From a virus: a stretch of DNA of 64,000 nt. The notes under the pieces were generated by a model. It was not told the DNA's origin and did not search any database. It worked only from the letters and a program-made list of their open reading frames with translations. The stretch lies in IMG/VR virus record IMGVR_UViG_3300040801_002079, positions 221,837 through 285,836 of that record; one strand, 5' to 3'. Positions within the stretch are counted from its first letter, which is position 1. Every line of letters begins with the position of its first letter. Below are positions 1-64,000 of the stretch, in pieces. Both the position numbers and the translations under genes were made by a program.

Positions 1-78
1 CTGTGTAGCCATAGCTACTAGTGGTGACGCACCAATTGCTCCTGCCGTTAGTGTTATTACAAATTCTCTGCGTTTCAT
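1..78 (-). CDS. Partial gene: N-terminus with twin-arginine-like signal peptide
   Basis: Only the first 26 codons lie in the window and the gene continues past base 1. The visible residues start MKRREFVITLTAG and continue with a small-residue, hydrophobic stretch ending near AMA. That layout (paired arginines, hydrophobic core, A-x-A-like end) looks like a Tat or Sec export signal. A TATAAT box lies 7 nt before the ATG (86-91). Two further genes in the window start with MKRR (112-795 and 7658-7906). Function cannot be told from this fragment. Confidence 0.6.
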   Translation of the reverse strand, partial: MKRREFVITLTAGAIGASPLVAMATQ

Positions 79-111
79 ACGGAACATTATACCACGCTAT
101 AACGTGTAAGT

Positions 112-795
112 CTAGCCAGTTTCATAAATGGGTGCGTAGAATACGCCGGGAGAATGGACATTCATATGATATCTTTGCTCAACCCATACGTTACGTTTAG
201 GATTCAAATCATCCGGATCAACATATAAACTTCTGTAACCATAATATTTTAAAGTTAAATCATACACCCCAGTGCGATTTACCACATTAATCACGCCCTT
301 ATATTCATAAAATTTATCACCGACATCATTTACTACATGTAGTTTATGCACCAATTTGGGGTCCATAGCCCCCAATAATTGAACGGATGATAGGTAGATA
401 TCATCTTCGTCCACAATCAACCCACCGTATAAATGCTCCATGGTGGATGATGTTACCGTCCATCCATTTCTTAGTGATATAATTGTATCCGTGTGTCGAT
501 CTGAGGGGTTATCAAAAAACTCCCCAGTATAGATTGCGTCATCAGCCCAGTCTTGAAGATAGCGGTGTAACGCCACAACAGCCAAATAAGGTTTATCAGA
601 ATTAAGCGGGTATAAATCAATCACCCTGTTGGTCACATTCATTCCAAACTCTGAAATATCTGAAGAAACTGGGTCATATGTTCCCAATACATCCTGTCCA
701 ATTATAAGTTCATCATCTTGTGAGAATACTTCCCCAACCTTAATAGTTAAGGGTGATGAATATAGTAAACCCTTTAATAGCGTTCTGCGTTTCAC
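112..795 (-). CDS. Hypothetical protein with MKRRTLLKG start
   Basis: The gene encodes 227 residues of unrecognised function. The start resembles a twin-arginine motif (RRTLLKG), but the following segment is only weakly hydrophobic, so export is uncertain. The rest is a mixed alpha/beta-looking, aromatic-rich protein with no catalytic motif that I recognise. Its ATG overlaps the stop of the upstream gene (ATGA-type overlap at 792-795), so the two are probably translationally coupled. The same MKRR(T/S)LLKG start appears on the capsid-like fragment at 7658-7906, which suggests a shared leader or a common origin. Confidence 0.7.
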   Translation of the reverse strand: MKRRTLLKGLLYSSPLTIKVGEVFSQDDELIIGQDVLGTYDPVSSDISEFGMNVTNRVIDLYPLNSDKPYLAVVALHRYLQDWADDAIYTGEFFDNPSDRHTDTIISLRNGWTVTSSTMEHLYGGLIVDEDDIYLSSVQLLGAMDPKLVHKLHVVNDVGDKFYEYKGVINVVNRTGVYDLTLKYYGYRSLYVDPDDLNPKRNVWVEQRYHMNVHSPGVFYAPIYETG

Positions 796-1298
796 TTCTT
801 CTTACTAACCTTCTTCTTAGTGGTTTTCTTCTTGGCTTTCTTTTTAGTGGCCTTCTTTTTTGCGACTTTCTTTTTAGATGTCTCAGTGGTCGGTTCTTCA
901 TCTACTAACTCACCTTCTGATAACACCTCAGCGGTTTTCTCCAGAGCCGACTCCATTGCTCGTTTGACTTCTTCAGGCAACTCGGCCTGTTCCGTCTCTG
1001 TGTTCTCAGGCTTAACTGGGGGGCGAATACGGCAAGGGTTCTGCTGAGTATGAATGTTAACGGCTGCAACAATATTAAGATCATCCATTGTTGCATCACG
1101 CTGTGCCATTCTGCACAAATCAATATAATACATAATATGATCAATTGTCACTTCGTCAGTCCATGCCTCAAAATCTTCGGGATATCCCCTGCGGGCACGT
1201 TTGGTATATTCGACTGCGTGGACTAACCACTTATAGTCGCGGCGAGGCACTAAGTCATAAATTCGTTTCTGTAATTCATCTGAAAAGTATAGTTCCAT
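792..1298 (-). CDS. Hypothetical protein with lysine-rich C-terminal tail
   Basis: The gene encodes 168 residues. The first ~90 look globular. Residues ~95-135 are acidic and Glu-rich. The last ~30 residues are almost only Lys, Thr, Ala and Val in KKK-x repeats, resembling histone H1-like or other nucleic-acid-binding tails. A role in binding DNA or RNA is inferred from composition only. It sits between the beta-sandwich gene at 1310 and the MKRR gene at 112, overlapping the latter by 4 bases, so the three look like one operon. Confidence 0.75.
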   Translation of the reverse strand: MELYFSDELQKRIYDLVPRRDYKWLVHAVEYTKRARRGYPEDFEAWTDEVTIDHIMYYIDLCRMAQRDATMDDLNIVAAVNIHTQQNPCRIRPPVKPENTETEQAELPEEVKRAMESALEKTAEVLSEGELVDEEPTTETSKKKVAKKKATKKKAKKKTTKKKVSKKK

Positions 1299-1309
1299 AA
1301 TTTTTCCTC

Positions 1310-1804
1310 TTATACGTATGGGCTTCTGTATGATGGTAAATGTCTTGATCTAGAGTCAAAATCCAATGTTACAACGGCGGGGGTTCGATATGCCGGAACC
1401 ACCATATCTACGCCATGCATATGCAATGTATGTCTGCACCTAACTCTAAAATTAACATGACTTGGACATGAATGATAAAATTTAACATATCCATCAGTGT
1501 CTGTTACATCATTAACGAAAAGATCACGTTCTTCCACAGTTTTAATCCCCTCTTGAGACTTTGAATTATCCCAAACCGCTACACGGGCATTGGGGACAGG
1601 CACTCCGTCTATATCCAGCACTAGAACCCGAAACCATTGTCCAATCTCACTATCGTGTGGTGGAGCAATATCCTCGTAGTTAATGGTTTTAACATTGGAG
1701 GTTGGCTCCATTGCTTGATCTTGATTTTGTTTAAGCGGAGCAATCCTCGTCTTTGACGGTTTTGCAACACGAGTTGAAGTTATTAATGATTTTCTATTAT
1801 TCAT
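1310..1804 (-). CDS. Protein with carboxypeptidase-regulatory-like beta-sandwich domain
   Basis: The gene encodes 164 residues. After a basic, low-complexity N-terminus (~1-50), residues ~58-110 read as FRVLVLDIDGVPVPNARV followed by a DVTDTDGYVKF turn. This pattern (beta strand, G-x-P-x-x-N-A-x-V, then T-D-x-x-G-x-x) is typical of transthyretin-like, CarboxypepD_reg or dioxygenase-like beta-sandwich modules. Phages often use such modules as structural or adhesion decorations. I infer a virion-surface or structural role, but no assay-linked motif is visible. The gene heads a three-gene operon. Confidence 0.65.
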   Translation of the reverse strand: MNNRKSLITSTRVAKPSKTRIAPLKQNQDQAMEPTSNVKTINYEDIAPPHDSEIGQWFRVLVLDIDGVPVPNARVAVWDNSKSQEGIKTVEERDLFVNDVTDTDGYVKFYHSCPSHVNFRVRCRHTLHMHGVDMVVPAYRTPAVVTLDFDSRSRHLPSYRSPYV

Positions 1805-1870
1805 GACTTTACCATATTATTATAGTATGAAATCATAAAACTAAAGGCATGTCAACACCCTTTTAAAAAT

Positions 1871-1946
1871 TGGTGGGCCGTGCAGGACTCGAACCTGCAA
1901 CCAATAGATTAAAAGTCTACTGCTCTACCAATTGAGCTAACGGCCC
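1871..1946 (-). tRNA. tRNA-Lys(UUU)
   Basis: Complete class I cloverleaf: acceptor GGGCCGT/ACGGCCC, encoded ACCA end, anticodon loop CTTTTAA (anticodon TTT), and T arm GCAGG/CCTGC with TTCGAGT loop. Confidence 0.95.
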
Positions 1947-2018
1947 AAATAAGTTGCAACATATTACGAGTTGTCCCCTCGTAGGGGGTGTAATTCGCAA
2001 CATATTACTACTTATGGT

Positions 2019-2111
2019 TTAGATTATACCTGCGATTGAGGTATAGTAGGCATAAGCAATCAGACCTGTAACAATTGACGCTACGCCCTGCACAAACATT
2101 CTAGCTCTCAT
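2019..2111 (-). CDS. Small single-pass membrane protein (30 aa)
   Basis: A 30-codon ORF between tRNA-Lys and tRNA-Arg(UCG). It has a good ribosome-binding site (AAAGGAG, 7-8 nt upstream of the ATG). The peptide starts MRARMFVQGVASIV and is hydrophobic over most of its length with basic residues at the N-terminus, as expected for a small inner-membrane peptide. Function is unknown. Confidence 0.5.
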   Translation of the reverse strand: MRARMFVQGVASIVTGLIAYAYYTSIAGII

Positions 2112-2243
2112 TTCATTTCTCCTTTAATCAAGTTAGGTTGGTGAGAAAGAACGGTCTAAATGTTCACTTCTATTTATCAAAGTTATCACTCTTTGAAAAT
2201 ATTATAACTCTTTGATATTACAGAATTATTACAGTTTTTAAAT

Positions 2244-2320
2244 TGGCCCCCACTGAGGGACTTGAACCCCCAACCCTCGGTTTCGAAGACCGATGCTCTA
2301 TCCAATTGAGCTAAGTGGAG
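2244..2320 (-). tRNA. tRNA-Arg(UCG)
   Basis: Complete cloverleaf with encoded CCA, discriminator G, anticodon loop CTTCGAA (anticodon TCG), and acceptor CTCCACT pairing AGTGGGG with one G-U wobble. Confidence 0.93.
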
Positions 2321-2327
2321 ATATGTT

Positions 2328-2415
2328 TGGTGGGACCGGCAGGATTCGAACCTGCAATGGGATTTCTCCGCCTGATTAAGAGTCAGGTACCTTCAGCCAA
2401 TTCGGTCACGATCCC
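2328..2415 (-). tRNA. tRNA with Lys anticodon CUU on a class II body
   Basis: The 88-nt gene has acceptor GGGATCG/CGGTCCC and encoded ACCA. The anticodon stem CCTGA/TCAGG holds loop CTCTTAA (anticodon CTT, Lys). The variable region is about 15 nt with a GGAG-AAA-TCCC-like hairpin, and the D stem is 3 bp (ACC/GGT). Both features are typical of Leu/Ser/Tyr tRNAs, not Lys. A near-identical sister with anticodon TTT is at 4052-4139. Confidence 0.85.
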
Positions 2416-2543
2416 CGTGCTTGGTAGGCTTCTAATCCAATTTTGCCCATCATAAACAACCCAAAAAACGGGAATGCTAAAACATACAATGGAGTAGTAA
2501 TAAAAGCCAATAAAAATAATCCTATGCGTTTTAAAGTTTTCAT
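2406..2543 (-). CDS. Small membrane protein (45 aa), overlaps a tRNA
   Basis: A 45-codon ORF starting MKTLKRIGLFLLAFITT and continuing as one or two hydrophobic segments. Its last codons overlap the 5' end of the class II tRNA(CUU). A TATAAT box ends 6 nt before the ATG, so the mRNA may have almost no leader, and no clear Shine-Dalgarno is seen. The basic-hydrophobic pattern supports a real membrane peptide, but the overlap with a tRNA lowers confidence. Confidence 0.4.
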   Translation of the reverse strand: MKTLKRIGLFLLAFITTPLYVLAFPFFGLFMMGKIGLEAYQARGS

Positions 2544-2560
2544 AAACTCATTATAGCATA

Positions 2561-4033
2561 CTATTTAAAATCATGAAAGAGCCACCAGTTAATCTTTTTG
2601 CCTGTTCTTATGGTGAACACCTTGGCAACATGTCTAGCCCCGAACGCCATAGCAAACAATAACGCCAATAGAATACCAAACCATGTATGTTGCACAAAGG
2701 CAAAATATAAAAAGTTTTCAAAAGTCGATGGGACGAGTGTCATAAACCCATTATATAAGCGAGAATTAACACTTGGATCAAATTCAGAAGAACTGAAATA
2801 CCAAACCAATATTGCAGTAAATAGAGTCAATTCCGTTATGACATGATATAGCACAGTTCGAATCATATGCAACATGTTAATTCTGGATTTCAGTTTTTTA
2901 ACATCATCAACGCCCACTTCGTACACGATAGGTGGTTGATCTTGTTTTGTTCCAACAATTTCAAATTTATTGGGAAACACTGGTGCATATCTTCTTAATG
3001 AAATTCGTTCAAACACAGAGTCATGTATTTTTATATTACCCTCAACCATCGTCTCAGATATATCCCGTATATGACGAGGAGAATATCTATAATATCCCAT
3101 TATCCCACGCCGTGAATCTGGTAGTGAGCCACCGGGGTTCATTCCATCTTTAACATCTGACCATAAATTAGGGTTAAATATCACCCCATGAGATGCTGCC
3201 CTTTCCATCATCCAGTCTAGTGTAATCATTGATAAGCCTGTACGCTCTAATCCGCCTCCCACATTACTGTGTCCTCCTGCAAACCAGACTTGTTCAATGT
3301 GTTGAGGACGTTCTGTATCATTTTCATTCCATAGGTTAGGATGAAAAGACTTTCTTTCATCATCTATAGCTAATGCATGATATGCGTGTTTTACATTTTT
3401 ATCCAATTGAAATTCATAGTATCGATGAGGGAAAAATACATTTGTTATTTTATCTATGAGCATTGATAAGCCGATCACAAGCCAAGAAGAGTCTTTAGGG
3501 AATCCCAGTGCTTCAACTGTGTCCCATGCACCAATCATTTCAATGTCCACACTTCCGTGGGTTTTCCTAGCTTTAAAATCTTCTAGTTCGTCTTTGTACT
3601 TTTCAGAACGTTTATATAGACGCAAAGCTTTTAAACACTCAATTGTAAATTTAATTCTATCCAATCTACCGCTCGTGGTTACAACTTTAGAATCTTTCTT
3701 TAAAAGACCAACCCTCTGTATCATACCGACTGCTGCCCTAACTGTAGCGGCTCCGCGACTGAACCCGAAGAAAAATATTTTATCTCCCGGTTCATAATGC
3801 CTAGCTAGATATCCATAAAGATTTAATACATTTTTTTGAAAACCGAAGCCAAATGCTCCAGACAGTAAACGCATAAAACCTAAGCCCTTTGAGCCTATAC
3901 CATCATCATAGTATGCAATCTGGGTTGTATTCTGTGTATCTACAGCCTTATAAAGCTGAAACACATTGGTGTTGAGTATTGCTCCGCCAGCCTTACCTGT
4001 ACCATCTGAGCATAAAATAATATTCTTGGACAT
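2561..4033 (-). CDS. DUF2235 / Tle1-like alpha/beta hydrolase with C-terminal membrane segments
   Basis: The gene encodes 490 residues. The N-terminus has an ILCSDGTGK strand-loop typical of DUF2235. The nucleophile elbow reads GFSRGA (G-x-S-x-G) at ~94, and VWFAGGHSNVGGG near ~252 fits the family's Asp/His region. DUF2235 includes the type VI secretion phospholipase effectors Tle1. Two hydrophobic helices near the C-terminus (~395-420 and ~450-475) would anchor it in a membrane. I infer a lipid- or ester-hydrolysing membrane enzyme, perhaps for lysis, host takeover or exclusion of other phages. A late-promoter box (4039-4046) lies exactly 5 nt before the ATG, so the late transcript would be leaderless. 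Family assignment is firm, the substrate is unknown. Confidence 0.85.
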   Translation of the reverse strand: MSKNIILCSDGTGKAGGAILNTNVFQLYKAVDTQNTTQIAYYDDGIGSKGLGFMRLLSGAFGFGFQKNVLNLYGYLARHYEPGDKIFFFGFSRGAATVRAAVGMIQRVGLLKKDSKVVTTSGRLDRIKFTIECLKALRLYKRSEKYKDELEDFKARKTHGSVDIEMIGAWDTVEALGFPKDSSWLVIGLSMLIDKITNVFFPHRYYEFQLDKNVKHAYHALAIDDERKSFHPNLWNENDTERPQHIEQVWFAGGHSNVGGGLERTGLSMITLDWMMERAASHGVIFNPNLWSDVKDGMNPGGSLPDSRRGIMGYYRYSPRHIRDISETMVEGNIKIHDSVFERISLRRYAPVFPNKFEIVGTKQDQPPIVYEVGVDDVKKLKSRINMLHMIRTVLYHVITELTLFTAILVWYFSSSEFDPSVNSRLYNGFMTLVPSTFENFLYFAFVQHTWFGILLALLFAMAFGARHVAKVFTIRTGKKINWWLFHDFK

Positions 4034-4038
4034 GAATA

Positions 4039-4046
4039 TATTTATT
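4039..4046 (-). promoter_or_regulatory. Late promoter box AATAAATA, 5 nt before ATG
   Basis: Matches the T4 late consensus TATAAATA at 7 of 8 positions. By T4 geometry the start site would be at the A of the ATG of the DUF2235 gene. Confidence 0.6.
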
Positions 4047-4051
4047 TAAAT

Positions 4052-4139
4052 TGGTGGGACCGGCAGGATTCGAACCTGCAACGGGATTTCTCCTCCGGAT
4101 TAAAAGTCCGGTACCTTCAGCCAATTCGGTCACGATCCC
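4052..4139 (-). tRNA. tRNA with Lys anticodon UUU on a class II body
   Basis: 88 nt, nearly identical in all arms to 2328-2415. The anticodon loop is CTTTTAA (anticodon TTT). Long variable arm (GGAG/TCCC-like), 3-bp D stem, acceptor GGGATCG/CGGTCCC, encoded ACCA. Its body is unlike the ordinary tRNA-Lys(UUU) at 1871. Confidence 0.85.
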
Positions 4140-4145
4140 TTAATT

Positions 4146-4222
4146 TGGCACCCATGGTAGGAGTCGAACCTACACCTTCGGCCTTCGTAGGACCGCGCTC
4201 TATCCAGTTAAGCTACATGGGC
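4146..4222 (-). tRNA. tRNA-Arg(ACG)
   Basis: Complete cloverleaf, encoded CCA, discriminator G, and loop CTACGAA (anticodon ACG). Decoding of CGU/CGC/CGA would need host TadA to make inosine at position 34. Confidence 0.92.
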
Positions 4223-4393
4223 ATAGTTACATACTGACTTCCGATTTGAATCAATCTCCTGTTCCACACCATCCGATTTGCAACTCTTCCAGTGCTTCCA
4301 CCTCAGATTCCAATTGCCATGTTCCATATCATATCATGTGCACATCAATGATATGGGGAAGTTTAACATTCGATAACTTTCAGTATGTAAAAA

Positions 4394-4471
4394 TGGTAGC
4401 GGGGGCAGGATTCGAACCTGCGTTCTCAGGGTTATGAACCCCGTATGTTGACCGGACTACACCACCCCGCA
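4394..4471 (-). tRNA. Probable initiator tRNA-fMet(CAU)
   Basis: Anticodon loop TTCATAA (CAT). The acceptor TGCGGGG/CCCCGCT leaves an unpaired first position (T1:T72), as needed for formylation. The anticodon stem carries the three G-C pairs (GGG/CCC) diagnostic of initiators. The 5' part (GCGGGGTGG) is very like E. coli tRNA-fMet. Encoded ACCA. Confidence 0.85.
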
Positions 4472-4472
4472 A

Positions 4473-4865
4473 TTATAACAATTCGAGATTACCTGTATAC
4501 TTATCCAGTATCTCAGGGTCTGCTGGGCCAACCGCTAGACATGTATAGGTTGGCTCTTTGAATTCGGTTCTACCTTCGTCCTGAATTAAAGCGTGATGTT
4601 CAAGACCCCTGACATCCCTAATTTCTTCATAAAGATCAAGTAACTCTCTTTCAGAATCAACACTAACGCAAATCTTAGTGAACTTACCGTTTAACCATGC
4701 ATTCATCTGAGGAGTTAAAGGAATAACCCTATGTCCTCTTTCACCATAATTGGAAAGGTTAATGGAGTCTTTTAAAATAGCACCCATTGATGCGTGTGCA
4801 CCTTGCGCAACCATTTTACCCTTACGCATGTTTAAATCTTTGCGCATTACAATTACTTGTTTCAT
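4473..4865 (-). CDS. Peptidyl-tRNA hydrolase, Pth2 type
   Basis: The gene encodes 130 residues, close to the family length of ~115-120 for the catalytic domain. Family signatures are visible in order: an N-terminal strand KQVIVMRKDLNM, then RKGKMVAQGAHAS (the K-G-K-x-x-A-Q-x-x-H-A helix), KICVSVDSERELLDLY, then LIQDEGRTEF and TCLAVGPA near the end. Pth2 cleaves peptides from peptidyl-tRNA released by stalled ribosomes. Most bacteria use the unrelated Pth1, while Pth2 is the archaeal/eukaryotic type and also occurs in some phages. It sits directly beside the fMet tRNA inside the tRNA array, which suggests tRNA recycling during infection. Its ATG overlaps the upstream stop by one base. Confidence 0.9.
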   Translation of the reverse strand: MKQVIVMRKDLNMRKGKMVAQGAHASMGAILKDSINLSNYGERGHRVIPLTPQMNAWLNGKFTKICVSVDSERELLDLYEEIRDVRGLEHHALIQDEGRTEFKEPTYTCLAVGPADPEILDKYTGNLELL

Positions 4866-5074
4866 TACCTCATTCCCCAGCTACCATGTTGTGTTATAAA
4901 AATAGTAGTTCTATCAGCCGAGACATAAAACATTCCATCATAGAACTCTGCGAAATCATCTAGTGAACCTGAAAATTCCCAATCCCCCGTATCCAAATTT
5001 ACATCGCAAATTCTCTTCAACTGTTCATGAGTTGATTTGCTACTACCATGATATTCATAAACTCTATATTTCAT
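4865..5074 (-). CDS. Hypothetical protein (69 aa)
   Basis: A small soluble protein starting MKYRVYEYHGSSKS. No recognisable motif. Its stop codon shares one base with the Pth2 start (TAATG-type junction), so the two are translationally coupled. It is part of a run of small minus-strand genes from 6861 down to 4473. Confidence 0.7.
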   Translation of the reverse strand: MKYRVYEYHGSSKSTHEQLKRICDVNLDTGDWEFSGSLDDFAEFYDGMFYVSADRTTIFITQHGSWGMR

Positions 5075-5083
5075 ATCTCTTTC

Positions 5084-5314
5084 CTATATTGAGAATATAT
5101 GATAACCCTTCTTTTCCATAGAATCAAGAAAGTCCTCGGCTGATACTATGCCCAAATATTGCGAATCGGGCGATACGTCAACGTCCTTCTTTAATAGATA
5201 AAGCTCTTTAAGATGTTTAAAGTCTTGAGATACATCACTTTCTACTGGAAAGGCGGCATACCATTTCCTATCCAAGAGCTTACAAACCTTTGATTTATAT
5301 ATGTTTACTCTCAT
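5084..5314 (-). CDS. Hypothetical protein (76 aa)
   Basis: A small soluble protein. I chose the internal ATG (MRVNIYKSK) because GAGAG-rich sequence lies just upstream, whereas the earlier ATGs (up to 5338) have no ribosome-binding site. The sequence ATGAGAGAAAAT just before it recurs before the next gene (near 5660), a short leader repeat. No function is recognised. Confidence 0.65.
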   Translation of the reverse strand: MRVNIYKSKVCKLLDRKWYAAFPVESDVSQDFKHLKELYLLKKDVDVSPDSQYLGIVSAEDFLDSMEKKGYHIFSI

Positions 5315-5348
5315 ATTTTCTCTCATTTGATCTGACACTCTCTCATAA

Positions 5349-5642
5349 TTAATATTGACAACACGTTAATTCGCCAGATGGGTATACACACAAAGCAACG
5401 GTGTAATCATGATCATCTTCTCTCCATGTGTATTTGGTTGAGAGCCTAACCCCTCCATCACTTTCAGTGCATAATATATTAAACGAATGTATTAAATCAT
5501 TCCACTCTAATTTTTCCATCAAATTCCATGCATCATCTTCAATTTTTTCAAAGGTAGAAGACGTTGCCGGTTCAAAAAAATATTTTTCCAAAATGTCGCT
5601 CATTCTAATTTTTATAACATCATTTAATTCAGTTGGGGTCAT
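5349..5642 (-). CDS. Hypothetical protein (97 aa)
   Basis: A small, acidic, soluble protein. The start MTPTELND is preferred because GGAG lies about 8 nt upstream. The longer frame to 5666 lacks a ribosome-binding site. The C-terminus is Cys- and Tyr-containing but has no clear metal site. Function is unknown. Confidence 0.65.
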   Translation of the reverse strand: MTPTELNDVIKIRMSDILEKYFFEPATSSTFEKIEDDAWNLMEKLEWNDLIHSFNILCTESDGGVRLSTKYTWREDDHDYTVALCVYPSGELTCCQY

Positions 5643-5672
5643 TATTTTATCTCCATTTTCTCTCATTTAATC

Positions 5673-5749
5673 TGGCACCCTCGGCAGGACTCGAACCTGC
5701 AACCTTCTGGTTAGAAGCCAGATGCTCTATCCAATTGAGCTACAAGGGC
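5673..5749 (-). tRNA. tRNA-Arg(UCU)
   Basis: Complete cloverleaf with encoded CCA and discriminator G. Loop CTTCTAA (anticodon TCT) reads AGA/AGG, codons that are often rare in hosts but common in AT-rich phages. Confidence 0.94.
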
Positions 5750-5750
5750 T

Positions 5751-6038
5751 TTAATACTTTCTAAGTAACGGCTGTATACTACCATCAGTTTTAAATCTAA
5801 TAATAAGGGATGATCCTTCAAAGTGCCACTGTGCACTGAACTCTCCTGACGGATTTACTGTCAATGACGGGCGATATTCGAAAAACTTTAATAATGCAAA
5901 CAATGAAACATCATTGACCGGCTCTCCCTCATCTTCAGCTTCATCTATTAACCAACGAATCCTTTCAGCAATAGCATGGTTAGCATTTGCCTGATTTGGC
6001 AACCATTGACATAACATTTCGTCAGTTTTATCCATCAT
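5751..6038 (-). CDS. Hypothetical protein (95 aa)
   Basis: A soluble protein starting MMDKTDEMLCQWLPNQ. This start is preferred over one at 6077 because it overlaps the stop of the upstream gene (6028-6030), a typical coupled junction. The C-terminus carries a beta-rich stretch (FSAQWHFEGSSLIIRF). It ends one base from tRNA-Arg(UCU). No family is recognised. Confidence 0.65.
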   Translation of the reverse strand: MMDKTDEMLCQWLPNQANANHAIAERIRWLIDEAEDEGEPVNDVSLFALLKFFEYRPSLTVNPSGEFSAQWHFEGSSLIIRFKTDGSIQPLLRKY

Positions 6039-6393
6039 CTTCACTCGTCGGTGCCGGAAATAAAGTTCCAAACTCAAAGTGGGTTACTTCATTCCCATCA
6101 AGACTACCAACTCCAGCGATAGTAAGAGTTTCGGATACAAGTTCAAAATCTTTCACTATCTTACCATTGAATGTAACTTTATTATCCTTGATATCATATG
6201 ATGTTATAAACCCTATAATATCGGAAGGTTCCTGTACAATTCCTTTCTTTGTTACTGGCAACCCTCTATCGGAATCAAGTGCCTTAATGATTGCCTTCTC
6301 AAACATATCAGGATCATACACATGACCACCGGAATTTTCTTCGCCTAACATGAAGTTTAGTTCCCCTGAGAATTCTGTAGTTTGTTCACCCAT
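6028..6393 (-). CDS. Hypothetical protein (121 aa)
   Basis: An acidic soluble protein starting MGEQTTEFSGELNFML. The middle and end look beta-rich (ITSYDIKDNKVTFNGKIV). No recognised family. It lies directly after the NADAR gene without a gap and overlaps the next gene, so these three are co-translated. Confidence 0.7.
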   Translation of the reverse strand: MGEQTTEFSGELNFMLGEENSGGHVYDPDMFEKAIIKALDSDRGLPVTKKGIVQEPSDIIGFITSYDIKDNKVTFNGKIVKDFELVSETLTIAGVGSLDGNEVTHFEFGTLFPAPTSEDDG

Positions 6394-6861
6394 TTAATAC
6401 TCCAATATATCTGTATTCTTCAATTTAAAACGTATATCCATAAGTCTACTACAAAACTCTTGCTTTGTCAAAACAGTCTCGCTTTTCTTATTTCTTCCGA
6501 TACTGTGAGTTAGGTTTGCATCGCCTGTAGCTAAGAGAGCTTTGCGGGCCTTTTCGTTCTGAGAAAATAATGCCCAGTATGCACCATCAAGCAATTCCTG
6601 ATACTCTGCTGAATCTCGTTTAATAGCTTTATCTTTCCAGTACAATGTTTGATCACGTTGCCAATTCTTGCCAGAACCTGCTTTCTTGGCTGCAAACCCA
6701 ACCAATGTGCAGATATGTTTCTGCATGTCTGGATTTTTAAATTTAAGTGCCTGTAAAAACCCTTCCATGGAATTACATTCAACCCCATCAAACACAAAGG
6801 GATGTGGGGCAAAGTTTGACAATGCATTTGATGGGTATGTTTTTCCCGATCTAATGTCCAC
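6394..6861 (-). CDS. NADAR (YbiA-like) superfamily protein
   Basis: The gene encodes 155 residues, the usual single-domain NADAR length. Visible hallmarks are LSNFAPHPFVFDG near residue 15, then a V-E-C-N-S-M-E-G-F-L-Q-A-L-K-F helix start (~27-42) and a C-terminal GRNKKSETVLTKQEF segment. NADAR proteins bind NAD/ADP-ribose-like ligands. E. coli YbiA is an N-glycosidase, and some members remove ADP-ribose from guanine in DNA and so counter DarT-type toxins. An anti-defence or ADP-ribose-removing role is an inference, helped by the ADP-ribosyltransferase-like gene at 15,704 in the same block. Confidence 0.88.
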   Translation of the reverse strand: MDIRSGKTYPSNALSNFAPHPFVFDGVECNSMEGFLQALKFKNPDMQKHICTLVGFAAKKAGSGKNWQRDQTLYWKDKAIKRDSAEYQELLDGAYWALFSQNEKARKALLATGDANLTHSIGRNKKSETVLTKQEFCSRLMDIRFKLKNTDILEY

Positions 6862-6981
6862 TTCACTCTCCTATTCTTGACTACCCTAACAGTTAGCATC
6901 TACTCAACCTTCCGGCGTGACCTGTGGCTCTAAAGGATTCTGGTCTGGTAGTCGGTACTACAATCCTTTTTTCCCATAATC

Positions 6982-7067
6982 TGGAGCGGGTACGCGGAAT
7001 CGAACCGCAAGTCCTAACGGAATCGGGGTGGAAGCCCGACAGCGACACCAGATAGCTCAGTACCCGC
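6982..7067 (-). tRNA. tRNA-Gly(UCC) with an extended variable arm
   Basis: 86 nt. Acceptor GCGGGTA/TACCCGC with U73 (TCCA end) fits glycine identity, and loop CTTCCAC gives anticodon TCC. The variable region is ~13 nt (TCC-GTTA-GGA hairpin) instead of 4-5 nt, and the D arm is enlarged, which is unusual for tRNA-Gly. Confidence 0.8.
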
Positions 7068-7073
7068 ATTGTT

Positions 7074-7151
7074 TGGGGTGGCTGGAGGGACTCGAACCCT
7101 CGACCTCTGGAATCACAATCCAGCGCTCTAACCAACTGAGCTACAGTCACC
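7074..7151 (-). tRNA. tRNA-His(GUG)
   Basis: Loop TTGTGAT (anticodon GTG). The extra G(-1) opposite discriminator C73 is present, the histidine identity element. One A-C mismatch in the acceptor stem. Encoded CCA. Confidence 0.92.
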
Positions 7152-7158
7152 ATTGTTA

Positions 7159-7632
7159 TCATTTAATTTCACGAAACATTACATAATCTAAATGGCAAAA
7201 ATAAAAGTCTCCATATCGTCTTGATTTTCTATCATATATGTTTCGAACCTTCCATTGTTTTCTTGTATTTTCAGGAATAATCATACAGTGTGTCAATGTT
7301 TTATTCGCTATAACATAAGAATATAATGGCAATTCATGATCGCCATCGGCCTTATATTTTTCATCAACGATAATATCAGGGTAAGCAAATTCTTCCTTTG
7401 ATTTAAAGTTCATATCGGGGCGATGCTTTACCTCAATTCGTCCTTCATTTCCTTCATGTATAATCTTTAAATCACCTTCGTCCGTATGACTCCATCGACT
7501 TCGGTAATCCGGAGTTAAAGATTGATCCAATTTTACAACATTTAACCCCATACTCACTAACCATTGACATACAACATCTGCTGCTACCATGCCTTTACAG
7601 TAATCTACTCTAAAATCGTCATCTGGTTTCAT
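7159..7632 (-). CDS. PD-(D/E)XK nuclease-like protein
   Basis: The gene encodes 157 residues from MKPDDDFRVD. This start is chosen over 7653 because GGAAAGG lies about 10 nt upstream. Residues ~60-80 read DEGDLKI followed by GRIEVKHRPD, matching the D-x(n)-(D/E)-x-K core of PD-(D/E)XK nucleases. A preceding helix (AADVVCQWLVSMGLNVVKL) resembles the usual alpha1 with its conserved acidic residue. It may be a Holliday-junction- or restriction-like nuclease, or a phage DNA-degradation enzyme. The call rests on a short motif. Confidence 0.55.
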   Translation of the reverse strand: MKPDDDFRVDYCKGMVAADVVCQWLVSMGLNVVKLDQSLTPDYRSRWSHTDEGDLKIIHEGNEGRIEVKHRPDMNFKSKEEFAYPDIIVDEKYKADGDHELPLYSYVIANKTLTHCMIIPENTRKQWKVRNIYDRKSRRYGDFYFCHLDYVMFREIK

Positions 7633-7657
7633 ATAACTTGCCTTTCCAACCACTGTT

Positions 7658-7906
7658 CTATATTATATAACTTCCCCAGTTATCTAATTCTCCATTCCAT
7701 TCATACCGAAGTGTGAATATTTCACCAACGGGGCCAGTCATTGGCTGAACACCTACCAACTGTTCAACAATCATCATAGGATAAAAATTACGCACATATG
7801 AAACCATCCATGATGATTCATCAATTATTCCAACCCTCTCTAAAAAACTTATGCTTGGAGTAAGGGCTGCAATAACAAAGCCTTTTAATAATGATCGTCT
7901 TTTCAT
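7658..7906 (-). CDS. Capsid-like fragment with twin-arginine-like leader (82 aa)
   Basis: Residues 1-~20 (MKRRSLLKGFVIAALTPSIS) look like a Tat-type signal: paired Arg, L-L-K-G, then a hydrophobic stretch. Residues ~34-70 closely resemble the N-terminal core of T4-type major capsid proteins. V-x-x-x-x-P-x-x-I-x-x-x-x-x-GVQPM-x-x-P-x-G-x-x-F-x-LR can be aligned with T4 gp23, where the text reads CGVQPMNSPTGQVFALR. The protein then ends, where a capsid protein would run ~400 residues more. It could be a recombination remnant or a small decoy/regulatory protein derived from the capsid gene. The full capsid gene is not in this window. Confidence 0.65.
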   Translation of the reverse strand: MKRRSLLKGFVIAALTPSISFLERVGIIDESSWMVSYVRNFYPMMIVEQLVGVQPMTGPVGEIFTLRYEWNGELDNWGSYII

Positions 7907-7923
7907 AATTTTATCCTTTAATT

Positions 7924-8000
7924 TGGCGGGGAAGGAGGGACTCGAACCCCCGACCCGCAGATTAACAATCTGCCGCTCTGACCAACTGAGCTACTTCCCC
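7924..8000 (-). tRNA. tRNA-Asn(GUU)
   Basis: Complete cloverleaf, loop TTGTTAA (anticodon GTT), encoded CCA, discriminator G. Confidence 0.95.
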
Positions 8001-8206
8001 TTTACTTTTCTAACAATCCAGTCAATACTTTCCGATCCGGCTAACATCAGGGCTACCCATAAAATCAAATAAAGCATGGAATATGCCCCGAATGTATCAC
8101 CATACGTATCGGCTAAATATTTAAATAATTCATAGCCACCCCATAGATTAAGAATGACCCATATTAATTTGAGTATTGATATTCTCATAGCAATAAATAA
8201 TAACAT
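7991..8206 (-). CDS. Small membrane protein (up to 71 aa)
   Basis: Two hydrophobic segments (around residues 8-28 and 43-58) with a short acidic loop between them and a basic end (RKVKGK), so probably a two-span inner-membrane protein. The start could be at 8206 or at the internal MRISILKL (8188), and neither has a clear ribosome-binding site. The gene overlaps the start of the plus-strand kinase-like gene at 8205 and its stop lies within the tRNA-Asn acceptor. Function is unknown; holin-like architecture is possible but unproven. Confidence 0.5.
   Translation of the reverse strand: MLLFIAMRISILKLIWVILNLWGGYELFKYLADTYGDTFGAYSMLYLILWVALMLAGSESIDWIVRKVKGK
8192..8199 (+). promoter_or_regulatory. 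Late promoter box AATAAATA, 5 nt before ATG
   Basis: Same geometry as the boxes at 15691 and 17364: box, 5 nt, ATG of a capsid-targeted gene. Confidence 0.6.
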
Positions 8207-8915
8207 GAAACTTAAAGACTTACAAGAAGCCTTCGATACTCAAATTTCTAACATCGATTATGATGGACACTTTCCATTTGGTTATATCCAAACCAAAGAT
8301 GACGATGCTCTTGGTCATGGGGAATTCTCCAGAGTGACGCAAGATAAAGATGATCCCCATATGGTTGATAAGCAACAGCTTAACAGGACCGACAGGTCTG
8401 GAAGCATCTTTGTTGATATGTTTGACCAGTATGCTGAAATCATTGCCGAAGAACGTCTATGGGAAATGATTCACTTTCCACGAGTTTATGCTATTAAAAA
8501 ATATACAGACGAAGCTGGTGAGGTTCGCAATAAATGGAAAATGGAAAAACTCATAGAACTGGATTCTCTTGACCAAGAAGAAATCAAACGTATGACTCAT
8601 CGTTATTTTATCCCCGAAGTTGCCGAAGAAGTTGCGGAACTAGATGCGGAAAAAGAAGATCAATATCATTATTCAAACTTTGCTGATGCAATCTCAGTCG
8701 CAATACATGAAGGTGAGTGGGATCACTTCAGAGATAAGACCCTAGAGAAAGCCGCTGAAAAATTAGAAGACATCTATACCGATCTTCGGCAAAATTATGG
8801 GTATGATGCAGTTGCTTTGGATTTACATTCTGGGAACATAATGGTTAGAAGAACCCAGAATGGCCTTCAAGTTGTTTTCTCTGACCCGTTCGCGGGAAGA
8901 AAACAATATATGTAA
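8205..8915 (+). CDS. Kinase-fold-like protein with capsid-targeting N-terminus
   Basis: The gene encodes 236 residues from MKLKDLQEAF. The first eight residues end in L-Q-E, matching the T4 gp21 cleavage rule (L/I-x-E), so it is probably packaged in the head and trimmed. A Gly-rich GHGEFSRV segment (~39) is followed much later by D206-L-H-S-G-N211-I-M, a classic kinase catalytic loop (D-x-H-x-x-N), and by SDPF at ~226-229 where DFG would stand. The middle is helical and acidic. I infer an injected kinase-like effector; the ATP-binding lysine is not obvious. It is one of three plus-strand genes in a minus-strand block, each behind its own late promoter. Confidence 0.65.
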   Translation: MKLKDLQEAFDTQISNIDYDGHFPFGYIQTKDDDALGHGEFSRVTQDKDDPHMVDKQQLNRTDRSGSIFVDMFDQYAEIIAEERLWEMIHFPRVYAIKKYTDEAGEVRNKWKMEKLIELDSLDQEEIKRMTHRYFIPEVAEEVAELDAEKEDQYHYSNFADAISVAIHEGEWDHFRDKTLEKAAEKLEDIYTDLRQNYGYDAVALDLHSGNIMVRRTQNGLQVVFSDPFAGRKQYM

Positions 8916-8916
8916 T

Positions 8917-9005
8917 TGGTACCGTAGGCGGGATTCGAACCCGCAGCCCGAAAAGACGGGCACAGGCTCTCAACCTGCTGTGTATACCGATTCCACCACT
9001 ACGGC
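8917..9005 (-). tRNA. tRNA-Leu(GAG)
   Basis: Class II tRNA with loop TTGAGAG (anticodon GAG), long variable arm (GCCCG/CGGGC), A73 and encoded CCA. Confidence 0.92.
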
Positions 9006-9166
9006 AAAGAATCATACAATGTGATCACGGGCGTGTTATTTAACCGCTAACGGACCCACTCAACCTATTCCATTGTATACGTGCCACCATTGAGCTTGTG
9101 GCGTTAAAGTTCTTCCGCATTCTGACCATCCCGGAATCGCGTGATACTTCATTGTCAGCATCCGTA
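9006..9166. other. Spacer, no confident gene
   Basis: A minus-strand 30-codon frame (9060-9152, starting MKYHAIPGWSECG) is open but has only a weak ribosome-binding site. Otherwise I see no tRNA, strong hairpin or promoter. Confidence 0.3.
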
Positions 9167-9322
9167 TCACTCTGATAACGACTTTCCCTTTAACAACTTA
9201 GATAACAATCTGCGCAAAAGAGTTTGTTTCTCAACTTCACGCTTTCTTAGTGCATAATAGTGTAACATAGCTTTCTTGCCTTGTCTACTACGTAATATCA
9301 TGTCTAACTGCTTCTTGTTCAT
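9167..9322 (-). CDS. Small basic protein (51 aa)
   Basis: The frame is open from 9370, but the start MNKKQLDMILRSRQGKK at 9322 has a GGGAG ribosome-binding site ~9 nt upstream. The upstream part of the longer frame lies inside the armless tRNA. The product is very basic and helical, rich in Arg, Lys and Leu, so nucleic-acid binding is possible. No family is recognised. Confidence 0.5.
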   Translation of the reverse strand: MNKKQLDMILRSRQGKKAMLHYYALRKREVEKQTLLRRLLSKLLKGKSLSE

Positions 9323-9340
9323 GCCTGTGTCTCCCGTGTT

Positions 9341-9402
9341 TGGTGGAACTGACCGGACTCGAACCGGCAACTTCGCGCACTCTACCGTTGAGCTACAGTC
9401 CC
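9341..9402 (-). pseudogene. tRNA gene lacking the anticodon arm (62 nt)
   Basis: Acceptor GGGACTG/CAGTTCC, D arm GCTC/GAGT, T arm GCCGG/CCGGT with TTCGAGT loop, and encoded ACCA are all intact. Between D arm and T arm only ten bases remain (GCGCGAAGTT) where about 23 are needed, so there is no anticodon stem-loop. Either a clean internal deletion or a tRNA-like RNA with a non-decoding role. Confidence 0.7.
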
Positions 9403-9704
9403 TATCGTGGTGGTCGTGTTTTTACCACTTCCGAAAATTCATCTTTGTCCAAGTACCAAAATGGACTAGATGGTTTAAATCCATGCTGTTCCAATATTGC
9501 AAGATCAGCTTTAGTTAAGTAATACATCTTTAGATAATCTTCGGGATGTAAGACTGTATGTGATATCAGCCTGAGTGCGTTGGTCATATTACTATCATCC
9601 CATCCACTAGACCCCAACATTCTCACAACCATGTAGATTATCAGGCTGATGCTGCCTGCTAAAAAAAGTATAACACCTAAACATATCAACATTGCAATTG
9701 TCAT
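9402..9704 (-). CDS. Small membrane-anchored protein (100 aa)
   Basis: Residues ~3-28 form one strong transmembrane helix (MTIAMLICLGVILFLAGS start). The remaining ~70 residues are soluble. A good GGGAG site precedes the ATG. The stop abuts the armless tRNA. The topology predicts an N-terminal anchor with a soluble domain on one side of the membrane. No family is recognised. Confidence 0.7.
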   Translation of the reverse strand: MTIAMLICLGVILFLAGSISLIIYMVVRMLGSSGWDDSNMTNALRLISHTVLHPEDYLKMYYLTKADLAILEQHGFKPSSPFWYLDKDEFSEVVKTRPPR

Positions 9705-9734
9705 AATTATTCTCCCTTGTTATACTTATTTATT

Positions 9735-9827
9735 TGGTAGTAGGGGAGGGATTCGAACCCATCACCAACCTCTAATCTGGAGTTCGAGATTATAAATCTC
9801 GTCGTGCTACCGTTACACCACCCTACC
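9735..9827 (-). tRNA. tRNA with anticodon UAU (Ile) and long variable arm
   Basis: 93 nt. Acceptor GGTAGGG/CCCTACT, encoded ACCA, anticodon stem CGAGA/TCTCG with loop TTTATAA (anticodon TAT). The variable arm is ~20 nt (ATTAGAGG can pair with CCTC-rich bases) and the T stem is weak. TAT normally reads AUA (Ile), but the body is class II-like. Confidence 0.7.
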
Positions 9828-9927
9828 ATTAATACTTCAGGGGAACTCGCTCTCTCCAAGCACCTTACGGTGGCGAGTCTCATCTGCGGCCTATCCCGTC
9901 CATTTTTTACACTGAAGCGATTTTTTT
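9828..9927 (-). ncRNA. Structured spacer RNA candidate
   Basis: On the minus strand CTTCAG closes with CTGAAG. Inside, ACTCGC pairs GCGAGT, and a CACC-GTAA-GGTG hairpin caps the structure. It lies between tRNA-Ala and the UAU tRNA and would be released by tRNA processing. No known family is recognised. Confidence 0.35.
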
Positions 9928-10004
9928 TGGTGGACCTAGACGGACTCGAACCGACATCAGCTACATTGCAAATGTAGAGCTTTCCCAAATTAAGCTACAG
10001 GCCC
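9928..10004 (-). tRNA. tRNA-Ala(UGC)
   Basis: Loop TTTGCAA (anticodon TGC), anticodon stem CTACA/TGTAG, encoded ACCA. The acceptor has two G-U pairs and the T stem one mismatch. Confidence 0.88.
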
Positions 10005-10264
10005 TTTAATACTTTATCTAACCACCAATGCGGATACTTTTCATCTTCATACAATTCATACTTAAAAAGTAATCCTTGTTCAATGTCTTCGCGCCACATC
10101 TTAACGGTGACATCCATATACTTCTTACCAATGTAAAAACCGTTATTATCTTTACATCTTCCCAGCCCATGTGATTCCTGTAAGTTTAACTCTCTCATGG
10201 AATCATCACTGTAATCACAAATGTGTTCCCAGTCTTTAGAAAAAAGTCTGTAGACCTCGCACAT
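9995..10264 (-). CDS. Hypothetical protein (89 aa)
   Basis: A small, acidic, Trp/Tyr-rich soluble protein starting MCEVYRLFSKDW. Its last codons overlap the 5' end of tRNA-Ala by ten bases. A ten-codon ORF with a strong AGGAGG site lies 17 nt upstream (10282-10314) and may couple its translation. Function unknown. Confidence 0.65.
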   Translation of the reverse strand: MCEVYRLFSKDWEHICDYSDDSMRELNLQESHGLGRCKDNNGFYIGKKYMDVTVKMWREDIEQGLLFKYELYEDEKYPHWWLDKVLKGL

Positions 10265-10281
10265 TCTTATAAATTTACCGG

Positions 10282-10314
10282 TTAATTTCGGTCCTCTGCG
10301 TTTAGCTGTGTCAT
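10282..10314 (-). CDS. Ten-codon leader ORF with strong ribosome-binding site
   Basis: AGGAGG (10320-10325) lies 5 nt before an ATG that opens MTQLNAEDRN, then a stop, 17 nt before the start of the 89-aa gene. The very good ribosome-binding site on so short a frame suggests a leader peptide or re-initiation device. Low confidence without ribosome data. Confidence 0.35.
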   Translation of the reverse strand: MTQLNAEDRN

Positions 10315-10351
10315 GGCATCCTCCTATGCATTGGTGACATATATTGATAAT

Positions 10352-10429
10352 TTGGAGCCGTCACTGTGGAATCAAACCCAGTTGGTCGGACTTACGAGGC
10401 CCGTGCATCAATCGGCAATGCTTTGACGG
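10352..10429 (-). tRNA. tRNA-Thr(CGU)
   Basis: Acceptor GCCGTCA/TGACGGC, D arm GCAT/ATGC, loop CTCGTAA (anticodon CGT). The T arm is irregular (CTG-GG/CC-A-CAG with a bulge, loop TTTGATT), so it may be decaying. It begins two bases after the T-run of the upstream terminator, so it depends on read-through. Confidence 0.75.
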
Positions 10430-10431
10430 CA

Positions 10432-10464
10432 TAAAAAAATGGCTGCTCCCGTAAGAACAGCCAT
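10432..10464 (-). terminator. Intrinsic terminator
   Basis: AATGGCTG / CAGCCATT stem (8 bp, 12-nt loop) followed by seven Ts on the minus strand. It ends the ncRNA candidate at 10465-10641. Confidence 0.8.
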
Positions 10465-10641
10465 TCGATAATAAAGAAAGGTAAACCTCCCACCACAACA
10501 TAGGGAGCCTTTTGTGGAAATTCTCAGCGCCTCCACCTGTGAGCAAAGCTCTTAGGGTTCGTCCTTGAGACTCAGGCCGTTCGCTAAAACGTTTTAACCT
10601 ATGTGCCCATAGGTTCCATCATCTTGCGACATTTACCTTTC
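10465..10641 (-). ncRNA. Structured ncRNA candidate with own promoter and terminator
   Basis: A sigma70-like promoter (10649-10677) predicts a start near 10641 and the terminator at 10432-10464 ends the RNA, giving ~210 nt in total. The 5' GAAAGGTAAA pairs perfectly with TTTACCTTTC near the 3' end (10 bp). Inside are a perfect AACCTATG-GGCA-CATAGGTT hairpin and a GAGC-TTT-GCTC hairpin. No open frame of note. It does not read as tmRNA, RNase P, SRP or an obvious 6S RNA. It sits between tRNA-Thr and tRNA-Leu(CAA). Confidence 0.65.
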
Positions 10642-10648
10642 AAACACA

Positions 10649-10677
10649 ATACTACACTACATAGTATTGAATGTCAA
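10649..10677 (-). promoter_or_regulatory. Sigma70-type promoter (TTGACA-17-TAGTAT)
   Basis: Perfect -35, optimal 17-bp spacing and a 4/6 -10 box. It points at the ncRNA candidate, with a G start at about 10641. Confidence 0.75.
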
Positions 10678-10678
10678 G

Positions 10679-10755
10679 TGGTACCCACGGTAGGATTCGA
10701 ACCTACAACATCTGCCTTTTGAAGGCAGCGCCTCTGCCAATTGCGCTACGTGGGC
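10679..10755 (-). tRNA. tRNA with Leu anticodon CAA on a class I body
   Basis: Acceptor GCCCACG/CGTGGGT, T arm GTAGG/CCTAC, encoded ACCA, anticodon loop TTCAAAA (anticodon CAA). The variable loop is short (ATGTT), although bacterial tRNA-Leu is class II. D stem and anticodon stem compete for one base. Charging identity is therefore doubtful. Confidence 0.75.
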
Positions 10756-10763
10756 ATAATGAT

Positions 10764-10839
10764 TGGCAGGCGAGGAGGGCCTCGAACCCCCAACCTGCGG
10801 TTTTGGAGACCGCTGCTCTTCCAATTAAGCTACTCGCCT
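10764..10839 (-). tRNA. tRNA-Trp(CCA)
   Basis: Complete cloverleaf, loop CTCCAAA (anticodon CCA), discriminator G, encoded CCA. Confidence 0.94.
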
Positions 10840-11447
10840 ATTTTCTTACAATTCTCAAAATGCCACCTAGTCATTCCATTTTGTACACCACGCAATCCAC
10901 AATGGGGGCAAGTTACATATATCTTTTCTTTCAACTTTAATGATTCGCTAATTTTATTTATATGTTCTAGTGTTTTTGGTTTCGAAGCAGCTTTTGATGC
11001 ATGGGACTTTTGTGCTAAAGGGTCGCGCCTAGACCAGTGATTCTTCGACATTAGGTGGCGAGTTTTATCTGATACTGGTGGTCGCTTTAACGCTGCTTGC
11101 CGAATCTTATTCTTTGTTTCAAAATTATGGGATTTACCACTAAATGCACCAATAATTCCGGGATTACCTCCACTTCCGCCAACTTTTAAATTATAACATA
11201 ACGGGCTATTAACTACCGATTCATTAACCAAGCTTCGCTCAATATAAAACATCTCTTCCTTAGTATCAACCACGGCTAAAATTTCTTTCTCAAAATTCTC
11301 AATTCCATATTTTTTAATGGCTCGTTTCAAAACCTTGCCCGAACCCATATACCCATCATTTAAATCAACGGTCTTATGGCAACCTATATAAAACCTACCG
11401 TTGATTTTATTTGTTATCTTATAAACAATGTATTTAATGTCTATCAT
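10830..11447 (-). CDS. GIY-YIG homing-type endonuclease
   Basis: The gene encodes 205 residues from [20 protein letters not shown]. The GIY-YIG core is visible as YIVYKI...GRFYIGCHK (residues ~6-25), followed by a family-like R-x-x-x-K-Y-G-x-x-x-F segment and a Glu-bearing helix. The middle has NUMOD-like basic segments ([14 protein letters not shown]). The C-terminus is a zinc-finger-like C-x-x-C...H-x-x-x-C ([21 protein letters not shown]). Such free-standing nucleases (T4 Seg type) cut at intergenic sites and spread by homing, and tRNA clusters are common targets. A TATAAATA box lies 5 nt before this ATG, which also argues against the longer frame to 11573. The 3' end overlaps tRNA-Trp by ten bases. 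Confidence 0.88.
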
Positions 11448-11452
11448 GTATG

Positions 11453-11460
11453 TATTTATA
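11453..11460 (-). promoter_or_regulatory. Late promoter TATAAATA, 5 nt before ATG
   Basis: Exact match to the T4 late consensus. The predicted start falls on the ATG of the GIY-YIG gene, so the transcript would be leaderless. Confidence 0.7.
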
Positions 11461-11468
11461 CTAATATT

Positions 11469-11520
11469 TGGTGGGGAAGCCAGAACGAGCCGTTGGCCCG
11501 CGTGTGTACACACCCTCCCC
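11469..11520 (-). other. CCA-ended tRNA-like mini-element (52 nt)
   Basis: GGGGAGG pairs CTTCCCC over 7 bp and is followed by ACCA, as in a tRNA acceptor. The interior is only ~34 nt, with a GTGTGTACACAC palindrome and no D, anticodon or T arm. Looks like a tRNA remnant or an acceptor-mimic. Confidence 0.45.
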
Positions 11521-11526
11521 ATTGTT

Positions 11527-11616
11527 TGGTACTCTGGGTCGGACTCGAACCGACACGGGCACACACGGCCCACTGGATTTTAAATCCAGCGCGACTACCA
11601 ATTTCGCCACCAGAGC
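11527..11616 (-). tRNA. tRNA-Leu(UAA)
   Basis: Class II, 90 nt, loop TTTAAAA (anticodon TAA), long variable arm (GGGC/GCCC), encoded ACCA. D, variable and T arms are the same as those of tRNA-Leu(UAG) at 11939, so the two arose by duplication. Confidence 0.94.
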
Positions 11617-11625
11617 ATTCTTGTT

Positions 11626-11679
11626 TGGTGGAGAGTGAGTTGAGTCCATGAAACCCAACGCTGATCAGACTTCCTCTCC
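11626..11679 (-). pseudogene. tRNA remnant without anticodon arm (54 nt)
   Basis: GGAGAG/CTCTCC acceptor-like stem with ACCA end and a degenerate T-arm-like hairpin (GTTG...CAAC). There is no room for an anticodon arm. Probably a decayed tRNA, comparable to the armless gene at 9341. Confidence 0.45.
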
Positions 11680-11685
11680 ATTGTT

Positions 11686-11760
11686 TGGTGTTACCGACGA
11701 GATTCGAACTCGCACCGTCCAGAGTGAAAGTCTGGTGACCTACCATTAGTCTACGGTAAC
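11686..11760 (-). tRNA. tRNA-Glu(UUC)
   Basis: Complete cloverleaf, loop CTTTCAC (anticodon TTC), acceptor GTTACCG/CGGTAAC, encoded ACCA. Confidence 0.94.
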
Positions 11761-11938
11761 ATGTTAATTTTAGGGTTAACCGGCATTCAGTGCAGTCTTA
11801 GACAAACCACCTGAGGTCGGGATGGTAAAAACCCTCTCAAAAATTTAACCCATCTTTATTACGTTTCACCCCTCGCGCACACAATAGAAGCTACCTATTG
11901 CGGTCTACTGCGCTACTCGGTCAGTCGTAATTCTAATT

Positions 11939-12028
11939 TGGTACGATGGGTCGGACTCGAACCGACACGGGCACACACGGCCCACTGGCTTCTAAAGCCA
12001 GCGCGACTACCAATTTCGCCACCATCGC
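11939..12028 (-). tRNA. tRNA-Leu(UAG)
   Basis: Class II, loop TTTAGAA (anticodon TAG), same arms as tRNA-Leu(UAA) at 11527 except acceptor and anticodon stems. Encoded ACCA. Confidence 0.94.
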
Positions 12029-12070
12029 ATAATTATCAAAGCGTTTTTGCCACTTAAACTACTGTCCCGG

Positions 12071-12112
12071 TGCCGGGATCAGGTGGGTTTCGAACCCACA
12101 TCTCCTTGATCA
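12071..12112 (-). pseudogene. T-arm minihelix, tRNA remnant
   Basis: A perfect T arm (GTGGG-TTCGAAA-CCCAC) is flanked by GATCA and TGATC, which can pair. No D or anticodon arm and no CCA. A CCCGG-TG-CCGGG hairpin overlaps one side. Confidence 0.4.
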
Positions 12113-12121
12113 TATATTGTT

Positions 12122-12197
12122 TGGAAACCCCGGTGAGATTCGAACTCACACAAACCAGAATCAAAATCTGGTGCTCTACCAGTTAAGCTACGAGGCT
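12122..12197 (-). tRNA. tRNA-Gln(UUG)
   Basis: Complete cloverleaf, loop TTTTGAT (anticodon TTG), encoded CCA, and T at the discriminator position, which is unusual for Gln. Confidence 0.9.
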
Positions 12198-12313
12198 ATA
12201 AATTTGGTGTGGGATACTTAACGCCCAGCATCGCTCCCACGACAACCCCTGCAATAGAATATCTCCGCTTGCGGCACCATCTATTACATCTAAGGCGGGT
12301 TACTTAAGTAAGG

Positions 12314-12553
12314 TTATCTACATTGCCACTGGTACTGTCCATAGATCATAAACCACATACTTGATGTCCATGGTGCCAGTGTAAACGTATAATAATTATA
12401 TTGATCCCTATAATAGCAATTCATATAATAGGGTGTTTGATTTAGAATCCTAATCACAGGCTGTCCTGAGTTATTTCGGGTAACCTGCTCAACAACTGCT
12501 GCGGATGCTGTTGAAGAAAATAATAGCAGTAATGTTAAAAGTATAGCTCTCAT
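12314..12553 (-). CDS. Small secreted protein (79 aa)
   Basis: A clear Sec signal peptide (MRAILLTLLLLFSSTASA, cleavage after ASA) is followed by a ~60-residue Tyr/Gln/Trp-rich domain. The mature part has two Cys and could form a disulfide. No lipobox Cys is present, so it is not a typical outer-membrane spanin. The ATG overlaps the stop of the upstream membrane/coiled-coil gene by four bases. Possible periplasmic factor; function unknown. Confidence 0.72.
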   Translation of the reverse strand: MRAILLTLLLLFSSTASAAVVEQVTRNNSGQPVIRILNQTPYYMNCYYRDQYNYYTFTLAPWTSSMWFMIYGQYQWQCR

Positions 12554-12891
12554 GGCATATCTCCTACATCCATTATTTCCTGACGAACTTTCATTATCTC
12601 TTTAAGCTGTTCCTTGTACATATCATACTTAATCTGCTCATTAACCGATAATGTTCCACCCGCTTCTTCAATCTTTCCATACATTTCGATTCTCATTTCA
12701 AGTAATAGCATCTGAGTATCTATATGGCGAAGATCGGATATTTCTTTGTGCATGTAACGAGTGTCGAGCCATAGTGCACCCGTAATCATCATACCAAGTA
12801 AGGTTCCCAGAACGGGTCCAAAAAGAATTAATCTTTTATACCATTTCTTAATGGCTCTAGCGGTTTGATCAGTTTTAACTTCGTCATTCAT
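12550..12891 (-). CDS. Single-pass membrane protein with coiled coil (113 aa)
   Basis: A short basic N-terminus is followed by one transmembrane helix (~20-42, LFGPVLGTLLGMMITGALWL) and a long Glu/Lys/Met-rich coiled coil in the remaining ~70 residues. This is the topology of an inner-membrane spanin, and a secreted small protein overlaps its 3' end. The partner lacks a lipobox, so a spanin pair is only a possibility. A CATAAATA box lies exactly 5 nt before the ATG, so late leaderless expression is predicted. Confidence 0.72.
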   Translation of the reverse strand: MNDEVKTDQTARAIKKWYKRLILFGPVLGTLLGMMITGALWLDTRYMHKEISDLRHIDTQMLLLEMRIEMYGKIEEAGGTLSVNEQIKYDMYKEQLKEIMKVRQEIMDVGDMP

Positions 12892-12896
12892 ATACC

Positions 12897-12904
12897 TATT
12901 TATG
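12897..12904 (-). promoter_or_regulatory. Late promoter box CATAAATA, 5 nt before ATG
   Basis: Box, 5 nt (GGTAT), then the ATG of the coiled-coil membrane gene. A CTTAGACAT/ATGTCTAAG hairpin (12912-12934) separates it from tRNA-Gln(CUG). Confidence 0.6.
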
Positions 12905-12950
12905 CTCAGAGCTTAGACATTTTTCATGTCTAAGTGTCTAAGTACAGGAA

Positions 12951-13026
12951 TGGCGGTCCCGGTAAGAGTCGAACTTACACCATCCAGAATCAGAATCTGG
13001 CGCTCTACCAGTTAAGCTACGGGACT
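12951..13026 (-). tRNA. tRNA-Gln(CUG)
   Basis: Complete cloverleaf, loop TTCTGAT (anticodon CTG), discriminator G, encoded CCA. D and anticodon arms are near copies of tRNA-Gln(UUG). Confidence 0.94.
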
Positions 13027-13031
13027 ATATG

Positions 13032-13331
13032 TTACTGTAGAACATCTTGAATAAGTGATATGTAGTCACGGTCTCCACGGGTTGTAATTTCATTACCATC
13101 CGCTTGGTCCTGTGTTACTATCCATGTTTCCTCATGTACCATTTCACCACTTGAAACACAAACAAAGTCAGCGACCATTTCAGGGCTATACTCATTGATT
13201 TCTTCTAGATATTCCGCGACATACTTATCACGGGCTGCTCTAGCCCTATCAATATCTCCAAATATGCCCAAGGATTCTACATTAAATCCACCCGAACATT
13301 CAGCATGTTCTAAACGATAAATTTTTTGCAT
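13032..13331 (-). CDS. Hypothetical protein (99 aa)
   Basis: An acidic soluble protein starting MQKIYRLEHAECSGGF. The pattern (a short strand-rich N-terminus, then a D-R-A-R-A-A-R-D-K helix) is common in small phage proteins, but no function is known to me. First of a run of small minus-strand genes after tRNA-Gln. Confidence 0.7.
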   Translation of the reverse strand: MQKIYRLEHAECSGGFNVESLGIFGDIDRARAARDKYVAEYLEEINEYSPEMVADFVCVSSGEMVHEETWIVTQDQADGNEITTRGDRDYISLIQDVLQ

Positions 13332-13335
13332 TTAC

Positions 13336-13578
13336 TTAAGCCTCAAAAAACTCAGGAAGTGCTTCTTTCAATTCCTTTGTAGTTAAGACGGTATGAGTTA
13401 ATTCCTCAACAACATCACCAACCTCTTCTCTCAGGTCTTCTATGTTGGAATTAACGTCTTCAACCGTTGGCAATTCTTCATAACCGATAAGGTGATTTAT
13501 GTGTAACTCGCCCTCTTCCTTATCCATTTGAAAAAATACAACCCAGTGCGAACATTCATTAACATTAAATTCTTCCAT
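13336..13578 (-). CDS. Hypothetical acidic protein (80 aa)
   Basis: The start MEEFNVNECSHW is chosen because AGAGGA lies 7 nt upstream. The longer frame to 13602 overlaps the preceding gene. Strongly acidic with two Glu/Val-rich helices. Unknown function. Confidence 0.65.
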   Translation of the reverse strand: MEEFNVNECSHWVVFFQMDKEEGELHINHLIGYEELPTVEDVNSNIEDLREEVGDVVEELTHTVLTTKELKEALPEFFEA

Positions 13579-13589
13579 AACTTTTCCTC

Positions 13590-14066
13590 TTAGTTCCACC
13601 AATAAGGGACTTCACGATTAGTCCACTTGGCAATATGATTTTTATGCATTTTATAATAATTTCTATACGCTTGTACAGGGTTTCCCTCAACTTTACATTC
13701 ATCGGGCATACACTGTGGAAATTCTGTTAGACCCCTATCTGGCATATTTTCAGGAAGATACATCAATGCATCAGATTTTTCAACCCATGTTTTGTGCACC
13801 TTTCCATACCTGAACGTGTACTCATTACATAATTCTTCGAACAAGTAATATGCCCAGACATAGTTAGACGCAGATTCTCTCACCCAAACTGCGGAAGGGT
13901 GATTAACATGCGTCTTACGATATAAAGATTCTGCTAAGGGTGATTCATAAACATGATGTGCCGTAGACAAAAGCTGGGCCGTTTCAAGTATCATCTTTAC
14001 CACATGTTTATCATTGTGGTAACGGGCTGCTTGCTGTACATCTTCATCTAACAAAAATATATTCAT
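13590..14066 (-). CDS. Conserved phage protein of the D-K-H-V-V-K-M-I-L-E type
   Basis: The gene encodes 158 residues. The sequence has a recognisable pattern found in many T4-like phages and cyanophages: an N-terminal LDEDVQQAARYHNDKHVVKM, then ETAQLLSTA, NHPSAVWVRES, N-E-Y-x-x-R-Y-G-K-V-H and a C-terminal Y-R-N-Y-Y...W. Several His, Asp and Glu residues are conserved in the motifs as I remember the family, so an enzyme is plausible. To my knowledge no activity is established, so I name no function. Confidence 0.75.
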   Translation of the reverse strand: MNIFLLDEDVQQAARYHNDKHVVKMILETAQLLSTAHHVYESPLAESLYRKTHVNHPSAVWVRESASNYVWAYYLFEELCNEYTFRYGKVHKTWVEKSDALMYLPENMPDRGLTEFPQCMPDECKVEGNPVQAYRNYYKMHKNHIAKWTNREVPYWWN

Positions 14067-14084
14067 GAAGCTATTATAGCAATT

Positions 14085-14270
14085 TTACTCCGCAACTTCA
14101 ACTATACGATCAATGCTGCCAATAAAAACGTGACCATCATAGTCCCCACCAACAACTTCTCCGGTAAAGACCCCATCTTCACGAGGAGTGTCGCTTACAC
14201 GAACAACCTTCACCTTGAAAAGTCTTCCTTGAACATTTTCGTATATTACTTCATCATCTATTCTAATCAT
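14085..14270 (-). CDS. Hypothetical small beta-rich protein (61 aa)
   Basis: Starts MIRIDDEVIYENVQGRLFKV, one base after the stop of the upstream membrane gene (TAA-A-ATG). The frame upstream to 14333 overlaps that gene and is unlikely to be used. The alternation of charged and hydrophobic residues suggests a small beta-barrel (SH3- or KOW-like). Unknown function. Confidence 0.65.
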   Translation of the reverse strand: MIRIDDEVIYENVQGRLFKVKVVRVSDTPREDGVFTGEVVGGDYDGHVFIGSIDRIVEVAE

Positions 14271-14271
14271 T

Positions 14272-14472
14272 TTAACAACCTGTTGTAAATAGTTCCTTGA
14301 TTGCTGGACCAAAGGTTGCAAGAATTCCTGCAATACTCGCTACTGTAATCAAGCCCAGTACAATCCATTTTGTTTTAAAATCATCTGCTGCAATTCTAAA
14401 ACCAATAAATTCATTTCCTAAAACGCGAATGCTCATTTCAAATGAGCCGTCCTCATTCTTCATATCAACCAT
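14272..14472 (-). CDS. Small membrane protein (66 aa)
   Basis: A soluble N-terminal half is followed by one transmembrane helix (~36-56, WIVLGLITVASIAGILATFG) and a short tail. GGGGA lies 7 nt before the ATG. Unknown function. Confidence 0.7.
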   Translation of the reverse strand: MVDMKNEDGSFEMSIRVLGNEFIGFRIAADDFKTKWIVLGLITVASIAGILATFGPAIKELFTTGC

Positions 14473-14491
14473 TAAATTCCCCTATTAAATT

Positions 14492-14585
14492 TGGCGGTGG
14501 GGGTGGGATTTGAACCCACGGACCTGCTTTCACAGGTCGCTGGTTTTCAAGACCAGTGCAATAAACCAGACTCTGCCACCCCACC
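14492..14585 (-). tRNA. tRNA-Ser(UGA)
   Basis: Class II, 94 nt, loop CTTGAAA (anticodon TGA), long variable arm (GACCTG/CAGGTC), discriminator G, encoded CCA. Confidence 0.95.
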
Positions 14586-14600
14586 ATTGTATATAGTGTT

Positions 14601-14695
14601 TGGCAGAAGGGATGGGATTCGAACCCATGGATGGGTGTTACCCCCATCTCCACCTTTCCAAGGTGGTGCATTAGTCCAGACTCTGCCACCCTTCT
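14601..14695 (-). tRNA. tRNA-Ser(GGA)
   Basis: Class II, 95 nt, loop TTGGAAA (anticodon GGA), long variable arm (GATGGG/CCCATC), discriminator G, encoded CCA. Confidence 0.95.
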
Positions 14696-14698
14696 ATA

Positions 14699-15265
14699 TT
14701 AAACCATGCATCCTATCAGTAAATTAAGAGTCTTATCGTAATCATCTTGTTTCTTCTGATATTCTTCGTTTCTACCCAATATATCTATCGCTCGTTTCAT
14801 TGAGTAATAATTTAGCCCATTATGAAAGTCAGTTTGAACAAAATGCTCGTGATGTTCCTCATTGAACAAATGCTGTTCCATGTCATCAATAATGACATAA
14901 GCCTCTATATCATCACGCTTTTCCAGCCATTCCGATATGCGGTGAGTGCGTCCATATAATTCGCGATCACCAGAAAGACTGAAGCCTGAGCTTTCAGTTC
15001 TTCCAACAAACACCGTTCGAGGGAAAGTAAACCCCCGTTCTACAAACATATCATAAAGCTCTTTAATGGAAAAAAGCTCTCTCCATGTACTGGAAACCAC
15101 AATCTTGGCATCAGTTTGTTTAAGTATCTCCTCAAGAAGGGCTAACTTTCCCGGAGAAATGACCTCTGCTCCATGGTTATAAGGATGATCTTCAACATAA
15201 TCCTTTTCCATAAAATCGGTGGTTGAGTTTAAAACTCCATCAATATCTAAAAAAATAACTTTCAT
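14699..15265 (-). CDS. HAD-superfamily phosphatase-like protein
   Basis: The gene encodes 188 residues from MKVIFLDIDGVLN. Motif I is DIDGVLN (residues ~7-13, D-x-D-G), motif II is VVSSTWR (~57-63), and motif IV-like IIDDMEQH is near ~128. This arrangement matches the HAD domain of 'Swiss Army Knife' RNA-repair proteins, which act as phosphatases on nucleic-acid ends. Given its place in a tRNA array, a role in tRNA-end repair after host anticodon-nuclease attack is an attractive inference. No ligase or kinase partner is visible next to it. A CATAAATA box at 15273-15280 makes the MKV start likelier than the upstream MTM at 15271. Confidence 0.75.
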   Translation of the reverse strand: MKVIFLDIDGVLNSTTDFMEKDYVEDHPYNHGAEVISPGKLALLEEILKQTDAKIVVSSTWRELFSIKELYDMFVERGFTFPRTVFVGRTESSGFSLSGDRELYGRTHRISEWLEKRDDIEAYVIIDDMEQHLFNEEHHEHFVQTDFHNGLNYYSMKRAIDILGRNEEYQKKQDDYDKTLNLLIGCMV

Positions 15266-15383
15266 AGTCATCTATTTATGATATTACAAATAAGTATGGA
15301 AGTCAAGTTGACAATGGCAGTTGCCGCATTGCCTTCCGTCCCCGACACCTGTTCACACACTGCCATGCATTATGCGGTGCCTC

Positions 15384-15457
15384 ACACCCCGACAGGAGTC
15401 GAACCTGCAACCGAGAGCTACTATGCCCCCAACTCTGCCGTTGAGTTTACGGAGTAT
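15384..15457 (-). pseudogene. tRNA-like gene with undetermined anticodon
   Basis: Acceptor-like stem ATACTCCG/CGGGGTGT, D arm (AACTC/GAGTT) and T arm (GCAGG/CCTGT, TTCGACT loop) are present. The anticodon hairpin (GGGGGC/GCTCTC) has a loop of six or eight bases, so no anticodon can be read. No CCA is encoded. Likely a decayed tRNA. Confidence 0.5.
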
Positions 15458-15465
15458 TTCTAATT

Positions 15466-15590
15466 TGGTATGGTCAGCGGGAGCCAAACCTTGAACGTGG
15501 TTCCGGACCTTCTGTTCATTTTTCGCAGCCTCTGCCTTCGCAATTCCGGAATGCTACTAACAGCCGTTTTATCATTAAACTATGACCATA
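15466..15590 (-). other. Long structured element closed by a tRNA-acceptor-like helix
   Basis: TATGGTCA at the 5' end pairs TGACCATA at the 3' end, directly followed by CCA. A D-arm-like GTTT/AAAC hairpin follows the 5' strand. The interior carries a TTCCGGA/TCCGGAA helix enclosing a GCAG-AGG-CTGC hairpin. No recognisable T arm. Could be a tRNA-derived RNA with an insertion. Confidence 0.35.
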
Positions 15591-15597
15591 TTGTTTT

Positions 15598-15673
15598 TGG
15601 TGCAAGGTCTAGGAATCGAACCCAGTTAGTCGGCTCTTCAGACCGCTGCAATGACCACACTTGCTCACCTTGC
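15598..15673 (-). tRNA. tRNA-Phe(GAA)
   Basis: Acceptor GCAAGGT/ACCTTGC, D arm GCAA/TTGC, anticodon loop CTGAAGA (anticodon GAA), encoded ACCA. The first pair of the anticodon stem is a G-A mismatch. Confidence 0.85.
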
Positions 15674-15690
15674 AAAATCTTTTTATCATT

Positions 15691-15698
15691 TATAAATA
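15691..15698 (+). promoter_or_regulatory. Late promoter TATAAATA, 5 nt before ATG
   Basis: Exact late consensus. The predicted start is the A of the ATG of the ADP-ribosyltransferase-like gene. Confidence 0.7.
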
Positions 15699-15703
15699 TA
15701 AAC

Positions 15704-16084
15704 ATGAAACTCAATAATATATTACAAGAAAACGGATATACCTATCCAACTTCAAACAAAACCATAACACTTTACCGAGGATTATCACGAGAATTTGATC
15801 CAACATATGATAATTCAACACTGGACTCTCCAACAGGATATAGTTGCTGGTCAGATACTCCTGAACTGGCAAGAGCTTATGCTGGAGATGATGGTTATGT
15901 TTATAAAATAGAGTTACCTTTAAAGGAATTAGGGGACACTTTTATTACTGATGATGGCGATAGGCCCCTATTTTATAAATCGGATCATGGCGCTAATATA
16001 AATGGAGCGCGTGGACAAGAATACATGATATACCATGATCATGAAAATTTCTCGCCCGATTCGATTAAATTAACCGATTACTGA
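15704..16084 (+). CDS. ADP-ribosyltransferase-like protein with capsid-targeting N-terminus
   Basis: The gene encodes 126 residues. The first nine (MKLNNILQE) match the capsid-targeting pattern with cleavage after L-Q-E. Next comes the ART signature of the R-S-E class: LYRG with R25, a GYSCWSDTPELARAYA segment (residues 45-60) corresponding to the S-x-S motif and following helix, and ARGQEYMIY with E106 as the catalytic-Glu candidate. It is a minimal ART domain. T4 packages the ART Alt in the head and injects it to modify host RNA polymerase; this protein could play the same role. The target is unknown. The longer frame starting at 15470 runs through tRNA-Phe and is not the real start. Confidence 0.78.
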   Translation: MKLNNILQENGYTYPTSNKTITLYRGLSREFDPTYDNSTLDSPTGYSCWSDTPELARAYAGDDGYVYKIELPLKELGDTFITDDGDRPLFYKSDHGANINGARGQEYMIYHDHENFSPDSIKLTDY

Positions 16085-16100
16085 ACTATAAGCATATAAT

Positions 16101-16177
16101 TGGTCTCCGTGGTGGGATTTGAACTCACAACCTCTTGGCCCCAAACCAAGTGCTCTCCCAAATTGAGCTACACGGAG
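16101..16177 (-). tRNA. tRNA-Pro(UGG)
   Basis: Complete cloverleaf, loop TTTGGGG (anticodon TGG), acceptor CTCCGTG/CACGGAG, encoded ACCA, one T-stem mismatch. Confidence 0.92.
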
Positions 16178-16185
16178 TTTGAATT

Positions 16186-16261
16186 TGGTGCATCTGGTTG
16201 GGCTTGAACCAACGGCCTCCTGCATGTCACGCAAGCGCTCTCCCAACTGAGCTACAGATGC
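16186..16261 (-). tRNA. tRNA-Val(GAC)
   Basis: Complete cloverleaf, loop GTGACAT (anticodon GAC), acceptor GCATCTG/CAGATGC, encoded ACCA. Confidence 0.92.
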
Positions 16262-16265
16262 ATAT

Positions 16266-16358
16266 GTCCATATTTTGATCCAACACTTTTTCAGAAGGAC
16301 CGCGCTACCAGTTTAGCTACCAGCTTTCGCTGAACAGGACTCGAACCTGCATATGGAC
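16266..16358 (-). other. Permuted tRNA-like element (93 nt)
   Basis: Read on the minus strand, the tRNA parts come in circularly permuted order. First the T arm (GCAGG-TTCGAGT-CCTGT), then an acceptor-like stem (TCAGC/GCTGG) closed by a GAAA tetraloop, then TA and a D arm (GCTA/TAGC with AACTGG loop), then a possible anticodon-side stem GGTCC/GGATC. The whole is closed by an 8-bp helix GTCCATAT/ATATGGAC where the variable loop would be. No CCA. It may be a deletion join of two neighbouring tRNAs or a true permuted tRNA-like RNA. Confidence 0.5.
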
Positions 16359-16362
16359 ACAG

Positions 16363-16409
16363 TGTTTCTCATTCTATACAATTCACGTTTTTTGTATATT
16401 ATGAGAAAC
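16363..16409. repeat. Long perfect inverted repeat
   Basis: GTTTCTCAT-TC-TATACAA on one side and TTGTATA-TT-ATGAGAAAC on the other form a long hairpin just downstream of the sulfotransferase-like gene. It may protect the 3' end or act as a terminator without a strong T-run. Confidence 0.65.
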
Positions 16410-16415
16410 AGAAAA

Positions 16416-17030
16416 TTATTCTTTGATGTAATTAAATTTATCGAAGTCTTCACCAGCCCATTCATTTACCAATTTTGTAGCTTCTGGTGATTTTATCTCT
16501 TCCCAAGTTCTATAGAAGGGTTTTGATTTCATAGAAAAAACAACGGGGACTTCAATATAACTCTTTACGAATGGAAGATTATTGAATTGTTCAGTTGCAT
16601 GTTCTATCTGAATAAATGCATCCATACGCATATTGTTCAGCCTCTGCTCAAAATATAAATGCAGTGGAACCAAGGATGCTGCAACTTTAATACCATCTAA
16701 CCCATGCTGCATCATGTTTTCCCTTTCAGCAACAACCCATTCCAACGTTGAAATCAATGTTGGCTCTTCTCCTATCATTTCCTTTATTTGGGAACCATGC
16801 ATTGCATCAGGATTCATAATCAATGACCAAGCTGAGGCGAATCGATTATATGGACTCCTAACAGTGCAAAATCTAAAATAGTCTTCAGCGTATTCGGGAA
16901 CCTCGTGGTTGTGGTAATGACCCCCCGAATGCTCACCTTGAAAATGTTCGGTTAAAAATTCAAACATAGCATGAGTTCCCGTTTTAGGAACAGATACAAA
17001 AACATAGTTTAATTCTTTTGAAATTATCAT
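16416..17030 (-). CDS. Sulfotransferase-family protein
   Basis: The gene encodes 204 residues. Residues ~10-25 read FVSVPKTGTHAMFEFL, the 5'-phosphosulfate-binding loop (P-K-x-G-T) of PAPS-dependent sulfotransferases. FCTVRSPYNRFASAW (~53-67) fits the 3'-phosphate-binding R...S segment. The length suits the compact bacterial sulfotransferase fold. It would transfer sulfate from PAPS to a carbohydrate or other acceptor, perhaps surface glycans of host or virion. A CATAAATA box sits 6 nt before the ATG. Acceptor unknown. Confidence 0.8.
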   Translation of the reverse strand: MIISKELNYVFVSVPKTGTHAMFEFLTEHFQGEHSGGHYHNHEVPEYAEDYFRFCTVRSPYNRFASAWSLIMNPDAMHGSQIKEMIGEEPTLISTLEWVVAERENMMQHGLDGIKVAASLVPLHLYFEQRLNNMRMDAFIQIEHATEQFNNLPFVKSYIEVPVVFSMKSKPFYRTWEEIKSPEATKLVNEWAGEDFDKFNYIKE

Positions 17031-17036
17031 TTATTG

Positions 17037-17044
17037 TATTTATG
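17037..17044 (-). promoter_or_regulatory. Late promoter box CATAAATA, 6 nt before ATG
   Basis: One base further from the ATG of the sulfotransferase gene than the seven exact cases, so the mRNA would have a leader of about one base. Confidence 0.5.
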
Positions 17045-17135
17045 AATAAAAGAGTAAGCACGAGGTTGCGAACCTTCTCCAGCATTGGCGATATGTTGCG
17101 ATCATTCTCTCCGCCGCATTACTTACTCATAAATC

Positions 17136-17211
17136 TGGTGGTCCGTGCTGGACTCGAACCAGCAACCTTTCGATTATCGGTCGAATGCTCTACCAATTGA
17201 GCTACCGGACC
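17136..17211 (-). tRNA. tRNA-Ile(GAU) with C33
   Basis: Complete class I cloverleaf with encoded ACCA. The loop CCGATAA gives anticodon GAT but has C instead of the near-universal T at position 33. The last acceptor pair is a G-A mismatch. Confidence 0.85.
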
Positions 17212-17363
17212 TTACAATTAGCCGATTGTAAATACTACAATTAGCCGATTAAAATGTCGCAATTTATCCCGCAAAATTGCGGGATAAAAATGGAGGGGGT
17301 GCCTATATACCGCAGACAAATGATACTGATAGGCTCCTCATCATTCCGTTGGTCTCCCCTCCT
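17212..17363. repeat. Repeats and inverted repeats upstream of the second kinase-like gene
   Basis: ACAATTAGCCGATT occurs twice (near 17213 and 17239). A perfect 12-bp inverted repeat (TTTATCCCGCAA / TTGCGGGATAAA) follows at about 17262-17287. GCCTAT and ATAGGC can then pair within a GAGG...CCTC context (17293-17360). Possible operator, terminator or structured RNA. Confidence 0.4.
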
Positions 17364-17371
17364 GATAAATA
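17364..17371 (+). promoter_or_regulatory. Late promoter box GATAAATA, 5 nt before ATG
   Basis: Box, 5 nt, ATG of the second kinase-like gene, matching the geometry at 8192 and 15691. Confidence 0.6.
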
Positions 17372-17376
17372 TACTT

Positions 17377-18021
17377 ATGAAACTCAAAGACCTATTAACC
17401 GAAACACCGCTGCCACCAGATTGGGATAAAGATAAATTCAAATCATCTACCCCGTTTGCGCAACGTGTTCGCTATGCTAAAGAACGTGCAAAACAAATCG
17501 GTGTCGGTTCAGCCCGTATTGCATTTGAGGTTGAATACGAAGGCCGTCCTACTATTTTAAAAATAGCCAAGAACAAAAAAGGGATTGCACAAAATGAATA
17601 TGAATCACAAATGTTCAATGATTACTACCTGCGTAGTCTTGAAATAACCATTCCAATAATTGACCATGATGAAGAAAATGATCCTCCGACATGGATTCAT
17701 ATGGAAAAGGCTGAAAAAATGAAGCCTACTCAATTTAAAAAATTCTTTAACGGTATGGACCCCCACGAAGTCCTAGATGCCGTAACATACTTAACAGGTA
17801 AAACCCGACAATTTAATCGTCCTAGTCAAGAAACCATTGACAAATACAATGAATTATTCGAAACAAACGAGTATATTAATAGTCTCGTAGACTTAACTGG
17901 CAATTATGATATCGAAGCCGGGGATTTTGCCCGTTTAGCAAACTGGGGAATCTATAAAGGAAACCCCGTTATTATCGACATCGGTGGTAGTAGTGAAGTT
18001 ATTAAACTTTACTATATGTAA
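17377..18021 (+). CDS. Kinase-fold-like protein with capsid-targeting N-terminus
   Basis: The gene encodes 214 residues. The first nine (MKLKDLLTE) match the capsid-targeting/gp21-cleavage pattern. A Gly-rich loop GVGSARIAFEV (42-52), an ATP-lysine candidate K62 in TILKIA and a helix-C Glu in AQNEYE (E74 or E76) follow in kinase order. Near the end, NWGIYKGNPVIIDIGG places D201-I-G-G where DFG stands. The catalytic HxD loop is not clear, so it could be an active small kinase or a pseudokinase. The longer frame starting at 17254 lies upstream of the promoter box and is not used. Confidence 0.65.
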   Translation: MKLKDLLTETPLPPDWDKDKFKSSTPFAQRVRYAKERAKQIGVGSARIAFEVEYEGRPTILKIAKNKKGIAQNEYESQMFNDYYLRSLEITIPIIDHDEENDPPTWIHMEKAEKMKPTQFKKFFNGMDPHEVLDAVTYLTGKTRQFNRPSQETIDKYNELFETNEYINSLVDLTGNYDIEAGDFARLANWGIYKGNPVIIDIGGSSEVIKLYYM

Positions 18022-18256
18022 ATGGTAGCTGGTGCCTACCCTATGATATTTTCTCTTATCGATTGGCCTCACAGTTCGGCGCTATCCCAGACCCGTGCGG
18101 CCTTGGCTCGACTATAGTCTAACCGCACTTCATATTTTGTAACCTTGGGGCATAATCAAGGTTAATTCGTGCCAGCGGCTCTGTACTTTGGCCTACATGT
18201 GTGCTTTTCATCGCCCACATGACGGGGTATTCTCCCGCAACGCACTGGCTTCTATC
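18022..18256 (-). ncRNA. Structured RNA candidate downstream of tRNA-Tyr
   Basis: No open frame. Minus-strand helices include AACCTTG/CAAGGTT, GTGCGG/CCGCAC, GCCAG/CTGGC and GGTAG...CTACC. Transcription from the array promoter would carry through it after tRNA-Tyr. No known RNA family is recognised by eye. Confidence 0.4.
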
Positions 18257-18345
18257 TGGTGGAGGTGGAAGGATTCGAACCTACTCAGCCGCTAAGGGCA
18301 ACGGGTTTACAGCCCGTCCCAGATCACCGTCTCTGGAGCACCTCC
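18257..18345 (-). tRNA. tRNA-Tyr(GUA)
   Basis: Class II, 89 nt, loop CTGTAAA (anticodon GTA), variable arm GCCCTTAGCGGC-like, acceptor GGAGGTG with A73, encoded CCA. Confidence 0.93.
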
Positions 18346-18353
18346 TTTAATTT

Positions 18354-18430
18354 TGGCGGAACAGAAGGGCCTCGAACCCTCACCCCCTTCCGTGACAGGG
18401 AAGTACTCTACCTACTTAAGCTACTGCTCC
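18354..18430 (-). tRNA. tRNA-Asp(GUC)
   Basis: Complete cloverleaf, loop CTGTCAC (anticodon GTC), discriminator G, encoded CCA. First tRNA of the array in transcription order. Confidence 0.93.
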
Positions 18431-18784
18431 ATAATTTCTCATATGTAATAACATATAAATTCCGAAAAATATATATCATTACATATAAAAAATAAAGGGG
18501 GCGGGGCTACACATCATTTCACCATCATCACCTACAACCCATGTCCGAAGACACAACGGCACCCTACCGTACACCCCCTCATAATTAAAGGGATTTTTCA
18601 CGGGGGACACGTTCACAGACGCATTCAATCCCCATACCACAGCACTAGTGATACCACTCTCCTAGTGAGTTGCGCATTGGAAGCCGGGGCATTTCAGCGC
18701 TTGCGGTGATTCCAACACCTAATTGGATTTAACGTCATCATTGCTTTGGTATACAACTCTTTTAAATCCTGCCCTTTCAGGCAT
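18431..18784 (-). ncRNA. 350-base non-coding block, possible structured RNA
   Basis: No credible frame. Minus-strand hairpins include TGTC-TTCG-GACA (UUCG tetraloop), ACGG/CCGT, ACTAG/CTAGT, CCAA/TTGG and a GGGGG/CCCCC closing helix near 18496-18583. Position (between the array promoter/attenuator and the first tRNA) resembles that of large phage RNAs such as GOLLD and ROOL, but I cannot confirm either family. Confidence 0.4.
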
Positions 18785-18810
18785 AAAAAAAGCGGTCTTT
18801 TGGACCGCTT
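18785..18810 (-). terminator. Intrinsic terminator of the array leader
   Basis: AAGCGGTC / GACCGCTT stem with a five-base loop (CAAAA on the minus strand), followed by a T-run. Its 5' arm overlaps the alternative long stem 18806-18819 / 18864-18877. Confidence 0.8.
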
Positions 18811-18877
18811 CTTTGTTTAATCTTATTTCTTTTAGGATTTACATTAGTTTTTTAATCCTACGCTAAACAAAGAAGCG
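18806..18877 (-). promoter_or_regulatory. Possible antiterminator helix (attenuator)
   Basis: A perfect 14-bp stem (18864-18877 with 18806-18819) encloses an AGGATT/AATCCT hairpin and shares bases with the terminator's first arm. Forming the long stem would prevent the terminator. This is the classical layout of an attenuator or riboswitch-type leader. Confidence 0.55.
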
Positions 18878-19071
18878 TTCTTGGGTAACGGTTCCGCATT
18901 ATCGGTAATATACAGACGCACGAGTCCGACTACGGAATGTGACCGCGTAAATTGTATCGAACTATGTTTCCAAAATGTCTGCATTTCTATTTCCTATTTC
19001 GTTTCCAAAAATTATGGGTCCGTCATTTCCGCTCCAATTGCGTGGTGAGGAACCCAGCTTCATTTTTAGCT

Positions 19072-19100
19072 AGTATATAACCTTATTTAGCATTTGTCAA
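19072..19100 (-). promoter_or_regulatory. Sigma70 promoter (TTGACA-17-TATACT) for the tRNA array
   Basis: Perfect -35, 17-bp spacer, 5/6 -10. Predicted start near 19065, reading into the leader, the non-coding block and the tRNA array. Confidence 0.85.
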
Positions 19101-19121
19101 CACTTTTGTAAAAAAGTTTTT

Positions 19122-19292
19122 TTAGTTCCTTCCGTACCATCCAGTACCCATTAGTTTAAAGTTTGTTCCAGTGGGAAATTTCTTATGCATTGGCTTTCCA
19201 CACTTTTCGCATTTTACTTCAGTATCCGCAGTTTTAACAATCTTTTCTTTTTCTTCTTTGCATTCATCACAAACAAATTCATAAATCGGCAT
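19122..19292 (-). CDS. FmdB-like zinc-ribbon protein (56 aa)
   Basis: Below the usual ORF length cut but convincing. It starts MPIYEFVCDECKEEKEK, then KCEKCGKPMHKKF, giving two C-x-x-C pairs spaced ~19 residues apart, as in the FmdB/putative-regulatory zinc ribbons. It ends FKLMGTGWYGRN, also typical of that family. AAGGAG lies 8 nt upstream of the start. The family is small and its role is mostly unknown; transcriptional regulation is suggested for some members. It overlaps the end of the upstream gene by 14 bases. Confidence 0.8.
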   Translation of the reverse strand: MPIYEFVCDECKEEKEKIVKTADTEVKCEKCGKPMHKKFPTGTNFKLMGTGWYGRN

Positions 19293-19599
19293 ACATGCTG
19301 CTCCTTAATTCTTCGAATATATCAAAATCTCTCATTTCAACATTGGCTACTACTAAAACCATACTGTGTATTCGATGAGGAGGTATAAACGTTTGAAGTC
19401 CTAAATCATCCCTATCCACATTTGTTAATGTTATACCGTGTTCATTTACTGCCTTTCTAAATTCACAGCTTAACACTGCTTTATTTATACTCGGAAATGG
19501 AAGCTTAAACTCTCCATATATTTTCTCAAGGTCAGACTGTGATATCTTTATAGACATACCACCTGTAAGATTAACCATTAAATATCTTTTTGTAGTCAT
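19279..19599 (-). CDS. Hypothetical protein (106 aa)
   Basis: The start MTTKRYLMVNLTGGMS is chosen because its ATG overlaps the upstream TGA (ATGA). A mixed alpha/beta soluble protein with no recognised motif. It lies between the deoxyribosyltransferase-like and zinc-ribbon genes in one operon. Confidence 0.68.
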   Translation of the reverse strand: MTTKRYLMVNLTGGMSIKISQSDLEKIYGEFKLPFPSINKAVLSCEFRKAVNEHGITLTNVDRDDLGLQTFIPPHRIHSMVLVVANVEMRDFDIFEELRSSMYADL

Positions 19600-20096
19600 A
19601 ACATTGTCCCTGTTGGGTTCCATGAGTGTATCATTCCCAGCAATGTCATTTTAGCTCTCTCAAAGTTATCAAAGCATGGGATATTATGCCTCTCACATAC
19701 AATATCAACATTGCCTTTACGCCAAAACTCATTAGGGCAACATACAACCATCTTTTGCCGTTTATAAGCAAATAACCCTAGTTCTAAAAGTGAAATGGGA
19801 GACTTGGTTCCCGGAGCGAAATACATGAAAATAAAAGTCGCCATTTCCTGTGCATCAAGTTCCCACTCAACCTGCTCCCTAAATTTAGGATTATCTTTAC
19901 TTTGTTCCCATGATGAGTCCCAATCGCTTCTGCGGGGATTAAGAAAAGTAACGGGATCATTCTGATAAAACTCTATAATATCCGCTTGCCAATCTACTGC
20001 TGTACCCATTTCAATACTACCAGCCAAAAAGACTGTAGGGGTTTTATATCTATTCGCCACATTGGGAAGTGGATTAGGTGCTTCAATAACCTGCAT
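19596..20096 (-). CDS. Nucleoside 2-deoxyribosyltransferase-like protein
   Basis: The gene encodes 166 residues from MQVIEAP, with AAGGAG 7 nt upstream. PTVFLAGSIEMG (~20-31) is the family's first strand and G-S-I loop. FLNPRRSDWDSSWEQ (~50-65) holds the R-R-x-D-W pattern, and EMATFIFMYFAPGTKSPISLLELGL (~85-110) contains the catalytic Glu in S-x-x-E-L-G. The family exchanges bases on deoxynucleosides or hydrolyses nucleotides, and phage members may salvage or alter nucleotides. Driven by a sigma70-type promoter at 20117-20145. Confidence 0.82.
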   Translation of the reverse strand: MQVIEAPNPLPNVANRYKTPTVFLAGSIEMGTAVDWQADIIEFYQNDPVTFLNPRRSDWDSSWEQSKDNPKFREQVEWELDAQEMATFIFMYFAPGTKSPISLLELGLFAYKRQKMVVCCPNEFWRKGNVDIVCERHNIPCFDNFERAKMTLLGMIHSWNPTGTML

Positions 20097-20116
20097 GTCA
20101 GTCTCCTTAAAATTAA

Positions 20117-20145
20117 AACATAACATAGAGGCAAGTTTGTGTCAA
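20117..20145 (-). promoter_or_regulatory. Sigma70-type promoter (TTGACA-17-TATGTT)
   Basis: Perfect -35 and 17-bp spacing, 5/6 -10. Reads into the deoxyribosyltransferase-like operon. Confidence 0.7.
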
Positions 20146-20161
20146 CAATTTTCTTCAAATG

Positions 20162-20169
20162 TATAAATA
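20162..20169 (+). promoter_or_regulatory. Late promoter TATAAATA
   Basis: Exact consensus, 29 nt before the ATG at 20199. A leader of ~24 nt with TTAGGAG is predicted. Confidence 0.65.
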
Positions 20170-20198
20170 TAATAAGAAAATAACTTTAGGAGTTTCTC

Positions 20199-20954
20199 AT
20201 GGGAATTTTATCAGCAATCATTATGGAAAATGAAGGTTTATCCTTAAACGATTTAACACTAATACAGCGAATGGCGCTAAAGAAAGTCTATACAGGAAGA
20301 CTTGATACACTTGAGGTATCAGAAAAAGAAGAAAGAGTGTTAGACTCGCTTGTTGATCTTGGGCTATTGGATATGGGATATGATATTACTCCCGAAGGTG
20401 AACGTGCTGCAAGACTTATTGATCAATACTCTAAGAGAGAAAGAGAAGACCTAAAAGCTGCGAAACAGCTTGCGGCTGAAATGAAACCCGATGTTGAAGA
20501 CATGCCTGATGATGATGATTACATGTTCACTGAGAATGAAAAAGCGGTTATGAAAGCTGCTGGTCTCAATGAGGATGATATGAGAGAAGTGTTTAATACT
20601 CAACGCCTCATGGTTAAACTTGAAGAAAATTATCAAATACTACCAGACACTGCATACACCGCTATAAAAAACACACCGCTAGGTCAGCTTAAAGAAATTG
20701 AACAACTGTTTGCTGACTACCATAAAAAGAACGGCAATGTTAAGTGGTTAAAGGATATGTACGACGAAATTAAGGCTGAGGTGGAACGTAGAGAGAATGG
20801 TGAGCCGGAAGAAATGGAAGTTGAGGATGAATACTACGATGAGCCAGAAGATCAGTTCCGTGATGACGTTGAAGCAGACGCTGATGCGTTAGCGAGTGCT
20901 GGATGGGGCGAAGACGAGGCATACGGCTATTACGGAGACGATGAGGGATGGTAA
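20199..20954 (+). CDS. Hypothetical acidic protein with winged-helix-like N-terminus
   Basis: The gene encodes 251 residues. Residues ~15-75 read like a small winged helix (LTLIQRMALKKVY..., VLDSLVDLGLLDMGYDITPEG), the L-V-D-L-G-L-L pattern of DNA-binding wHTH repeats. The middle is helical, and the last ~50 residues are extremely acidic with Tyr/Gly (EDEYYDEP...YYGDDEGW). It stands alone on the plus strand within minus-strand head genes. A structural core protein or a regulator are both possible. Confidence 0.7.
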   Translation: MGILSAIIMENEGLSLNDLTLIQRMALKKVYTGRLDTLEVSEKEERVLDSLVDLGLLDMGYDITPEGERAARLIDQYSKREREDLKAAKQLAAEMKPDVEDMPDDDDYMFTENEKAVMKAAGLNEDDMREVFNTQRLMVKLEENYQILPDTAYTAIKNTPLGQLKEIEQLFADYHKKNGNVKWLKDMYDEIKAEVERRENGEPEEMEVEDEYYDEPEDQFRDDVEADADALASAGWGEDEAYGYYGDDEGW

Positions 20955-20981
20955 GGCAATTCACCCTACCCATCTATTTAA

Positions 20982-22289
20982 TTAAACTTCCTCGAATTTA
21001 ACCCTAAGAAGAACTGTGGTTTTCCTACCACGGTACTCATCATGCTTTTTAATGGTTCCCATGATATCATACGTGGTATCATCTTCCATGCGTTTGCGGC
21101 TACCGTTCCACCATGTGAATGAATTGCCAGCATCATCTTCCATTTTAACAAGCTGCTGGTCTTTCTCATTGTATCCAAAGTAAACGGTCTTTATCATGGT
21201 TTTCACTACCTTAACACGAGTTTTCGGCAGTTTGTCTCCGGGATTACCAATCCACTCATTTGATTTCTTTTCTTTCTTCTGCTTATCCTGCTCACCTTTA
21301 GCTCTTTCGTATGCAGGGAAAATTGCAACAAGATAACCCACATCTCTCCATGTGATATGATCACTGTTATAGATTACATCAATATTATGATAAAAATTAT
21401 TGTTTTGCTTTTCATCATCACTAACTTCATTTTCAAACCAGTTAGTGACCTTTTCAAGATATGCTTCTTGTTTGGGTCCAAAATCTTTTGCAACCTTCAT
21501 CCATTGATCATACTTTTCAACATCATAGCGATTTAATGGACGCTGATTGAAAATCAATTGTTTAACAATGGAACTAGTGGTGTCTTCACCATAACCCGCA
21601 GCATTATATGAAAGGTATCCATATTCATCGATAATAGATGCTGCTACTTTGAGAACGCGGTCACGAGACGCTGCATACTCTGAACGTCCACGAAGCTTAC
21701 CTTCGTAGTTCTCAGCATTGCTCATGATGTTATCAACGCGATCTTTAAGAGAGAACCACCAAAGCATTTGTTTGGGGTCTTTACCACCCAAGAAATCAGC
21801 TAGGCAATTTCTACCGATTTGTCGAAGATCACCCGTCTGCTCATCACGAATGATATAAGTATCAATTCGCGCACGTTTCTTTTTACAATGATCACAATAT
21901 TCAGGCTTAGCGTCATAGAAGTTTTTAACATTAGACTCATCAACTCCGGGCATGGTACGAATAACATTACCAGTACCCTTGTGTTGAATTGTTGCTAAAA
22001 ACTGATACCCCGGAACATGAGGAGCTTCACCATCAACCTCAACAGTTACATACTTCTCTTCAATCTCATCACCATCACGTTTGATAGTTTTAAAGAATGG
22101 TTCAGAAACATCCATGTGAATCTCAGGGCTACCAATTTTAGCGGCTTTGCGATTCAGCTTTTCAATTTCATTCTTTAGGTGGGGAAGAACTGCGTAAGAA
22201 ATATCTTGAGTCGAACTAAACCCAGCATCATTGGGTCCGTCTTCTTCTTGTTCATTCAATTGTTGCGGGGTGATCTGCGACAATTTCAT
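20982..22289 (-). CDS. Zinc-finger/OB-like protein with possible capsid-targeting N-terminus
   Basis: The gene encodes 435 residues. The first 13 (MKLSQITPQQLNE) end in L-N-E and may be a capsid-targeting peptide. Around 132-170 is a conserved-looking unit: CDHCKKKRARIDTYIIRD, then GDLRQIGRNCLADFLG, a C-x-x-C...G-x-x-C-L-x-D-F-L-G pattern I know from uncharacterised phage proteins. The C-terminal ~70 residues alternate strands like an OB fold. Nucleic-acid binding is inferred. A sigma70-type promoter (22321-22349) lies inside the end of the upstream gene. Confidence 0.65.
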   Translation of the reverse strand: MKLSQITPQQLNEQEEDGPNDAGFSSTQDISYAVLPHLKNEIEKLNRKAAKIGSPEIHMDVSEPFFKTIKRDGDEIEEKYVTVEVDGEAPHVPGYQFLATIQHKGTGNVIRTMPGVDESNVKNFYDAKPEYCDHCKKKRARIDTYIIRDEQTGDLRQIGRNCLADFLGGKDPKQMLWWFSLKDRVDNIMSNAENYEGKLRGRSEYAASRDRVLKVAASIIDEYGYLSYNAAGYGEDTTSSIVKQLIFNQRPLNRYDVEKYDQWMKVAKDFGPKQEAYLEKVTNWFENEVSDDEKQNNNFYHNIDVIYNSDHITWRDVGYLVAIFPAYERAKGEQDKQKKEKKSNEWIGNPGDKLPKTRVKVVKTMIKTVYFGYNEKDQQLVKMEDDAGNSFTWWNGSRKRMEDDTTYDIMGTIKKHDEYRGRKTTVLLRVKFEEV

Positions 22290-22320
22290 TGTAAGTTCCT
22301 GTGGTGTTTAACTGCGTTAA

Positions 22321-22349
22321 ATTATATCACACTACAATTTCTTTTTCAA
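22321..22349 (-). promoter_or_regulatory. Sigma70-type promoter (TTGAAA-17-TATAAT)
   Basis: 5/6 -35, 17-bp spacer, perfect -10. The -35 box overlaps the last codons of the gene at 22332. It drives the 435-aa gene. Confidence 0.7.
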
Positions 22350-22757
22350 GTAAGAAACTGCGCTTCCTGAGGGTTCAAATGAAATTGCATTAAACTTTAA
22401 CTCAACGCTATCCCTCTTTCCTTCTTCAGTTACATACTCAACCGTTACACTGTATGGTGATTTGTTACTTCCTAATTTAAAATCAGATGGTGGATTTGTA
22501 AGCTGAATATTTAGTATCTCTTTGGCTTCCATATTTGTAGCCTTAGCTAACGTTTTAGCCAACTTTACTGGGCCAATGTCTAAACTAACAACACCTCCAT
22601 CTGGAATCCTGACTGCACCTTCCTTAGTTTCAAACACAACATCATTAATGTTGTATGAAAGTGAATCTGGAATATTTTCTAAATCTGCACCAGATACTCT
22701 AACTTTGACATCAAATTCGTCATCTTTAGCTTCTGTTAGAATATCTGATAATTTCAT
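22332..22757 (-). CDS. Candidate internal head protein with capsid-targeting N-terminus (141 aa)
   Basis: Starts MKLSDILTE, then A, the best-matching form of the shared N-terminal peptide. The remaining ~130 residues are beta-rich (DVKVRVSGADLENIPDS..., VSLDIGPVKLAKTL) with no recognised family. It sits directly after the gp21-like protease gene, in the region of T4 core-protein genes. Predicted to be carried inside the prohead and trimmed after residue 9. Confidence 0.68.
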   Translation of the reverse strand: MKLSDILTEAKDDEFDVKVRVSGADLENIPDSLSYNINDVVFETKEGAVRIPDGGVVSLDIGPVKLAKTLAKATNMEAKEILNIQLTNPPSDFKLGSNKSPYSVTVEYVTEEGKRDSVELKFNAISFEPSGSAVSYLKKKL

Positions 22758-22759
22758 GA

Positions 22760-23383
22760 TTAAACCTTTTTAATCACATTCTCAACGAACTTGCGAATTT
22801 CAGCATTAAAATATTTCTGAGCCGCTGGATCATGCTTCAAGCTTTCAGCAAGACTGATAATTCCAGCATCCTCAATTGCTTCAGTAATAGTATTAGGCAT
22901 TGCTCCGGGAGCGGATGGAGTAACAACCAAGTCAACTGTAACAAGATTAAATCCTGAAACCATTCCACCCTCACTAACAACGCCTGCTCCACGACTGGAT
23001 ACACCATAGCGTACACCAGACTTGGAAAGTTCCTGTGCAATCATACCCATCGGGGTATCTAATAGCTGTGCTTTACCAACAACATTATTTCCGTCCATGT
23101 AGATATCTTTAATGGCATGGGAAATACGGTCCATGTTAATAGTAATCGTATCGGGATGATCTAATTCACCAAATACTCCACCAAAGTCATTGATCTGCTG
23201 GCGCATACTATTAACTGCTGCTGTCATTTCATCCAGCTTATAAATGCGTCCATTTCTATTCTCAATCTCGGCTTGCATAAACGTTCCGACCAAATAAGTC
23301 TTTCCGTCACTCTTAGCCTCTGTAATGATGTTTCCCTGAGATGCCGTGGTGGTCTCAATTAATAACTGCTGCTTCATGTTCAT
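22760..23383 (-). CDS. Prohead core protease, T4 gp21-like
   Basis: The gene encodes 207 residues, as in T4 gp21 (212). YLVGTFMQAEIENRNGRIY (~30-48), GVFGELDHPDTI with H76 and a GVSSRGAG segment with S129/S130 match the serine-protease core of the family (T4 His/Ser pair). The N-terminus MNMKQQLLIE ends in L-I-E and a second site I-T-E lies at ~20-22, both consistent with self-cleavage. It cleaves scaffold, capsid and internal proteins after L/I-x-E during head maturation. Upstream, an ATG/stop overlap joins it to the 371-aa gene. Confidence 0.93.
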   Translation of the reverse strand: MNMKQQLLIETTTASQGNIITEAKSDGKTYLVGTFMQAEIENRNGRIYKLDEMTAAVNSMRQQINDFGGVFGELDHPDTITINMDRISHAIKDIYMDGNNVVGKAQLLDTPMGMIAQELSKSGVRYGVSSRGAGVVSEGGMVSGFNLVTVDLVVTPSAPGAMPNTITEAIEDAGIISLAESLKHDPAAQKYFNAEIRKFVENVIKKV

Positions 23384-24498
23384 TATCTCCTAAGTTCGGG
23401 GTCTCTGTCCATTTCTTCCCATTCTTCAAATGAGATGTACCAGTCCGAATCTGGATCATAGTACTTGCCTTCCTTCGGGTCGTAATATACAACCTTTCCG
23501 TTTCGCGCTCGGAATGGACCCTCAAGCCCCTCGCGCTCCTGATAACGATCCCGATCTATTGGTGGGAGGATTCGATATCCTTCCATCATAGGCTCAGGAA
23601 CTTCAATTCCATAATATGCCAACAATTGTTTCCACTGTCCAACAGTTAAACCAATAGAATGTTTGGTTACGTTACCATAATCAACATCGCTAAAATTCAT
23701 AGGAACGGTTCTGAAAACTTTTGTTACAATCTGTTCCCTAAGCTTGTTAGGAATTTCACCTTCATTGGATGACATCTCAACAAACCCCGCTTTTCCATTT
23801 AAACTTCTAAACCGGGGAGAAGGGATTTTTAACTTTCTCGCCAACTGGCGTAATGCCTTAACAACGCCTTTTTGTTGTTGGGTTGCTTCGACAATGTACT
23901 CATCGACTGATTCCTTGATTCTAAACACATCGAATATGTGTTTGATAAGGTCTTCGACTTTTTCAAAATCCGCTTCTTCACCGGTTTCATCTACTCTAAA
24001 AACTATACCTCTATCGAAATCATCTAAATCATTCTCAATAGTGCCTACCTTTTTGCCATTAACAAAAACGTCATCACCTACAAACTTAACAGCACCAAGC
24101 TTTAACTCATTAAGCTGGTTAGCTCTGCGTGACACCTTATCAGCTATAAGCCCCTGCATTAACTCTTTTGCAGTATCAAGCTCTTCATGTAAAACACAAA
24201 ATATAACTTCCTCTAGAATATCCTCATCGGTTTGATCAAAATCTTCATTAACACCAAATCTGTCAATAACGTGAGCTTGTACATTTCGTGGAAGTTCATC
24301 AAACGCAATTTCAACATCCTTGCGTGAAACAACATCTGGATCAAACTCACCCCACTGTGAAAACCCATGTTGCGCATGTGCTGGATCATCACTTAGCCCT
24401 AGACCGCCAAGCTCAGGATCATCAGCCAAGAAAACCGTGTATCTATCAACGGTTTCACCGCCATTATCAAATACTCTAAACATTTCGTTATAATTCAT
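23383..24498 (-). CDS. Hypothetical head-region protein (371 aa)
   Basis: An acidic, helical protein lying between the core-protein candidates and the protease. Several I/L-x-E sites occur (for example I-V-E in DEYIVEATQ near ~205), so the protease could process it. The C-terminus is rich in Asp/Tyr/Pro (YYDPKEGKYYDPDSDWY). T4 has gp67/gp68/gp21/gp22 in this position, and an extended prohead-core role is a guess from location. No motif is recognised. Confidence 0.7.
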   Translation of the reverse strand: MNYNEMFRVFDNGGETVDRYTVFLADDPELGGLGLSDDPAHAQHGFSQWGEFDPDVVSRKDVEIAFDELPRNVQAHVIDRFGVNEDFDQTDEDILEEVIFCVLHEELDTAKELMQGLIADKVSRRANQLNELKLGAVKFVGDDVFVNGKKVGTIENDLDDFDRGIVFRVDETGEEADFEKVEDLIKHIFDVFRIKESVDEYIVEATQQQKGVVKALRQLARKLKIPSPRFRSLNGKAGFVEMSSNEGEIPNKLREQIVTKVFRTVPMNFSDVDYGNVTKHSIGLTVGQWKQLLAYYGIEVPEPMMEGYRILPPIDRDRYQEREGLEGPFRARNGKVVYYDPKEGKYYDPDSDWYISFEEWEEMDRDPELRR

Positions 24499-24501
24499 AG
24501 C

Positions 24502-24870
24502 TCAATACTCATTTTTGTACATGTGATAGCGTTCTTCCCACGCTGCCATACGATCCTCTTCATCGTAATCTCTATAATCGTCCCAGTTTTCTTCATCATC
24601 TGGACTACGTTCGGTTAACTCATCTTCAATTGCCATCATAATGTTATCAACATAATCCGCATTATAGAAATCGGTTGGGATAAACCCAAGTTGATGTAAA
24701 TATTTTTTAAAGGGTTCATCGTCCTTTACACGTAAGCCCCCTAGTGCTCCTCGCTCCAATGATGCATATAAGTCCTCTAATACATCCGTATTGAGGCTTC
24801 CAATAACAGAAGCATCACTACGATTAATCGCACTCATGTCCACTTCTAATAAAATGTCGTTAAGTTTCAT
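24502..24870 (-). CDS. Candidate internal/core protein with capsid-targeting N-terminus (122 aa)
   Basis: Starts MKLNDILLE then V, nearly the same nine residues as the next gene upstream. The rest is acidic and ends with a very charged Asp/Glu/Arg/Tyr tail (DDYRDYDEEDRMAAW). The ATG overlaps the upstream stop by four bases. Position near portal and protease fits a gp67/gp68-type core protein. Confidence 0.68.
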   Translation of the reverse strand: MKLNDILLEVDMSAINRSDASVIGSLNTDVLEDLYASLERGALGGLRVKDDEPFKKYLHQLGFIPTDFYNADYVDNIMMAIEDELTERSPDDEENWDDYRDYDEEDRMAAWEERYHMYKNEY

Positions 24871-25154
24871 AAGTCAAACTGATCCATATCTGAGTCTGCA
24901 AGACTAATCATTTCTTCCGTATCATCAATGAACTCATCTCCCAATGCTGAAACTACTTCATACCAATCAACATTTTTGGGATTAATTCCGTAATACCTGA
25001 AATCAAAATTCTTGAGCAAAAAGTCTCGAACCTCTTTCCAATGTCCCATTAGATATAGCTCTTCCAGTTGCTCAGGGTGATCACCCAATGCTTCAATCAT
25101 TGCCGAAGTATCTTCAAACCCCAAACCTTCTACTAAAATATCATTAAGCTTCAT
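24867..25154 (-). CDS. Candidate internal/core protein with capsid-targeting N-terminus (95 aa)
   Basis: Starts MKLNDILVE then G. The body is acidic and helical, ending DSDMDQFDL. It follows the 58-aa gene after one base and overlaps the next gene by four. Likely a member of the same packaged set; the body shows no recognised fold. Confidence 0.68.
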   Translation of the reverse strand: MKLNDILVEGLGFEDTSAMIEALGDHPEQLEELYLMGHWKEVRDFLLKNFDFRYYGINPKNVDWYEVVSALGDEFIDDTEEMISLADSDMDQFDL

Positions 25155-25155
25155 A

Positions 25156-25332
25156 TTAATTCGCCTGATGTGCCTTGTATAAGTACTTAACTAGTTTCTT
25201 ACCTGCACAATATTCCATTTCCTCTTCCGATAGCTCTTCGGATTCACAATCAACATCCTTGAACCTTTCATCCACATCCTTATCCATTCGTTTTTTCTTT
25301 TCGGTTAAGAATTCGATAAAAGTTCTTTTCAT
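25156..25332 (-). CDS. Small core protein candidate (58 aa)
   Basis: A 58-codon gene, too short for most ORF cut-offs. It starts MKRTFIEFLTE then KKK, another L-T-E-ending peptide. The rest is a charged helix rich in Glu, Lys and Asp with two Cys. Start and stop interlock with both neighbours (one shared base upstream, one base gap downstream), which supports it being real. Size, charge and position resemble T4 gp67. Confidence 0.6.
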   Translation of the reverse strand: MKRTFIEFLTEKKKRMDKDVDERFKDVDCESEELSEEEMEYCAGKKLVKYLYKAHQAN

Positions 25333-25799
25333 TATCTTCTTTCCAATTTATCAGCTATGTTACTTAATAGATCATACGTTCTTCGTAGCTGCTGGACAGT
25401 TTCTGGGTCCATCTTTCTATAACCATGTCTTACTGCTTGCCAAACTTCCCATACATTTTGAGCGGCAACATTGAGTCTGCGCACATAACTCATATCAGGG
25501 GAATCTAATTCCTGTTCACTTATATGAAAAGCTAATGAATTCTCATCCAGTTTTTCACTTAAATTTTCCAAATGATGAATGACCTTATCGCAACGGTCAT
25601 CATCTTTGCAAAGCATTTCGGAACACTTTGCTAGATCAACCTCATCAACATCACATTCTTTCTTGAGATATTCATTAAATTCATCTTGTACCTTTTTGCT
25701 ACATTTCTTATACAAAAGCTCAAGATATGACTTCATCTCATCGGATGACATTCTCTTTTCGTGATCTTCATTAAGACTTTTTAAAAATTTTAAATTCAT
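25332..25799 (-). CDS. Candidate internal/core protein (155 aa)
   Basis: Starts MNLKFLKSLNE then D, an L-N-E-ending peptide slightly longer than the common form. The body is helical and Cys-rich (CSKKV, CDVDEV, CSEMLC). It is the first gene after the portal in transcription order, where T4 has gp67/gp68. GGAG and a leader follow the late box at 25832. Function inferred from position and N-terminus. Confidence 0.65.
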   Translation of the reverse strand: MNLKFLKSLNEDHEKRMSSDEMKSYLELLYKKCSKKVQDEFNEYLKKECDVDEVDLAKCSEMLCKDDDRCDKVIHHLENLSEKLDENSLAFHISEQELDSPDMSYVRRLNVAAQNVWEVWQAVRHGYRKMDPETVQQLRRTYDLLSNIADKLERR

Positions 25800-25831
25800 A
25801 ATGGCTCTCCATGAAACCTGATTACTATTTG

Positions 25832-25839
25832 TATTTATT
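25832..25839 (-). promoter_or_regulatory. Late promoter box AATAAATA
   Basis: About 32 nt before the ATG at 25799, with a GGAG site between. A normal leadered late transcript for the core-protein operon. Confidence 0.55.
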
Positions 25840-25892
25840 AATTGAGGGGGTAAAGAGAGAAAATTATGATGTCGAAGACATAATTAAAAAGA

Positions 25893-27578
25893 TTAAGGAG
25901 TTTCTTCCCCGATATCTTCTTCCATATCAGTACCGGCTTCTTCTCCCTCTCCTTCTTCGCCTTCTAGGTCTTCAACTTCCGTTTCTTCATCAAAGTCACC
26001 TAGATCGCCTTCGCCGCCTCCAGCGCCACCGAATCCGCCAATGCCGCCTTCAAATCCCTGATCTTCAGCAATATCCGGATTATAAATCTTAACCAAATCT
26101 TCCTTACCACCATCAACAGGCAGACCCATTTCTTCACGCTTGAGACGCTCATTAAGTGCCTGCTCTTCTGGTGTAAGCTGTAAGTATTTGGTCTGTGCGA
26201 ATCTAACAGAAAGTGAATCAATTCCTTCAGCATTGCCATAGTTGTTGAGTCTGTCAGAATCAATAGCAATCTCTCTATGATCAGAGAAGTTAGATGGGCT
26301 TGGCAATGCTATTCTGAATGAAGATGGGTCAACTACTATCTTCATATCCGCCAAGAATCGTTTAAATTCACCATCAAGGGTTTCTTCTAGATGGGCTTGT
26401 AGCCTCTCGACATATTGGGAGAACTTGATTTCCTGCATATATGCAATGCCTACCCTGCCATCATTGCTTGGACTGCCGCCACCGTCTACCATATTGTTCA
26501 TATAGGAATCTGGTATTCTCATTCCTCTCCATAGCTTGGAGAAGAAATATTGTAAATCATCAAGTTGTCCAAGGCCCTGACCACCGGGAAGGGTTTCTAC
26601 ACGACCACCATTGCCATCTGCTGGAACAGAGAAGAAAAAGTCTTCTTGCATTGACTGTGGATCGTAAATTGATTCAATCTGATCTTTACCACCACGCTGA
26701 GTTGGAATTTTCTTCTGGCGCATTTCATTTTTAACTTTACGCAAATGCGCTTCAATCTGGGTTCCCCTCATCTTACCGGTGGGGATATAGAATACACGGC
26801 GTTCAGGAGCACGGGAAATTCTATAGATTAGAAGTGAATCTTCAAGTAGTTCCTTCTGTTTAAAGGTTCGATATGCTGCCCTTAAAATAGACTCCCCAAA
26901 TGGAGCCTCATTATTCATTTCATCAGACAGCGTGAATCTAACAACATCTTTATTATCAACAAACCCATAATCTCTGTTGTTTTTACTATTGTCACTATGG
27001 GGAGTTATATTAACAGGAAGTAAAAGTTGGTTACCATAGTTTGCAGTGGCATCATTGAAATTAAGATTTATTTCCCATTTCTTAATATCATATATATCTT
27101 CAACACTTACTTCTGCTGCATTAACATGCTTGGGATGAACGTATATTAACTTTTTAAAAGCTCCGGAATTATTTCTAAGAAAGAAGCAATCGCCGTACTT
27201 AATAGTAGACCTTGCCACGCCAAACAATCGGCTGTTCCACTGCTGAACTCTACACCATGTTTTTAATGCGGATTTCAGTGTAACGATTTGCGAAGTTGAC
27301 ATCTTATAATGTTCATTATCAACATGTACATCTAATGGTAAATCTCTTTTACTCTTATTGCCTACCATTTCCTCAGCAATAAGGTCTAATGCACGAGCAA
27401 TATCTATATCAGCATCCATAGTGTCATATTCACTATATCGCTTAAGTCTGGTGTACGAACCTCTAACCAAACGGGTGTACCAGTTAATGCTGCCAAATCC
27501 AAGCATATCAGCATTGGATGTCATGTTGGCAGAGGCATATCCCGGAGTTATAATTTTATAGAATTTTTTAACGCTCAT
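25893..27578 (-). CDS. Portal protein, T4 gp20-like
   Basis: The gene encodes 561 residues, close to T4 gp20 (524). Typical T4-type stretches include YDTMDADIDIARALDLIAEEM, SILRAAYRTFKQKELLEDSLLIYRI followed by RAPERRVFYIP, and RGMRIPDSYM, all of which occur at the expected places. The last ~60 residues are extremely acidic and Gly-rich (GGAGGGEGDLGDFDEET...), an unusual tail. It forms the dodecameric DNA gate of the head and the connector to the tail. A late box lies at 27601-27608. Confidence 0.93.
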   Translation of the reverse strand: MSVKKFYKIITPGYASANMTSNADMLGFGSINWYTRLVRGSYTRLKRYSEYDTMDADIDIARALDLIAEEMVGNKSKRDLPLDVHVDNEHYKMSTSQIVTLKSALKTWCRVQQWNSRLFGVARSTIKYGDCFFLRNNSGAFKKLIYVHPKHVNAAEVSVEDIYDIKKWEINLNFNDATANYGNQLLLPVNITPHSDNSKNNRDYGFVDNKDVVRFTLSDEMNNEAPFGESILRAAYRTFKQKELLEDSLLIYRISRAPERRVFYIPTGKMRGTQIEAHLRKVKNEMRQKKIPTQRGGKDQIESIYDPQSMQEDFFFSVPADGNGGRVETLPGGQGLGQLDDLQYFFSKLWRGMRIPDSYMNNMVDGGGSPSNDGRVGIAYMQEIKFSQYVERLQAHLEETLDGEFKRFLADMKIVVDPSSFRIALPSPSNFSDHREIAIDSDRLNNYGNAEGIDSLSVRFAQTKYLQLTPEEQALNERLKREEMGLPVDGGKEDLVKIYNPDIAEDQGFEGGIGGFGGAGGGEGDLGDFDEETEVEDLEGEEGEGEEAGTDMEEDIGEETP

Positions 27579-27600
27579 TTAAATTTTCCATTAATATTCT

Positions 27601-27608
27601 TATTTATT
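27601..27608 (-). promoter_or_regulatory. Late promoter box AATAAATA
   Basis: 22 nt upstream of the portal ATG, giving a short leader with a GGA-containing ribosome-binding site. Confidence 0.55.
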
Positions 27609-27635
27609 GATAGTGGGGCATACTGTAACCATATA

Positions 27636-30611
27636 TTACCATCTTCCTGACATTATAGCGGTAGATCGTAGAGAGTCAACCTCTGTGTACGCTGCTTCGT
27701 GTGACCGTTTTGCTGCGTCTCGGGCCTGCGCCAATATATCGCTTGCGGAATTTCGTTTTTCATTTTCAACACGGTCTTCGGCAATTTTATCCTTATTCAT
27801 CTTCTGGTTTTCACGCTGGATGTCATTATTTTCTTCGAGTAGCTCTTCCACTGATTTACCAGATTTGCCTTTGGTTTCATTAATTCTATTAGCTTCTTCC
27901 ATTGCTTCGGCTTGCGCCTTTAACGCCTTTCCTGCACCATCCAATCCAAGTCTCTTATTAATCTCCTCGGTACTCATACCTTTAACTAGATGTCCCTGAC
28001 CAACCTTATCAAGCTGTGCTTGTAAGCGATTTCGTCTAGCCTCATTGACCATTCGGATATTTTCAGCATCAAGTTCGTCTTGTGATGCCCTATCATCTCC
28101 CCATGGCTTAATAAAATCTATTGTTTTTCCTAATATATCTCCCGCACCAATAAACCAATCTTCATCTTTCCACTTTTCATACATTGCAGTACCGGCTTGG
28201 GTTCCCAATTCCCATACCTGATAAGCCATTGCCGCAGCGCCAGCAACTTTAAGTAGATTTCCGCTGAAGGTTTTAAAACTCCCCGCTACACCGGATGTTG
28301 CATTGCGAATTCCAGTATCAAGCCCTTTTACTCCTACCTGTGCACCCGCAATAGTTTTATTAAATGGATTCAATGAAAATGTCGAGAAGCGCCCTGTTAC
28401 CTTAGTGAATGCCTTAGACAAAATACCGGCCTTAGCTGCCGTCTGACCTAGCCCCCCAACAGTTAATGCTTTCATTAATAGTGCATTTTGCAACATAGAT
28501 GATGCCAAAGTGAAACCTGCTACGCCTATACCTGAAAAGGTCTGAACAAGAGAACTCTTAGTCAACCCCTGAACAAATTCATTAATTTCTTTATACGCGA
28601 ATTCGGTGCCCATACCGTATCCACCAGTCTGCTCATACCCCTCACTTTCCTTACCGGTCAATAATTCGTTTGCCCCCGATAAAGTATCCATGGCTTGCTG
28701 TAACTGAGCATTAACAGTTCCTGATGTGATTTGATTCATTATTTCTTCTTTTGATATGCCCGTCTTATCTGCCAGATTATTCAAAGCTGCATTGACTTGC
28801 TCTGATCGATTTACATCAAACATCTCACCTGTAAATCCACCAAATAGTTGTAAAATTTCTTGGGCCTGAGCCTTTTCAGCTATTAGTCGGTTTGCTTCGG
28901 CTTCGTCCCCACGATCTTGTGCATTTTGAATCATCTGAGTATAACGCTCTTGGAACAAAGCAGGGCCTGCCTCCATTAGAGGGGCTATCGTCTCATTAAA
29001 AGTTTTCTTTTGTTCGGCAGTTAAATTGCTAGGATCAAATGCATATTTCTTTAATATTTCTTTTTGATCATCTGATAATTCAATGCCAAGAACCCTCTCA
29101 TATTGTTCGGCTAGTTGTCCCGCACCCATCATGCTCTTATATTTTTCAACTATGGGTGCCCACTTTTTAGCATTTTCCATGTTCAAACGCTGCTGCATAT
29201 TTTCGTTAGAAAGCCCCAAAATTTTATTCATCTTTATGCGACTTTTCATTTCATTAACTAGGACTTTTTGAGTACTACTACCAAGCAATCTAAGATTATT
29301 TGCGAAACCCACAAACGCAGGGTCTTTTGACATATCGTTAAAGATTTCACCAAATTCTTGAATGGGAACATTGAGTGCGTTTGCAGCCTCCTTATAAAAT
29401 CTCACCATTTCTTTTGTGTTCAAATCCGCAGCCATTCCCGTGAATTTTGCAGATTCTTTTATTCTCATACCAAAAGAAAACGCTTCGCCTCCTATTAATC
29501 CGAAAGCCTTGCCCGCATCAGCTATTTGGAGCATAGCCTCTTCGTTTGCAGCATCATATAGACTTCCATCCATGCTCATGGCTTCTTGTCTTAAGGTATC
29601 TCTATATCGCAACAACCCCTGAGATATTTCGTCCTGCGACATACCCATTCTAACTCCAGCCTCATGGAAAGATTCTGAAATATTGGCCTGATAGCGGAAC
29701 AAAATATCATCCATCATATTTTTAGCGCCATAAACACTAACACCAGCCATTGATTTCATTAATGTGCCCATCTTCATGGAATGCTGCTCAATGGTTCTCT
29801 GAATATTGGTTGTAACCATCTGGGTTGCTTCTGACATTACCTCCGCTGATCCCTCCATGGCAGAGGCGAGTTTACCCAATGCTTGCTGTTCTTTTGCGTA
29901 TTGAGCCTTATCATCATCCGATGATTTATCAGTTACAACCGTAGGCCCTTTTGTGCGCATTTGCTTTAGAGTTTTTTGGGTTTCATCATCCAACAATCCC
30001 ATTACATCAACGGCTCCAGCCGTTGCTTCCTGTAAATTAGTTATTTTGTTAAACAATTCACCGTATTCAGCCGATGTTGACTTTGTATTATTTGCCAATT
30101 CATGGAGTTTTACATTATATTCTTCTAATAAATTAGTAGTGTCAGATAATTTGCTAAGATCGGTTCCGGGTTTTTCAATATACCCGATCATATGTTGAAC
30201 CATTTTTCGATGTTCTTCTAACTGTTCATCCGCAAACTGGCGTGTATCCCCAACTATTTCCTCAAACCTATCTTTTTGTTTCTGAGAAAATGCTGCAAGG
30301 GGGTGAAATGCGGTATTAATAACCGAAGAAACCGACTCTCCCGCCTTTTTAAAAATGTTACGATTTGCTCTTTCAAAACTCTCACTCATTTCCTTGACAG
30401 ATCGATTTAATGCGGCAGCGGCTGGTATTTTACCTCCACCTTTTTGTAAGAGAGAATCATCACTAACAAGTTTACTTCCCCTACTGGGTGTATCAGCATA
30501 GGATGGTCCACCGGATTCGGTAGATAATTTGGCAGCTATATGTTTAGCTGCGGCTTCAGCAAAGTCTTTTCCGAATTTTTGAAATAATTGTTTAATTTCA
30601 GCGTCTAACAT
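27636..30611 (-). CDS. Putative tail tape measure protein (991 aa)
   Basis: Long,helical and Ala/Gln/Glu/Lys/Met-rich throughout, with a hydrophobic Gly/Ala-rich region at ~675-730 (IGVAGFTLASSMLQNALLMK) and further Gly/Ala helices after it. This is the usual build of myovirus tape measure proteins. Length sets the tail length in such proteins, and ~990 residues would suit a tail longer than T4's. The gene lies next to the portal rather than among hub genes, so an ejected internal protein is the main alternative. Late box at 30636-30643. Confidence 0.55.
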   Translation of the reverse strand: MLDAEIKQLFQKFGKDFAEAAAKHIAAKLSTESGGPSYADTPSRGSKLVSDDSLLQKGGGKIPAAAALNRSVKEMSESFERANRNIFKKAGESVSSVINTAFHPLAAFSQKQKDRFEEIVGDTRQFADEQLEEHRKMVQHMIGYIEKPGTDLSKLSDTTNLLEEYNVKLHELANNTKSTSAEYGELFNKITNLQEATAGAVDVMGLLDDETQKTLKQMRTKGPTVVTDKSSDDDKAQYAKEQQALGKLASAMEGSAEVMSEATQMVTTNIQRTIEQHSMKMGTLMKSMAGVSVYGAKNMMDDILFRYQANISESFHEAGVRMGMSQDEISQGLLRYRDTLRQEAMSMDGSLYDAANEEAMLQIADAGKAFGLIGGEAFSFGMRIKESAKFTGMAADLNTKEMVRFYKEAANALNVPIQEFGEIFNDMSKDPAFVGFANNLRLLGSSTQKVLVNEMKSRIKMNKILGLSNENMQQRLNMENAKKWAPIVEKYKSMMGAGQLAEQYERVLGIELSDDQKEILKKYAFDPSNLTAEQKKTFNETIAPLMEAGPALFQERYTQMIQNAQDRGDEAEANRLIAEKAQAQEILQLFGGFTGEMFDVNRSEQVNAALNNLADKTGISKEEIMNQITSGTVNAQLQQAMDTLSGANELLTGKESEGYEQTGGYGMGTEFAYKEINEFVQGLTKSSLVQTFSGIGVAGFTLASSMLQNALLMKALTVGGLGQTAAKAGILSKAFTKVTGRFSTFSLNPFNKTIAGAQVGVKGLDTGIRNATSGVAGSFKTFSGNLLKVAGAAAMAYQVWELGTQAGTAMYEKWKDEDWFIGAGDILGKTIDFIKPWGDDRASQDELDAENIRMVNEARRNRLQAQLDKVGQGHLVKGMSTEEINKRLGLDGAGKALKAQAEAMEEANRINETKGKSGKSVEELLEENNDIQRENQKMNKDKIAEDRVENEKRNSASDILAQARDAAKRSHEAAYTEVDSLRSTAIMSGRW

Positions 30612-30635
30612 TTACAAAGAGTCTCCAGTATCAAA

Positions 30636-30643
30636 TATTTATT
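30636..30643 (-). promoter_or_regulatory. Late promoter box AATAAATA
   Basis: 24 nt before the ATG of the 991-aa gene, with a GGAG site in the leader. Confidence 0.55.
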
Positions 30644-30704
30644 AATTTTTCAACTTATTAATTTTACCCATACATATATACATATTCACCACATGAATAG
30701 GGGG

Positions 30705-30732
30705 TTGACATTTTGCAATTGATGTGTATAAT
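30705..30732 (+). promoter_or_regulatory. Sigma70 promoter (TTGACA-16-TATAAT)
   Basis: Both hexamers are perfect, with 16-bp spacing. It drives the late sigma factor gene, so that gene is read by the unmodified host polymerase, as expected for a regulator of later genes. Confidence 0.85.
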
Positions 30733-30791
30733 TGAACTATCTAATTTAACATTATCTAATAAAACAATAATAAAAGGAGTGTTTATTAAAG

Positions 30792-31274
30792 ATGACTACA
30801 ACTAAAAAGAAGAAAACTAAGAATTATTTGAATAATAAAGACATGCTGCATCAATGGAAACTAAGCTATGAAGCTGATGCAATGACAGATGTATTTGCCA
30901 ACATGATCATGTTGCTTACCAAGAGATACTCATCCAAGGTTAGATTCAATGTTTGTGATACTTTCCGAGATGATATGGAATCATTTGCCCTGATGACCGT
31001 ATCTAAAGTATGGAGAAGTTTTAATCCAGAGAAATCCAATAATCCATTCGCATATTTTACCCAAGTAATTAAGCGGGCATTTTATCAATATCAAAACATG
31101 GAACGCAGACAGCGTGATATTTCAAATGAACTATTAATAGAAGATGGTCAGTCCCCTTCCCATGCATACATGGTCGAATATGAATATCGGAATTTTGACC
31201 CGGACGATGCGGGTGGATCAATTAAAACCACGTATGGTGACGGATATTCTGAAGCTGATGAGACCGAATCTTAA
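30792..31274 (+). CDS. Late-transcription sigma factor, T4 gp55-like
   Basis: The gene encodes 160 residues, like T4 gp55 (185). After a lysine-rich start, DDMESFALMTVSKVWRSFNPEKSNNPFAYF followed by TQVIKRAFYQYQNMERRQRD is the sigma region-2-like core (polymerase binding and -10 recognition, F-N-P-x-x-x-x-x-N-P-F-A-Y-F). It would direct host RNA polymerase to the (N)ATAAATA boxes found before most virion genes here. AAAGGAG precedes the ATG. It overlaps the end of the convergent gp46-like gene by four bases. Confidence 0.88.
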   Translation: MTTTKKKKTKNYLNNKDMLHQWKLSYEADAMTDVFANMIMLLTKRYSSKVRFNVCDTFRDDMESFALMTVSKVWRSFNPEKSNNPFAYFTQVIKRAFYQYQNMERRQRDISNELLIEDGQSPSHAYMVEYEYRNFDPDDAGGSIKTTYGDGYSEADETES

Positions 31275-33472
31275 TTCATTGTAACCGTTGTTAGTCCACC
31301 CTTGAGGGTCGCCTTGAGGGTCTTATTAAACGATGACTTAATTTCATCACGATGAGTGATGACGTACATATTCAAATCCTCATCCTTGGCAATCTTTTTA
31401 ATCATCTTGGATGCAAGTTTAATTCCAAGATTACTTAATCCGGTGTCAAGACATTCATCCAGAATACAGAAATTAATTTTCTGATGACGAGCCTGTACAA
31501 CATCTCTAAACGCAAAGGCAAGAGCAATATTAATTCTAGCCTTTTGTCCACCCGATAGATTGGAGAAACTGATGGGGTTATTAAACTGAGATATGGATAT
31601 GGTCATGTCCTTTGTAAACTCAACCTTATGCAACATACCAATCGCGTCTAAATAATATCGCAATTGTGTATTAAGAAGTGGTAGATTAATATTCAATAAT
31701 TCTTGTCGTATATGACTATCCTTTCTGGTTAACAGCTTAAGTAAAAATTCCTGATGAGTTAATAGCTTCTTAAGTTCATCAATCTCATCATCTCTAGGCT
31801 CATCAATGTTTGCAAATGCTTTCTCAAGCCGTTCAACTGTTTCGGTGTGAGGATTAGGCTCTGCTGTTTTATCAGCCAGTGTTTTCTTAAGCTGATCAAG
31901 TCTAGACTGATCTGCATATAATGAATCCAGCGTTACCCCGTCCCTTTCCATCGAATCTGCTTCAGCATTCAGCACTCGTATATCCTCTTCCAATACATCA
32001 ATTTCCTCTTGATGTTTTGTTAAATCAATTGTGGCATCCAGAGTGTACGGATTCTCTTGGCTTATCAGCCTTTCGTAATCGGCTTGAGCGGCCTCAAATG
32101 CCCGCTTAGAATCTTCATATAATGATCTTGAATCAAAAATACAATCAACTGAATCAATATCCTTTAATAGTTTTTCATTATCATCATTAAGCTCAGTATT
32201 GGCATTTTCAATAGTCGTGTATTGTAACGCATATTGATTAAGCTCTGCTTCCTTCTCTTTAATTTTATCTTCATTCTCGTGATATGTCTGCTTACAGTAT
32301 GGACATAATGCAGATTTTAACAATTTAACTTCCTCATTAAGGCCCTCAAGTGTCTCATAAATTTTAGATAATTCTGATTTATTGTCATTTATAGTTTTAA
32401 CATTATTATCGTATTTTTCATTAAGCACATCCAGTTTATCCAATTGCTCAGATTGCTCGTTGAAATCTATATCGTCATACTGCTTCAATAGGAGTTGTGA
32501 CTTTTCTATATCGGACTTATGATCACTCTCCCATTTCTTTATATTAGTTTCAGTCTTTTTATATTCGGCTAATTTAAACTTGAGCTTATCAATCTCCGCT
32601 TCCTTTTCAGATACCGCAGATCGGATAATGCCAATAGTTTTCTGATTCTTGATTTCCCCAGCAAAGTCTATTAATTCCAATTGCTTAATATCATCTTTGG
32701 CTTTCTTAATCTGTGCCGCATGGTCTTCATCCCACTTCTCAACCGAACCTTTTGCCAGTTCAAGCTGCTCAGCATAGCGCGATGTCTCTTCTTCTATTCG
32801 TTCATTAAGCTCAATTAATCGTGTGATGGAAGCCTTGGTTTCCTTTATCTTGGGTTTAAGATTATTAGCCTTTTCCGTTAATTCTTTTTGTCCAAATATT
32901 TCTTCAAGAATTGATGTTTGGCTTGTTTTGTTTGTGCTTGTCGCTGGAAGGTTTAAGAACGGCTCAAAGCTTGCACTATAAACCACGATGCGTACAAAAA
33001 TATCAAAAGGCATTCTAAGTATATCTTCAGCGATATACTCATCGACAGACCTTCCTGCGGGGGTTTTAATGTTATCAGGTTTGGTTAAATCCTTCACGTT
33101 TTCAGCGGATGAGAACCTAACCCCATTATTGCCCGAACCGCCAAGGTCTTTATTCTTACGCCATCTTTCAACTTTGAAAAATGTTCCATTAACTTCAAAA
33201 ATCACAGCAACATAAAGATTCTTCTTGTTTATGTTATTAATAATTTCATCCAGCTTCTTAAACTCAGAAACTGTCTTACCGTATAAAGCGAATGCTAAAG
33301 CGTTAAGGATGCTTGTTTTGCCTGCACCATTATTATCATGTTCACCATCGATAATAACATCAAGGTTTTCACCGATAATTAAGGTAGGTTCTTCTATCTC
33401 AAGAGGAATTACGGTCAAATTATCACCGTAAGACAGAAAGTTTCTTATATGTAATTCAATAAAGCGAATCAT
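31271..33472 (-). CDS. Recombination nuclease ATPase subunit, T4 gp46 / SbcC-like
   Basis: The gene encodes 733 residues of SMC/Rad50 architecture. The Walker A is NNGAGKTS (~47-54), then a long coiled coil broken by a zinc hook C-P-Y-C (~393-396) and a second coil. The C-terminal ATPase half has LSGGQKARINIA (signature), FCILDECLDTG (Walker B) and VITHRDE. With gp47 it forms the end-processing complex for recombination-dependent replication and host-DNA breakdown. Stop and start overlap with gp47 by four bases. Confidence 0.94.
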   Translation of the reverse strand: MIRFIELHIRNFLSYGDNLTVIPLEIEEPTLIIGENLDVIIDGEHDNNGAGKTSILNALAFALYGKTVSEFKKLDEIINNINKKNLYVAVIFEVNGTFFKVERWRKNKDLGGSGNNGVRFSSAENVKDLTKPDNIKTPAGRSVDEYIAEDILRMPFDIFVRIVVYSASFEPFLNLPATSTNKTSQTSILEEIFGQKELTEKANNLKPKIKETKASITRLIELNERIEEETSRYAEQLELAKGSVEKWDEDHAAQIKKAKDDIKQLELIDFAGEIKNQKTIGIIRSAVSEKEAEIDKLKFKLAEYKKTETNIKKWESDHKSDIEKSQLLLKQYDDIDFNEQSEQLDKLDVLNEKYDNNVKTINDNKSELSKIYETLEGLNEEVKLLKSALCPYCKQTYHENEDKIKEKEAELNQYALQYTTIENANTELNDDNEKLLKDIDSVDCIFDSRSLYEDSKRAFEAAQADYERLISQENPYTLDATIDLTKHQEEIDVLEEDIRVLNAEADSMERDGVTLDSLYADQSRLDQLKKTLADKTAEPNPHTETVERLEKAFANIDEPRDDEIDELKKLLTHQEFLLKLLTRKDSHIRQELLNINLPLLNTQLRYYLDAIGMLHKVEFTKDMTISISQFNNPISFSNLSGGQKARINIALAFAFRDVVQARHQKINFCILDECLDTGLSNLGIKLASKMIKKIAKDEDLNMYVITHRDEIKSSFNKTLKATLKGGLTTVTMN

Positions 33473-34497
33473 AATTTATCATACTCCGAGATAAGAAGAT
33501 CATTTTCTATTTTATCGCTTTCAATGTTTTTTAACATTTTGCGAACCAGTGCGTTCGTGCTTTCATTCTGAACATCTTCCTCAGTCAATTCACTATCAAC
33601 AACCGTTACAGTCATAACTTCTTCTATAGTAAACTCTCTAAGTTGATGATCTGTAATCATTTTTTGCTTAAGTTCGCTATTTTCGCTAAAGGTTATATCG
33701 ACATCTGCTACACATTTAACACGAGCATTATCTGAGAGAATATCGGGATTTTCATTTATTTCTGAAAGTTTTACTCGCATATATTTCGGACAATCTTCCC
33801 AATTAATATACTGAGTATCACCAGATTCATAATCATAAATTGCCATGCCACGATCATTATCGTTAGCGTCCCCAAAATCCATGGGGAAGGCGTTGCCAAT
33901 ATACGAAATGTTTTTAGAATGTTGTCGTTTATGAAAGTGTCCTGAAAATATTTTATCAGGAGCGGAGAATTTATCTGGATCAGGTCCCGATTCCTTTACA
34001 ACGGTATCCCCTGTTAAAACAAATCCCTTAAACTCAAAATGCCCCATCCATATAGGAACATCGAAATACCCAGATAAGTCTGCATATTCATGCTCAAATA
34101 AAAACGGGGAGTACAATGTTGGAACGATAGTATCTTCACTGATAAGGGGTTCATCAACTAGCACAAAATTTTCAAGGGATTTATATATGTATGAAGCAAA
34201 TACCTCGCGGTTATCCCTGTAATACAAGTCATGGTTTCCAACAATAAAGTAAATGGGAATTCCGACATCATTCAAAATAGATGCGCAATCCATGGCATAT
34301 TTTGAAGTTAATGAATCGATAGCAGTTCTTTCTTCAAACCAGTCTCCGAGAAACACAATATGATCAACATCATACTTAACGCACTGGTCTTTAAACCAGA
34401 GCGTGAAACTCTTACAATCTTCATTATGTATTTTACTATTATTTTTACGTCCAAAGTGGATGTCTGTGAACATTCCAGCACGTTTTAATTTTTGCAT
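33469..34497 (-). CDS. Recombination nuclease subunit, T4 gp47 / SbcD-like
   Basis: The gene encodes 342 residues. Metallophosphoesterase motifs appear in order: FTDIHFG (D-x-H, ~10-16), FLGDWFE (G-D, ~46-52), IVGNHDLY (G-N-H-D, ~89-96), then MGHFEF and SGHFHKRQH (G-H-x-H). It is the Mn-dependent nuclease partner of the gp46-like ATPase. It follows the helicase gene after three bases, so helicase, gp47 and gp46 form one operon. Confidence 0.94.
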   Translation of the reverse strand: MQKLKRAGMFTDIHFGRKNNSKIHNEDCKSFTLWFKDQCVKYDVDHIVFLGDWFEERTAIDSLTSKYAMDCASILNDVGIPIYFIVGNHDLYYRDNREVFASYIYKSLENFVLVDEPLISEDTIVPTLYSPFLFEHEYADLSGYFDVPIWMGHFEFKGFVLTGDTVVKESGPDPDKFSAPDKIFSGHFHKRQHSKNISYIGNAFPMDFGDANDNDRGMAIYDYESGDTQYINWEDCPKYMRVKLSEINENPDILSDNARVKCVADVDITFSENSELKQKMITDHQLREFTIEEVMTVTVVDSELTEEDVQNESTNALVRKMLKNIESDKIENDLLISEYDKL

Positions 34498-34500
34498 AAA

Positions 34501-36144
34501 CTATTTAATCCATGTAAAGCTTTCCAACCACCATTTAGGTATAACGGTATTCTTTGTCTGGTTATACAAGAATGTGAAGCTTTCGTCAAGTATGTATGTT
34601 ATTCCCCAATCAGTGTGATCACGGCATACACGACCCGATCCCTGAATCATCTCCTTTAATGTCTGACGATTGTACCAATCCCTAGACATATCCATTCTGC
34701 GCTTAATCCATTCATCACCTAACGATGGAAATGGAACTTTGGCAAATATGGCAAACCTTCCCAGATCATGCTTCAAGTCAAGCCCTTCGGTAATACTAGG
34801 GGATACCAGTACAGTCGGCTCTACTTCTGCACTCTCCATGTATGACTTAATAATGTCATCACGTTTGACAACCTGATCCTTATATGGGTTATGGTTCAAT
34901 ATCTTATGGCTATCGGTTGTTTGTAATTCTTCAATAATCCACTTTGAAAGTTTAAAGCTTCCGGTGTGTATAATGCCGGAATCACTCTTATGTTGATCAA
35001 GAATGCCCTTAATGGCATTAATCATATTGCGTCTGCCAGCATTTTTTTCGGGATCATCTCTATCCCATCCATAGCTCATACGGGCTGACGGCATATACAT
35101 AACAGGTCTGCGATCAGGATCAAACTCTGATTTAAGCGATAGAAACGCCGCTTCATCTGGATTAATCCGTAAGTCTCGACAGAATCCATCTTTATTTAAA
35201 ATAGTGGAACTCATAAACAAAAACTTTTCGGCTTTCGGTTTAATTATCCCATGAAATGCCCTTCCACCAAATAACTCCTTTACCGTAAAATCTTTATCAT
35301 TTTTAACCAATACGTAGTTATCCTCAATTTCTTCATTAGTACATAGAAGAACTTGATTGATATTGTCGGCATGTCGGGTATACCTGATGTAATTCTTAAT
35401 GATTGCTTGATCATCAGCGGATAGTTTATCACTGGAAGCATAACTTTCAATTCGCTCTATTTCCCTTGAAAGAGACCCAATATAATGTTCCAGCTTAGGC
35501 CAATATGTCTCAGTCATCCATTGATGAGCTTGTGACATTGTTTTCGGTCTATATAGCTTGAGTTGGTTATTGCTGATTTTAGCGCAAGTTGTTTCAGAAA
35601 TAGCGAAAGTGCTAAAATTAACCAGTTGCTGTTCGAGATTATGGCATTCGTCCATAACCATTAACTTTCTACTAGGCATTCTTTTTTCTTCCAGATATGA
35701 AAAATAAAGAAGAGCCAGTGTGTAATTCAAAACCATATTAGGTGATGCATTAGCCCTACCAAAAGCAGCTTTGTAAGGACATGAACTACATGAGGGTTTA
35801 ATAGATGAACCTACTTCACATGAGCAATCTTTTGGCTCACAACGATAGTTGCCCTTTCCGTACATAGAAGCCAAAAGCTGTTTATCAAAAGAGGTTTCAT
35901 ACTGATTCTGAAGAATCTTTTGAGGTGTTAGAATGAATGAAGAACCCATCCCACTTTTGGATAACCATGAACTTACCGTTAAACCAATAGGTGATTTACC
36001 ACCACCCACAGGCATTTCAAGTAAAATGTATTTCTTTTCAGGAGGTAATTCTTGTATCCAATCAAACGTTTCTTGTTGGGAGATACGAGGACTGTATTTG
36101 GGCATTACCCTGTCCCATGATTTCATTATGTCGTTATCATTCAT
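34501..36144 (-). CDS. DinG/XPD-like superfamily 2 DNA helicase
   Basis: The gene encodes 547 residues. Motif I is PVGGGKSP (~45-52). Four to five cysteines (C-x-x-x-x-C-x-C...C-x-x-C, ~105-130) form the Fe-S-cluster pattern of the XPD/DinG family. Motif II is MDECHN (D-E-x-H, ~160). The C-terminal RecA domain has HTGSFKLS and motif VI GSGRVCRDHTDWG. These enzymes unwind DNA 5' to 3' and can remove R-loops. It replaces the helicases usually adjacent to 46/47. A sigma70-type promoter lies at 36172-36200. Confidence 0.9.
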   Translation of the reverse strand: MNDNDIMKSWDRVMPKYSPRISQQETFDWIQELPPEKKYILLEMPVGGGKSPIGLTVSSWLSKSGMGSSFILTPQKILQNQYETSFDKQLLASMYGKGNYRCEPKDCSCEVGSSIKPSCSSCPYKAAFGRANASPNMVLNYTLALLYFSYLEEKRMPSRKLMVMDECHNLEQQLVNFSTFAISETTCAKISNNQLKLYRPKTMSQAHQWMTETYWPKLEHYIGSLSREIERIESYASSDKLSADDQAIIKNYIRYTRHADNINQVLLCTNEEIEDNYVLVKNDKDFTVKELFGGRAFHGIIKPKAEKFLFMSSTILNKDGFCRDLRINPDEAAFLSLKSEFDPDRRPVMYMPSARMSYGWDRDDPEKNAGRRNMINAIKGILDQHKSDSGIIHTGSFKLSKWIIEELQTTDSHKILNHNPYKDQVVKRDDIIKSYMESAEVEPTVLVSPSITEGLDLKHDLGRFAIFAKVPFPSLGDEWIKRRMDMSRDWYNRQTLKEMIQGSGRVCRDHTDWGITYILDESFTFLYNQTKNTVIPKWWLESFTWIK

Positions 36145-36171
36145 TCATTTTTCCTTATTTCAGGTCATTTC

Positions 36172-36200
36172 ATTATACCACTTCTTTTCTCAGATAACAA
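36172..36200 (-). promoter_or_regulatory. Sigma70-type promoter (TTGTTA-17-TATAAT)
   Basis: 4/6 -35, 17-bp spacer and a perfect -10. Reads into the helicase-gp47-gp46 operon. Confidence 0.65.
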
Positions 36201-36756
36201 CCGCTGAAAGCGGGTTGTTGGTTCGAAGAACCGATTTTTCATTTCCATCTTAAAGGGACTCGTACCTCGCCCTTTAAGATAATTATATGGGGTTTTATCG
36301 ATTGAGTTACTTATATGAATTAATTATTTAAGCCCTTAGAGTTAATTATAAGGGGGTTTTACCCTATCTCCCTCCCCCATTTTTCGTAATTACATAATAA
36401 TTACAAGAAAATTGATCCCAAAGCCAAACTTAGTGGTTTTAGTTCTATCCACCATCAGAACCGAAATGCACCTAGATTACAATCAGAACAAATCGACTTA
36501 CCCCTTCTGGTAAACACAGAGGAATATGTTTTAATAGGTCAGGCTATATGATTCCAGTTTAATTCCGAAAACTATTGCAATCATGAACCCCTATATGGAC
36601 CTTAAGTACCTTTTAGTGTATATCGCGTTTACAGATATACGGCCTCTTTCGACGTTCACGGATTAGCCGTGTCAGTGCAGCCCATTCAGAATTATCAAGT
36701 TGTAATGTAATCAGGTTAAAGTAAGTATCGTAGGTATTGTAAGTATCGTAACTATT
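36201..36756. other. Non-coding block with many hairpins
   Basis: About 560 bases without a credible gene. Inverted repeats include CTTAAAGGG/CCCTTTAAG (36251-36280), GGTTC/GAACC, CACGG/CCGTG, GTATATC/GATATAC and an imperfect ACAACCGCT/AGCGGGTTGT. GTAAGTATCGTA is repeated near 36721 and 36739. It could be a replication origin, a small-RNA region or long structured leader/trailer RNA. Confidence 0.5.
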
Positions 36757-37503
36757 TTAATTAAGTAATGCTTCTTCTATTAATTCAAAATTATATTCTT
36801 TATCTTTAGCTAGTTTAACTATTATTTCATACATTATTTTTGCATCATTAATATCTTCAATTGGTTTAGGTATATTACTCATTGCGAATGCTTCTTCACA
36901 TTCGTTGCGTAACACATTTACATACCAATCATCATGTAGGTTATCATTTTCCAATAATGAAAGCATTATCTCATGCTTCTTAAACCTACCCCCTGAAGTT
37001 CCAGCACAATTTTTACAAGGAAGTTTTTTACCTTTAGTGTTAAATTGCTCTGGATAAGTAAGCTCACACGCTTTAACTTTCAGAGTTGATGGTGAAACTA
37101 CCACACCATGATATTCGATGTCAAGCATTAATTTGGTTCTTAATAGTGTACTGAACGTAACAAGATCAATAAGAGGACCAGCAGCGGATGAATAGCTATA
37201 ACCCTCAATGCAGATTATGGTTTCCTCTGCATCATTATTCAGGTTTAAAGCAATGTCGCTAATGATATGGTCAGTTATCTCATTATATAATTTAAGTTTT
37301 GCTAGTTCGCTTTGCGAATACGGTAAACTCGTATCAACACCATCAAAGAATTTATAATCAACATATTGATCCATGAGTTTGAACCATTTCTTCAAACTCC
37401 CAGTTTTCGTCTTTGCTAAAGCATTCGTAGTGTAAACGTAAAATCGACCATTTATACACACTGCCGTACATGACAGTGAGGGGTCTATCGTTATTATATT
37501 CAT
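36757..37503 (-). CDS. RuvC/RNase H-fold nuclease-like protein
   Basis: The gene encodes 248 residues. IITIDPSLSCTAV (D7) is the first strand with catalytic Asp. CIEGYSYSSAAG (~100) supplies the Glu of the second motif, VVVSPSTLKVKA (~130) matches the RuvC P-x-x-x-K region, and a late acidic N-D-A-K (~220) may complete the site. A C-K-N-C pair (~160) could bind zinc. It is probably a Holliday-junction or branch resolvase for phage DNA, in place of T4 gp49. Late box at 37528-37535. Confidence 0.75.
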   Translation of the reverse strand: MNIITIDPSLSCTAVCINGRFYVYTTNALAKTKTGSLKKWFKLMDQYVDYKFFDGVDTSLPYSQSELAKLKLYNEITDHIISDIALNLNNDAEETIICIEGYSYSSAAGPLIDLVTFSTLLRTKLMLDIEYHGVVVSPSTLKVKACELTYPEQFNTKGKKLPCKNCAGTSGGRFKKHEIMLSLLENDNLHDDWYVNVLRNECEEAFAMSNIPKPIEDINDAKIMYEIIVKLAKDKEYNFELIEEALLN

Positions 37504-37527
37504 AACCCAGTCACCTTATTGTGACCT

Positions 37528-37535
37528 TATTTATG
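37528..37535 (-). promoter_or_regulatory. Late promoter box CATAAATA
   Basis: 24 nt upstream of the RuvC-like ATG. Confidence 0.5.
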
Positions 37536-37544
37536 AATAATTTT

Positions 37545-37922
37545 TCAGTAGTTAACTACTATAACATTCAACCCATTATCTTTGGCATACTTAATCATGT
37601 GGGCAGTGCCACGAGATTTACCATCCCAGAATGCAATTAATGAATCGGCATAATCACCCATCTGCTCGTTGCGTATGGGTCCAGCGGCCTTTCCATGTTT
37701 ATCCCATTCTGCTGGAAACAGCATTACACCAACATGATTTTCTTTAGCCCAGCGTTCACCTAAACTATCGGCACCACGAGCACCACCTGATACAATCTCT
37801 ATTTCATCAGCATGATTGCCATTCCATATAGCATTTCGAAAATTTTCTAATGTTTTTGATAGTTTCTCGTAGTCATTAAAGTCTCTGCCACCAGCAACTA
37901 TTACTTTGTGAAAATTAAACAT
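37545..37922 (-). CDS. SLOG-family (DUF2493, YspA-like) protein
   Basis: The gene encodes 125 residues. The Rossmann-like signatures are clear: VIVAGGRDFNDY (~8-19), IVSGGARGADSLGERWA (~43-59), FPAEWDKHGKAAGPIRN (~67-83), then LIAFWDGKSRGTAHMI (~93-108). SLOG domains bind nucleotides or their derivatives and some sense signals in defence systems. The phage role is unknown; nucleotide-signal binding or hydrolysis is an inference. Confidence 0.85.
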   Translation of the reverse strand: MFNFHKVIVAGGRDFNDYEKLSKTLENFRNAIWNGNHADEIEIVSGGARGADSLGERWAKENHVGVMLFPAEWDKHGKAAGPIRNEQMGDYADSLIAFWDGKSRGTAHMIKYAKDNGLNVIVVNY

Positions 37923-37931
37923 ATCCCTATT

Positions 37932-38162
37932 TTAATATATCGGGTTGGGTTTTTTCAACTCATTTTTTATATGTTCTGTTTGGAACTCGTTAACCAAGTC
38001 CTTTTCAAAGGGGGTCATTTCCATTAATTCAGCATATGGTATGGAACCCCTACCGAAGTAAGCCATAGAGATGCAAGATTGAACGATTGCTCTAATCTCA
38101 CCCCTCAACCTAGCAATTTCCTTATTAATTATTGTTTTGTCTTCTTGGTTGAGGGCACGGTA
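37932..38162 (-). CDS. Possible -1 frameshift extension of the hub protein gene (76 codons)
   Basis: The -1 frame relative to the hub gene is open from the T TTT TTT slip site (38162-38168) through the hub stop (38129) to a stop at 37932. It has no good ATG before a late internal one (MAYFGRGSIPY). The encoded tail reads YRALNQEDKTIINKEI..., then AYFGRGSIPYAELMEMTPFE, a compact helical motif like those in phage tail assembly chaperone extensions. Either a programmed frameshift fusion or a separate gene with a non-AUG start. Confidence 0.5.
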   Translation of the reverse strand, partial: YRALNQEDKTIINKEIARLRGEIRAIVQSCISMAYFGRGSIPYAELMEMTPFEKDLVNEFQTEHIKNELKKPNPIY

Positions 38163-39088
38163 AAAAAATGAATCGGATTTAACGGAATCTCCGTTTTACT
38201 CTCATATGAACACTTTTTACACTTAAACTCATATTCCTTGGATGTTCCCCAATCATTAGCAACTTGGATATATTCTTGCATCTCGTCAATGACTGGAGCC
38301 TCACATGCTAGCGCCCATTCACGAATATGCTCTTTATTTGTAACTCCATTAACCGATTTGATGACAGACAACAGTGTGTCAATAATGAAATCAGCCATTT
38401 CCTCAGGAGTTTCAATTTTTGTCATATCGTACTGGAACAATGTTAACATTTCTTTAAATGTTGAAGGACGTAGCTCAATCTCTTCACCAGTGGCTACAGT
38501 AAATTTGTAGTCATCCAGATTTGGATCAAACGGCACAGTATCACGTAAGAACTTATTAAGGTTTATTTGATAAGTTGGTTTAACATTTACAAGTTCTGTG
38601 TATGAAGATTCCTCACCTTCTCTTCTCTGATCAATGCGATGCTCATCGGTTGACGATTCTGGAATTATTTCTTTATCATTTCCACACTTGGGGCAATTCC
38701 AGTAAATGTCCAACTCTGATCCGTAAGTTACCATTCTTAAGCAGACTAATAGGTAATCTACATCATTGGATAACAAATCCATCGGTTTTTTAATTTGAGG
38801 CATACACCGCTGAAATACCTTTTCAATAGCTGAACCTTGAAATAGCATATCAGGTGAACGCATTGTAATCTCATCAACTGTTGTCATGGGATAAACTAAT
38901 ACTTCACCATTAACAACCTCCTCATCCAGTTCACCATTAGTATACGTAACACCTCCAGATGGAAGTCTAAATGTCTCCGGGGGCATCTTGTTGAAACGTG
39001 CCATTAATGGATTGGGTGGAGGAGCGTATGTTCTGGTAGCCTCTTCTGTTTCAGGCTTAACTTCGTTTACATGTTCGTTCATCATCAA
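38129..39088 (-). CDS. Baseplate hub / assembly protein, T4 gp26-like
   Basis: The gene encodes 319 residues (start shared by MMMNEH). FRLPSGGVTYTNG (~36-48), VLVYPMTTVDEITMRSPD (~63-80) and LLVCLRMVTYGSELDIYWNCPKCG (~110-133) match the T4 baseplate protein family (gp26 and relatives in marine phages). Two zinc-type C-x-x-C pairs (CPKCG ~130; CKKCS ~290) would hold one metal. Seven Ts (38162-38168) near the 3' end form a T TTT TTT heptamer in the correct phase for -1 slippage. Late box at 39114-39121 with GAGG in the leader. Confidence 0.75.
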   Translation of the reverse strand: MMMNEHVNEVKPETEEATRTYAPPPNPLMARFNKMPPETFRLPSGGVTYTNGELDEEVVNGEVLVYPMTTVDEITMRSPDMLFQGSAIEKVFQRCMPQIKKPMDLLSNDVDYLLVCLRMVTYGSELDIYWNCPKCGNDKEIIPESSTDEHRIDQRREGEESSYTELVNVKPTYQINLNKFLRDTVPFDPNLDDYKFTVATGEEIELRPSTFKEMLTLFQYDMTKIETPEEMADFIIDTLLSVIKSVNGVTNKEHIREWALACEAPVIDEMQEYIQVANDWGTSKEYEFKCKKCSYESKTEIPLNPIHFFTVPSTKKTKQ

Positions 39089-39113
39089 CCTCTAATAATT
39101 ATCGTTGTATTCA

Positions 39114-39121
39114 TATTTATA
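39114..39121 (-). promoter_or_regulatory. Late promoter TATAAATA
   Basis: Exact consensus, about 25 nt before the hub protein ATG. It is divergent from the box at 39170. Confidence 0.65.
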
Positions 39122-39169
39122 AGTACAAAAAAATGGTGATTTTACCGTTAAGATATAATCATAAATACA

Positions 39170-39177
39170 TATACGCA
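39170..39177 (+). promoter_or_regulatory. Late promoter box CATAAATA
   Basis: 32 nt before the ATG at 39210, with AGGAG in the leader. First promoter of the plus-strand baseplate operon. Confidence 0.6.
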
Positions 39178-39209
39178 ATGATTTATATATTGTCAGGAGA
39201 TAGATTATC

Positions 39210-39860
39210 ATGGGTATAATACGGGACGCTGCTTTTAATAGAGATGGTGGAATTATAGCGAATCAGCAACGATTTGTTCAGCAGCAACAAAGAGAGGACC
39301 ATAGCTTGGGTGGTTCTCAAGAAGAAATTAGATTAATAGCCCGAGATGGTCAGGAAGGTCAACACGGGGTAAGATTATTCGTCACACCCGAATTAAATGA
39401 AACACGTACTGTAAATTATCAAGAAATATCGGAAATGCGACAAGCCGGTGGAATATTGATCTATATTGGTACTCAGGCTAGGACTTATCAAATAACAGCC
39501 CGGATGGTCTCAAGATCACAAAGAGAGGCAGACTTAACATACAAATATACACACCTATTAAAATCATGGACTGTCCCAAGAAAGGGCGGCGGAGTGTTTG
39601 ACGATGAAAACGCACCCGAAGTTTTAAAACTATATGGTTATGGACAGGAGCGTCAAATAAGAGGGGTTCCTGTTGTTATAACATCGCTGAGCATTGATTT
39701 CCCGTCTGCTGTAACCTACGTAACAACTAGGGATGGAAAGGCCCATGTCCCCGTTATACAAACATTCACAATATCATTGAAAGAAGCCAGAAGACCGGAA
39801 GAGTTACAGGATAATTTTGACCTCACTGCGTACAAACAGGGCACATTGAAAAATTGGTAA
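39210..39860 (+). CDS. Tail-tube initiator / baseplate cap protein (gp48/gp54-like)
   Basis: The gene encodes 216 residues. The second half has the pattern seen in tube-initiator and cap proteins of myoviruses: RTYQITARMVSRSQREAD, PPV-type strand RGVPVVITSLSIDFPSAV, then HVPVIQTFTISLKEARRPEE. It heads the hub/wedge cluster, where T4 encodes gp48, gp54 and gp53 near gp5. It would cap the hub and nucleate the tail tube. Assignment between gp48 and gp54 types is open. Confidence 0.55.
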   Translation: MGIIRDAAFNRDGGIIANQQRFVQQQQREDHSLGGSQEEIRLIARDGQEGQHGVRLFVTPELNETRTVNYQEISEMRQAGGILIYIGTQARTYQITARMVSRSQREADLTYKYTHLLKSWTVPRKGGGVFDDENAPEVLKLYGYGQERQIRGVPVVITSLSIDFPSAVTYVTTRDGKAHVPVIQTFTISLKEARRPEELQDNFDLTAYKQGTLKNW

Positions 39861-39866
39861 ACGATC

Positions 39867-40232
39867 ATGAGCATTAAAGAATATCCAAACAAATCATCAG
39901 CTTTAAAGCGTAAAAGCCGTTATGTTCAGGGCGGTACAACCGAATTAAAAAGAAAAAGATTGGGTTGGTGGGAAAGAGATATAGATATTCCCAAAGATGA
40001 TATTACAGATATTGAATTAACAATAGGTGGCAAATATACTAATCGCCCCGATCTTGTGGCACATGATTACTATAGAGATGCAACGTTAGCATGGATTGTG
40101 TTACAGTATAATGATATAGTTGACGTTAAGGATGAGTTTGTTACAGGCAAAACAATTACCATTCCATCAGCAGACAGAGTTTATTTTGAGATATTAACGA
40201 GTAGTGTCAAAGTTCAAGAATCGGTATTATAA
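39867..40232 (+). CDS. Baseplate wedge protein, gp53-like
   Basis: The gene encodes 121 residues. RPDLVAHDYYRDATLAWIVLQYNDI followed by VDVKDEFVTGKTITIPSADRVYFE is the gp53/LysM-like pattern (D-x-x-A-W-x-I-x-x-x-N-x-I...G-x-x-I-x-I-P). It follows the initiator gene after six bases and ends exactly where the hub gene begins. It would help clamp the wedges around the hub. Confidence 0.6.
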   Translation: MSIKEYPNKSSALKRKSRYVQGGTTELKRKRLGWWERDIDIPKDDITDIELTIGGKYTNRPDLVAHDYYRDATLAWIVLQYNDIVDVKDEFVTGKTITIPSADRVYFEILTSSVKVQESVL

Positions 40233-42068
40233 ATGTCAGAACCTAAAAACCCATTAGATCAATTTAGTACATATCAGGTACGCCACATCTTAGGAGCATA
40301 TAAAAATACTCCTTCAGCGGAAAGTTATAATCTTGTAATAACTTCCGGTAAAAGTGGAACATCCATAGCAGGGGGTGACGGTGTTGTTGTAGCTAATGAG
40401 TTTGTTGATAGCGTGTTTAGTGTGCCATCTGTAGTATGGAGATGGGGAAAGGTTGGAGAATATAGCGCAACCACCACTCATATGGATGGAGTTATAGAAA
40501 TAGGTGATGCTACGGGAGGTAGGTTCCTTGACTGGTTTCGCACAAATGTTATAAAAACATTAGGCAAATCTACTGACCACTTAACGTTTGCTTTAAAAAC
40601 TTATTTTATTGGGGTCAATCGAATAAATGAAACAAAGGATGTAATAACAGGTAATCCATTAATATTCCATGTGCATCATATAAGGGATATCATGAATGTG
40701 AAAGGGGAGGGGACCCGAGTAAGACTTGATTTTAGTGCTGCATATAATGCAACAGGACAGAACCCAGCAGTCTGCAAGCCCTATCAGTTAACACTAACAC
40801 ACAAAAGCGGAAACCTAACCAATACTGACCCCGAAGAACCTAACGGTAGCTGCTCTATATCAGACCGAGGATCGGAGGATGCTTCGTTTTTCGACCCCAG
40901 AAAAGAAAGACTTGATAAAAGTAAACCAATGAGGACACTAAAAGAGTTATTTGAAGCATTTGAAGCCGACCTTAATCAACAACCAGAAGCCCACAAAATG
41001 CAGGTTCAGAAATGGTTAAGTAAAATAAGAGATAATTATGTTCAAAAGATAACGCCACCCGAACAAGAACGAGGTGAGAAATTACCCATTGAGTTCGAAG
41101 TGAAACTTGACCCCATATATTATGGATATAAGGTTGATAATAGAAACTTACCATTTGAGCAAACAGAAGAACGCCCCGATGAAACCAAGGGGGTGACATC
41201 TGTACCATTTAGGCCCGGAGCACCACTAACAGAAATGATTGAAACTCTCATGAAGTATTCAATCAAAGTGGGTGAAGACGCAGCCTTGCCACAAAATGCA
41301 AAAACGTTCGCATCCAATATTAGCTATGTTGTAGATCGGGATGATAAAATCAAGATCAAGATCAAGATCAAACAAATAACAATACCCTACACCACTCAAG
41401 ACTTTGGAGATACTGGACCAGACAAGGCATTAAAGCCATTAACATTTTCATTCAAATCTAGGACCGGTGTCGATAATGATATAACATTTCTTAAAACTAC
41501 AATATCAACTGATGCGGGAATTATACCCCTTGAAACCCCACAAACCGACAGTGCCAAAAAACCATTAGTTATTTTTGGTAATAGAGAAACACAGACAGGG
41601 GAACGAATACCAACAAGCGCTCCGGGAGATAAATTCTTTGATTCAGGATTTAGTGGACTGCGTTTACCTATAATGCCATATTTAAATACTGGGTTGGAAA
41701 ATGCAGAAGCGGCAAGTAACGTTGATATTATGAACTTTATAAAGCTAAACCAAAGAAGTGACCATCAAATAGAAATAAGAGGAAATTCAAGCTTAATGTT
41801 TGATTTCCACCGATTACCCAGTGAAGCAGCGGAACTTGAAAATCCCGGAGAGGCCGAGTATTATCAAATTCCAGAATCATATCCAATGTATCTGAAGATT
41901 GATATATTCTTAAGGGGAGATGCTGTTATTGGACTGGATAGAGACAGGGGCGTTCCTGAGCAATACTTTTATAAAAATCATTATGAAATTTCAGGAGTTA
42001 TTAATAACTTAACAGACGGGGCATTTTATCAAACTATATTACTCAAGAAAACGGACGATATTATATAA
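40233..42068 (+). CDS. Probable baseplate hub protein (gp27-like by position)
   Basis: The gene encodes 611 residues. Beta-rich, with a long central insert (TDPEEPNGSCSISDRGSED...) and a C-terminal segment (MYLKIDIFLRGDAVIGLDRDR, then YEISGVINNLTDGAFYQTILL) like the last domain of hub proteins that contact the tube and spike. It lies between gp53- and gp5-like genes and overlaps the spike start by one base. No single decisive motif, so the call is mostly positional. Confidence 0.5.
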   Translation: MSEPKNPLDQFSTYQVRHILGAYKNTPSAESYNLVITSGKSGTSIAGGDGVVVANEFVDSVFSVPSVVWRWGKVGEYSATTTHMDGVIEIGDATGGRFLDWFRTNVIKTLGKSTDHLTFALKTYFIGVNRINETKDVITGNPLIFHVHHIRDIMNVKGEGTRVRLDFSAAYNATGQNPAVCKPYQLTLTHKSGNLTNTDPEEPNGSCSISDRGSEDASFFDPRKERLDKSKPMRTLKELFEAFEADLNQQPEAHKMQVQKWLSKIRDNYVQKITPPEQERGEKLPIEFEVKLDPIYYGYKVDNRNLPFEQTEERPDETKGVTSVPFRPGAPLTEMIETLMKYSIKVGEDAALPQNAKTFASNISYVVDRDDKIKIKIKIKQITIPYTTQDFGDTGPDKALKPLTFSFKSRTGVDNDITFLKTTISTDAGIIPLETPQTDSAKKPLVIFGNRETQTGERIPTSAPGDKFFDSGFSGLRLPIMPYLNTGLENAEAASNVDIMNFIKLNQRSDHQIEIRGNSSLMFDFHRLPSEAAELENPGEAEYYQIPESYPMYLKIDIFLRGDAVIGLDRDRGVPEQYFYKNHYEISGVINNLTDGAFYQTILLKKTDDII

Positions 42069-43831
42069 TGGGCGCACTATCAAGAATCAGAGAAAAGTTA
42101 ACACTTAATGGGGTGGGGGATAATCATACCACCGCTGGTTTCGGTATAACCATAGGCACGGTTGTTGATACGGATGATCCGCTACAGATGGGTCGGTTGA
42201 GGATTTACTGTCCTGATTTAAATGATGACCCTAAAAAGGTACAACATTTGCCATGGGCCGTTTACGCCTCGCCTTTTGGAGGAAGCATTCGCAATGCATG
42301 TCATGCAAAGGGACACCCACACCCTGACATGGAAAATAAATCATCGGGTGTTACGCAATATGGTTTTTGGGCCATACCTGAAAAGGGTGCAAACGTATTG
42401 GTTACATGGATCAACGGCGATCCACGAAAGCGAGTTTGGTTGGGTTGCCTATATGAGCAGCAAGAAACGGGTGGACTATTTCATGGGGTGTATGATTGGG
42501 GAAGCGGAGACGGTAAACCCGATGGTCCGTTTTCAGCACCTGAACCAGACTTTGATGGTGATGATACAAAAAATAAAATACAACCACTCTACGATAACCT
42601 AACTGAAGCATTTGATGGTGATAGAAAATCCGCCGAATGGAAGACTCGTGGAGCAGACTATGCTGGTGCAGTTAATGTTGATATCGATAAAAAGCACACC
42701 AATTCAGAACTTCAATCGGGTGAAGATGATTCATGGGTTAAAAGTAAGCTAGGAGCGGCAGGATATGATTGGACATCATTTAAAAACCTTGGATCATATT
42801 TAGCTTCAAAAGTTGTTGGGTTTATGTCACCCGGATTACACTCTATTTCATTTGATGATAGGCCCTTTAATTCTCGAATCAAATTGCGTACAACAGCAGG
42901 ACATCAGATTATATTAGATGATACTAATGAACGCATATATGTTAATACATATGAGGGAAAATCATGGATTGAATTGGATAGAAACGGCAACATTGATGTT
43001 TATTCCGATAAGCGCATATCAATGAGGGCTAAGAAAGACATTAACTTCTCGACGGATGAGTCATTCAGAGTAAAGGCTAAGAAAGGAATATTCATGTATG
43101 CGGGAGATAAAGATGGGCAGACCCCGTTAGATTCAATCCCTCCCGATGGTCAAATTAGGTTCCACTCAGAAAATGACACCCACTTTTTTACTGAAGGTGA
43201 CTTCTTTCAAACAATTAATAAAAACTATGATTTCACACTGGATGGCAATTTCACAGGAGAGATTGGGGGTAAGTATAATCTACAGCTTAATACTAATACG
43301 TATAATGTATTAACGCCCAATAACAGTATAATGATTAATGGCTCGAAGATTGAATTTGATACAATTAAACTTGTAATAGATGCCGGTAGCAAGATTCAAT
43401 TACAAGGCGGGTCTTCAACCGTGCAGATTGCATCAGGTACAATTAAATTAGATGCTCCTAATATAGGATTTAATGCGGCGGGTGGACATACGGTTACATC
43501 AATGGTGACAGGAATTAATGTAGCATTGGCTTGTTGCCCAACATCCCCCCTAATTCCAATTCCTCAAATTGTTTCCCCAGAGATGTTAAGTAACCCCAAT
43601 GTTATCGTAGACGAAACTGAGATAGCTCCATGGACTAATAGAGTGCCCGATCATGAGCCGTGGCCTAGAGTTATGAAATTAGATGAAACGGTTAATAAGT
43701 CTGATGATGGGCATAAGAATAATGTTAGATGGAAAGACCAGTTTGATAATACATCCGATAAGGGTAGAAAAAATATTGGAATCATCGAAGGTGATGAAGA
43801 AACTACTCGCGGGGATTTTTGGAGAAGGTAA
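42068..43831 (+). CDS. Baseplate central spike, gp5/VgrG-like, without lysozyme domain
   Basis: The gene encodes 587 residues. Residues ~25-150 form the gp5 OB fold: IGTVVDTDDPLQMGRLRIYC, then HLPWAVYASPFGG and GANVLVTWINGDPRKRVWLG. Residues ~280-490 are a repetitive beta-helix-like stretch (RTTAGHQIILDD..., SKIQLQGGSSTVQIASGTIK). No lysozyme motif lies between the two, unlike T4 gp5. The C-terminal ~90 residues are polar. It forms the membrane-piercing tip. Confidence 0.78.
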   Translation: MGALSRIREKLTLNGVGDNHTTAGFGITIGTVVDTDDPLQMGRLRIYCPDLNDDPKKVQHLPWAVYASPFGGSIRNACHAKGHPHPDMENKSSGVTQYGFWAIPEKGANVLVTWINGDPRKRVWLGCLYEQQETGGLFHGVYDWGSGDGKPDGPFSAPEPDFDGDDTKNKIQPLYDNLTEAFDGDRKSAEWKTRGADYAGAVNVDIDKKHTNSELQSGEDDSWVKSKLGAAGYDWTSFKNLGSYLASKVVGFMSPGLHSISFDDRPFNSRIKLRTTAGHQIILDDTNERIYVNTYEGKSWIELDRNGNIDVYSDKRISMRAKKDINFSTDESFRVKAKKGIFMYAGDKDGQTPLDSIPPDGQIRFHSENDTHFFTEGDFFQTINKNYDFTLDGNFTGEIGGKYNLQLNTNTYNVLTPNNSIMINGSKIEFDTIKLVIDAGSKIQLQGGSSTVQIASGTIKLDAPNIGFNAAGGHTVTSMVTGINVALACCPTSPLIPIPQIVSPEMLSNPNVIVDETEIAPWTNRVPDHEPWPRVMKLDETVNKSDDGHKNNVRWKDQFDNTSDKGRKNIGIIEGDEETTRGDFWRR

Positions 43832-43837
43832 TAAATA
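43830..43837 (+). promoter_or_regulatory. Late promoter box AATAAATA
   Basis: Overlaps the end of the spike gene, 20 nt before the ATG at 43858, with CAGAGG in the leader. Confidence 0.5.
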
Positions 43838-43857
43838 TATACCAGAGGTTATTAATT

Positions 43858-44322
43858 ATGAAAATTGAAGACATTTTAAATGAGGCTAGAAGTCGTGAAG
43901 AGGCATGGTGGATTGATGACGCACTGGAGTCTGCATGGGAAAATGATTACGTATTGTTTTACGAGGAAGTTCAGGGAATGGTGGAAGAACTTGCTGATAT
44001 GTATCCCGATAATCCCAAAGCTAAGAAGGCACAGAATTATTTCATGAAACAATTCGCGGGCCTTGAAAATGCAAAAATAGCAGAGAATGAATATAATGAA
44101 AAGTTTATTCACTATGTTCTGGGGACCGATTATCGAAGTGGCGAAATGCCATTCTCTGAGGCGATTAAGCGTTTAAGGGAATTTGAAAAATGGGTTGACG
44201 ATGTTGATGTATATTATGAGCCTAGTGATATTGAGGATGCTGAATATGCTGAAGGACGATTTGATTATAATGGACCCAATGACCCATATGCTGAAAGAGG
44301 CGTTAAACGATCTGACTTTTAA
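43858..44322 (+). CDS. Candidate internal head protein with capsid-targeting N-terminus (154 aa)
   Basis: Starts MKIEDILNE then A, which fits the shared packaged-protein peptide with cleavage after L-N-E. The body is acidic and helical (WWIDDALESAWENDY..., MVEELADMYPDNPKAKKAQN) without a recognised family. It sits inside the baseplate operon between spike and gp25, an odd place for a head protein, and has its own late box. The upstream in-frame ATG (43819) is inside the spike gene and lacks a ribosome-binding site. Confidence 0.65.
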   Translation: MKIEDILNEARSREEAWWIDDALESAWENDYVLFYEEVQGMVEELADMYPDNPKAKKAQNYFMKQFAGLENAKIAENEYNEKFIHYVLGTDYRSGEMPFSEAIKRLREFEKWVDDVDVYYEPSDIEDAEYAEGRFDYNGPNDPYAERGVKRSDF

Positions 44323-44324
44323 TC

Positions 44325-44720
44325 ATGACTAAGAAGAACATATACAGAGGTATTTCCTTTATACGGTATAAAGATAAAAAGACATTATCTTTATCAGATA
44401 AGGAACTGGTTAAACAAGATATACTTAACCACATTTATACGCGGATAAATGAGCGCATAATGATGCCACGATTTGGGACACGAATATCTGATATGCCATT
44501 CGATCCACTGGATGATATCCTTTTAACATTCTTAGAAGATGATCTTTTAACTGTCATGGAATATGATCCCCGCGTTGAGTTACAAAGAAGTGAAACATCG
44601 AACGGGATACAAATAACACCATTATATGATGAGAATATAGTGATAGCTACCGTACAGTTATTTTATGTTGAGCTTGATTTGTCGGAATCAATTGATATTA
44701 GGCTAGATTTTAATACGTGA
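44325..44720 (+). CDS. Baseplate wedge subunit, gp25-like
   Basis: The gene encodes 131 residues, as T4 gp25 (132). The diagnostic N-D-I-x-x-x-L-x-T pattern appears as LVKQDILNHIYTRINERIMMP followed by RFGTRISDMPFDPLDD. P-R-V/L near RVELQRSETS fits the family's D-P-R-I/V segment. gp25 proteins (also in type VI secretion as TssE) join wedges and start the sheath. Confidence 0.88.
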   Translation: MTKKNIYRGISFIRYKDKKTLSLSDKELVKQDILNHIYTRINERIMMPRFGTRISDMPFDPLDDILLTFLEDDLLTVMEYDPRVELQRSETSNGIQITPLYDENIVIATVQLFYVELDLSESIDIRLDFNT

Positions 44721-44727
44721 ATAAAGA

Positions 44728-44735
44728 AATAAATA
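44728..44735 (+). promoter_or_regulatory. Late promoter box AATAAATA
   Basis: 28 nt before the ATG of the gp6-like gene. Confidence 0.5.
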
Positions 44736-44763
44736 GAAATATACGATTAGGGATTAAACTATT

Positions 44764-47676
44764 ATGCGAATTGTAAGTAGAGCGGAATCATGGGAAAGAG
44801 TATATGAGGCATTTGAGCAAGTAAATTTCTCTGCCTTTGATTTCGTAACGATCAAAGAATCCCTGATAGACTATTTGAAATTATACTTTGCGGAAGATTT
44901 TAATGATTGGATTGAATCTTCAGAACTCTTGCCCATCATTGAAGCATTTGCGTATGTGGGTGAACTTCTAGCTTATCGTGTTGATCTTAATGCCCATGAA
45001 AATCTAATCACGGTTGCCCAAAGAAAAGAATCAATTTTACGCTTAGCAAAACTGCTGTCATATAACGCATCACGAAATATACCATCCCGTGGATTAGTTA
45101 AGCTGACCACAATATCAACAACAGAGAGCGTTTTTGATTCAAACGGAACAAACTTAGCTAATGTTGACATTATATGGAATGATCCCAACAACCCAAACTG
45201 GAAAGAACAGTTTACATTAGTAATGAACCGAGTCTTACGGCAAGACTTTGGAACTGTTCTACCATCAGATAGGGTTCAAGTCCAAGATGTATTATTTGAA
45301 GTCTATGAATTGAACAATAATCCAATTCAGAACAACACACTATCCTATAATATTAGCGTTTCCAATGAAACATATCCCATGGAAATAGTGGCCTCCACGC
45401 TTAATTCATATGGGCCATTAGAAAAACGACCAGAAAAGGATATGCAATTATCGGTATTATATTTGTCGGATGGTCTAGGAGATTCATCAGATAATACGGG
45501 GTTCTTCTTTTTCACTAAACAGGGGTCCATGCAGCGAGTTTTAGCGGATTTTGATGGAGTTACCCCAAATCAAACATTCGATGTTAACACCATTAATACC
45601 AATGAAACGGACATATGGGTTAATAATATTGACCCAGATACTGAGGAAATATTGATCGATGACTCTGATATTCAGGCGACTGAGCGTGAAGGTGAATGGT
45701 ATCCGGTTGATTTGGCTAGTGCACAAAATATCATCTTCAACACATCAGAAAACAGAAATAAGTATGAAGTTGAAACACTTGATGACGATAAATTCCGTTT
45801 AATATTTGGAGATGGTAATTTTTCAAATATCCCATCGGGTAGATTTGAAATCTGGCACAGATCATCCGCAAATAAATCACTATCTATACCTGAAAGTTCT
45901 ATACAGAATATAGCAAATAACTTCACATATCTTGATAATAATAATAAAGAGCAAACACTATCTTTCAATGTAAGCCTATTATCCCCGATACAAAATTCTG
46001 CCCCATCGGAAGATATTGAACGCATAAGGCGAACTGCACCATCCGTATACTATACACAGGATAGAATGGTTAATGCGCAGGATTACAATGAATATATGCT
46101 TCAGGATAACTCAATACTGAAGCTACGAGGAATTAACCGCACATTTGCTGGTGACTCAAAATACATAACATGGCATGACCCAAGAGAATATTATGAAAAT
46201 GTAAAACTATTCGGAAGTGATCTTGTGGTTTATTTTAACACGGTGGCAAATTCTTTTGATGTTGATCAATCTGATTTACCACCAATCGACAATTCTTTAG
46301 ACTCAGATGGAATTGTGAACGGGGAAGCAATGGAAGCCCTGATCTATAATTATATTCAGCCACTGCTAAGTACTGATTTATTCTTCACCACATTCGCAAT
46401 AAACGGTGTTCATCCTCAAAACATTAGAAGAGAATTTACAGCCGATGAATTTTTAGCGATAAAAGAATCTCTGGCGCTGGTATCAGTTAACCCTCCAAAT
46501 ACAGTGTATATGGATTATAGTGAAGACTTGGATTTATGGTCAGTCTTTTCGTCAGAGCCTGTCTCATGGTGGATAGCGGCAGAGGCCGATAAGGATAATG
46601 GGTGGACCATACGATATAATGGGCAAAATATAATTGTTCACAGTGATGAAACCCGATTCTGGATTTCAAATGATGAAGATAGGGTTATAACAACCGACAC
46701 ACTTAATACAAACCTTGACGAAATTATAGTTTTATCTGCAAACTTAAATTCAGATGGTGATATTTTAGGGTCGAATCGTCCGTTTAGTGTCATCCGTCAA
46801 GTGGTAATTGAACAAGGTGAATATATGGGGACTCAGAGTATTCACGATTTAGAGGTATTGCCATCAGATGAAACATTTGACGGATTTCCTGATGATGTTG
46901 ATTTAGCATATCTAATCGGAGATACAGATTATGTATACTTCAATAGAGAATCGGATGAATACCCATGGGTGTTCCAACCGTATAGTATAGACACTGTTGC
47001 CGCTTTTGCCGAAGATCAGGCCAGTGGAGCGGGACTATGGAAAAGAGAGCGGGGCAGAGAAGACCTAAACTTTTTATGGATGCATAGAACACCGCGCTAT
47101 CATTTAATTGATCCAGCCCCTAGTAACATTATTGATATTTACATCATGTCCAGAGGATACTATTTGTCATTAAGGCAATGGTTGAATGGCTCCTTAGCTG
47201 AAGAACCCGAAGCCCCAACCCCATTTACACTAAGAGCAGATTATGGCTACATGCTTGAAAATAAAATGATATCCGATACTGTTGTGTTGCATCCCGGTAA
47301 GGTTAAGCCTATTATTGGACCACTTGCACACCCATCACTACAGGCAACTATAAAGGTAGTGCGCTCTCCAAATAGGAGTATTTCAGTTAATCAACTTAAG
47401 ACTCGAATTGTAGATTTGGTTAAAGAGTTCTTCGATATTAATAAATGGGAATTTGGAGAAACATTCTATTTTACTGAACTATCCGCGTTCATTCATTCTC
47501 GCTTACCCGTCGAGCTAGATTCTGTCGTATTTGTACCGGTAAATGATGCTAATGTTTTTGGTGACCTTTATCAGGTGTTGGCAAAAGAAGATGAAATCAT
47601 CCAACCAAATATAACAGTAGACGATGTTCAAATCATAGAATCCATCAATCCTCGAAGCATACAGCAAACCCTTTAA
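44764..47676 (+). CDS. Baseplate wedge subunit, gp6-like
   Basis: The gene encodes 970 residues, longer than T4 gp6 (660). The N-terminus (FDFVTIKESLIDYLKLYFAE, then FNDWIESSELLPIIEAFAYVGELLAYRVD and RKESILRLAKLLSY) is the typical gp6 start. RIRRTAPSVYYTQDRMVNAQDYNEYM (~420) is the gpJ/gp6 core motif, and ISVNQLKTRIVDLVKEFFDINKWEFGETF with a following FTELSAFIH closes the family pattern near the end. An extra ~250-residue insert (~590-830) explains the size. It builds the continuous ring of the baseplate. Confidence 0.9.
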   Translation: MRIVSRAESWERVYEAFEQVNFSAFDFVTIKESLIDYLKLYFAEDFNDWIESSELLPIIEAFAYVGELLAYRVDLNAHENLITVAQRKESILRLAKLLSYNASRNIPSRGLVKLTTISTTESVFDSNGTNLANVDIIWNDPNNPNWKEQFTLVMNRVLRQDFGTVLPSDRVQVQDVLFEVYELNNNPIQNNTLSYNISVSNETYPMEIVASTLNSYGPLEKRPEKDMQLSVLYLSDGLGDSSDNTGFFFFTKQGSMQRVLADFDGVTPNQTFDVNTINTNETDIWVNNIDPDTEEILIDDSDIQATEREGEWYPVDLASAQNIIFNTSENRNKYEVETLDDDKFRLIFGDGNFSNIPSGRFEIWHRSSANKSLSIPESSIQNIANNFTYLDNNNKEQTLSFNVSLLSPIQNSAPSEDIERIRRTAPSVYYTQDRMVNAQDYNEYMLQDNSILKLRGINRTFAGDSKYITWHDPREYYENVKLFGSDLVVYFNTVANSFDVDQSDLPPIDNSLDSDGIVNGEAMEALIYNYIQPLLSTDLFFTTFAINGVHPQNIRREFTADEFLAIKESLALVSVNPPNTVYMDYSEDLDLWSVFSSEPVSWWIAAEADKDNGWTIRYNGQNIIVHSDETRFWISNDEDRVITTDTLNTNLDEIIVLSANLNSDGDILGSNRPFSVIRQVVIEQGEYMGTQSIHDLEVLPSDETFDGFPDDVDLAYLIGDTDYVYFNRESDEYPWVFQPYSIDTVAAFAEDQASGAGLWKRERGREDLNFLWMHRTPRYHLIDPAPSNIIDIYIMSRGYYLSLRQWLNGSLAEEPEAPTPFTLRADYGYMLENKMISDTVVLHPGKVKPIIGPLAHPSLQATIKVVRSPNRSISVNQLKTRIVDLVKEFFDINKWEFGETFYFTELSAFIHSRLPVELDSVVFVPVNDANVFGDLYQVLAKEDEIIQPNITVDDVQIIESINPRSIQQTL

Positions 47677-47678
47677 AG

Positions 47679-47705
47679 TTGCGTTTTTCACTAACCGCAA
47701 TTTTT
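47679..47705 (+). terminator. Weak intrinsic terminator
   Basis: TTGCG/CGCAA stem with a 12-nt loop followed by five Ts, directly after the gp6-like gene. It is followed at once by the next late box. Confidence 0.45.
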
Positions 47706-47713
47706 AATAAATA
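47706..47713 (+). promoter_or_regulatory. Late promoter box AATAAATA
   Basis: 36 nt before the GTG/ATG region of the giant gene, directly after a weak terminator; GAGG lies in the leader. Confidence 0.5.
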
Positions 47714-47749
47714 ATTTCATATTGGTATGTTAGCTTGTAGAGGAAATTC

Positions 47750-50700
47750 GTGAATAATTCGGATTATAAAAAAAATAGGATAAACATTAATGAATTGCTA
47801 CCGGACCTTATTTCAAATACTGAAATAAGTAAAAGTATTCAAGAAAATCTGTTTAATCGATTCCTATCTAAAGATGAATACCAGAGAGTTATAGGTGTTA
47901 TAGGAACTCCCGACCCAAGAGACCCAACTTCATTTAGAATTCCAGAAAACAATGAATACCGAGAAAATTATCAGTTGCAGCCCGTTGCTCATGCAAAGGT
48001 TGGCTCAGTAGATTACCATTTGTCGTTTCATGATTTGATGAGACGATTGGAGTATTTGGGAGTAAATACTGAAAGATTTGATGAGTGGGGCAATTCGATG
48101 CAATTCAATTGGGTCCCACCAATTGACATTGATAAAATTATAAACTATCAAGATTATTTTTGGGTATCGGAAAATTTTGATGACGTACCACAATATATAA
48201 CGGTTAAAAACTTGTGCACTTGGGCGCAAGCTCGTTCTATACAAGCAAAGAAGACTGTTATTTCTGTACAACAGCCCATTGACATCAACTCAATAAATGA
48301 AAATATAATCGAATTATCAGGAAATGTTGTTTCCAAGTATAGTCCGGGAGAACACTTAATAGTTTACAATAGTAATGAGAGTGAATATGTCGTTGTTACA
48401 ATTAAAACCGTAGATTTTAATCTATCATCATCTAATACTGATATTATTGTTGACACTAGATTATCATCTGATCTCAATACCGCAGCAAGAATCGAATTTC
48501 CCATAATTGGAGTTATATCCGCAGAAAAATCAATAATTTTAGAGGGGGATTTGACAAATATTTTCGCTCCGGAATATATATTCTCTTTAACTAAGTCTAT
48601 TGGGACGGTAACAACATACCATACGGTTTCAAGCGCATCATATGATACACTGCAAAATCAAACAACAGTTGTACTGAAAGAAAACCTTGAAGCCTTAAAC
48701 TGGAAATATGCTTCAACCTTGCCTCAAATCTTAATGAATGATGAGGAGGCTAGAAGCAGATGTAATGAAAATTATACTAGCACCTTGTTTACACAATGGA
48801 AAGACGAATACATTGGAAGGCTAATATGGTCACCTAATAAATTAATTATTCAATCTTCTGGATCGGGACGAACAGAGCTAGGGGAAGATTCTTTTTATGA
48901 AGAGAGTTTACTACTTGTAACGTCCGGGGTTAAGAGAGGGGATGTATTAAATATATTAGAAGGTAAAAGTGAAGGCCAGCATGAAATCATAAGCGTTAAT
49001 CAAAATCCGGTAACGGGGAGCGTATTGGGGGTTGATCCAAGCGCATTCTTCTTTACAGAATATAATGTATCATATCAGATTTATAGGGAACAAACCACGG
49101 CTCTAATAACACGATCCGAAGATGATGTACCATCATCTCCAGAAATATATGACCTATGGATAAATTCAGATGATGGTAATTTATATCAGTGGACTGGAAG
49201 CACATGGAGATTGGTTGCAAACAACATTGATGTACTTGTCGCTTCTTTATATGGCAGACACCTACTTGACTTCAATGAAGATGATGCGTGGGCCAAAGAA
49301 AATAAATGGATTCACAAAACACAGCTTAGTACATTTGAATCTGCCACACGAGCGCAAATTCCAATAATTGAATACGAACCATATATTAAAAAATCAACAA
49401 CGTCATATTCTAGCAAGGAATGGAAATATAGGGTTGATTCAACTAACGAATACTTTGAAACTGATGCGTCACCCAGAATGTTTGAAATTCAGGACATTCG
49501 CATAACAGAGAGTGGTAATGAATTTTCATTCATGACGGATACAAAAATATTACTTCATGAAAAATTTGGCAACTTGGTTGACGATATTCAAATTGGTGAA
49601 AGGATAGAATTTAATGACTTTTCAGAAAACATCAGCACAAAAATTGTTAAAGATGTTGAATTTTATAGAGTGTTTCCGAAGTCCAGACACCAAACGGTAA
49701 TAACATTAACAACCCCCGTAAATGATCCATTTGATCTACCTGTAGGGGCACACATTGGTCCACAGGAAACATCACTGGGTGATCCTTGGATTGGTATAGA
49801 TGAAGGGCACTGGCTATTTGAAGGAGTTGTTAATATTCAGGCATCAAGTATTGAGCCTGAGCCAAACCCAATGCTTAACGAACTATTTGAAAGTAAGTAT
49901 GTTCCGAAACAAACCGGCGCACGAACGCTTGATATACAATCATTAGATTTTGAAGACATTGAATCATTAGAAGTTATAGAAGCACTGGAAACTATAGTAC
50001 AGGGTGCATACAACTATGAAACAAATATTGGACCTGTATGGCAAACATTTTCTCTCCCGGATAGTATACAAATAACCGCTCCAAGGTTCGTATTTGACCC
50101 CACACTTCATACATTAGCACTATATGAAGATTATCAAGAGGGTGACATGCGTGTATACATAAATGGTGTCAGACAGTATGGCAACTTCTTTGATATTAGA
50201 TCAGAAATATATCCAGATTTTGTTGGTGGCATTCAGTTTGATGATGATACGGTTATTACTAACCTAGATGTTATACGAATTGAACTGGGCGAATATGCTA
50301 AGTATGAAATAGGAAAAAGGGCGGTCACTATTCCAACTGAAGCGGGACTAGAGCCATACAATTTAGTAGATGTTCGGGCAATGGAGCAAATAAAAACTGA
50401 TACAAATCAGTACATTTATTTTAACGTTTACGATGTTGACACTCAGCCGAAAATATTTGCTAATACTATATTCAAGTATAATGAATCCGATGAATATTCC
50501 GTAAGCCCATATATTCTGGAGCGTGTTGTTGCCGATCCAGCCACCAAAACCTATGAATTTGTTAACGAATTGTTCAACCATGAAACAGAAGAACTATATT
50601 GTTATTATGACGCAAAGTATGTTGGTAACGAACTTCAAAATCTATGGAAGAGAGGATTAAATAACGAACAGTACGTACCTAAAAAAATAGATAACACTGA

Positions 50701-53700
50701 TTACTGGAAGCTTCCAAATCAGATGTACTATAACCCACAGCATAGAAATAGAAGAGTTGTATCTTTTCAGGATGTATATAGACATTTTAGAAGTATAGCC
50801 CAGTCCCAAACCACTCCCGGAATATATTCAAATGTAACAAACCTATTTCATCTTGATGATAGGGTCAATTTCGGCTTGGGTGGAACAATAAAAGAACATA
50901 ATGATAATTTTGATATCTTGATATCAACCATCTTTTTAAACAATGTAAATCCTATAAAACTCTATCAGTTTGCGCATGATCAATATCGTTTAAACTTTAA
51001 ATGGTTGGAAGAAAAATTTATCGATAGTTTTGAAATGCTAGTAAGTGATACTCAGTCCAACACGACTGATACACTATCCGCCACTATTTCAGAATATTTA
51101 ATAGATGCATTTGAAACGAATGATAAACTATCTCAATGGTTTGGGGATAGCTCCACATATAATGAAGCAACTGATACTGGAATAAAAAACTGGATTGCAA
51201 CAACTCCATATTTTGGAATGAATTATCTGTACATGCCGTACATGAATATTGATGAAAGATATGGAATTTATGAATTGTTCCATCATGATGGTCACCGTAG
51301 ACAAATAGAGTTATCAGCTTCACTGAAGGAGCAATTAAATAAACGTCTATTGGCTCTAGATATAGCGTCAGAACAAGTAGTTAATAATGATCTTGATCCA
51401 TTTCCCTTCAGCATAGAGGGTCGTGCTGTAAAACGCGGAGATTATCTGGTTAGGACTGTCCTACAGGATAAAACTCGTAAAGTATACAGAAGAAACTACA
51501 ATAACGTATGGGAAGAATTTCCATATGAAAAGATATTAGCAGAAACATATCTGGATGTCGAGAAAAGGCTTTATGATAACTGCCCATCATATGATGAGCT
51601 TGTTTTCGATTTTTCAACGGTTGAGAATGACGTTGAATATTCTTCCACGCTTGAAAAGCAATTCGTTAAATACGGCAATTCCAGAGGTATAGATTATCTA
51701 TACGCCAACGAAATATTTTACACTGGGACTGACCCATTCACTTGGAATTATTATTATACCCCAATACCGTCACATCCCGTGACAGGAATAGAAAGTTCAG
51801 ATGTTGCGGGTAGCTGGCAAGCATTATATGAGAAAGTTTATAATACCCCATACCCACACCTTGAACCATGGAAATTGCAAGGATATAGGGATTTGCCGGA
51901 TTGGTGGCTAAATCGTTATAAGGTAACAGATGGTACCAGAAGATGGTCATCCGAAATGTGGGATAATGTTCTAGCTGGAAGAGTTCCCACTGGACGAACC
52001 CTTCCTGACGGTGAAATATCGGCTGGCGCAAGAAATGAAGTAAATTCTTATGATTACGTATCTGTAAATATCGACAATTTTCCAACACATGATGGATACG
52101 ATTCGGATGAATTGCTTCCACCATATTGGAATTCCAGCAATTCCGAACTAAGTACAGTTAGGTCATTATATGATCCAGATGCTAATGATTTCATACAATC
52201 ACCCGATCTGGACTTTGATTGGGGACAAAATGGAACACAAGAATGGAAATGGAGTGCATCCGCTCAAAGAATTTATGATGAGTTAATAACAGCATTTAAA
52301 TTGCAGCCATTAAAATTCACAGCAAGAACATACGGAATAGAAAAGGCTGAGATAAATTGCCTTCAAATTGATTCCTTAACAAAGTCTCCATACGCCGTTA
52401 GAAAAACTCTATTTCATGGAGATATAGACCCAGACACTAATAGTGTGATTACAATTAATGGTGCTGGGCAATGGTATTCACACTACAACAGAAGCCATAA
52501 TTTTGATGGCGAATCATCAGAATATAGAACACTATGGAAAGATTGGGATATCCCCCTATCATATGAATTTAATGCATTCATTGATACGCCCAGCTTCAGA
52601 ATAGAAAATGCAAATTTCGACATAACAACCAAAGATTATAGCGTGGAAGTTAAAAAGACTCACGGTATAGATTTAAAATCAATCTTTGGGCTAAGGGCAA
52701 GAATATTATCAGTTCCTTCTAAGTATGCAAAGAACCGCGATTATGGTTTAGGGTGGACCGCAGAGTTCTTTAACACATCCCCTGATAATAATGATATAAA
52801 TGTTTATGGAACAGAAAACTATGACTATAGGGTAAAATCGGATAATGAGACCCTGCGCTTATTTAGTTACCCAATATCTGGAGCAGATGTATCCAGACAA
52901 AGAGGTCTACAAGTAGCGAATTATAATCAACAAGCACTATTAAGCGACGAGACACTATATCCATCAACCGTAACTCCATTTTTTGCTGACATTTTAATTG
53001 ATGGAATAAAGCAAATTGAATTGGTTGTGCGTGGCACAGAAGTTAAAACTATATCGGATTTGCTGGATTCTCTTAATTTACAGCTTGGAACCAACGCTAC
53101 TGCCACACTTGAACAGGGTAACATTTATATAAGAAGTGATACTACCGGGGCAAGTTCTTCCATTGAAATAACAGATAGAGGATTGTTTACAACATCACAT
53201 CAATCATATAGTTCTTTACAGCCGCCAACAACAGAGCCTTTAGAATTTAATCGTGTATTTACAATTAAAGGAAACTACACATCGGTATTTCCTGAAAAGA
53301 GCGAAGTTGTAATAACAGATTCTACTAATTATAACGGAACATATACCGTGTTTGGAACATTTTATGATGTGCCAAATAATGAAACACATATTCACGTAGA
53401 TGAATTTGTAACAATACCAGATACCACAGTTGATGGATTTATAGAACCTGCCGATGCACTAACTTTACCGGAAGAGTGGGTGACTGGAACAGAATTATTC
53501 TTAAATGGAAACTCCGATGCGCCTCCACCATTAGATAATACACTACCGTATTACATCATTCGATTAAGCGATAGAGAATTTAAATTGGCTGAAACTGAAG
53601 TTCTAGCATATAAGGGGACAGCAATATCCGGAATCTCCGACAGTTTTATAAACACCATGATAGGCAGGCTACAGCGCACATTCCGAGCATTGAGCGGTCA

Positions 53701-56700
53701 AACGATTGATACGGTATGGCGGAGACACTATCCAGATAAACGAGTTGTCGAGTCTCACCCCAATCTAGTCAGTATATCCGGCATACAAAACATGATTGAT
53801 TTTGTAACGGGATATGAAGATTACTTATATGATCGCGGATTTGTATGTAAAAATCCAGATGGGGATAATTATGACCTATCTACTGGAAGAACTAATGATT
53901 GGCAGTTTGAATTAGAGAAATTTATATCTAACCTTTATAGGCTAAGAAGTAGAAGACAAGAAGAGCCATTGGAATATAAAGTATCAGTTAATAGTGTGGA
54001 CAATAACATAACACTATTGGATGGTGCATACTCAAGTTGGCAGAATGGTACGCGGGTTGTAATTGTGGAAGGAGATGATGAGGCCCAATTACCCCAACCA
54101 TTTGATTCAACACTATCGAACGCATTCCCCTATTACATTATACGAAGCGCTCATGATAATATTTTCCAGTTAGCCTATACCCATTATGATGCAATGAGGG
54201 GCAATGCCATTGATATCATAGATGATGGAGTGGGGGATATAAGGCTTAAAGTCTTTAAGAGATTGACAAATGCTCCAGAATTAGAAATAAACCCACTAAA
54301 ATCATCAATATGGGTTAAAAATGATCAGGGTGTTATGAATGATGTATTTCATGGCACAAACCTTGATGTTGTCACATCACAAGCTGTATTTGATAACAAT
54401 AAAAGGGAAATGAACAGCAATGAAATAATTGTATTCAGACAGGATCATGAAAATAAAATAACAATAACAAATGAATTACGCAATTATACAATAGATGCTA
54501 AGGTTCCCATCAACAAATATATGGCGGGAATGAATTTATATTATGATGGATATGAGCATATCATAACATTTGAAGAATATTCAACCGACGACTCTTTGAT
54601 ATACGATCCATTCTTGGGCGTATCAACACTTAACTTCAGAATCGAATTTAACCGACAGAATGATACTACCTTTAGGCCAAATGTTGGTGGATACACATTA
54701 CTTGATAATGAATTATTGCAAAATCTAGAGTCCTCTGTAAATGACGTTAGAATGATGTACGACACACATAAGACACTGGAAACTAAGCAGTTAACAGAAT
54801 ATGTTCGCAAATCATTAGGATTCGATGAAAAGGATTATATGAATGACATTTCATTAAATCCTAAAACACAGTTCCTATTTTATAAAGGAATGATTCAGAA
54901 TAAGGGTACAAATTTTGCCGTAGATGCATTCACAAATCAAACGCTATTTGAAACTGCCGAAATCGATGAATTCTGGGCGTATAAGCTTGGAGAATTTGGT
55001 GGAGCAAGAGAGCTTAGTTATCCTGAAATGATACTAACCCCCGATGATGTTGTTCGCAGAGAACTAAGATTGGAGTTCTTATTGCCGGATGAAGGAAGTC
55101 TACATTCGTCATTTGTTCCGGTTAGAATAACTGATCCGGAAAGATGGTGGGACCAGCCAGATCAACTACAAACAATAAAACCATATGACGGATTCTGGTT
55201 CAATATTGATGTTCTTGAGCAAATCGGAAATTCGGAATACAACATAGAATACATTAATGGTAATTACATCTTAGATTTGGGTAAGATTGTTAACTCTGTA
55301 ATTTTGACACATTACAATCCCGAAAGTGAACTCGTTGAACAACTGCAAGAGAATTTACATTTCGTCTATATGAGTAATAGGGCGATAAAGTTCATAAGAG
55401 ATGCGGATGATGTTCCCGTTGCAGATTTGCCCCCAGACTCTGCGTTAAAATATCAAGACCTAACTGTTAATGTGGTAACATATCACTATGATGCCATAAA
55501 CCCAGCTAAAGTTATTGACAGAGACTATGACCTTGGTAATTATGATGATACGGGAATTGATGCTAAGGCCGCAAAAGTTATAACGGAAGTGCCGGTTTGG
55601 AATCCAGCCTTTGGACAATATTCACATATTGTAGATTTTGTTACTAATATAAAGAGTAGCGAAGACCAAGCAAACTATACCAATTATCCAGACGGCACTT
55701 CCCCCGATTTAACACCATGGCTATTTGACATGGTTGGTACCGTATGGATGGACAATAGTATAGAGCATTATGTTCCATATTATGACAAAACTGCCATGCC
55801 TAATTTCGATAAAAGAATCTTCTTATGGGGCACATTGGCTGAATGGGGCGATATAGCACTATATGAGTGGTCACAATCACTACTTCCACCAGAAGAATGG
55901 GACGGAGACGGTTCCCCTAGAACACTAATCTATAAAAATGATGCAGCAGACCCTGTAAATGATGATCCCATTTGGGTTGAAAATCCAGACCCCGATGTGC
56001 ATGAAGATTATATTGCAGGCTTGGTTACTCCAACCAATAGCACATCCTTAACTGGTGAAATAGAGGCATATATAAATGGTGAATATGATCAAACCCTAAC
56101 TATAAACACCCCGGATGATTTTGTAACATATGCTCTAACTTTGCCGCAAGAGGTTCATGTTCATTTGATGCATCGGGGGTATGTCCCAACAGAGGATGAT
56201 CTAAGTGATAATCTATATAAGTATGATACGCCATACTGCAAAGAGACTAGGTATAATTCGGATAGTAATGAACCATATGATGTATATTATTTCTGGGTAA
56301 GAAACCGTGAAACAAAGAGAGAATTTCAGAATGGCAGCGTAACAGTAGTTGAAGCGGAAAAGATATCTAAGAATATGGATTCGCCGTATATGATTATTGA
56401 GGGATTGCGTAGCAATGAATTTGGTTATGGAATAATTTACGGCGCAACATTTGATCCATTTGAATATGATGTTCCAAATAGATATACTCACGCAATAATA
56501 AAAGGACTAAGAGGAACTGTTAAGGGACATTCTCGCTATACGTTAAGGTTCACACGAGACTTTAACTTGAGAGATGAGATAGATGATGATCTAAATCTAA
56601 AAAATGTCCACGAGGAATGGAAGTTATTTAGAGAAAAGCAGTTTTCCAAGATTGATATCGATTTATGGGAAAAAATAATCGAATCTATGATAAATCATCC

Positions 56701-57964
56701 TGTATCTAATAAGGTTGTGGATGTGGATACAACAATTCCTACGCTCAATAGAATTCTATATGATGACCTTTATCAAAAAGATACAAAATATGGATTAGGA
56801 ACTGAACAGGTATTAACTGACGGCGAACTTGCCATACAGACGGTCACATCCATTCTGGATGATCCAGATAGGGAATTTATCGGCATAAACATCGATGAGT
56901 TTAGGCAGAATAATGGGTTTACAACGCAAACGGATATTGTAAACTCAATGTATGAAATTTATAATTCATTCTCTGTTGTTGATGTCAATTATATATTTTT
57001 CCAAGTTTTACTAGATGCATTCAGCCTTAAGAAGGAATTTAAAGACATATTTAAAACCTCTTGGGTTGCATTGCAAATTACTCAAAATATTACGTCACCT
57101 GAGAATATTGAACTTGATATTGTTGAAGTTGAAGAAGGCGGGGATTGTTCGCTACCCATAAGTAATATACCAGATGAAGAGATTTCACCACCTCTCCCAT
57201 CCGCATCAATGACCCCGACTCCAACGGTTACGCCAACCATGACTCCAACGGTTACGCCCACAACTACCGTTACCCCAACCGTTACCCCGACAAATACGGT
57301 TACACCAACAAATACTGTAACTCCAACTGTTACTGTTACACCAACACTAAGTGCTACAGTTACGCCTACTGTAACAGTCACTCCGACAAATACTGTAACT
57401 CCAACACAAACTGCTACGGTTACGCCAACTCCAACACAAACTGCTGCGGTTACCCCAACAGTGACCCCAACAGTGACTCCCACAATAACCCCAACGGTTA
57501 CACCGACTCAAACTGTTACACCTACGGTAACGGCTACGCAAACTGTTACACCAACCGTTACACCAACAAATACGGTTACACCAACTCAAACAGTGACTCC
57601 GACTCAGACTGTAACTCCAACAAACACGGTTACACCTACGGTTACACCAACACAAACTGTTACCCCGACAAATACGGTTACACCTACGGTAACGGCTACG
57701 CAAACAGTGACTCCGACCCAAACCGTTACACCTACTGTTACACCGACAAATACGGTTACACCAACTCAAACCGTTACACCTACTATTACACCGACTCAAA
57801 CAGTATCCCCAACGGTTACACCAACTCAAACCGTTACACCTACTGTTACACCGACAAATACGGTTACACCAACTCAAACCGTTACACCTACTGTTACACC
57901 GACAAATACGGTTACACCAACTCAAACCGTTACACCTACAATAACACCTACCCAATCTGGATAA
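47750..57964 (+). CDS. Giant baseplate/tail protein (3,404 aa), gp7-position, with Thr/Pro/Val repeat tail
   Basis: The N-terminus (LPDLISNTEISKSIQENLFN, then YRENYQLQPVAHAKVGSVDY and WVPPIDIDKIINYQDYFWV) resembles large wedge proteins that follow gp6 in marine T4-like phages, so gp7-like by position. The body to ~3,150 is a series of beta-rich segments, with DFVT- and GPVW-type repeats of similar length (for example two SSG/DGA 'TxxQNGTRVV' and 'LPYYIIR' blocks near ~1,920 and ~2,120) that suggest duplicated domains. Residues ~3,155-3,402 are almost only T, P, V, N and Q in T-P-T-(V/N/Q)-T-V repeats, a stiff, mucin-like stalk. It likely combines wedge and fibre or receptor functions. Confidence 0.7.
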   Translation: MNNSDYKKNRININELLPDLISNTEISKSIQENLFNRFLSKDEYQRVIGVIGTPDPRDPTSFRIPENNEYRENYQLQPVAHAKVGSVDYHLSFHDLMRRLEYLGVNTERFDEWGNSMQFNWVPPIDIDKIINYQDYFWVSENFDDVPQYITVKNLCTWAQARSIQAKKTVISVQQPIDINSINENIIELSGNVVSKYSPGEHLIVYNSNESEYVVVTIKTVDFNLSSSNTDIIVDTRLSSDLNTAARIEFPIIGVISAEKSIILEGDLTNIFAPEYIFSLTKSIGTVTTYHTVSSASYDTLQNQTTVVLKENLEALNWKYASTLPQILMNDEEARSRCNENYTSTLFTQWKDEYIGRLIWSPNKLIIQSSGSGRTELGEDSFYEESLLLVTSGVKRGDVLNILEGKSEGQHEIISVNQNPVTGSVLGVDPSAFFFTEYNVSYQIYREQTTALITRSEDDVPSSPEIYDLWINSDDGNLYQWTGSTWRLVANNIDVLVASLYGRHLLDFNEDDAWAKENKWIHKTQLSTFESATRAQIPIIEYEPYIKKSTTSYSSKEWKYRVDSTNEYFETDASPRMFEIQDIRITESGNEFSFMTDTKILLHEKFGNLVDDIQIGERIEFNDFSENISTKIVKDVEFYRVFPKSRHQTVITLTTPVNDPFDLPVGAHIGPQETSLGDPWIGIDEGHWLFEGVVNIQASSIEPEPNPMLNELFESKYVPKQTGARTLDIQSLDFEDIESLEVIEALETIVQGAYNYETNIGPVWQTFSLPDSIQITAPRFVFDPTLHTLALYEDYQEGDMRVYINGVRQYGNFFDIRSEIYPDFVGGIQFDDDTVITNLDVIRIELGEYAKYEIGKRAVTIPTEAGLEPYNLVDVRAMEQIKTDTNQYIYFNVYDVDTQPKIFANTIFKYNESDEYSVSPYILERVVADPATKTYEFVNELFNHETEELYCYYDAKYVGNELQNLWKRGLNNEQYVPKKIDNTDYWKLPNQMYYNPQHRNRRVVSFQDVYRHFRSIAQSQTTPGIYSNVTNLFHLDDRVNFGLGGTIKEHNDNFDILISTIFLNNVNPIKLYQFAHDQYRLNFKWLEEKFIDSFEMLVSDTQSNTTDTLSATISEYLIDAFETNDKLSQWFGDSSTYNEATDTGIKNWIATTPYFGMNYLYMPYMNIDERYGIYELFHHDGHRRQIELSASLKEQLNKRLLALDIASEQVVNNDLDPFPFSIEGRAVKRGDYLVRTVLQDKTRKVYRRNYNNVWEEFPYEKILAETYLDVEKRLYDNCPSYDELVFDFSTVENDVEYSSTLEKQFVKYGNSRGIDYLYANEIFYTGTDPFTWNYYYTPIPSHPVTGIESSDVAGSWQALYEKVYNTPYPHLEPWKLQGYRDLPDWWLNRYKVTDGTRRWSSEMWDNVLAGRVPTGRTLPDGEISAGARNEVNSYDYVSVNIDNFPTHDGYDSDELLPPYWNSSNSELSTVRSLYDPDANDFIQSPDLDFDWGQNGTQEWKWSASAQRIYDELITAFKLQPLKFTARTYGIEKAEINCLQIDSLTKSPYAVRKTLFHGDIDPDTNSVITINGAGQWYSHYNRSHNFDGESSEYRTLWKDWDIPLSYEFNAFIDTPSFRIENANFDITTKDYSVEVKKTHGIDLKSIFGLRARILSVPSKYAKNRDYGLGWTAEFFNTSPDNNDINVYGTENYDYRVKSDNETLRLFSYPISGADVSRQRGLQVANYNQQALLSDETLYPSTVTPFFADILIDGIKQIELVVRGTEVKTISDLLDSLNLQLGTNATATLEQGNIYIRSDTTGASSSIEITDRGLFTTSHQSYSSLQPPTTEPLEFNRVFTIKGNYTSVFPEKSEVVITDSTNYNGTYTVFGTFYDVPNNETHIHVDEFVTIPDTTVDGFIEPADALTLPEEWVTGTELFLNGNSDAPPPLDNTLPYYIIRLSDREFKLAETEVLAYKGTAISGISDSFINTMIGRLQRTFRALSGQTIDTVWRRHYPDKRVVESHPNLVSISGIQNMIDFVTGYEDYLYDRGFVCKNPDGDNYDLSTGRTNDWQFELEKFISNLYRLRSRRQEEPLEYKVSVNSVDNNITLLDGAYSSWQNGTRVVIVEGDDEAQLPQPFDSTLSNAFPYYIIRSAHDNIFQLAYTHYDAMRGNAIDIIDDGVGDIRLKVFKRLTNAPELEINPLKSSIWVKNDQGVMNDVFHGTNLDVVTSQAVFDNNKREMNSNEIIVFRQDHENKITITNELRNYTIDAKVPINKYMAGMNLYYDGYEHIITFEEYSTDDSLIYDPFLGVSTLNFRIEFNRQNDTTFRPNVGGYTLLDNELLQNLESSVNDVRMMYDTHKTLETKQLTEYVRKSLGFDEKDYMNDISLNPKTQFLFYKGMIQNKGTNFAVDAFTNQTLFETAEIDEFWAYKLGEFGGARELSYPEMILTPDDVVRRELRLEFLLPDEGSLHSSFVPVRITDPERWWDQPDQLQTIKPYDGFWFNIDVLEQIGNSEYNIEYINGNYILDLGKIVNSVILTHYNPESELVEQLQENLHFVYMSNRAIKFIRDADDVPVADLPPDSALKYQDLTVNVVTYHYDAINPAKVIDRDYDLGNYDDTGIDAKAAKVITEVPVWNPAFGQYSHIVDFVTNIKSSEDQANYTNYPDGTSPDLTPWLFDMVGTVWMDNSIEHYVPYYDKTAMPNFDKRIFLWGTLAEWGDIALYEWSQSLLPPEEWDGDGSPRTLIYKNDAADPVNDDPIWVENPDPDVHEDYIAGLVTPTNSTSLTGEIEAYINGEYDQTLTINTPDDFVTYALTLPQEVHVHLMHRGYVPTEDDLSDNLYKYDTPYCKETRYNSDSNEPYDVYYFWVRNRETKREFQNGSVTVVEAEKISKNMDSPYMIIEGLRSNEFGYGIIYGATFDPFEYDVPNRYTHAIIKGLRGTVKGHSRYTLRFTRDFNLRDEIDDDLNLKNVHEEWKLFREKQFSKIDIDLWEKIIESMINHPVSNKVVDVDTTIPTLNRILYDDLYQKDTKYGLGTEQVLTDGELAIQTVTSILDDPDREFIGINIDEFRQNNGFTTQTDIVNSMYEIYNSFSVVDVNYIFFQVLLDAFSLKKEFKDIFKTSWVALQITQNITSPENIELDIVEVEEGGDCSLPISNIPDEEISPPLPSASMTPTPTVTPTMTPTVTPTTTVTPTVTPTNTVTPTNTVTPTVTVTPTLSATVTPTVTVTPTNTVTPTQTATVTPTPTQTAAVTPTVTPTVTPTITPTVTPTQTVTPTVTATQTVTPTVTPTNTVTPTQTVTPTQTVTPTNTVTPTVTPTQTVTPTNTVTPTVTATQTVTPTQTVTPTVTPTNTVTPTQTVTPTITPTQTVSPTVTPTQTVTPTVTPTNTVTPTQTVTPTVTPTNTVTPTQTVTPTITPTQSG
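57212..57955 (+). repeat. Tandem Thr-Pro-Thr-Val coding repeats
   Basis: About 740 bases of degenerate ACNCCNAC(N) units encoding T-P-T-x-T-V. Longer blocks such as CCGACAAATACGGTTACACC recur many times, so the array can grow or shrink by slippage or recombination. It ends two codons before the stop. Confidence 0.9.
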
Positions 57965-57970
57965 TAAATA
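57963..57970 (+). promoter_or_regulatory. Late promoter box AATAAATA
   Basis: Overlaps the stop of the giant gene, 18 nt before the ATG of the gp15-like gene, with GAGG in the leader. Confidence 0.5.
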
Positions 57971-57988
57971 CACATGAGGTAAGGTATA

Positions 57989-58774
57989 ATGTCTGACACA
58001 TATTTAAATGAACATTTTAGGGACTTTTATCACGGAGATTACTTTTATAATTATGTCCTACAATTCATGGCTATTTTTTCCGGCTTGCAAGTTTCTATAG
58101 GTAAAAGTGATTTTGACACCGAACAAGAAACCATATATGTTCCTATACGATATGGAACATCCGATAAAACAGTTGAGTGGATAGTTTCTAGTCAAACTGA
58201 CAATAAACCATTAAGACTGCCTGTTATGGCTGCAAAAATAGAAGCAGTTGAATTAGCACCAGAATTAAGAAAGGGGATGCATCAGGAAGCTGCCAATACA
58301 CACTTGCCCCGAGGGGCATCATTGCCGGATGGGATGAAAGTTATTCGACAAAAGCAGCCAAATCCATGTAGAATAACATTCAATTTATCAGTCTTTAGTA
58401 GCAACAATAAAAATCGGTTTGAAATAATGGAACAAATTCTTAGACTTTTTGATCCAGATATTCAGATATACACTTCAGACGATTTCAAAGATCATTATAA
58501 AATAAGTAAAGTCGAACTAACCAATATATCAATGGAAGAGGAGTATCCCATGGGCACCTCAAACCCATTAATTATCGACAATTACCAGTTTATGACAGTG
58601 GCATACATTAGAGCACCCATTGACCTCAAAGAATCATTTGTTAAGTCAATTAGACTAAGATTGGATGCAATCTCAAGTTTACCAGTATCGGATGCTGTGG
58701 TAGAATTAAATAACTTCGGTAATACTGGAGATATTTTATTTGATGTTGATGATATGGACATACCAAAAAATTAA
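57989..58774 (+). CDS. Tail sheath stabiliser / completion protein, gp15-like
   Basis: The gene encodes 261 residues (T4 gp15, 272). HGDYFYNYVLQFMAIFSGLQV, then ETIYVPIRYGTSDKTVEWI, the R-x-x-x-N-P-C/S-R-I-T-F-N-L-S-V-F segment (~120-135) and NRFEIMEQILRLFDPDIQI match the family order of gp15. It caps the tail tube and sheath at the head-proximal end. Its gene lies directly before the sheath region. Confidence 0.85.
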   Translation: MSDTYLNEHFRDFYHGDYFYNYVLQFMAIFSGLQVSIGKSDFDTEQETIYVPIRYGTSDKTVEWIVSSQTDNKPLRLPVMAAKIEAVELAPELRKGMHQEAANTHLPRGASLPDGMKVIRQKQPNPCRITFNLSVFSSNNKNRFEIMEQILRLFDPDIQIYTSDDFKDHYKISKVELTNISMEEEYPMGTSNPLIIDNYQFMTVAYIRAPIDLKESFVKSIRLRLDAISSLPVSDAVVELNNFGNTGDILFDVDDMDIPKN

Positions 58775-58775
58775 T

Positions 58776-58783
58776 GATAAATA
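58776..58783 (+). promoter_or_regulatory. Late promoter box GATAAATA
   Basis: 27 nt before the ATG at 58811, with AGGAG in the leader. Confidence 0.5.
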
Positions 58784-58810
58784 GTGTTATATTGCTAGGA
58801 GATTATTAAA

Positions 58811-59038
58811 ATGAGTGATCCAAAAGACTACTTAAGAAAAATGATAGACCACACTATTGATGGGGATATGGAAAGTGCTGAACAGGCATTCAAAGATTAC
58901 TTAGTTCCCAAAACTAAAGAAGTAATGGGGATGGGGGCACCGGAGGCTCCAGTAGAAGAACCTGCACCTGAAGAGCCAGTAGCGGAAGAGCCAGTAGCGG
59001 AAGAACCTCCACCTGAAGAACCGCAACCAACTGAATAA
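58811..59038 (+). CDS. Small acidic protein with Glu/Pro repeats (75 aa)
   Basis: Residues 1-~38 (DPKDYLRKMIDHTIDGDMES, then AEQAFKDYLV) form a helical domain that recurs in small proteins of T4-like phages and is sometimes compared with prohead core components. Residues ~43-75 are A/V-E-E-P repeats. Its own promoter and strong terminator make it a separate, probably highly expressed unit between gp15 and sheath. A virion core or chaperone role is possible; not established. Confidence 0.65.
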   Translation: MSDPKDYLRKMIDHTIDGDMESAEQAFKDYLVPKTKEVMGMGAPEAPVEEPAPEEPVAEEPVAEEPPPEEPQPTE

Positions 59039-59072
59039 ATAAAGTTTTACACTCCCCTCTTTTGAGTGTATC

Positions 59073-59097
59073 GGGGGCAGCACTGCCCCCTTTTTTT
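59073..59097 (+). terminator. Strong intrinsic terminator
   Basis: GGGGGCAG / CTGCCCCC stem with a two-base loop followed by seven Ts. A second hairpin (ACACTC/GAGTGT) lies just before it at 59049-59069. Confidence 0.9.
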
Positions 59098-59127
59098 ACG
59101 AAAAACTAAAATATTAATTACACACTT

Positions 59128-59135
59128 CATAAATA
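59128..59135 (+). promoter_or_regulatory. Late promoter box CATAAATA
   Basis: 49 nt before the sheath ATG, with AAAGGAG in the leader. Confidence 0.6.
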
Positions 59136-59184
59136 GTTACTGAACATATAACTTAATTTTAGGTATCTAAAGGAGTGATTAATT

Positions 59185-61332
59185 ATGCCTAGTTTAATAA
59201 GCCCTAATGTATCAGTTACGATCATTGATGAGAGCTTTTATATTCCCGGAAGAGCTACTACGGTTCCTCTTATCTTCATCGCAACTGCTGACAATAAAAT
59301 GCAATCAGATGGTATTACACCAGCCATTGGTACATATGAATATGGTGTAGTAAGAGAAGTGACTTCTATTCGCCAGAGTGCTGAGCTTTACGGCGTACCT
59401 ATATTCAAAGAAAGTGCAAGTGGTGAACCCCATCACGGCGATGCAAGAAATGAATATGGTCTTGACGCTCTAAACAAATTCTTGGAAATCGGTAACCGAG
59501 CATATGTTGTTCGTGCAAATGTAAATTTGGATGATGATTATGACAGCGTTAAAGCTCTATGGAACGGCAAAGTCACCGATTCAGCCGATTACCTAAACCA
59601 ATTGGTTGGCGATTACATTGAAGAATACAATGTTGAAAATGGATTAATCCCTGCTGATTCAAACTATAAAGAAACAGTAACTGCTACAGAGTTAAAGACT
59701 CTTGTTACCACAGCGTTTGAAGATACTTTAAATTCATATTCTTTCAGTAGCCGTGAATTTGAAGAAGGATTCATTCAGGATCACACAATTGATCACCCCG
59801 GATATCAGGAAGTACTTTTTGATACAGACCGAGGTTATTTGCAGAACACAGACGTTACGGGTGTAGAAAATGATAGCACTCTTTACGGAGCAGATGTTGA
59901 AGTTGTTTCGGGAGCAGGTACAGTTGTTTACAACCTATATTTCCAAGGCTCAACGATTCAAACATTTGGCGCACTTTTAACCCAAATGAATTCAGTATTT
60001 GGAACTGAGGCTGTTGCTGAGCTAATTGCTGGCAACATTAGAGTAACCAGCACTCTAGACGGAGTTACATCATCAGTAGAAATTCTAGCTGATGGACCAA
60101 GTGGTTATCTGCCCCTATTTTCAAATCTAAGCCTATTTAAGCAGATCGATGATCCAGTTGCAGGCAAGGGCGTTAGTCCACTTATTGTCTACAATGATGC
60201 ATATGACACCGCTGTTGGAACATATGACGGCATGGATGCACTAATAGATTCTTGGGTTTCCGGCTCACTCGTAGCAGACGAGTTCACTCCAGCCGAAGCT
60301 GAAGGTTTAGCTATTGCAGCAGCCTCTGATTATGACAATACTAAAGAGTTCAAAGATTACACCACTCTGGGCGCTAATGATGCAGCAAGAAGAGCAGAAA
60401 TTGTTGAAAGGCTACAGGAAGTCATTAATGACCCATATACTGGAGTCCGAGGTGAAAACTTTGAATACAATATTGCAATGGCTCCCGGATACTTTGAAAC
60501 TACGGATGAGCTTGTAAGATTGTCTCAAGATTTATACGAAGAAGTCTTTGTAATTGCCGATACACCGTTTGATAAGCCACCAATTGGTCCGAACAGTATC
60601 GCAGTGTGGGCAGCAACCCCAGCAAAGACAAGTTCATATCATGTTGCATACTACTATGCACACGGTATATCTTCAAACTTGGATGGAGAAGACATTATGA
60701 CATCAGCAGCATCAACCGCACTACGTGTTTATGCGTACAACGACCTAGTTGGTGAAATGTGGTTCGCTCCTGCTGGTACTACTCGTGGTACATGTCCTCA
60801 CCTAACAAGTGTTGGTTATGTCAGTGGAGCACTAGGTGGGCCAACCACTTGGGTGGAGGATCATCTTGATGATGGTTCCCGTGATTCACTATACGAAGAG
60901 CCTAAGAACATCAATCCAATTGCTTATAAGGCGGGAAGAGGAATCTTGGTTCTTGGACAGAAAACTACATCACCCAATACATCAGCTTTGGATCGTGTTA
61001 ACGTATCCCGCTTGGTTAAGTTTATCAAGAGAGAGTTAAGAAAAACACTGTTCCAGTACCTATTTGAACCAAATGATAGGTTTACCAGAGCAAATGTTAA
61101 GGCTACGACAGATAGCTTCCTAGTAAGCCTGATTGATCGTAGAGGATTGTATGATTTCGCCACTGTGTGTGATGAAACAAATAACACTCCTGACCGTATT
61201 GACAGAAATGAGCTATGGATTGACGTAGCTATCAAGCCTGTCAAGGCAGTTGAGTTCATTTATGTTCCAATCCGCGTAGTTGCTACCGGTGCAGACATTG
61301 GTGGAAGACAGGAATCCGGATTTGACGTATAA
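59185..61332 (+). CDS. Tail sheath protein, gp18-like
   Basis: The gene encodes 715 residues, as T4 gp18 (659). The N-terminus (LISPNVSVTIIDESFYIPG) is the usual sheath start. The C-terminal domain shows the family pattern: NPIAYKAGRGILVLGQKT, then ALDRVNVSRLVKFIKRELRKT, FQYLFEPNDRFTRANVKATT and IDVAIKPVKAVEFIYVPIRV. Contraction of this sheath drives the tube into the host. Its own late box and terminator flank it. Confidence 0.93.
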   Translation: MPSLISPNVSVTIIDESFYIPGRATTVPLIFIATADNKMQSDGITPAIGTYEYGVVREVTSIRQSAELYGVPIFKESASGEPHHGDARNEYGLDALNKFLEIGNRAYVVRANVNLDDDYDSVKALWNGKVTDSADYLNQLVGDYIEEYNVENGLIPADSNYKETVTATELKTLVTTAFEDTLNSYSFSSREFEEGFIQDHTIDHPGYQEVLFDTDRGYLQNTDVTGVENDSTLYGADVEVVSGAGTVVYNLYFQGSTIQTFGALLTQMNSVFGTEAVAELIAGNIRVTSTLDGVTSSVEILADGPSGYLPLFSNLSLFKQIDDPVAGKGVSPLIVYNDAYDTAVGTYDGMDALIDSWVSGSLVADEFTPAEAEGLAIAAASDYDNTKEFKDYTTLGANDAARRAEIVERLQEVINDPYTGVRGENFEYNIAMAPGYFETTDELVRLSQDLYEEVFVIADTPFDKPPIGPNSIAVWAATPAKTSSYHVAYYYAHGISSNLDGEDIMTSAASTALRVYAYNDLVGEMWFAPAGTTRGTCPHLTSVGYVSGALGGPTTWVEDHLDDGSRDSLYEEPKNINPIAYKAGRGILVLGQKTTSPNTSALDRVNVSRLVKFIKRELRKTLFQYLFEPNDRFTRANVKATTDSFLVSLIDRRGLYDFATVCDETNNTPDRIDRNELWIDVAIKPVKAVEFIYVPIRVVATGADIGGRQESGFDV

Positions 61333-61352
61333 TCAAATCCACATGTAAAAAG

Positions 61353-61380
61353 AAAGCCCCGATTTTTCGGGGCTTTTTTA
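61353..61380 (+). terminator. Strong intrinsic terminator after sheath gene
   Basis: AAAGCCCCGA / TCGGGGCTTT stem with a short T loop and a T-run. The symmetric A- and T-runs may let it act for the convergent gene at 61403 as well. Confidence 0.9.
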
Positions 61381-61402
61381 TAACCTAAATATTATTTTTT
61401 AA

Positions 61403-62122
61403 TTAGAGTTTAATAACGTATTCGTAATAATTCTCTAGCCTGTCATCAAATTTCTTTTTATATTCCTTTTCAAACCGAGTTAAATCAACATCTATAGCTT
61501 CGGCTGCAATCTTTTTAAACTTCTTAAAGGTGCTTCCAAAATACTCATCCTTTAACTTATCTAAGCTGCGAACAAGAATCTGCTTCCTACCTTCATCTGC
61601 GGTATTTTCAATTTTCTCTTTGATATCAGCAGACACATCCTTATATTCTTGAATTCTGCGCTTCATTGCTTCAATTACAATATTATACAGTTTTTCGAAG
61701 TTTTTATCATTATTGATTTCTTTGGCAGATTCGTATTCAGTTTTAAACTCAACCTCATCATTTTTATAGTTATCAATGAAGCTAACTAATTCATTTTTAA
61801 TTTTATTATATACTTTCTTGCTGGCAATGAAATCATCAATATCTAAACGATCCGGGTAAGTTGATGTGGAAACAACAATGGTGTGACCATCTTTTTGTGT
61901 ATTCTTGGCGAGACGGACAAACTCTTTATCAGAATTCAATATGGTCATATACAGTTTTGTATAAGGTGATCGCTTAACCATTATTCCGATATTAAAATCT
62001 AAGCGAGAGTCGCTATAATCGATATGCGATTCATCCGCATTATTAATAACCTGATGAAGAACGATATCTGCCTCATTCTGCGAATTGTTAATTTTTTCTA
62101 TTAGAAATTCCCTAAAATTCAT
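61403..62122 (-). CDS. Candidate internal head protein with capsid-targeting N-terminus (239 aa)
   Basis: Starts MNFREFLIE then K, which resembles the T4 internal-protein peptide (MKTYQEFIAE-type: aromatic, E-F-L/I, x, E) more closely than the other members do. The body is very charged and helical, with long Lys/Glu stretches and VVSTSTYPDRLDIDDFI in the middle. It is the only minus-strand gene between sheath and tube, placed as an insertion. Predicted packaged and trimmed; function unknown. Confidence 0.65.
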   Translation of the reverse strand: MNFREFLIEKINNSQNEADIVLHQVINNADESHIDYSDSRLDFNIGIMVKRSPYTKLYMTILNSDKEFVRLAKNTQKDGHTIVVSTSTYPDRLDIDDFIASKKVYNKIKNELVSFIDNYKNDEVEFKTEYESAKEINNDKNFEKLYNIVIEAMKRRIQEYKDVSADIKEKIENTADEGRKQILVRSLDKLKDEYFGSTFKKFKKIAAEAIDVDLTRFEKEYKKKFDDRLENYYEYVIKL

Positions 62123-62163
62123 AGTGTACTCCAGCTAAAAATTTAAAAATATTTTTCATTACC

Positions 62164-62171
62164 TATAAATA
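62164..62171 (+). promoter_or_regulatory. Late promoter TATAAATA
   Basis: Exact consensus, 44 nt before the tail tube ATG; AAGGAG lies in the leader. Confidence 0.7.
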
Positions 62172-62215
62172 TATGTAACGATTTACTACTGTATTTATCT
62201 TAAGGAGTTTTTACA

Positions 62216-62788
62216 ATGGGATTAATTAGCGATTTAGGTGTAGAAGGCGGTGGAATTCACCACCCACAACACAAAAACAGATGGGCATTAAACTTTCTTG
62301 GTCTGCCCGGAGATGCACACGAGCTAAGGTTACAGGCTATTACCGCTGATCGACCTAAATTAGAATTTGAAAAGATTCAGCTTGACAGATATAATACACG
62401 AGCATACATTGCTGGTAAATATAACTGGCAAACAATCTCTGTGACATTTGAAGCAGACTTGGGTGGTCTTGTTGTTAGAGCTATTCAGGCTCAGTTAGAG
62501 CGTCAGCAGAGCATTATTGGTCCCGGCGCAGCCCCAAGGCTACCAGCAGCCCCTTATGGCGATATTTACAAATTTGGTATTCATCTAGATATGCTTGATG
62601 GTGAATCATTAGTTCCTATGGAGCGTTGGTTCATTGAAGGATGCTATTTTGAAAACGTTGATTGGGGCGATTTGGATTATGCGGCAAGCGAAACAGTTAA
62701 AGTTGTTACTACAATCAGCTACGACCACGCAAGACAGTTAATTCAGTCTACATACCCATACTCCAAGGCAACAGGTGGCGCAGCTTAA
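62216..62788 (+). CDS. Tail tube protein, gp19-like
   Basis: The gene encodes 190 residues (T4 gp19, 163). KNRWALNFLGLPGDAHELRL, then LQAITADRPKLEFEKIQLDR and AYIAGKYNWQTISVTFEADL fit the tube fold, and WFIEGCYFENVDWGDLDYAA with a final ETVKVVTTISYDHARQ closes it. Rings of this protein form the inner tube. It follows the sheath, as in T4, with an inserted gene between them. Confidence 0.9.
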   Translation: MGLISDLGVEGGGIHHPQHKNRWALNFLGLPGDAHELRLQAITADRPKLEFEKIQLDRYNTRAYIAGKYNWQTISVTFEADLGGLVVRAIQAQLERQQSIIGPGAAPRLPAAPYGDIYKFGIHLDMLDGESLVPMERWFIEGCYFENVDWGDLDYAASETVKVVTTISYDHARQLIQSTYPYSKATGGAA

Positions 62789-62815
62789 TACTCCCGCCTA
62801 AAATTGGTATCAGAA

Positions 62816-62844
62816 AATGGCTTCTTAACGGAAGCCATTTTTTT
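62816..62844 (+). terminator. Intrinsic terminator after tube gene
   Basis: AATGGCTTC / GAAGCCATT stem (9 bp) with a TTAACG loop and seven Ts. The last T is the first base of the next late promoter box. Confidence 0.88.
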
Positions 62845-62851
62845 ATAAATA
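62844..62851 (+). promoter_or_regulatory. Late promoter TATAAATA, 5 nt before ATG
   Basis: Exact consensus fused to the preceding terminator. The start site would be at the ATG of the next gene. Confidence 0.7.
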
Positions 62852-62856
62852 CTTTT

Positions 62857-63402
62857 ATGGCAAATTTCATTAAAAGGGCGCAGACCGTACAAGAAGTGGG
62901 ACTTAAGGATAATTCCAGTATAACCCGTGTGGATATGTATGTTCAGCAATTAAATTCAAAAAATTCCAGTAAGGTAATGGAACTTTCTAGAGGTGATTTT
63001 GAAAAAAACACTGTAGAAGATAACGCCGCCTTTTTTACATCCGAAGATACAAACCCCCTAATCTCCGGGCTTAAAGCCTTAGATAGAGCATCGATGGTTA
63101 TAGTAGGAAAACGGGCATGTAGCACATTTGCATTTTCTGATGATATGGTATGCTCAACTCCATACTTTATTAAAAAGGCTGATCTTTCTGAGGCAAAAGA
63201 TATAATTCTAAGAAACCTAAGTATGCGAGAGCCAGTATTAGCAGGAGTTCCAAAAAAACGACCCCTCGCTATAGCCTTTGATGAATTAGCAATGCGTATA
63301 ACAAAAGATGTTAGATCAGGAAATTCAGTCTTTGATAAGTACATCGATGAAGTCATAATGAAAGGAACTGAAGCAATGAAGGAATGGATTTACAATGGCT
63401 AG
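62857..63402 (+). CDS. Hypothetical tail-region protein (181 aa)
   Basis: Starts MANFIKRAQTVQEVGL. A soluble alpha/beta protein with no motif that I recognise. It follows the tube gene, has a late promoter exactly 5 nt before the ATG (predicted leaderless) and overlaps the next gene by eight bases. Location suggests tail or neck assembly. Confidence 0.7.
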   Translation: MANFIKRAQTVQEVGLKDNSSITRVDMYVQQLNSKNSSKVMELSRGDFEKNTVEDNAAFFTSEDTNPLISGLKALDRASMVIVGKRACSTFAFSDDMVCSTPYFIKKADLSEAKDIILRNLSMREPVLAGVPKKRPLAIAFDELAMRITKDVRSGNSVFDKYIDEVIMKGTEAMKEWIYNG

Positions 63403-64000
63403 CCGTGAGTCCAGATTTGGAGTAGCTCTCTTTGGTGAGCATAGGCAAATATCAGATGATTTTGCAGGTATAGATGCTCCAAAGTTAAAATTTAACTTCA
63501 CAATGAGTATAACATATTCTGATATGTTTTCAGCATATGGCGGAGATGATGATCCATATGAAATAACATTCGCCATAAAACAAATAACCCGCCCAGCACC
63601 AAACGTCATATATGAAGATGTAAACTTTTATAATTTTATGACAAAGGTTGCAACGAGGGTAGATTTTGGTGTCGTGACGGTAACACTATTTGATGATAGG
63701 ACAAATAAAGCCCATGATTTATTTCAAAAATACATGGAAAGTATAAGTCCTGTGACAAATATAACAAAAGAGTCGGCACCCGTTTTACAAAACTATGGAC
63801 AATCAACCACAGCATTATTGGGTCCAATGGGAGATAATGGTGAGCATGGGCCTATCCATAATATAAGGGTTAATCATTTAATTGATCACAATGGATCAAA
63901 AGTTATATATGATTTTTTAAATCCCAAAATACAGAATGTTGTATTAGATGAACTTGATATGACACAATCTGATGTCAACACTGTTACGTTCACGTTCATT
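63395..64000 (+). CDS. Partial gene: tail tube-associated protein
   Basis: Open from ATG 63395 (MASRESRFGVALFG) to the window end, ~202 codons so far. KLKFNFTMSITYSDMFSAYG, RPAPNVIYEDVNFYNFMTKV and FLNPKIQNVVLDELDMTQSD resemble gp54/tube-initiator or tube-like proteins in T4-superfamily tail clusters. The overlap with the upstream gene supports co-translation. Cut off by the window, so total length is unknown. Confidence 0.6.
   Translation, partial: MASRESRFGVALFGEHRQISDDFAGIDAPKLKFNFTMSITYSDMFSAYGGDDDPYEITFAIKQITRPAPNVIYEDVNFYNFMTKVATRVDFGVVTVTLFDDRTNKAHDLFQKYMESISPVTNITKESAPVLQNYGQSTTALLGPMGDNGEHGPIHNIRVNHLIDHNGSKVIYDFLNPKIQNVVLDELDMTQSDVNTVTFTFI

Follow-up and report, generated by a model that had tools for sequence, protein, structure and literature searches.

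A set of otherwise unrelated proteins, encoded by what its portal sequence marks as a T4-related jumbo phage, begins with a short shared N-terminal peptide that we read, at a probability of about 0.8, as a T4-type capsid-targeting propeptide in a greatly expanded system. The leader is about 8-14 residues long and closes with [LI]-x-E (12 of 12 genes first listed), and about 22 genes of the source genome besides gp22 and gp23 carry it. This tag would bring its protein into the core as the prohead assembles, and a gp21-type protease encoded by the phage would cut the tag off after [LI]-x-E at head maturation. Among T4 proteins, Alt bears a capsid-targeting sequence. The T4 internal proteins Ip1-3, which are anti-restriction proteins, bear one as well and have only this leader in common, and related phages have at least 10 such proteins (PMC12373910, PMC3012670).

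The DNA analyzed here (the window, 64,000 nucleotides) comprises bases 221837-285836 of a 316,801-base (316.8 kb) IMG/VR virus record. Genes were called with a hexamer (coding-potential) model across the whole record, yielding 454 genes; in this run, starts preceded by a late-promoter-like box were scored slightly higher. Megablast of the central 24 kb (window 20900-45000) against phage records returned no match. The nearest portal proteins are those of Xanthomonas phage XacN1 (48.8% identity) and Stenotrophomonas phages CM1 and RAS14 (48.5%), followed by PA5oct, SCTP-2, RaK2 and GAP32, an order that places the source phage, by sequence, with XacN1 and RaK2 among the T4-related jumbo myoviruses.

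An earlier note on this DNA had listed 12 genes whose products share the peptide and are unrelated beyond it. Translations from the 12 starts match the quoted peptides exactly in every case, the same starts were picked by the coding-potential caller (run with the small late-promoter bonus), and all 12 peptides have L three residues before the boundary and E last. BLASTP comparison of the 12 proteins, each trimmed of its 14 N-terminal residues, gave no match between any two at E<=0.05, so the bodies are indeed unrelated. The list held for all its members and proved incomplete: a 13th tagged gene lies at 20199-20954, and about nine more lie outside the window (Table 1). A motif fixed from the 12-gene list before other genomes were examined fits 26 of the 454 genes genome-wide, against 3.4-3.5 expected; shuffled N-termini gave 3.5 ± 1.8 fits, with a maximum of 10 in 500 shuffles, and internal Met positions fit at 0.5%. 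The stricter form MK[LIM]..[LIF]xE occurs in 15 genes of the whole record (0.5 expected), and a scoring matrix finds 23 genes at a score of at least 9 (0.8 expected), a count that is circular for the source genome because the matrix was trained on that genome's own tagged genes. Weak tags, such as MKIRELKE and MKLKHLFE, also exist. The codon for leucine-3 of the tag varies among genes (CTC, CTT, TTA and TTG), and recent copying of one DNA cassette therefore does not account for all tags.

Table 1. Tagged genes, context genes and late-promoter-like boxes. Positions are those of the window unless marked as genome positions; a slash marks the putative cut site.
Feature	Position	Strand	N-terminus or sequence	Remarks
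Late-promoter-like box	8193..8204	+	ATAAATA	ends 5 nt before start codon of 8205
Tagged protein, 236 aa	8205..8915	+	MKLKDLQE/AFDT	kinase-like C-terminal motif (weak)
Late-promoter-like box	15691..15703	+	TATAAATA	ends 5 nt before start codon of 15704
Tagged protein, 126 aa	15704..16084	+	MKLNNILQE/NGYT	
Late-promoter-like box	17365..17376	+	ATAAATA	ends 5 nt before start codon of 17377
Tagged protein, 214 aa	17377..18021	+	MKLKDLLTE/TPLPPDWD	orthologues in four other records
Tagged protein, 251 aa	20199..20954	+	MGILSAIIME/NEGLSLNDL	13th, absent from the earlier list
Tagged protein, 435 aa, phrog_2319 family	20982..22289	-	MKLSQITPQQLNE/QEED	family match begins at residue 27
Tagged protein, 141 aa	22332..22757	-	MKLSDILTE/AKDD	head operon; L017 counterpart MKLSNILNE
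gp21-type prohead protease	22760..23383	-	MNMKQQLLIE/TTTASQGNIITE/AKSD	Pfam S77 E 3e-22; phrog_207 E 7e-58
Head-operon protein without N-terminal tag	23383..24498	-		matches XacN1 ORF298
Tagged protein, 122 aa	24502..24870	-	MKLNDILLE/VDMS	head operon; not at same place in relative L017
Tagged protein, 95 aa	24867..25154	-	MKLNDILVE/GLGF	head operon; not at same place in L017
Tagged protein, 58 aa	25156..25332	-	MKRTFIEFLTE/KKKR	head operon
Tagged protein, 155 aa	25332..25799	-	MNLKFLKSLNE/DHEK	adjoins portal gene
gp20-type portal protein	25893..27578	-		context gene; tblastn to XacN1 portal, 48.8% identity
Tagged protein, 154 aa	43858..44322	+	MKIEDILNE/ARSR	
Tagged protein, 239 aa	61403..62122	-	MNFREFLIE/KINN	XacN1 and RAS14 homologues at aligned N-terminus
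Tagged genes outside window	genome 41106 (start uncertain), 43979, 101299, 108825, 109247, 130553, 147497, 158660, 211087			

The gp21-like protease that the earlier note had placed in this genome is present (Pfam S77), and its gene (start at 23383(-)) belongs to the 12 that were listed. It retains GELDHP and GVSSRG (GELNHP and GVSSRG in T4 gp21), the His and Ser occupy their positions in each of the eight genomes compared, T4 included, and the protein bears an N-terminal site, LLIE, as T4 gp21 likewise bears one. The corresponding N-terminal site of the major capsid protein gp23, identified by alignment, reads [LI]xE in eight of eight phages (LAE, LAE, LLE, IAE, LFE, LVE, ISE and LTE). These gp21 and gp23 sites support the same predicted cut rule in the XacN1/RaK2-type clade, independently of the tags.

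Six other tagged genes, starting at 22289(-), 22757(-), 24870(-), 25154(-), 25332(-) and 25799(-), share an operon with the protease, downstream of the portal gene. SCTP-2 and S13 homologues of 20982..22289 begin at the start of the family match and lack the tag, the protein here having about 25 extra residues; the homologue in the relative L017 retains the tag as MKLSELHVQLNE. The L017 homologue of 25156..25332 reads MRFKEFLAE/KAEE, retaining the site in a peptide two residues shorter, and homologues of 25332..25799, the product of which is probably a core protein, read MNLKLLKEIDALNE/DHEK in L017 and ...ALISE/DHQR in XacN1 (ORF300). The untagged 23383..24498 protein includes a short stretch resembling small head-operon proteins of XacN1 and RAS14. 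Far from the head operon, at 58811-59038(+), a small acidic protein (MSDPKDYLRKMIDHTIDGDMESAEQAFKDY) also looks by eye like such proteins, namely XacN1 ORF298 and the product of the RAS14 gene at 155607.

Searches of relatives for the peptide found an excess in several phages with a gp21-type protease: motif fits against expected numbers were 19/555 vs 4.2 in G001, a 363-kb relative found via the 17377 protein, 12/183 vs 1.6 in the Alishewanella phage Slickus01, 13/340 vs 2.8 in PA5oct and 12/433 vs 2.8 in RAS14. The excess is modest in RaK2 (10/507 vs 4.3) and in XacN1 (8/524 vs 3.1, one terminal-repeat gene being counted twice). It is also modest in T4 (5/254 vs 2.3), where the motif, being tuned to the source phage, misses the T4 internal proteins, so that this value does not measure the number of tags in T4. 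The peptide is not equally common everywhere: the two controls, phiKZ (3/349 vs 2.5) and 201phi2-1 (1/439 vs 2.5), both of the phiKZ kind, have no excess. In Slickus01, at least seven neighboring genes (L077:9064-15666(-)) carry tags of the MKIDxLYESLLEE type, one of them matching ART-PolyVal (E 4e-11) and several others having no family match.

As judged by inspection of alignments, the families 17377, 61403, 20199, 20982, 25156, 25332 and 8205 (named by first coordinate in Table 1) retain the junction while the peptide differs in sequence or length. The 17377 junction, L-x-E/xPLP, is kept in three orthologues despite divergent peptides (MKIKELLKE/APLPDDWD in G001, MKIDNLYSTLLE/APLPDDWD in Slickus01 and MKQVRLSQFLSE/APLPDDWD in XacN1); in a fourth, on contig L145, the junction is internal (VIDE/MPLPADWD). 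The 61403 family begins MNFREFLIE here, MRFTSYLIE in XacN1 and MSFKTFMIE in RAS14, with the called starts of the latter two shifted upstream, as required by an alignment that begins at residue 1. In the 20982, 25156 and 25332 families the L017 junction is kept, with peptide lengths that differ by one, two and three residues. The L017 homologue of 20199..20954 starts MKLLSSLICE/GEKFSLNDL (49% identity), and XacN1 ORF296 (MKIQNILSE) and a RAS14 protein (MKIKTLLE) belong by eye to the same family. The make-up of the cargo set changes quickly from one relative to another. ParB-like tagged proteins seen in three phages were set aside, as they share a short motif by eye only and homology was undetectable.

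Among the dispersed genes of the window, 8205..8915 and 17377..18021 likely encode cargo. The former product weakly matches the protein-kinase family phrog_15752 (E 5e-4), and the caller picked its start only when promoters earned a bonus; that start is supported by the RAS14 homologue (MKLIDLFE/DQQH), which aligns from residue 1. The 15704..16084 product has a weak local match to the tagged Slickus01 ART-PolyVal protein (pairwise E 1e-5, phmmer 0.0015) and is a possible ADP-ribosyltransferase, a reading that is only tentative because the ART-PolyVal profile has no hit in the source genome, the 15704 protein included. Scans of viral contigs with the 15704 and 8205 proteins found no relatives, sequence searches of solved structures with the 8205, 15704 and 17377 proteins gave nothing usable, the 17377 and 15704 proteins yielded poor AlphaFold models (mean pLDDT 46 and 44), and PADLOC found nothing convincing among ten tagged proteins.

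Tags also stand on recognizable enzymes. A CCA-adding enzyme (genome 211087; Pfam PolyA_pol E 3e-34) carries an N-terminal stretch of about 36 residues ahead of the point where its Slickus01, XacN1 and RaK2 homologues begin, a polynucleotide-kinase-like protein (genome 158660) has about 11 extra N-terminal residues, and a GNAT domain protein (genome 101299) starts MKLKHLFE. In untagged homologues of the CCA-adding enzyme, the polynucleotide kinase and the phrog_2319 protein, the domain lies at or near the N-terminus. The anti-CBASS protein Acb1 is tagged in two relatives, with MKLTEIIEE and a domain from residue 13 (E 3e-37) in G001 (L160:1396-1914(-)), and with MNITELYEALTSE and a domain from residue 15 (E 1e-30) in Slickus01 (L075:18451-18945(-)). 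Similar-looking Acb1 N-termini are found in XacN1 (97001-97573, MGRHLAEILLE), Vibrio phage D485 (MKLSTFLE) and Aeromonas phage AsFcp_2 (MLSFSEFTE); that of RAS14 (MEILMEE) is a less clear tag, T4 Acb1 has none, and the source phage's own Acb1 (genome 163436, E 1e-33) starts MKLRHLKPVPQ, in which a clean L-x-E is absent. The Acb1 homologues at L168:298-753 and L167:286-780, like those of G001, Slickus01 and XacN1, have an N-terminal extension that ends in a gp21-like site directly before the domain. We tentatively suggest, at somewhat less than even odds, that the jumbo phages of this clade preload their heads with a broad and exchangeable enzyme arsenal, with Acb1 in relatives, such that cyclic-nucleotide defence would be blocked before phage gene expression and injected counter-defence proteins could be predicted from a genome by their tag. 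The literature searched contained no paper on packaged Acb1.

From these sequences we infer packaging, cleavage, injection and an effect on the host. The capsid-targeting reading of the earlier note is well supported by the motif excess, the flat phiKZ-type controls, the relatives with gp21-type proteases, the fixed junctions, the gp23 site and the tagged enzymes. Two parts of it were overstated: the reading of the whole set as cargo, seven of the 12 genes lying in the portal-protease operon, and packaging with injection, for which the virion data of PA5oct (below) give no significant enrichment. The tagged set would instead form two groups, the portal/protease block and the dispersed single genes, several of which are preceded by a late-promoter-like box of their own. 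The block probably includes core proteins, and because these seven genes are located in this operon, one being the protease, they may encode core proteins as in T4 and not injected cargo. The seven lie between the portal gene and 20982, with the protease among them, as the core genes of T4 do; XacN1 has related genes at the same place (ORF300 for 25332 and ORF298 for 23383-24498). It is unlikely, though, that the tagged set consists chiefly of prohead core or scaffold proteins that are cut up or expelled at maturation and never reach the host, since the dispersed CCA-adding enzyme, polynucleotide kinase and GNAT protein have no evident scaffold role and relatives put the tag on Acb1 and an ART-PolyVal protein. 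Virion data from the distant relative PA5oct, the record of which marks 93 proteins as detected by mass spectrometry (91 among 340 called genes), bear on both sides. Its gp22-like gene is the sole gene between portal and major head protein undetected in virions, as expected were core proteins degraded, whereas three tagged proteins were detected: the best-formed short-tag genes 82921, 155221 and 157529 (3/3), a group chosen after seeing the data. Over all genes tagged by score, enrichment is not significant (4/10 detected vs 91/340 overall, p = 0.26), and a looser motif gives none (11/55 vs 80/285). The text of the XacN1 virion paper names ORF272 and ORF279 as packed (PMC5852040), and neither carries a tag. 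The dispersed genes are better cargo candidates than those of the portal-protease block, and their products, most simply, would stay in the mature head and be injected with the DNA.

Two other readings concern the peptide itself. Many sorting routes use short, partly hydrophobic N-terminal peptides, and the tag could be another address, e.g. for a replication compartment or membrane; the L-x-E ending conforms to the established cut rule of gp21, and the clade's gp21 and gp23 retain a site of this type. Another address is the least probable of the readings considered. Nearly as improbable, and disfavored against capsid targeting, is that the MKLxD/N start is a translation or transcription feature, such as a start-codon context for leaderless late mRNAs, with L-x-E arising by chance. 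In 26/454 genes TAAATA ends exactly 5 nt upstream of the start codon, against 0-3 genes at each other spacing from 0 to 12 (starts called without regard to promoters), and this TAAATA-N5-ATG arrangement occurs in 8/34 MK[LI] genes vs 26/454 overall (p = 2.6e-4), including some MKL genes without L-x-E (genome 121005 and 129378). The box is absent, on the other hand, from most tagged genes, all those of the head operon included, the synonymous codons of the tag differ among genes, and homologues such as the three of the 61403 family retain the L-x-E junction and not MKL.

The boxes are a feature in their own right. An A precedes TAAATA in 23 of the 26 boxed genes, most of which lack a Shine-Dalgarno sequence; examples in the window start at 15704(+), 17377(+), 62857(+), 12891(-), 11447(-) and 4033(-), and several dispersed tagged genes carry such T4-late-like ATAAATA boxes. 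The T4 late box occupies about -13 to -6, and transcription here would therefore begin at the A of the ATG, predicting leaderless late mRNAs for the boxed genes. The same peak is found in G001 (10), XacN1 (7) and RAS14 (5) and was not seen in T4, RaK2 or Slickus01; no paper on leaderless T4-type late promoters was found in the literature searched.

Read as capsid targeting, the system is of a kind known from T4, and what is new is the size of the set, its range of enzymes and the link to Acb1. As with the T4 internal proteins, unrelated proteins have only a short, here putative, N-terminal packaging leader in common, alongside a gp21-type protease and a diverse, fast-changing tagged set. Unlike in T4, about 22 genes are tagged in one genome, with a leader of the type MKLxxILxE and with many single, dispersed genes, and the tags stand on RNA-end enzymes, a GNAT domain and, in relatives, Acb1. 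Ejection proteins are described for Salmonella phage SPN3US and phiKZ-like phages (PMC5694885, PMC10052503), which are also giant phages with many head proteins, partly cut by the prohead protease and ejected with DNA; these are another kind of phage, and the motif used here is not in excess in phiKZ or 201phi2-1. A further parallel comes from the polyvalent proteins that phages and plasmids encode (PMC5512222, PMC7824862), with their ART and GNAT domains, for which injection as part of large polyvalent proteins has been proposed (PMC7824862), and the tagged Slickus01 protein matches ART-PolyVal; a polyvalent protein is one large multidomain protein, whereas here separate small proteins carry a putatively removable tag. 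If capsid targeting is true, an N-terminal signature would list, from sequence alone, the proteins carried into the host at time zero, and a large pool of unknown genes would be reduced to a short list of candidate first-strike or counter-defence proteins. It also suggests that known enzymes such as Acb1 would be delivered ready-made in some phages.

Other genes of the region are of interest apart from the tags. The gene at 2561-4033(-), which has a leaderless-type late box, encodes a protein of 490 aa in which Pfam identifies the catalytic domain of a T6SS Tle1-like phospholipase (E 4e-72). Twin-arginine-like N-termini (MKRRTLLKG, MKRRSLLKG, MKRRNFLKL and MKRREFVIT), unusual for a phage, occur close together at 112-795(-), 7658-7906(-) and genome 221277-221543(-) and 221540-221923(-). 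The window is also rich in nucleotide- and NAD-linked conflict genes, with NADAR/gp30.3, nucleoside deoxyribosyltransferase-like, SLOG-family and RNA-repair HAD proteins encoded at 6394-6861(-), 19596-20096(-), 37545-37922(-) and 14699-15271(-), respectively.

Follow-up and report, generated by a model that had tools for sequence, protein, structure and literature searches.

Does the 126-residue protein encoded between two tRNA genes of this phage act as an ADP-ribosyltransferase (ART) that is loaded into the virion head and injected into the host, as the first-pass annotation proposed by analogy with T4 Alt? The source genome is that of a 316.8-kb phage (IMG/VR record), which places it among the giant or jumbo phages, and the window analyzed here is a 64,000-bp stretch of it (bases 221837-285836). 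The window carries 29 tRNA genes, every one on the - strand (1871-18430), and small single-gene cassettes on either strand are scattered among them. It also holds a T4-like head module made up of the portal gene, small tag-bearing genes and the gene of an S77-family (gp21) prohead protease, for which the nearest named phage is Xanthomonas phage XacN1 (63% identity over 204 residues). In the tail region (47750-57964), a 3404-aa protein ends in a long run of TPT/TVTPT repeats. The genes that serve as landmarks are:

22760..23383, - strand: prohead protease, S77 (gp21) family (Pfam PF03420, E 2.9e-22; 63% identical to XacN1)
25893..27578, - strand: portal protein (XacN1-like T4 gene order; relatives found)
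30792..31274, + strand: late sigma factor, T4-type gp55-like (PHROG 234, E 3.4e-24)

Translation confirmed the open reading frame at 15704-16084 (+ strand), which gives a protein of 126 aa (P0001). The ORF lies alone on the + strand, flanked by tRNA-Phe and tRNA-Pro, both on the - strand. Its frame is open upstream from 15464, an extension that overlaps tRNA-Phe (15598-15673, - strand), and a late promoter lies directly in front of the ATG:

15691..15698, + strand: T4-type late promoter TATAAATA, ending 5 nt before the ATG of the 126-aa ORF

Because of this overlap and the position of the promoter, the ATG at 15704 is the likely start. The sequence TATAAATA is the T4 late promoter consensus. 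Genome-wide, 29 ATAAATA sites are separated by exactly 5 nt from a downstream ATG that opens a substantial ORF; shuffled 7-mers gave 0.7 on average and never more than 2. Sites of this class in the window are found at 15691, 17364, 8192 and 62844 on the + strand and at 4046, 11460 and 12904 on the - strand. If the start point is placed as in T4 late promoters, this spacing suggests that the approximately 29 late genes have leaderless mRNAs, and the mRNA of the 126-aa ORF is probably leaderless as well. A late promoter is one of the hallmarks of a T4-type internal head protein, and TATAAATA together with the gp55-like sigma factor supports late expression of the 126-aa ORF.

In T4, internal proteins are targeted to the head by N-terminal propeptides, which gp21 cuts after L/I-X-E, and Alt loses a propeptide of 7 residues in this way (PMC9026906). 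The first nine residues of the 126-aa protein, MKLNNILQE, end in the gp21-type motif [LI]xE, and MKLNNI-LQE falls within the propeptide length of about 7-19 residues expected of such proteins. The cognate protease is encoded in the same genome (S77, PF03420, 22760-23383). The pattern MK[LI]x1-5[LI]xE occurs at the N-terminus of 14 of the 477 genes of this genome, against an expectation of 1.2 and a maximum of 6 in 300 column shuffles, and tagged genes flank the protease gene on both sides (22332, 24502, 24867). The tag and the other genes that carry it are as follows:

15704..15730, + strand: capsid-targeting-type tag MKLNNILQE, predicted prohead-protease cut after E9 (L7-Q8-E9)
22332..22757, - strand: gene with tag MKLSDILTE, adjoining the prohead protease gene
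24502..24870, - strand: head-module gene, tag MKLNDILLE
24867..25154, - strand: head-module gene, tag MKLNDILVE
43858..44322, + strand: further tagged gene, MKIEDILNE

The enrichment and the tagged genes beside the protease support the proposal that a capsid-targeting-type peptide precedes the ART-like domain. The Leu codons within the tag vary synonymously, so it is the peptide rather than the DNA that is conserved. The tag is also present on genes with ordinary leaders, head-module genes among them. That MKL might serve leaderless mRNAs as a start signal at the nucleotide level was considered and dropped, since the codons vary and leadered head genes are tagged too. In phage PA5oct, whose protease is 43% identical to the prohead protease of this genome, a 73-aa protein starting with the nearly identical sequence MKINDIITE adjoins the portal and is annotated as detected by mass spectrometry. 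A tag common to effectors and head-core genes does not hold as a rule for every phage; among seven phages checked, head-core genes occurred without exactly the effector tag.

Two further genes elsewhere in the genome have tag-like starts. A tRNA nucleotidyltransferase gene (G000:211087-212274, - strand, corresponding to L013:2087-3274; PF01743, E 2.6e-34) starts with MKLSILLEQ, and its ATG follows a late promoter at a distance of 5 nt. A GNAT acetyltransferase-like protein (G000:101299-101727, + strand, corresponding to L007:6299-6727) starts with MKLKHLFESHE and is a possible further packaged modifier.

Near the 126-aa ORF, among the same tRNA genes, are two tagged kinase-like genes:

17377..18021, + strand: kinase-like protein, tag MKLKDLLTE before TPLPPDWD (kinase assignment by motif pattern only)
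17364..17371, + strand: late promoter GATAAATA of the tagged kinase-like gene at 17377, 5 nt ahead of its ATG
8205..8915, + strand: second tagged kinase-like protein (MKLKDLQE), late promoter at 8192-8199

We call them kinase-like on the motif pattern and a single profile match, that of the protein at 8205 to PHROG 15752 (phage protein kinase, E 5.5e-4); the protein at 17377-18021 matches PHROG 4301 and is a probable co-packaged neighbour of the 126-aa protein. Relatives of the gene at 17377 were found at 60 IMG/VR loci (L027, L082-L139). Their tags differ (MKIKELLKE, MKFADFLLE, MKISELLNE, MKLDNLYRTLIQE and others), yet in 38 of the 43 distinct contexts [LIVM]xE immediately precedes the kinase-like core. 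Of the other five, four arose where the search pattern hit a different domain, and one (LLLEAP) is off by a single residue. In some members of this family the gp21-type motif is internal, between an acetyltransferase domain and the core. An S77 protease is encoded in 10 of the 11 tag-bearing phages tested, the remaining one being a 188-kb record that is perhaps a fragment.

These observations bear on the strongest competing explanation, in which an ART-fold protein is made late and stays unpackaged, its MKL start reflecting translation of leaderless late mRNAs; its site of action would then be the cell in which it was made, with superinfecting phages or late host functions as examples of what it might act on. 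The tag is found on only some of the 29 genes with the ATAAATA spacing, and homing endonucleases also belong to this promoter class, as such an explanation would have it. Against it stand the tagged genes with ordinary leaders, head-module genes included, the conservation of the tag as amino acids, and the recurrence of the [LIVM]xE boundary in different phages. We regard it as unlikely.

We then ask whether the part behind the tag is an ART:

15731..16081, + strand: predicted minimal ART domain, residues 10-126 (R25 at 15776-15778, S50 at 15851-15853, E106 at 16019-16021)

R25, the S47-C48-W49-S50 segment and G104-Q105-E106 were all found where the first-pass annotation had placed them, and R25, S50 and E106 follow the order of the R-S-E clade (Alt, VIP2, Mod), consistent with a putative member of it. 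The R/S/E spacing alone is not significant evidence for an ART. The residue two before E106 is G, so that the ExE/QxE signature associated with R-S-E toxins is absent.

Family searches returned little. No match to the 126-aa protein was found in Pfam (E ≤ 1), PHROGs (E ≤ 0.1), NCBIfam or PADLOC, and PF18760 (ART-PolyVal) matched neither this protein at E ≤ 1 nor anything else in the whole genome. No homology to Alt was detected with Pfam, PHROG, NCBIfam or tblastn against phages. Direct searches with P0001 (PDB chains, phages, plasmids, IMG/VR, GTDB and 42 records) gave one weak family, represented by Alishewanella phage Slicko01 and locus L071. A DNA pattern for WSDTPExARxY had no match, and a looser version of it found two ART families. 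A mixed-ART profile gave chance matches only against PDB sequences.

Profile comparison was more informative. With hhalign, residues 21-76 of the 126-aa protein aligned to a profile of 11 phage ART-PolyVal proteins with a score of 36.5 (probability 75%), 3 of the 11 having been reached through P0001 itself or a pattern derived from it; no other gene of the genome scored above 25.1, and none of 200 shuffles above 24.2. Against an independent eight-member profile P0001 again came first, at 25.6, by a narrow margin over the best shuffle (25.1). It ranked 1 of 677 queries (477 own genes and 200 shuffles) against the ART-PolyVal profiles. E106 was matched to the acidic residue of this family by eye only, and an alignment that included C-terminal fragments was dropped, the fragments being misplaced. 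The first motif of ART-PolyVal is mostly H; some members have R (L142:536-1345, 'CYRG...FFST'), and it is around the last strand that small relatives of the R type diverge. Among detectable families, ART-PolyVal is probably the closest, nearer than T4 Alt. Of the proposed Alt-like ART domain, the R-S-E order stands and an ART affinity is seen; the nearest family is another one.

We also modeled the structure. AlphaFold without relatives (single sequence) gave a pLDDT of 44, and this model shows the strand-strand-helix-strand order of the N-half of ARTs. With fragments of six relatives (7 sequences), pLDDT rose to 66 and pTM was 0.62. In a BFVD fold search the latter model had as its best match an ART-PolyVal-like phage domain (E 6.1e-3, probability 1.00), and PARP, KptA and more ART-PolyVal proteins were among the top 20; all E-values were above 1e-3. 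This match is not independent, because the alignment behind the model contained ARTs, some of them reached through P0001. The single-sequence model retrieved some of the same proteins, none significantly. In the PDB, the best fold match had E 0.59 and no ART was found. Fold matches to ARTs thus came from viral proteins, and none from the PDB. Taking sequence profiles and models together, we consider an ART fold very likely, and active ART chemistry less so.

Within a packaged and ejected protein, the ART-like fold may serve something other than transfer to a macromolecule, such as an NAD+ hydrolase, an eraser of NAD-derived signals or an inactive binder. The missing E/Q two residues before E106 and the divergence of the small R-type relatives around the last strand would fit this, as would the NADase activity of some ART families (PMC9503650). 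R, S and E are nevertheless all there, in order, and modification of macromolecules is the presumed activity of most family members (PMC9503650). We hold this to be slightly less likely again than the unpackaged protein. It is improbable that the protein is an internal head protein, small and tagged, with a different fold and a local resemblance in the YAGxxGYVYK stretch: a direct family match is absent, the PDB fold search was empty and the margin with the independent profile is thin, but the aligned residues 21-76 include the LYRG and S/T motifs, even the single-sequence model has the matching order of strands and helix, and several named ARTs are among the best viral fold matches.

Tagged ART genes are also found beside a kinase-like gene in four other phage lineages (L130, L091, L071, L131). 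In L130, three consecutive genes with the tags MKFADFLLE, MKFVDFLNE and MKFADFLNE encode a kinase-like protein, a 145-aa protein with the pattern 'LYRGG...WYTEDPDFATTY', and another kinase-like protein. In L091, L071 and L131, the tagged ART gene is no more than about 1 kb from the kinase-like gene, and the tagged ARTs of L071 and L131 score above the PF18760 cut-off. Slicko01, to which a weak match of P0001 had first led, encodes a tagged protein of this family as well (PF18760, E 2.1e-11). PF18760 was found in 8 of 31 records, some with tandem tagged arrays. Such arrays, in which as many as four tagged ART genes lie next to or close to each other, are seen in L142, L154 (G022), L143 (G018) and L147 (G014), and some of their proteins hold two ART domains. 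We found no account of cassettes of tagged ART and kinase-like genes in the open-access literature searched, a scope outside which most subscription papers lie.

The reading that we favor, and consider reasonably probable, is that the 126-aa protein is a late-expressed, head-packaged, single-domain ADP-ribosyltransferase that is ejected with the DNA and modifies a host macromolecule. It joins what was computed here, namely a late promoter, a tag class common to head-module genes, an S77 protease, a late sigma factor and an affinity to ART-PolyVal, with packaging, cleavage, ejection and NAD chemistry as predicted from sequence. Late in infection, the gp55-like sigma factor would transcribe the gene from its own TATAAATA promoter, and the tag MKLNNILQE would take the protein into the prohead core. 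Cleavage after E9 by the S77 protease would then give an ART of about 117 residues within the head. In the next round of infection it would be ejected along with the DNA and, ahead of phage gene expression, draw on the NAD+ of the host to ADP-ribosylate a host macromolecule, probably alongside the genome's tagged kinase-like proteins. T4 Alt, for comparison, modifies RNA polymerase.

Alt is likewise a late-expressed ART of the virion head, with an N-terminal propeptide removed by a gp21-type protease (PMC9026906). The proposed common logic is supported for late expression, tag and protease; in sequence, no similarity is detectable. Alt is about five times longer, and its packaging has been shown by experiment, whereas that of the 126-aa protein is a prediction. 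ART-PolyVal supplies the best profile match and the best fold match, and phage ARTs of this family are thought to be injected (PMC5512222 and PMC9503650). Unlike them, the 126-aa protein is below Pfam detection and has R for the usual H; it is a single domain with no polyvalent fusion, in agreement with its description as a small stand-alone protein. T4 IPI-IPIII are likewise unrelated small proteins with a short tag at the N-terminus that has [LI]xE as its end (PMC9026906), whereas the gene studied here has another tag sequence and a predicted enzymatic cargo and stands alone between tRNA genes. The anti-CRISPR AcrIF11 is also a compact stand-alone phage ART, but it is not known as packaged, is diphtheria-toxin-like and has H-F-H-D residues (PMC12421852).

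Many phage ARTs are already held to be packaged. In PMC9503650 this is an established inference, especially for myoviruses, with about 44% of phage ARTs in suggestive contexts; the passages of it considered here draw on fusions and gene neighbourhood, with no targeting tag. Several ARTs per jumbo phage are known as well (PMC7824862). The additions here are the tag evidence and the small size, and the 126-aa protein is probably an unusually compact version of the head-loaded ART known from T4.

We tentatively suggest, at somewhat under even chances, that phages possessing a prohead protease of the T4 type have a general loading system in the form of a short, cleavable tag specific to each lineage, and that cassettes of late promoter, tag and enzyme arm the virion with host modifiers. 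Such cassettes would be added singly, often between tRNA genes; their cargo would comprise ART, kinase-like and acetyltransferase proteins, and perhaps a methyltransferase and the tRNA nucleotidyltransferase, and the 126-aa ART would be among the smallest such warheads. Thanks to the boundary between tag and core, the kinase-like family allows a direct test of the cleavage site. If this is true, a very small ART would become available for enzymology, the N-terminal tag would tell from sequence alone which phage proteins travel with the DNA, even in unculturable genomes, and the injected arsenal of jumbo phages would get names.
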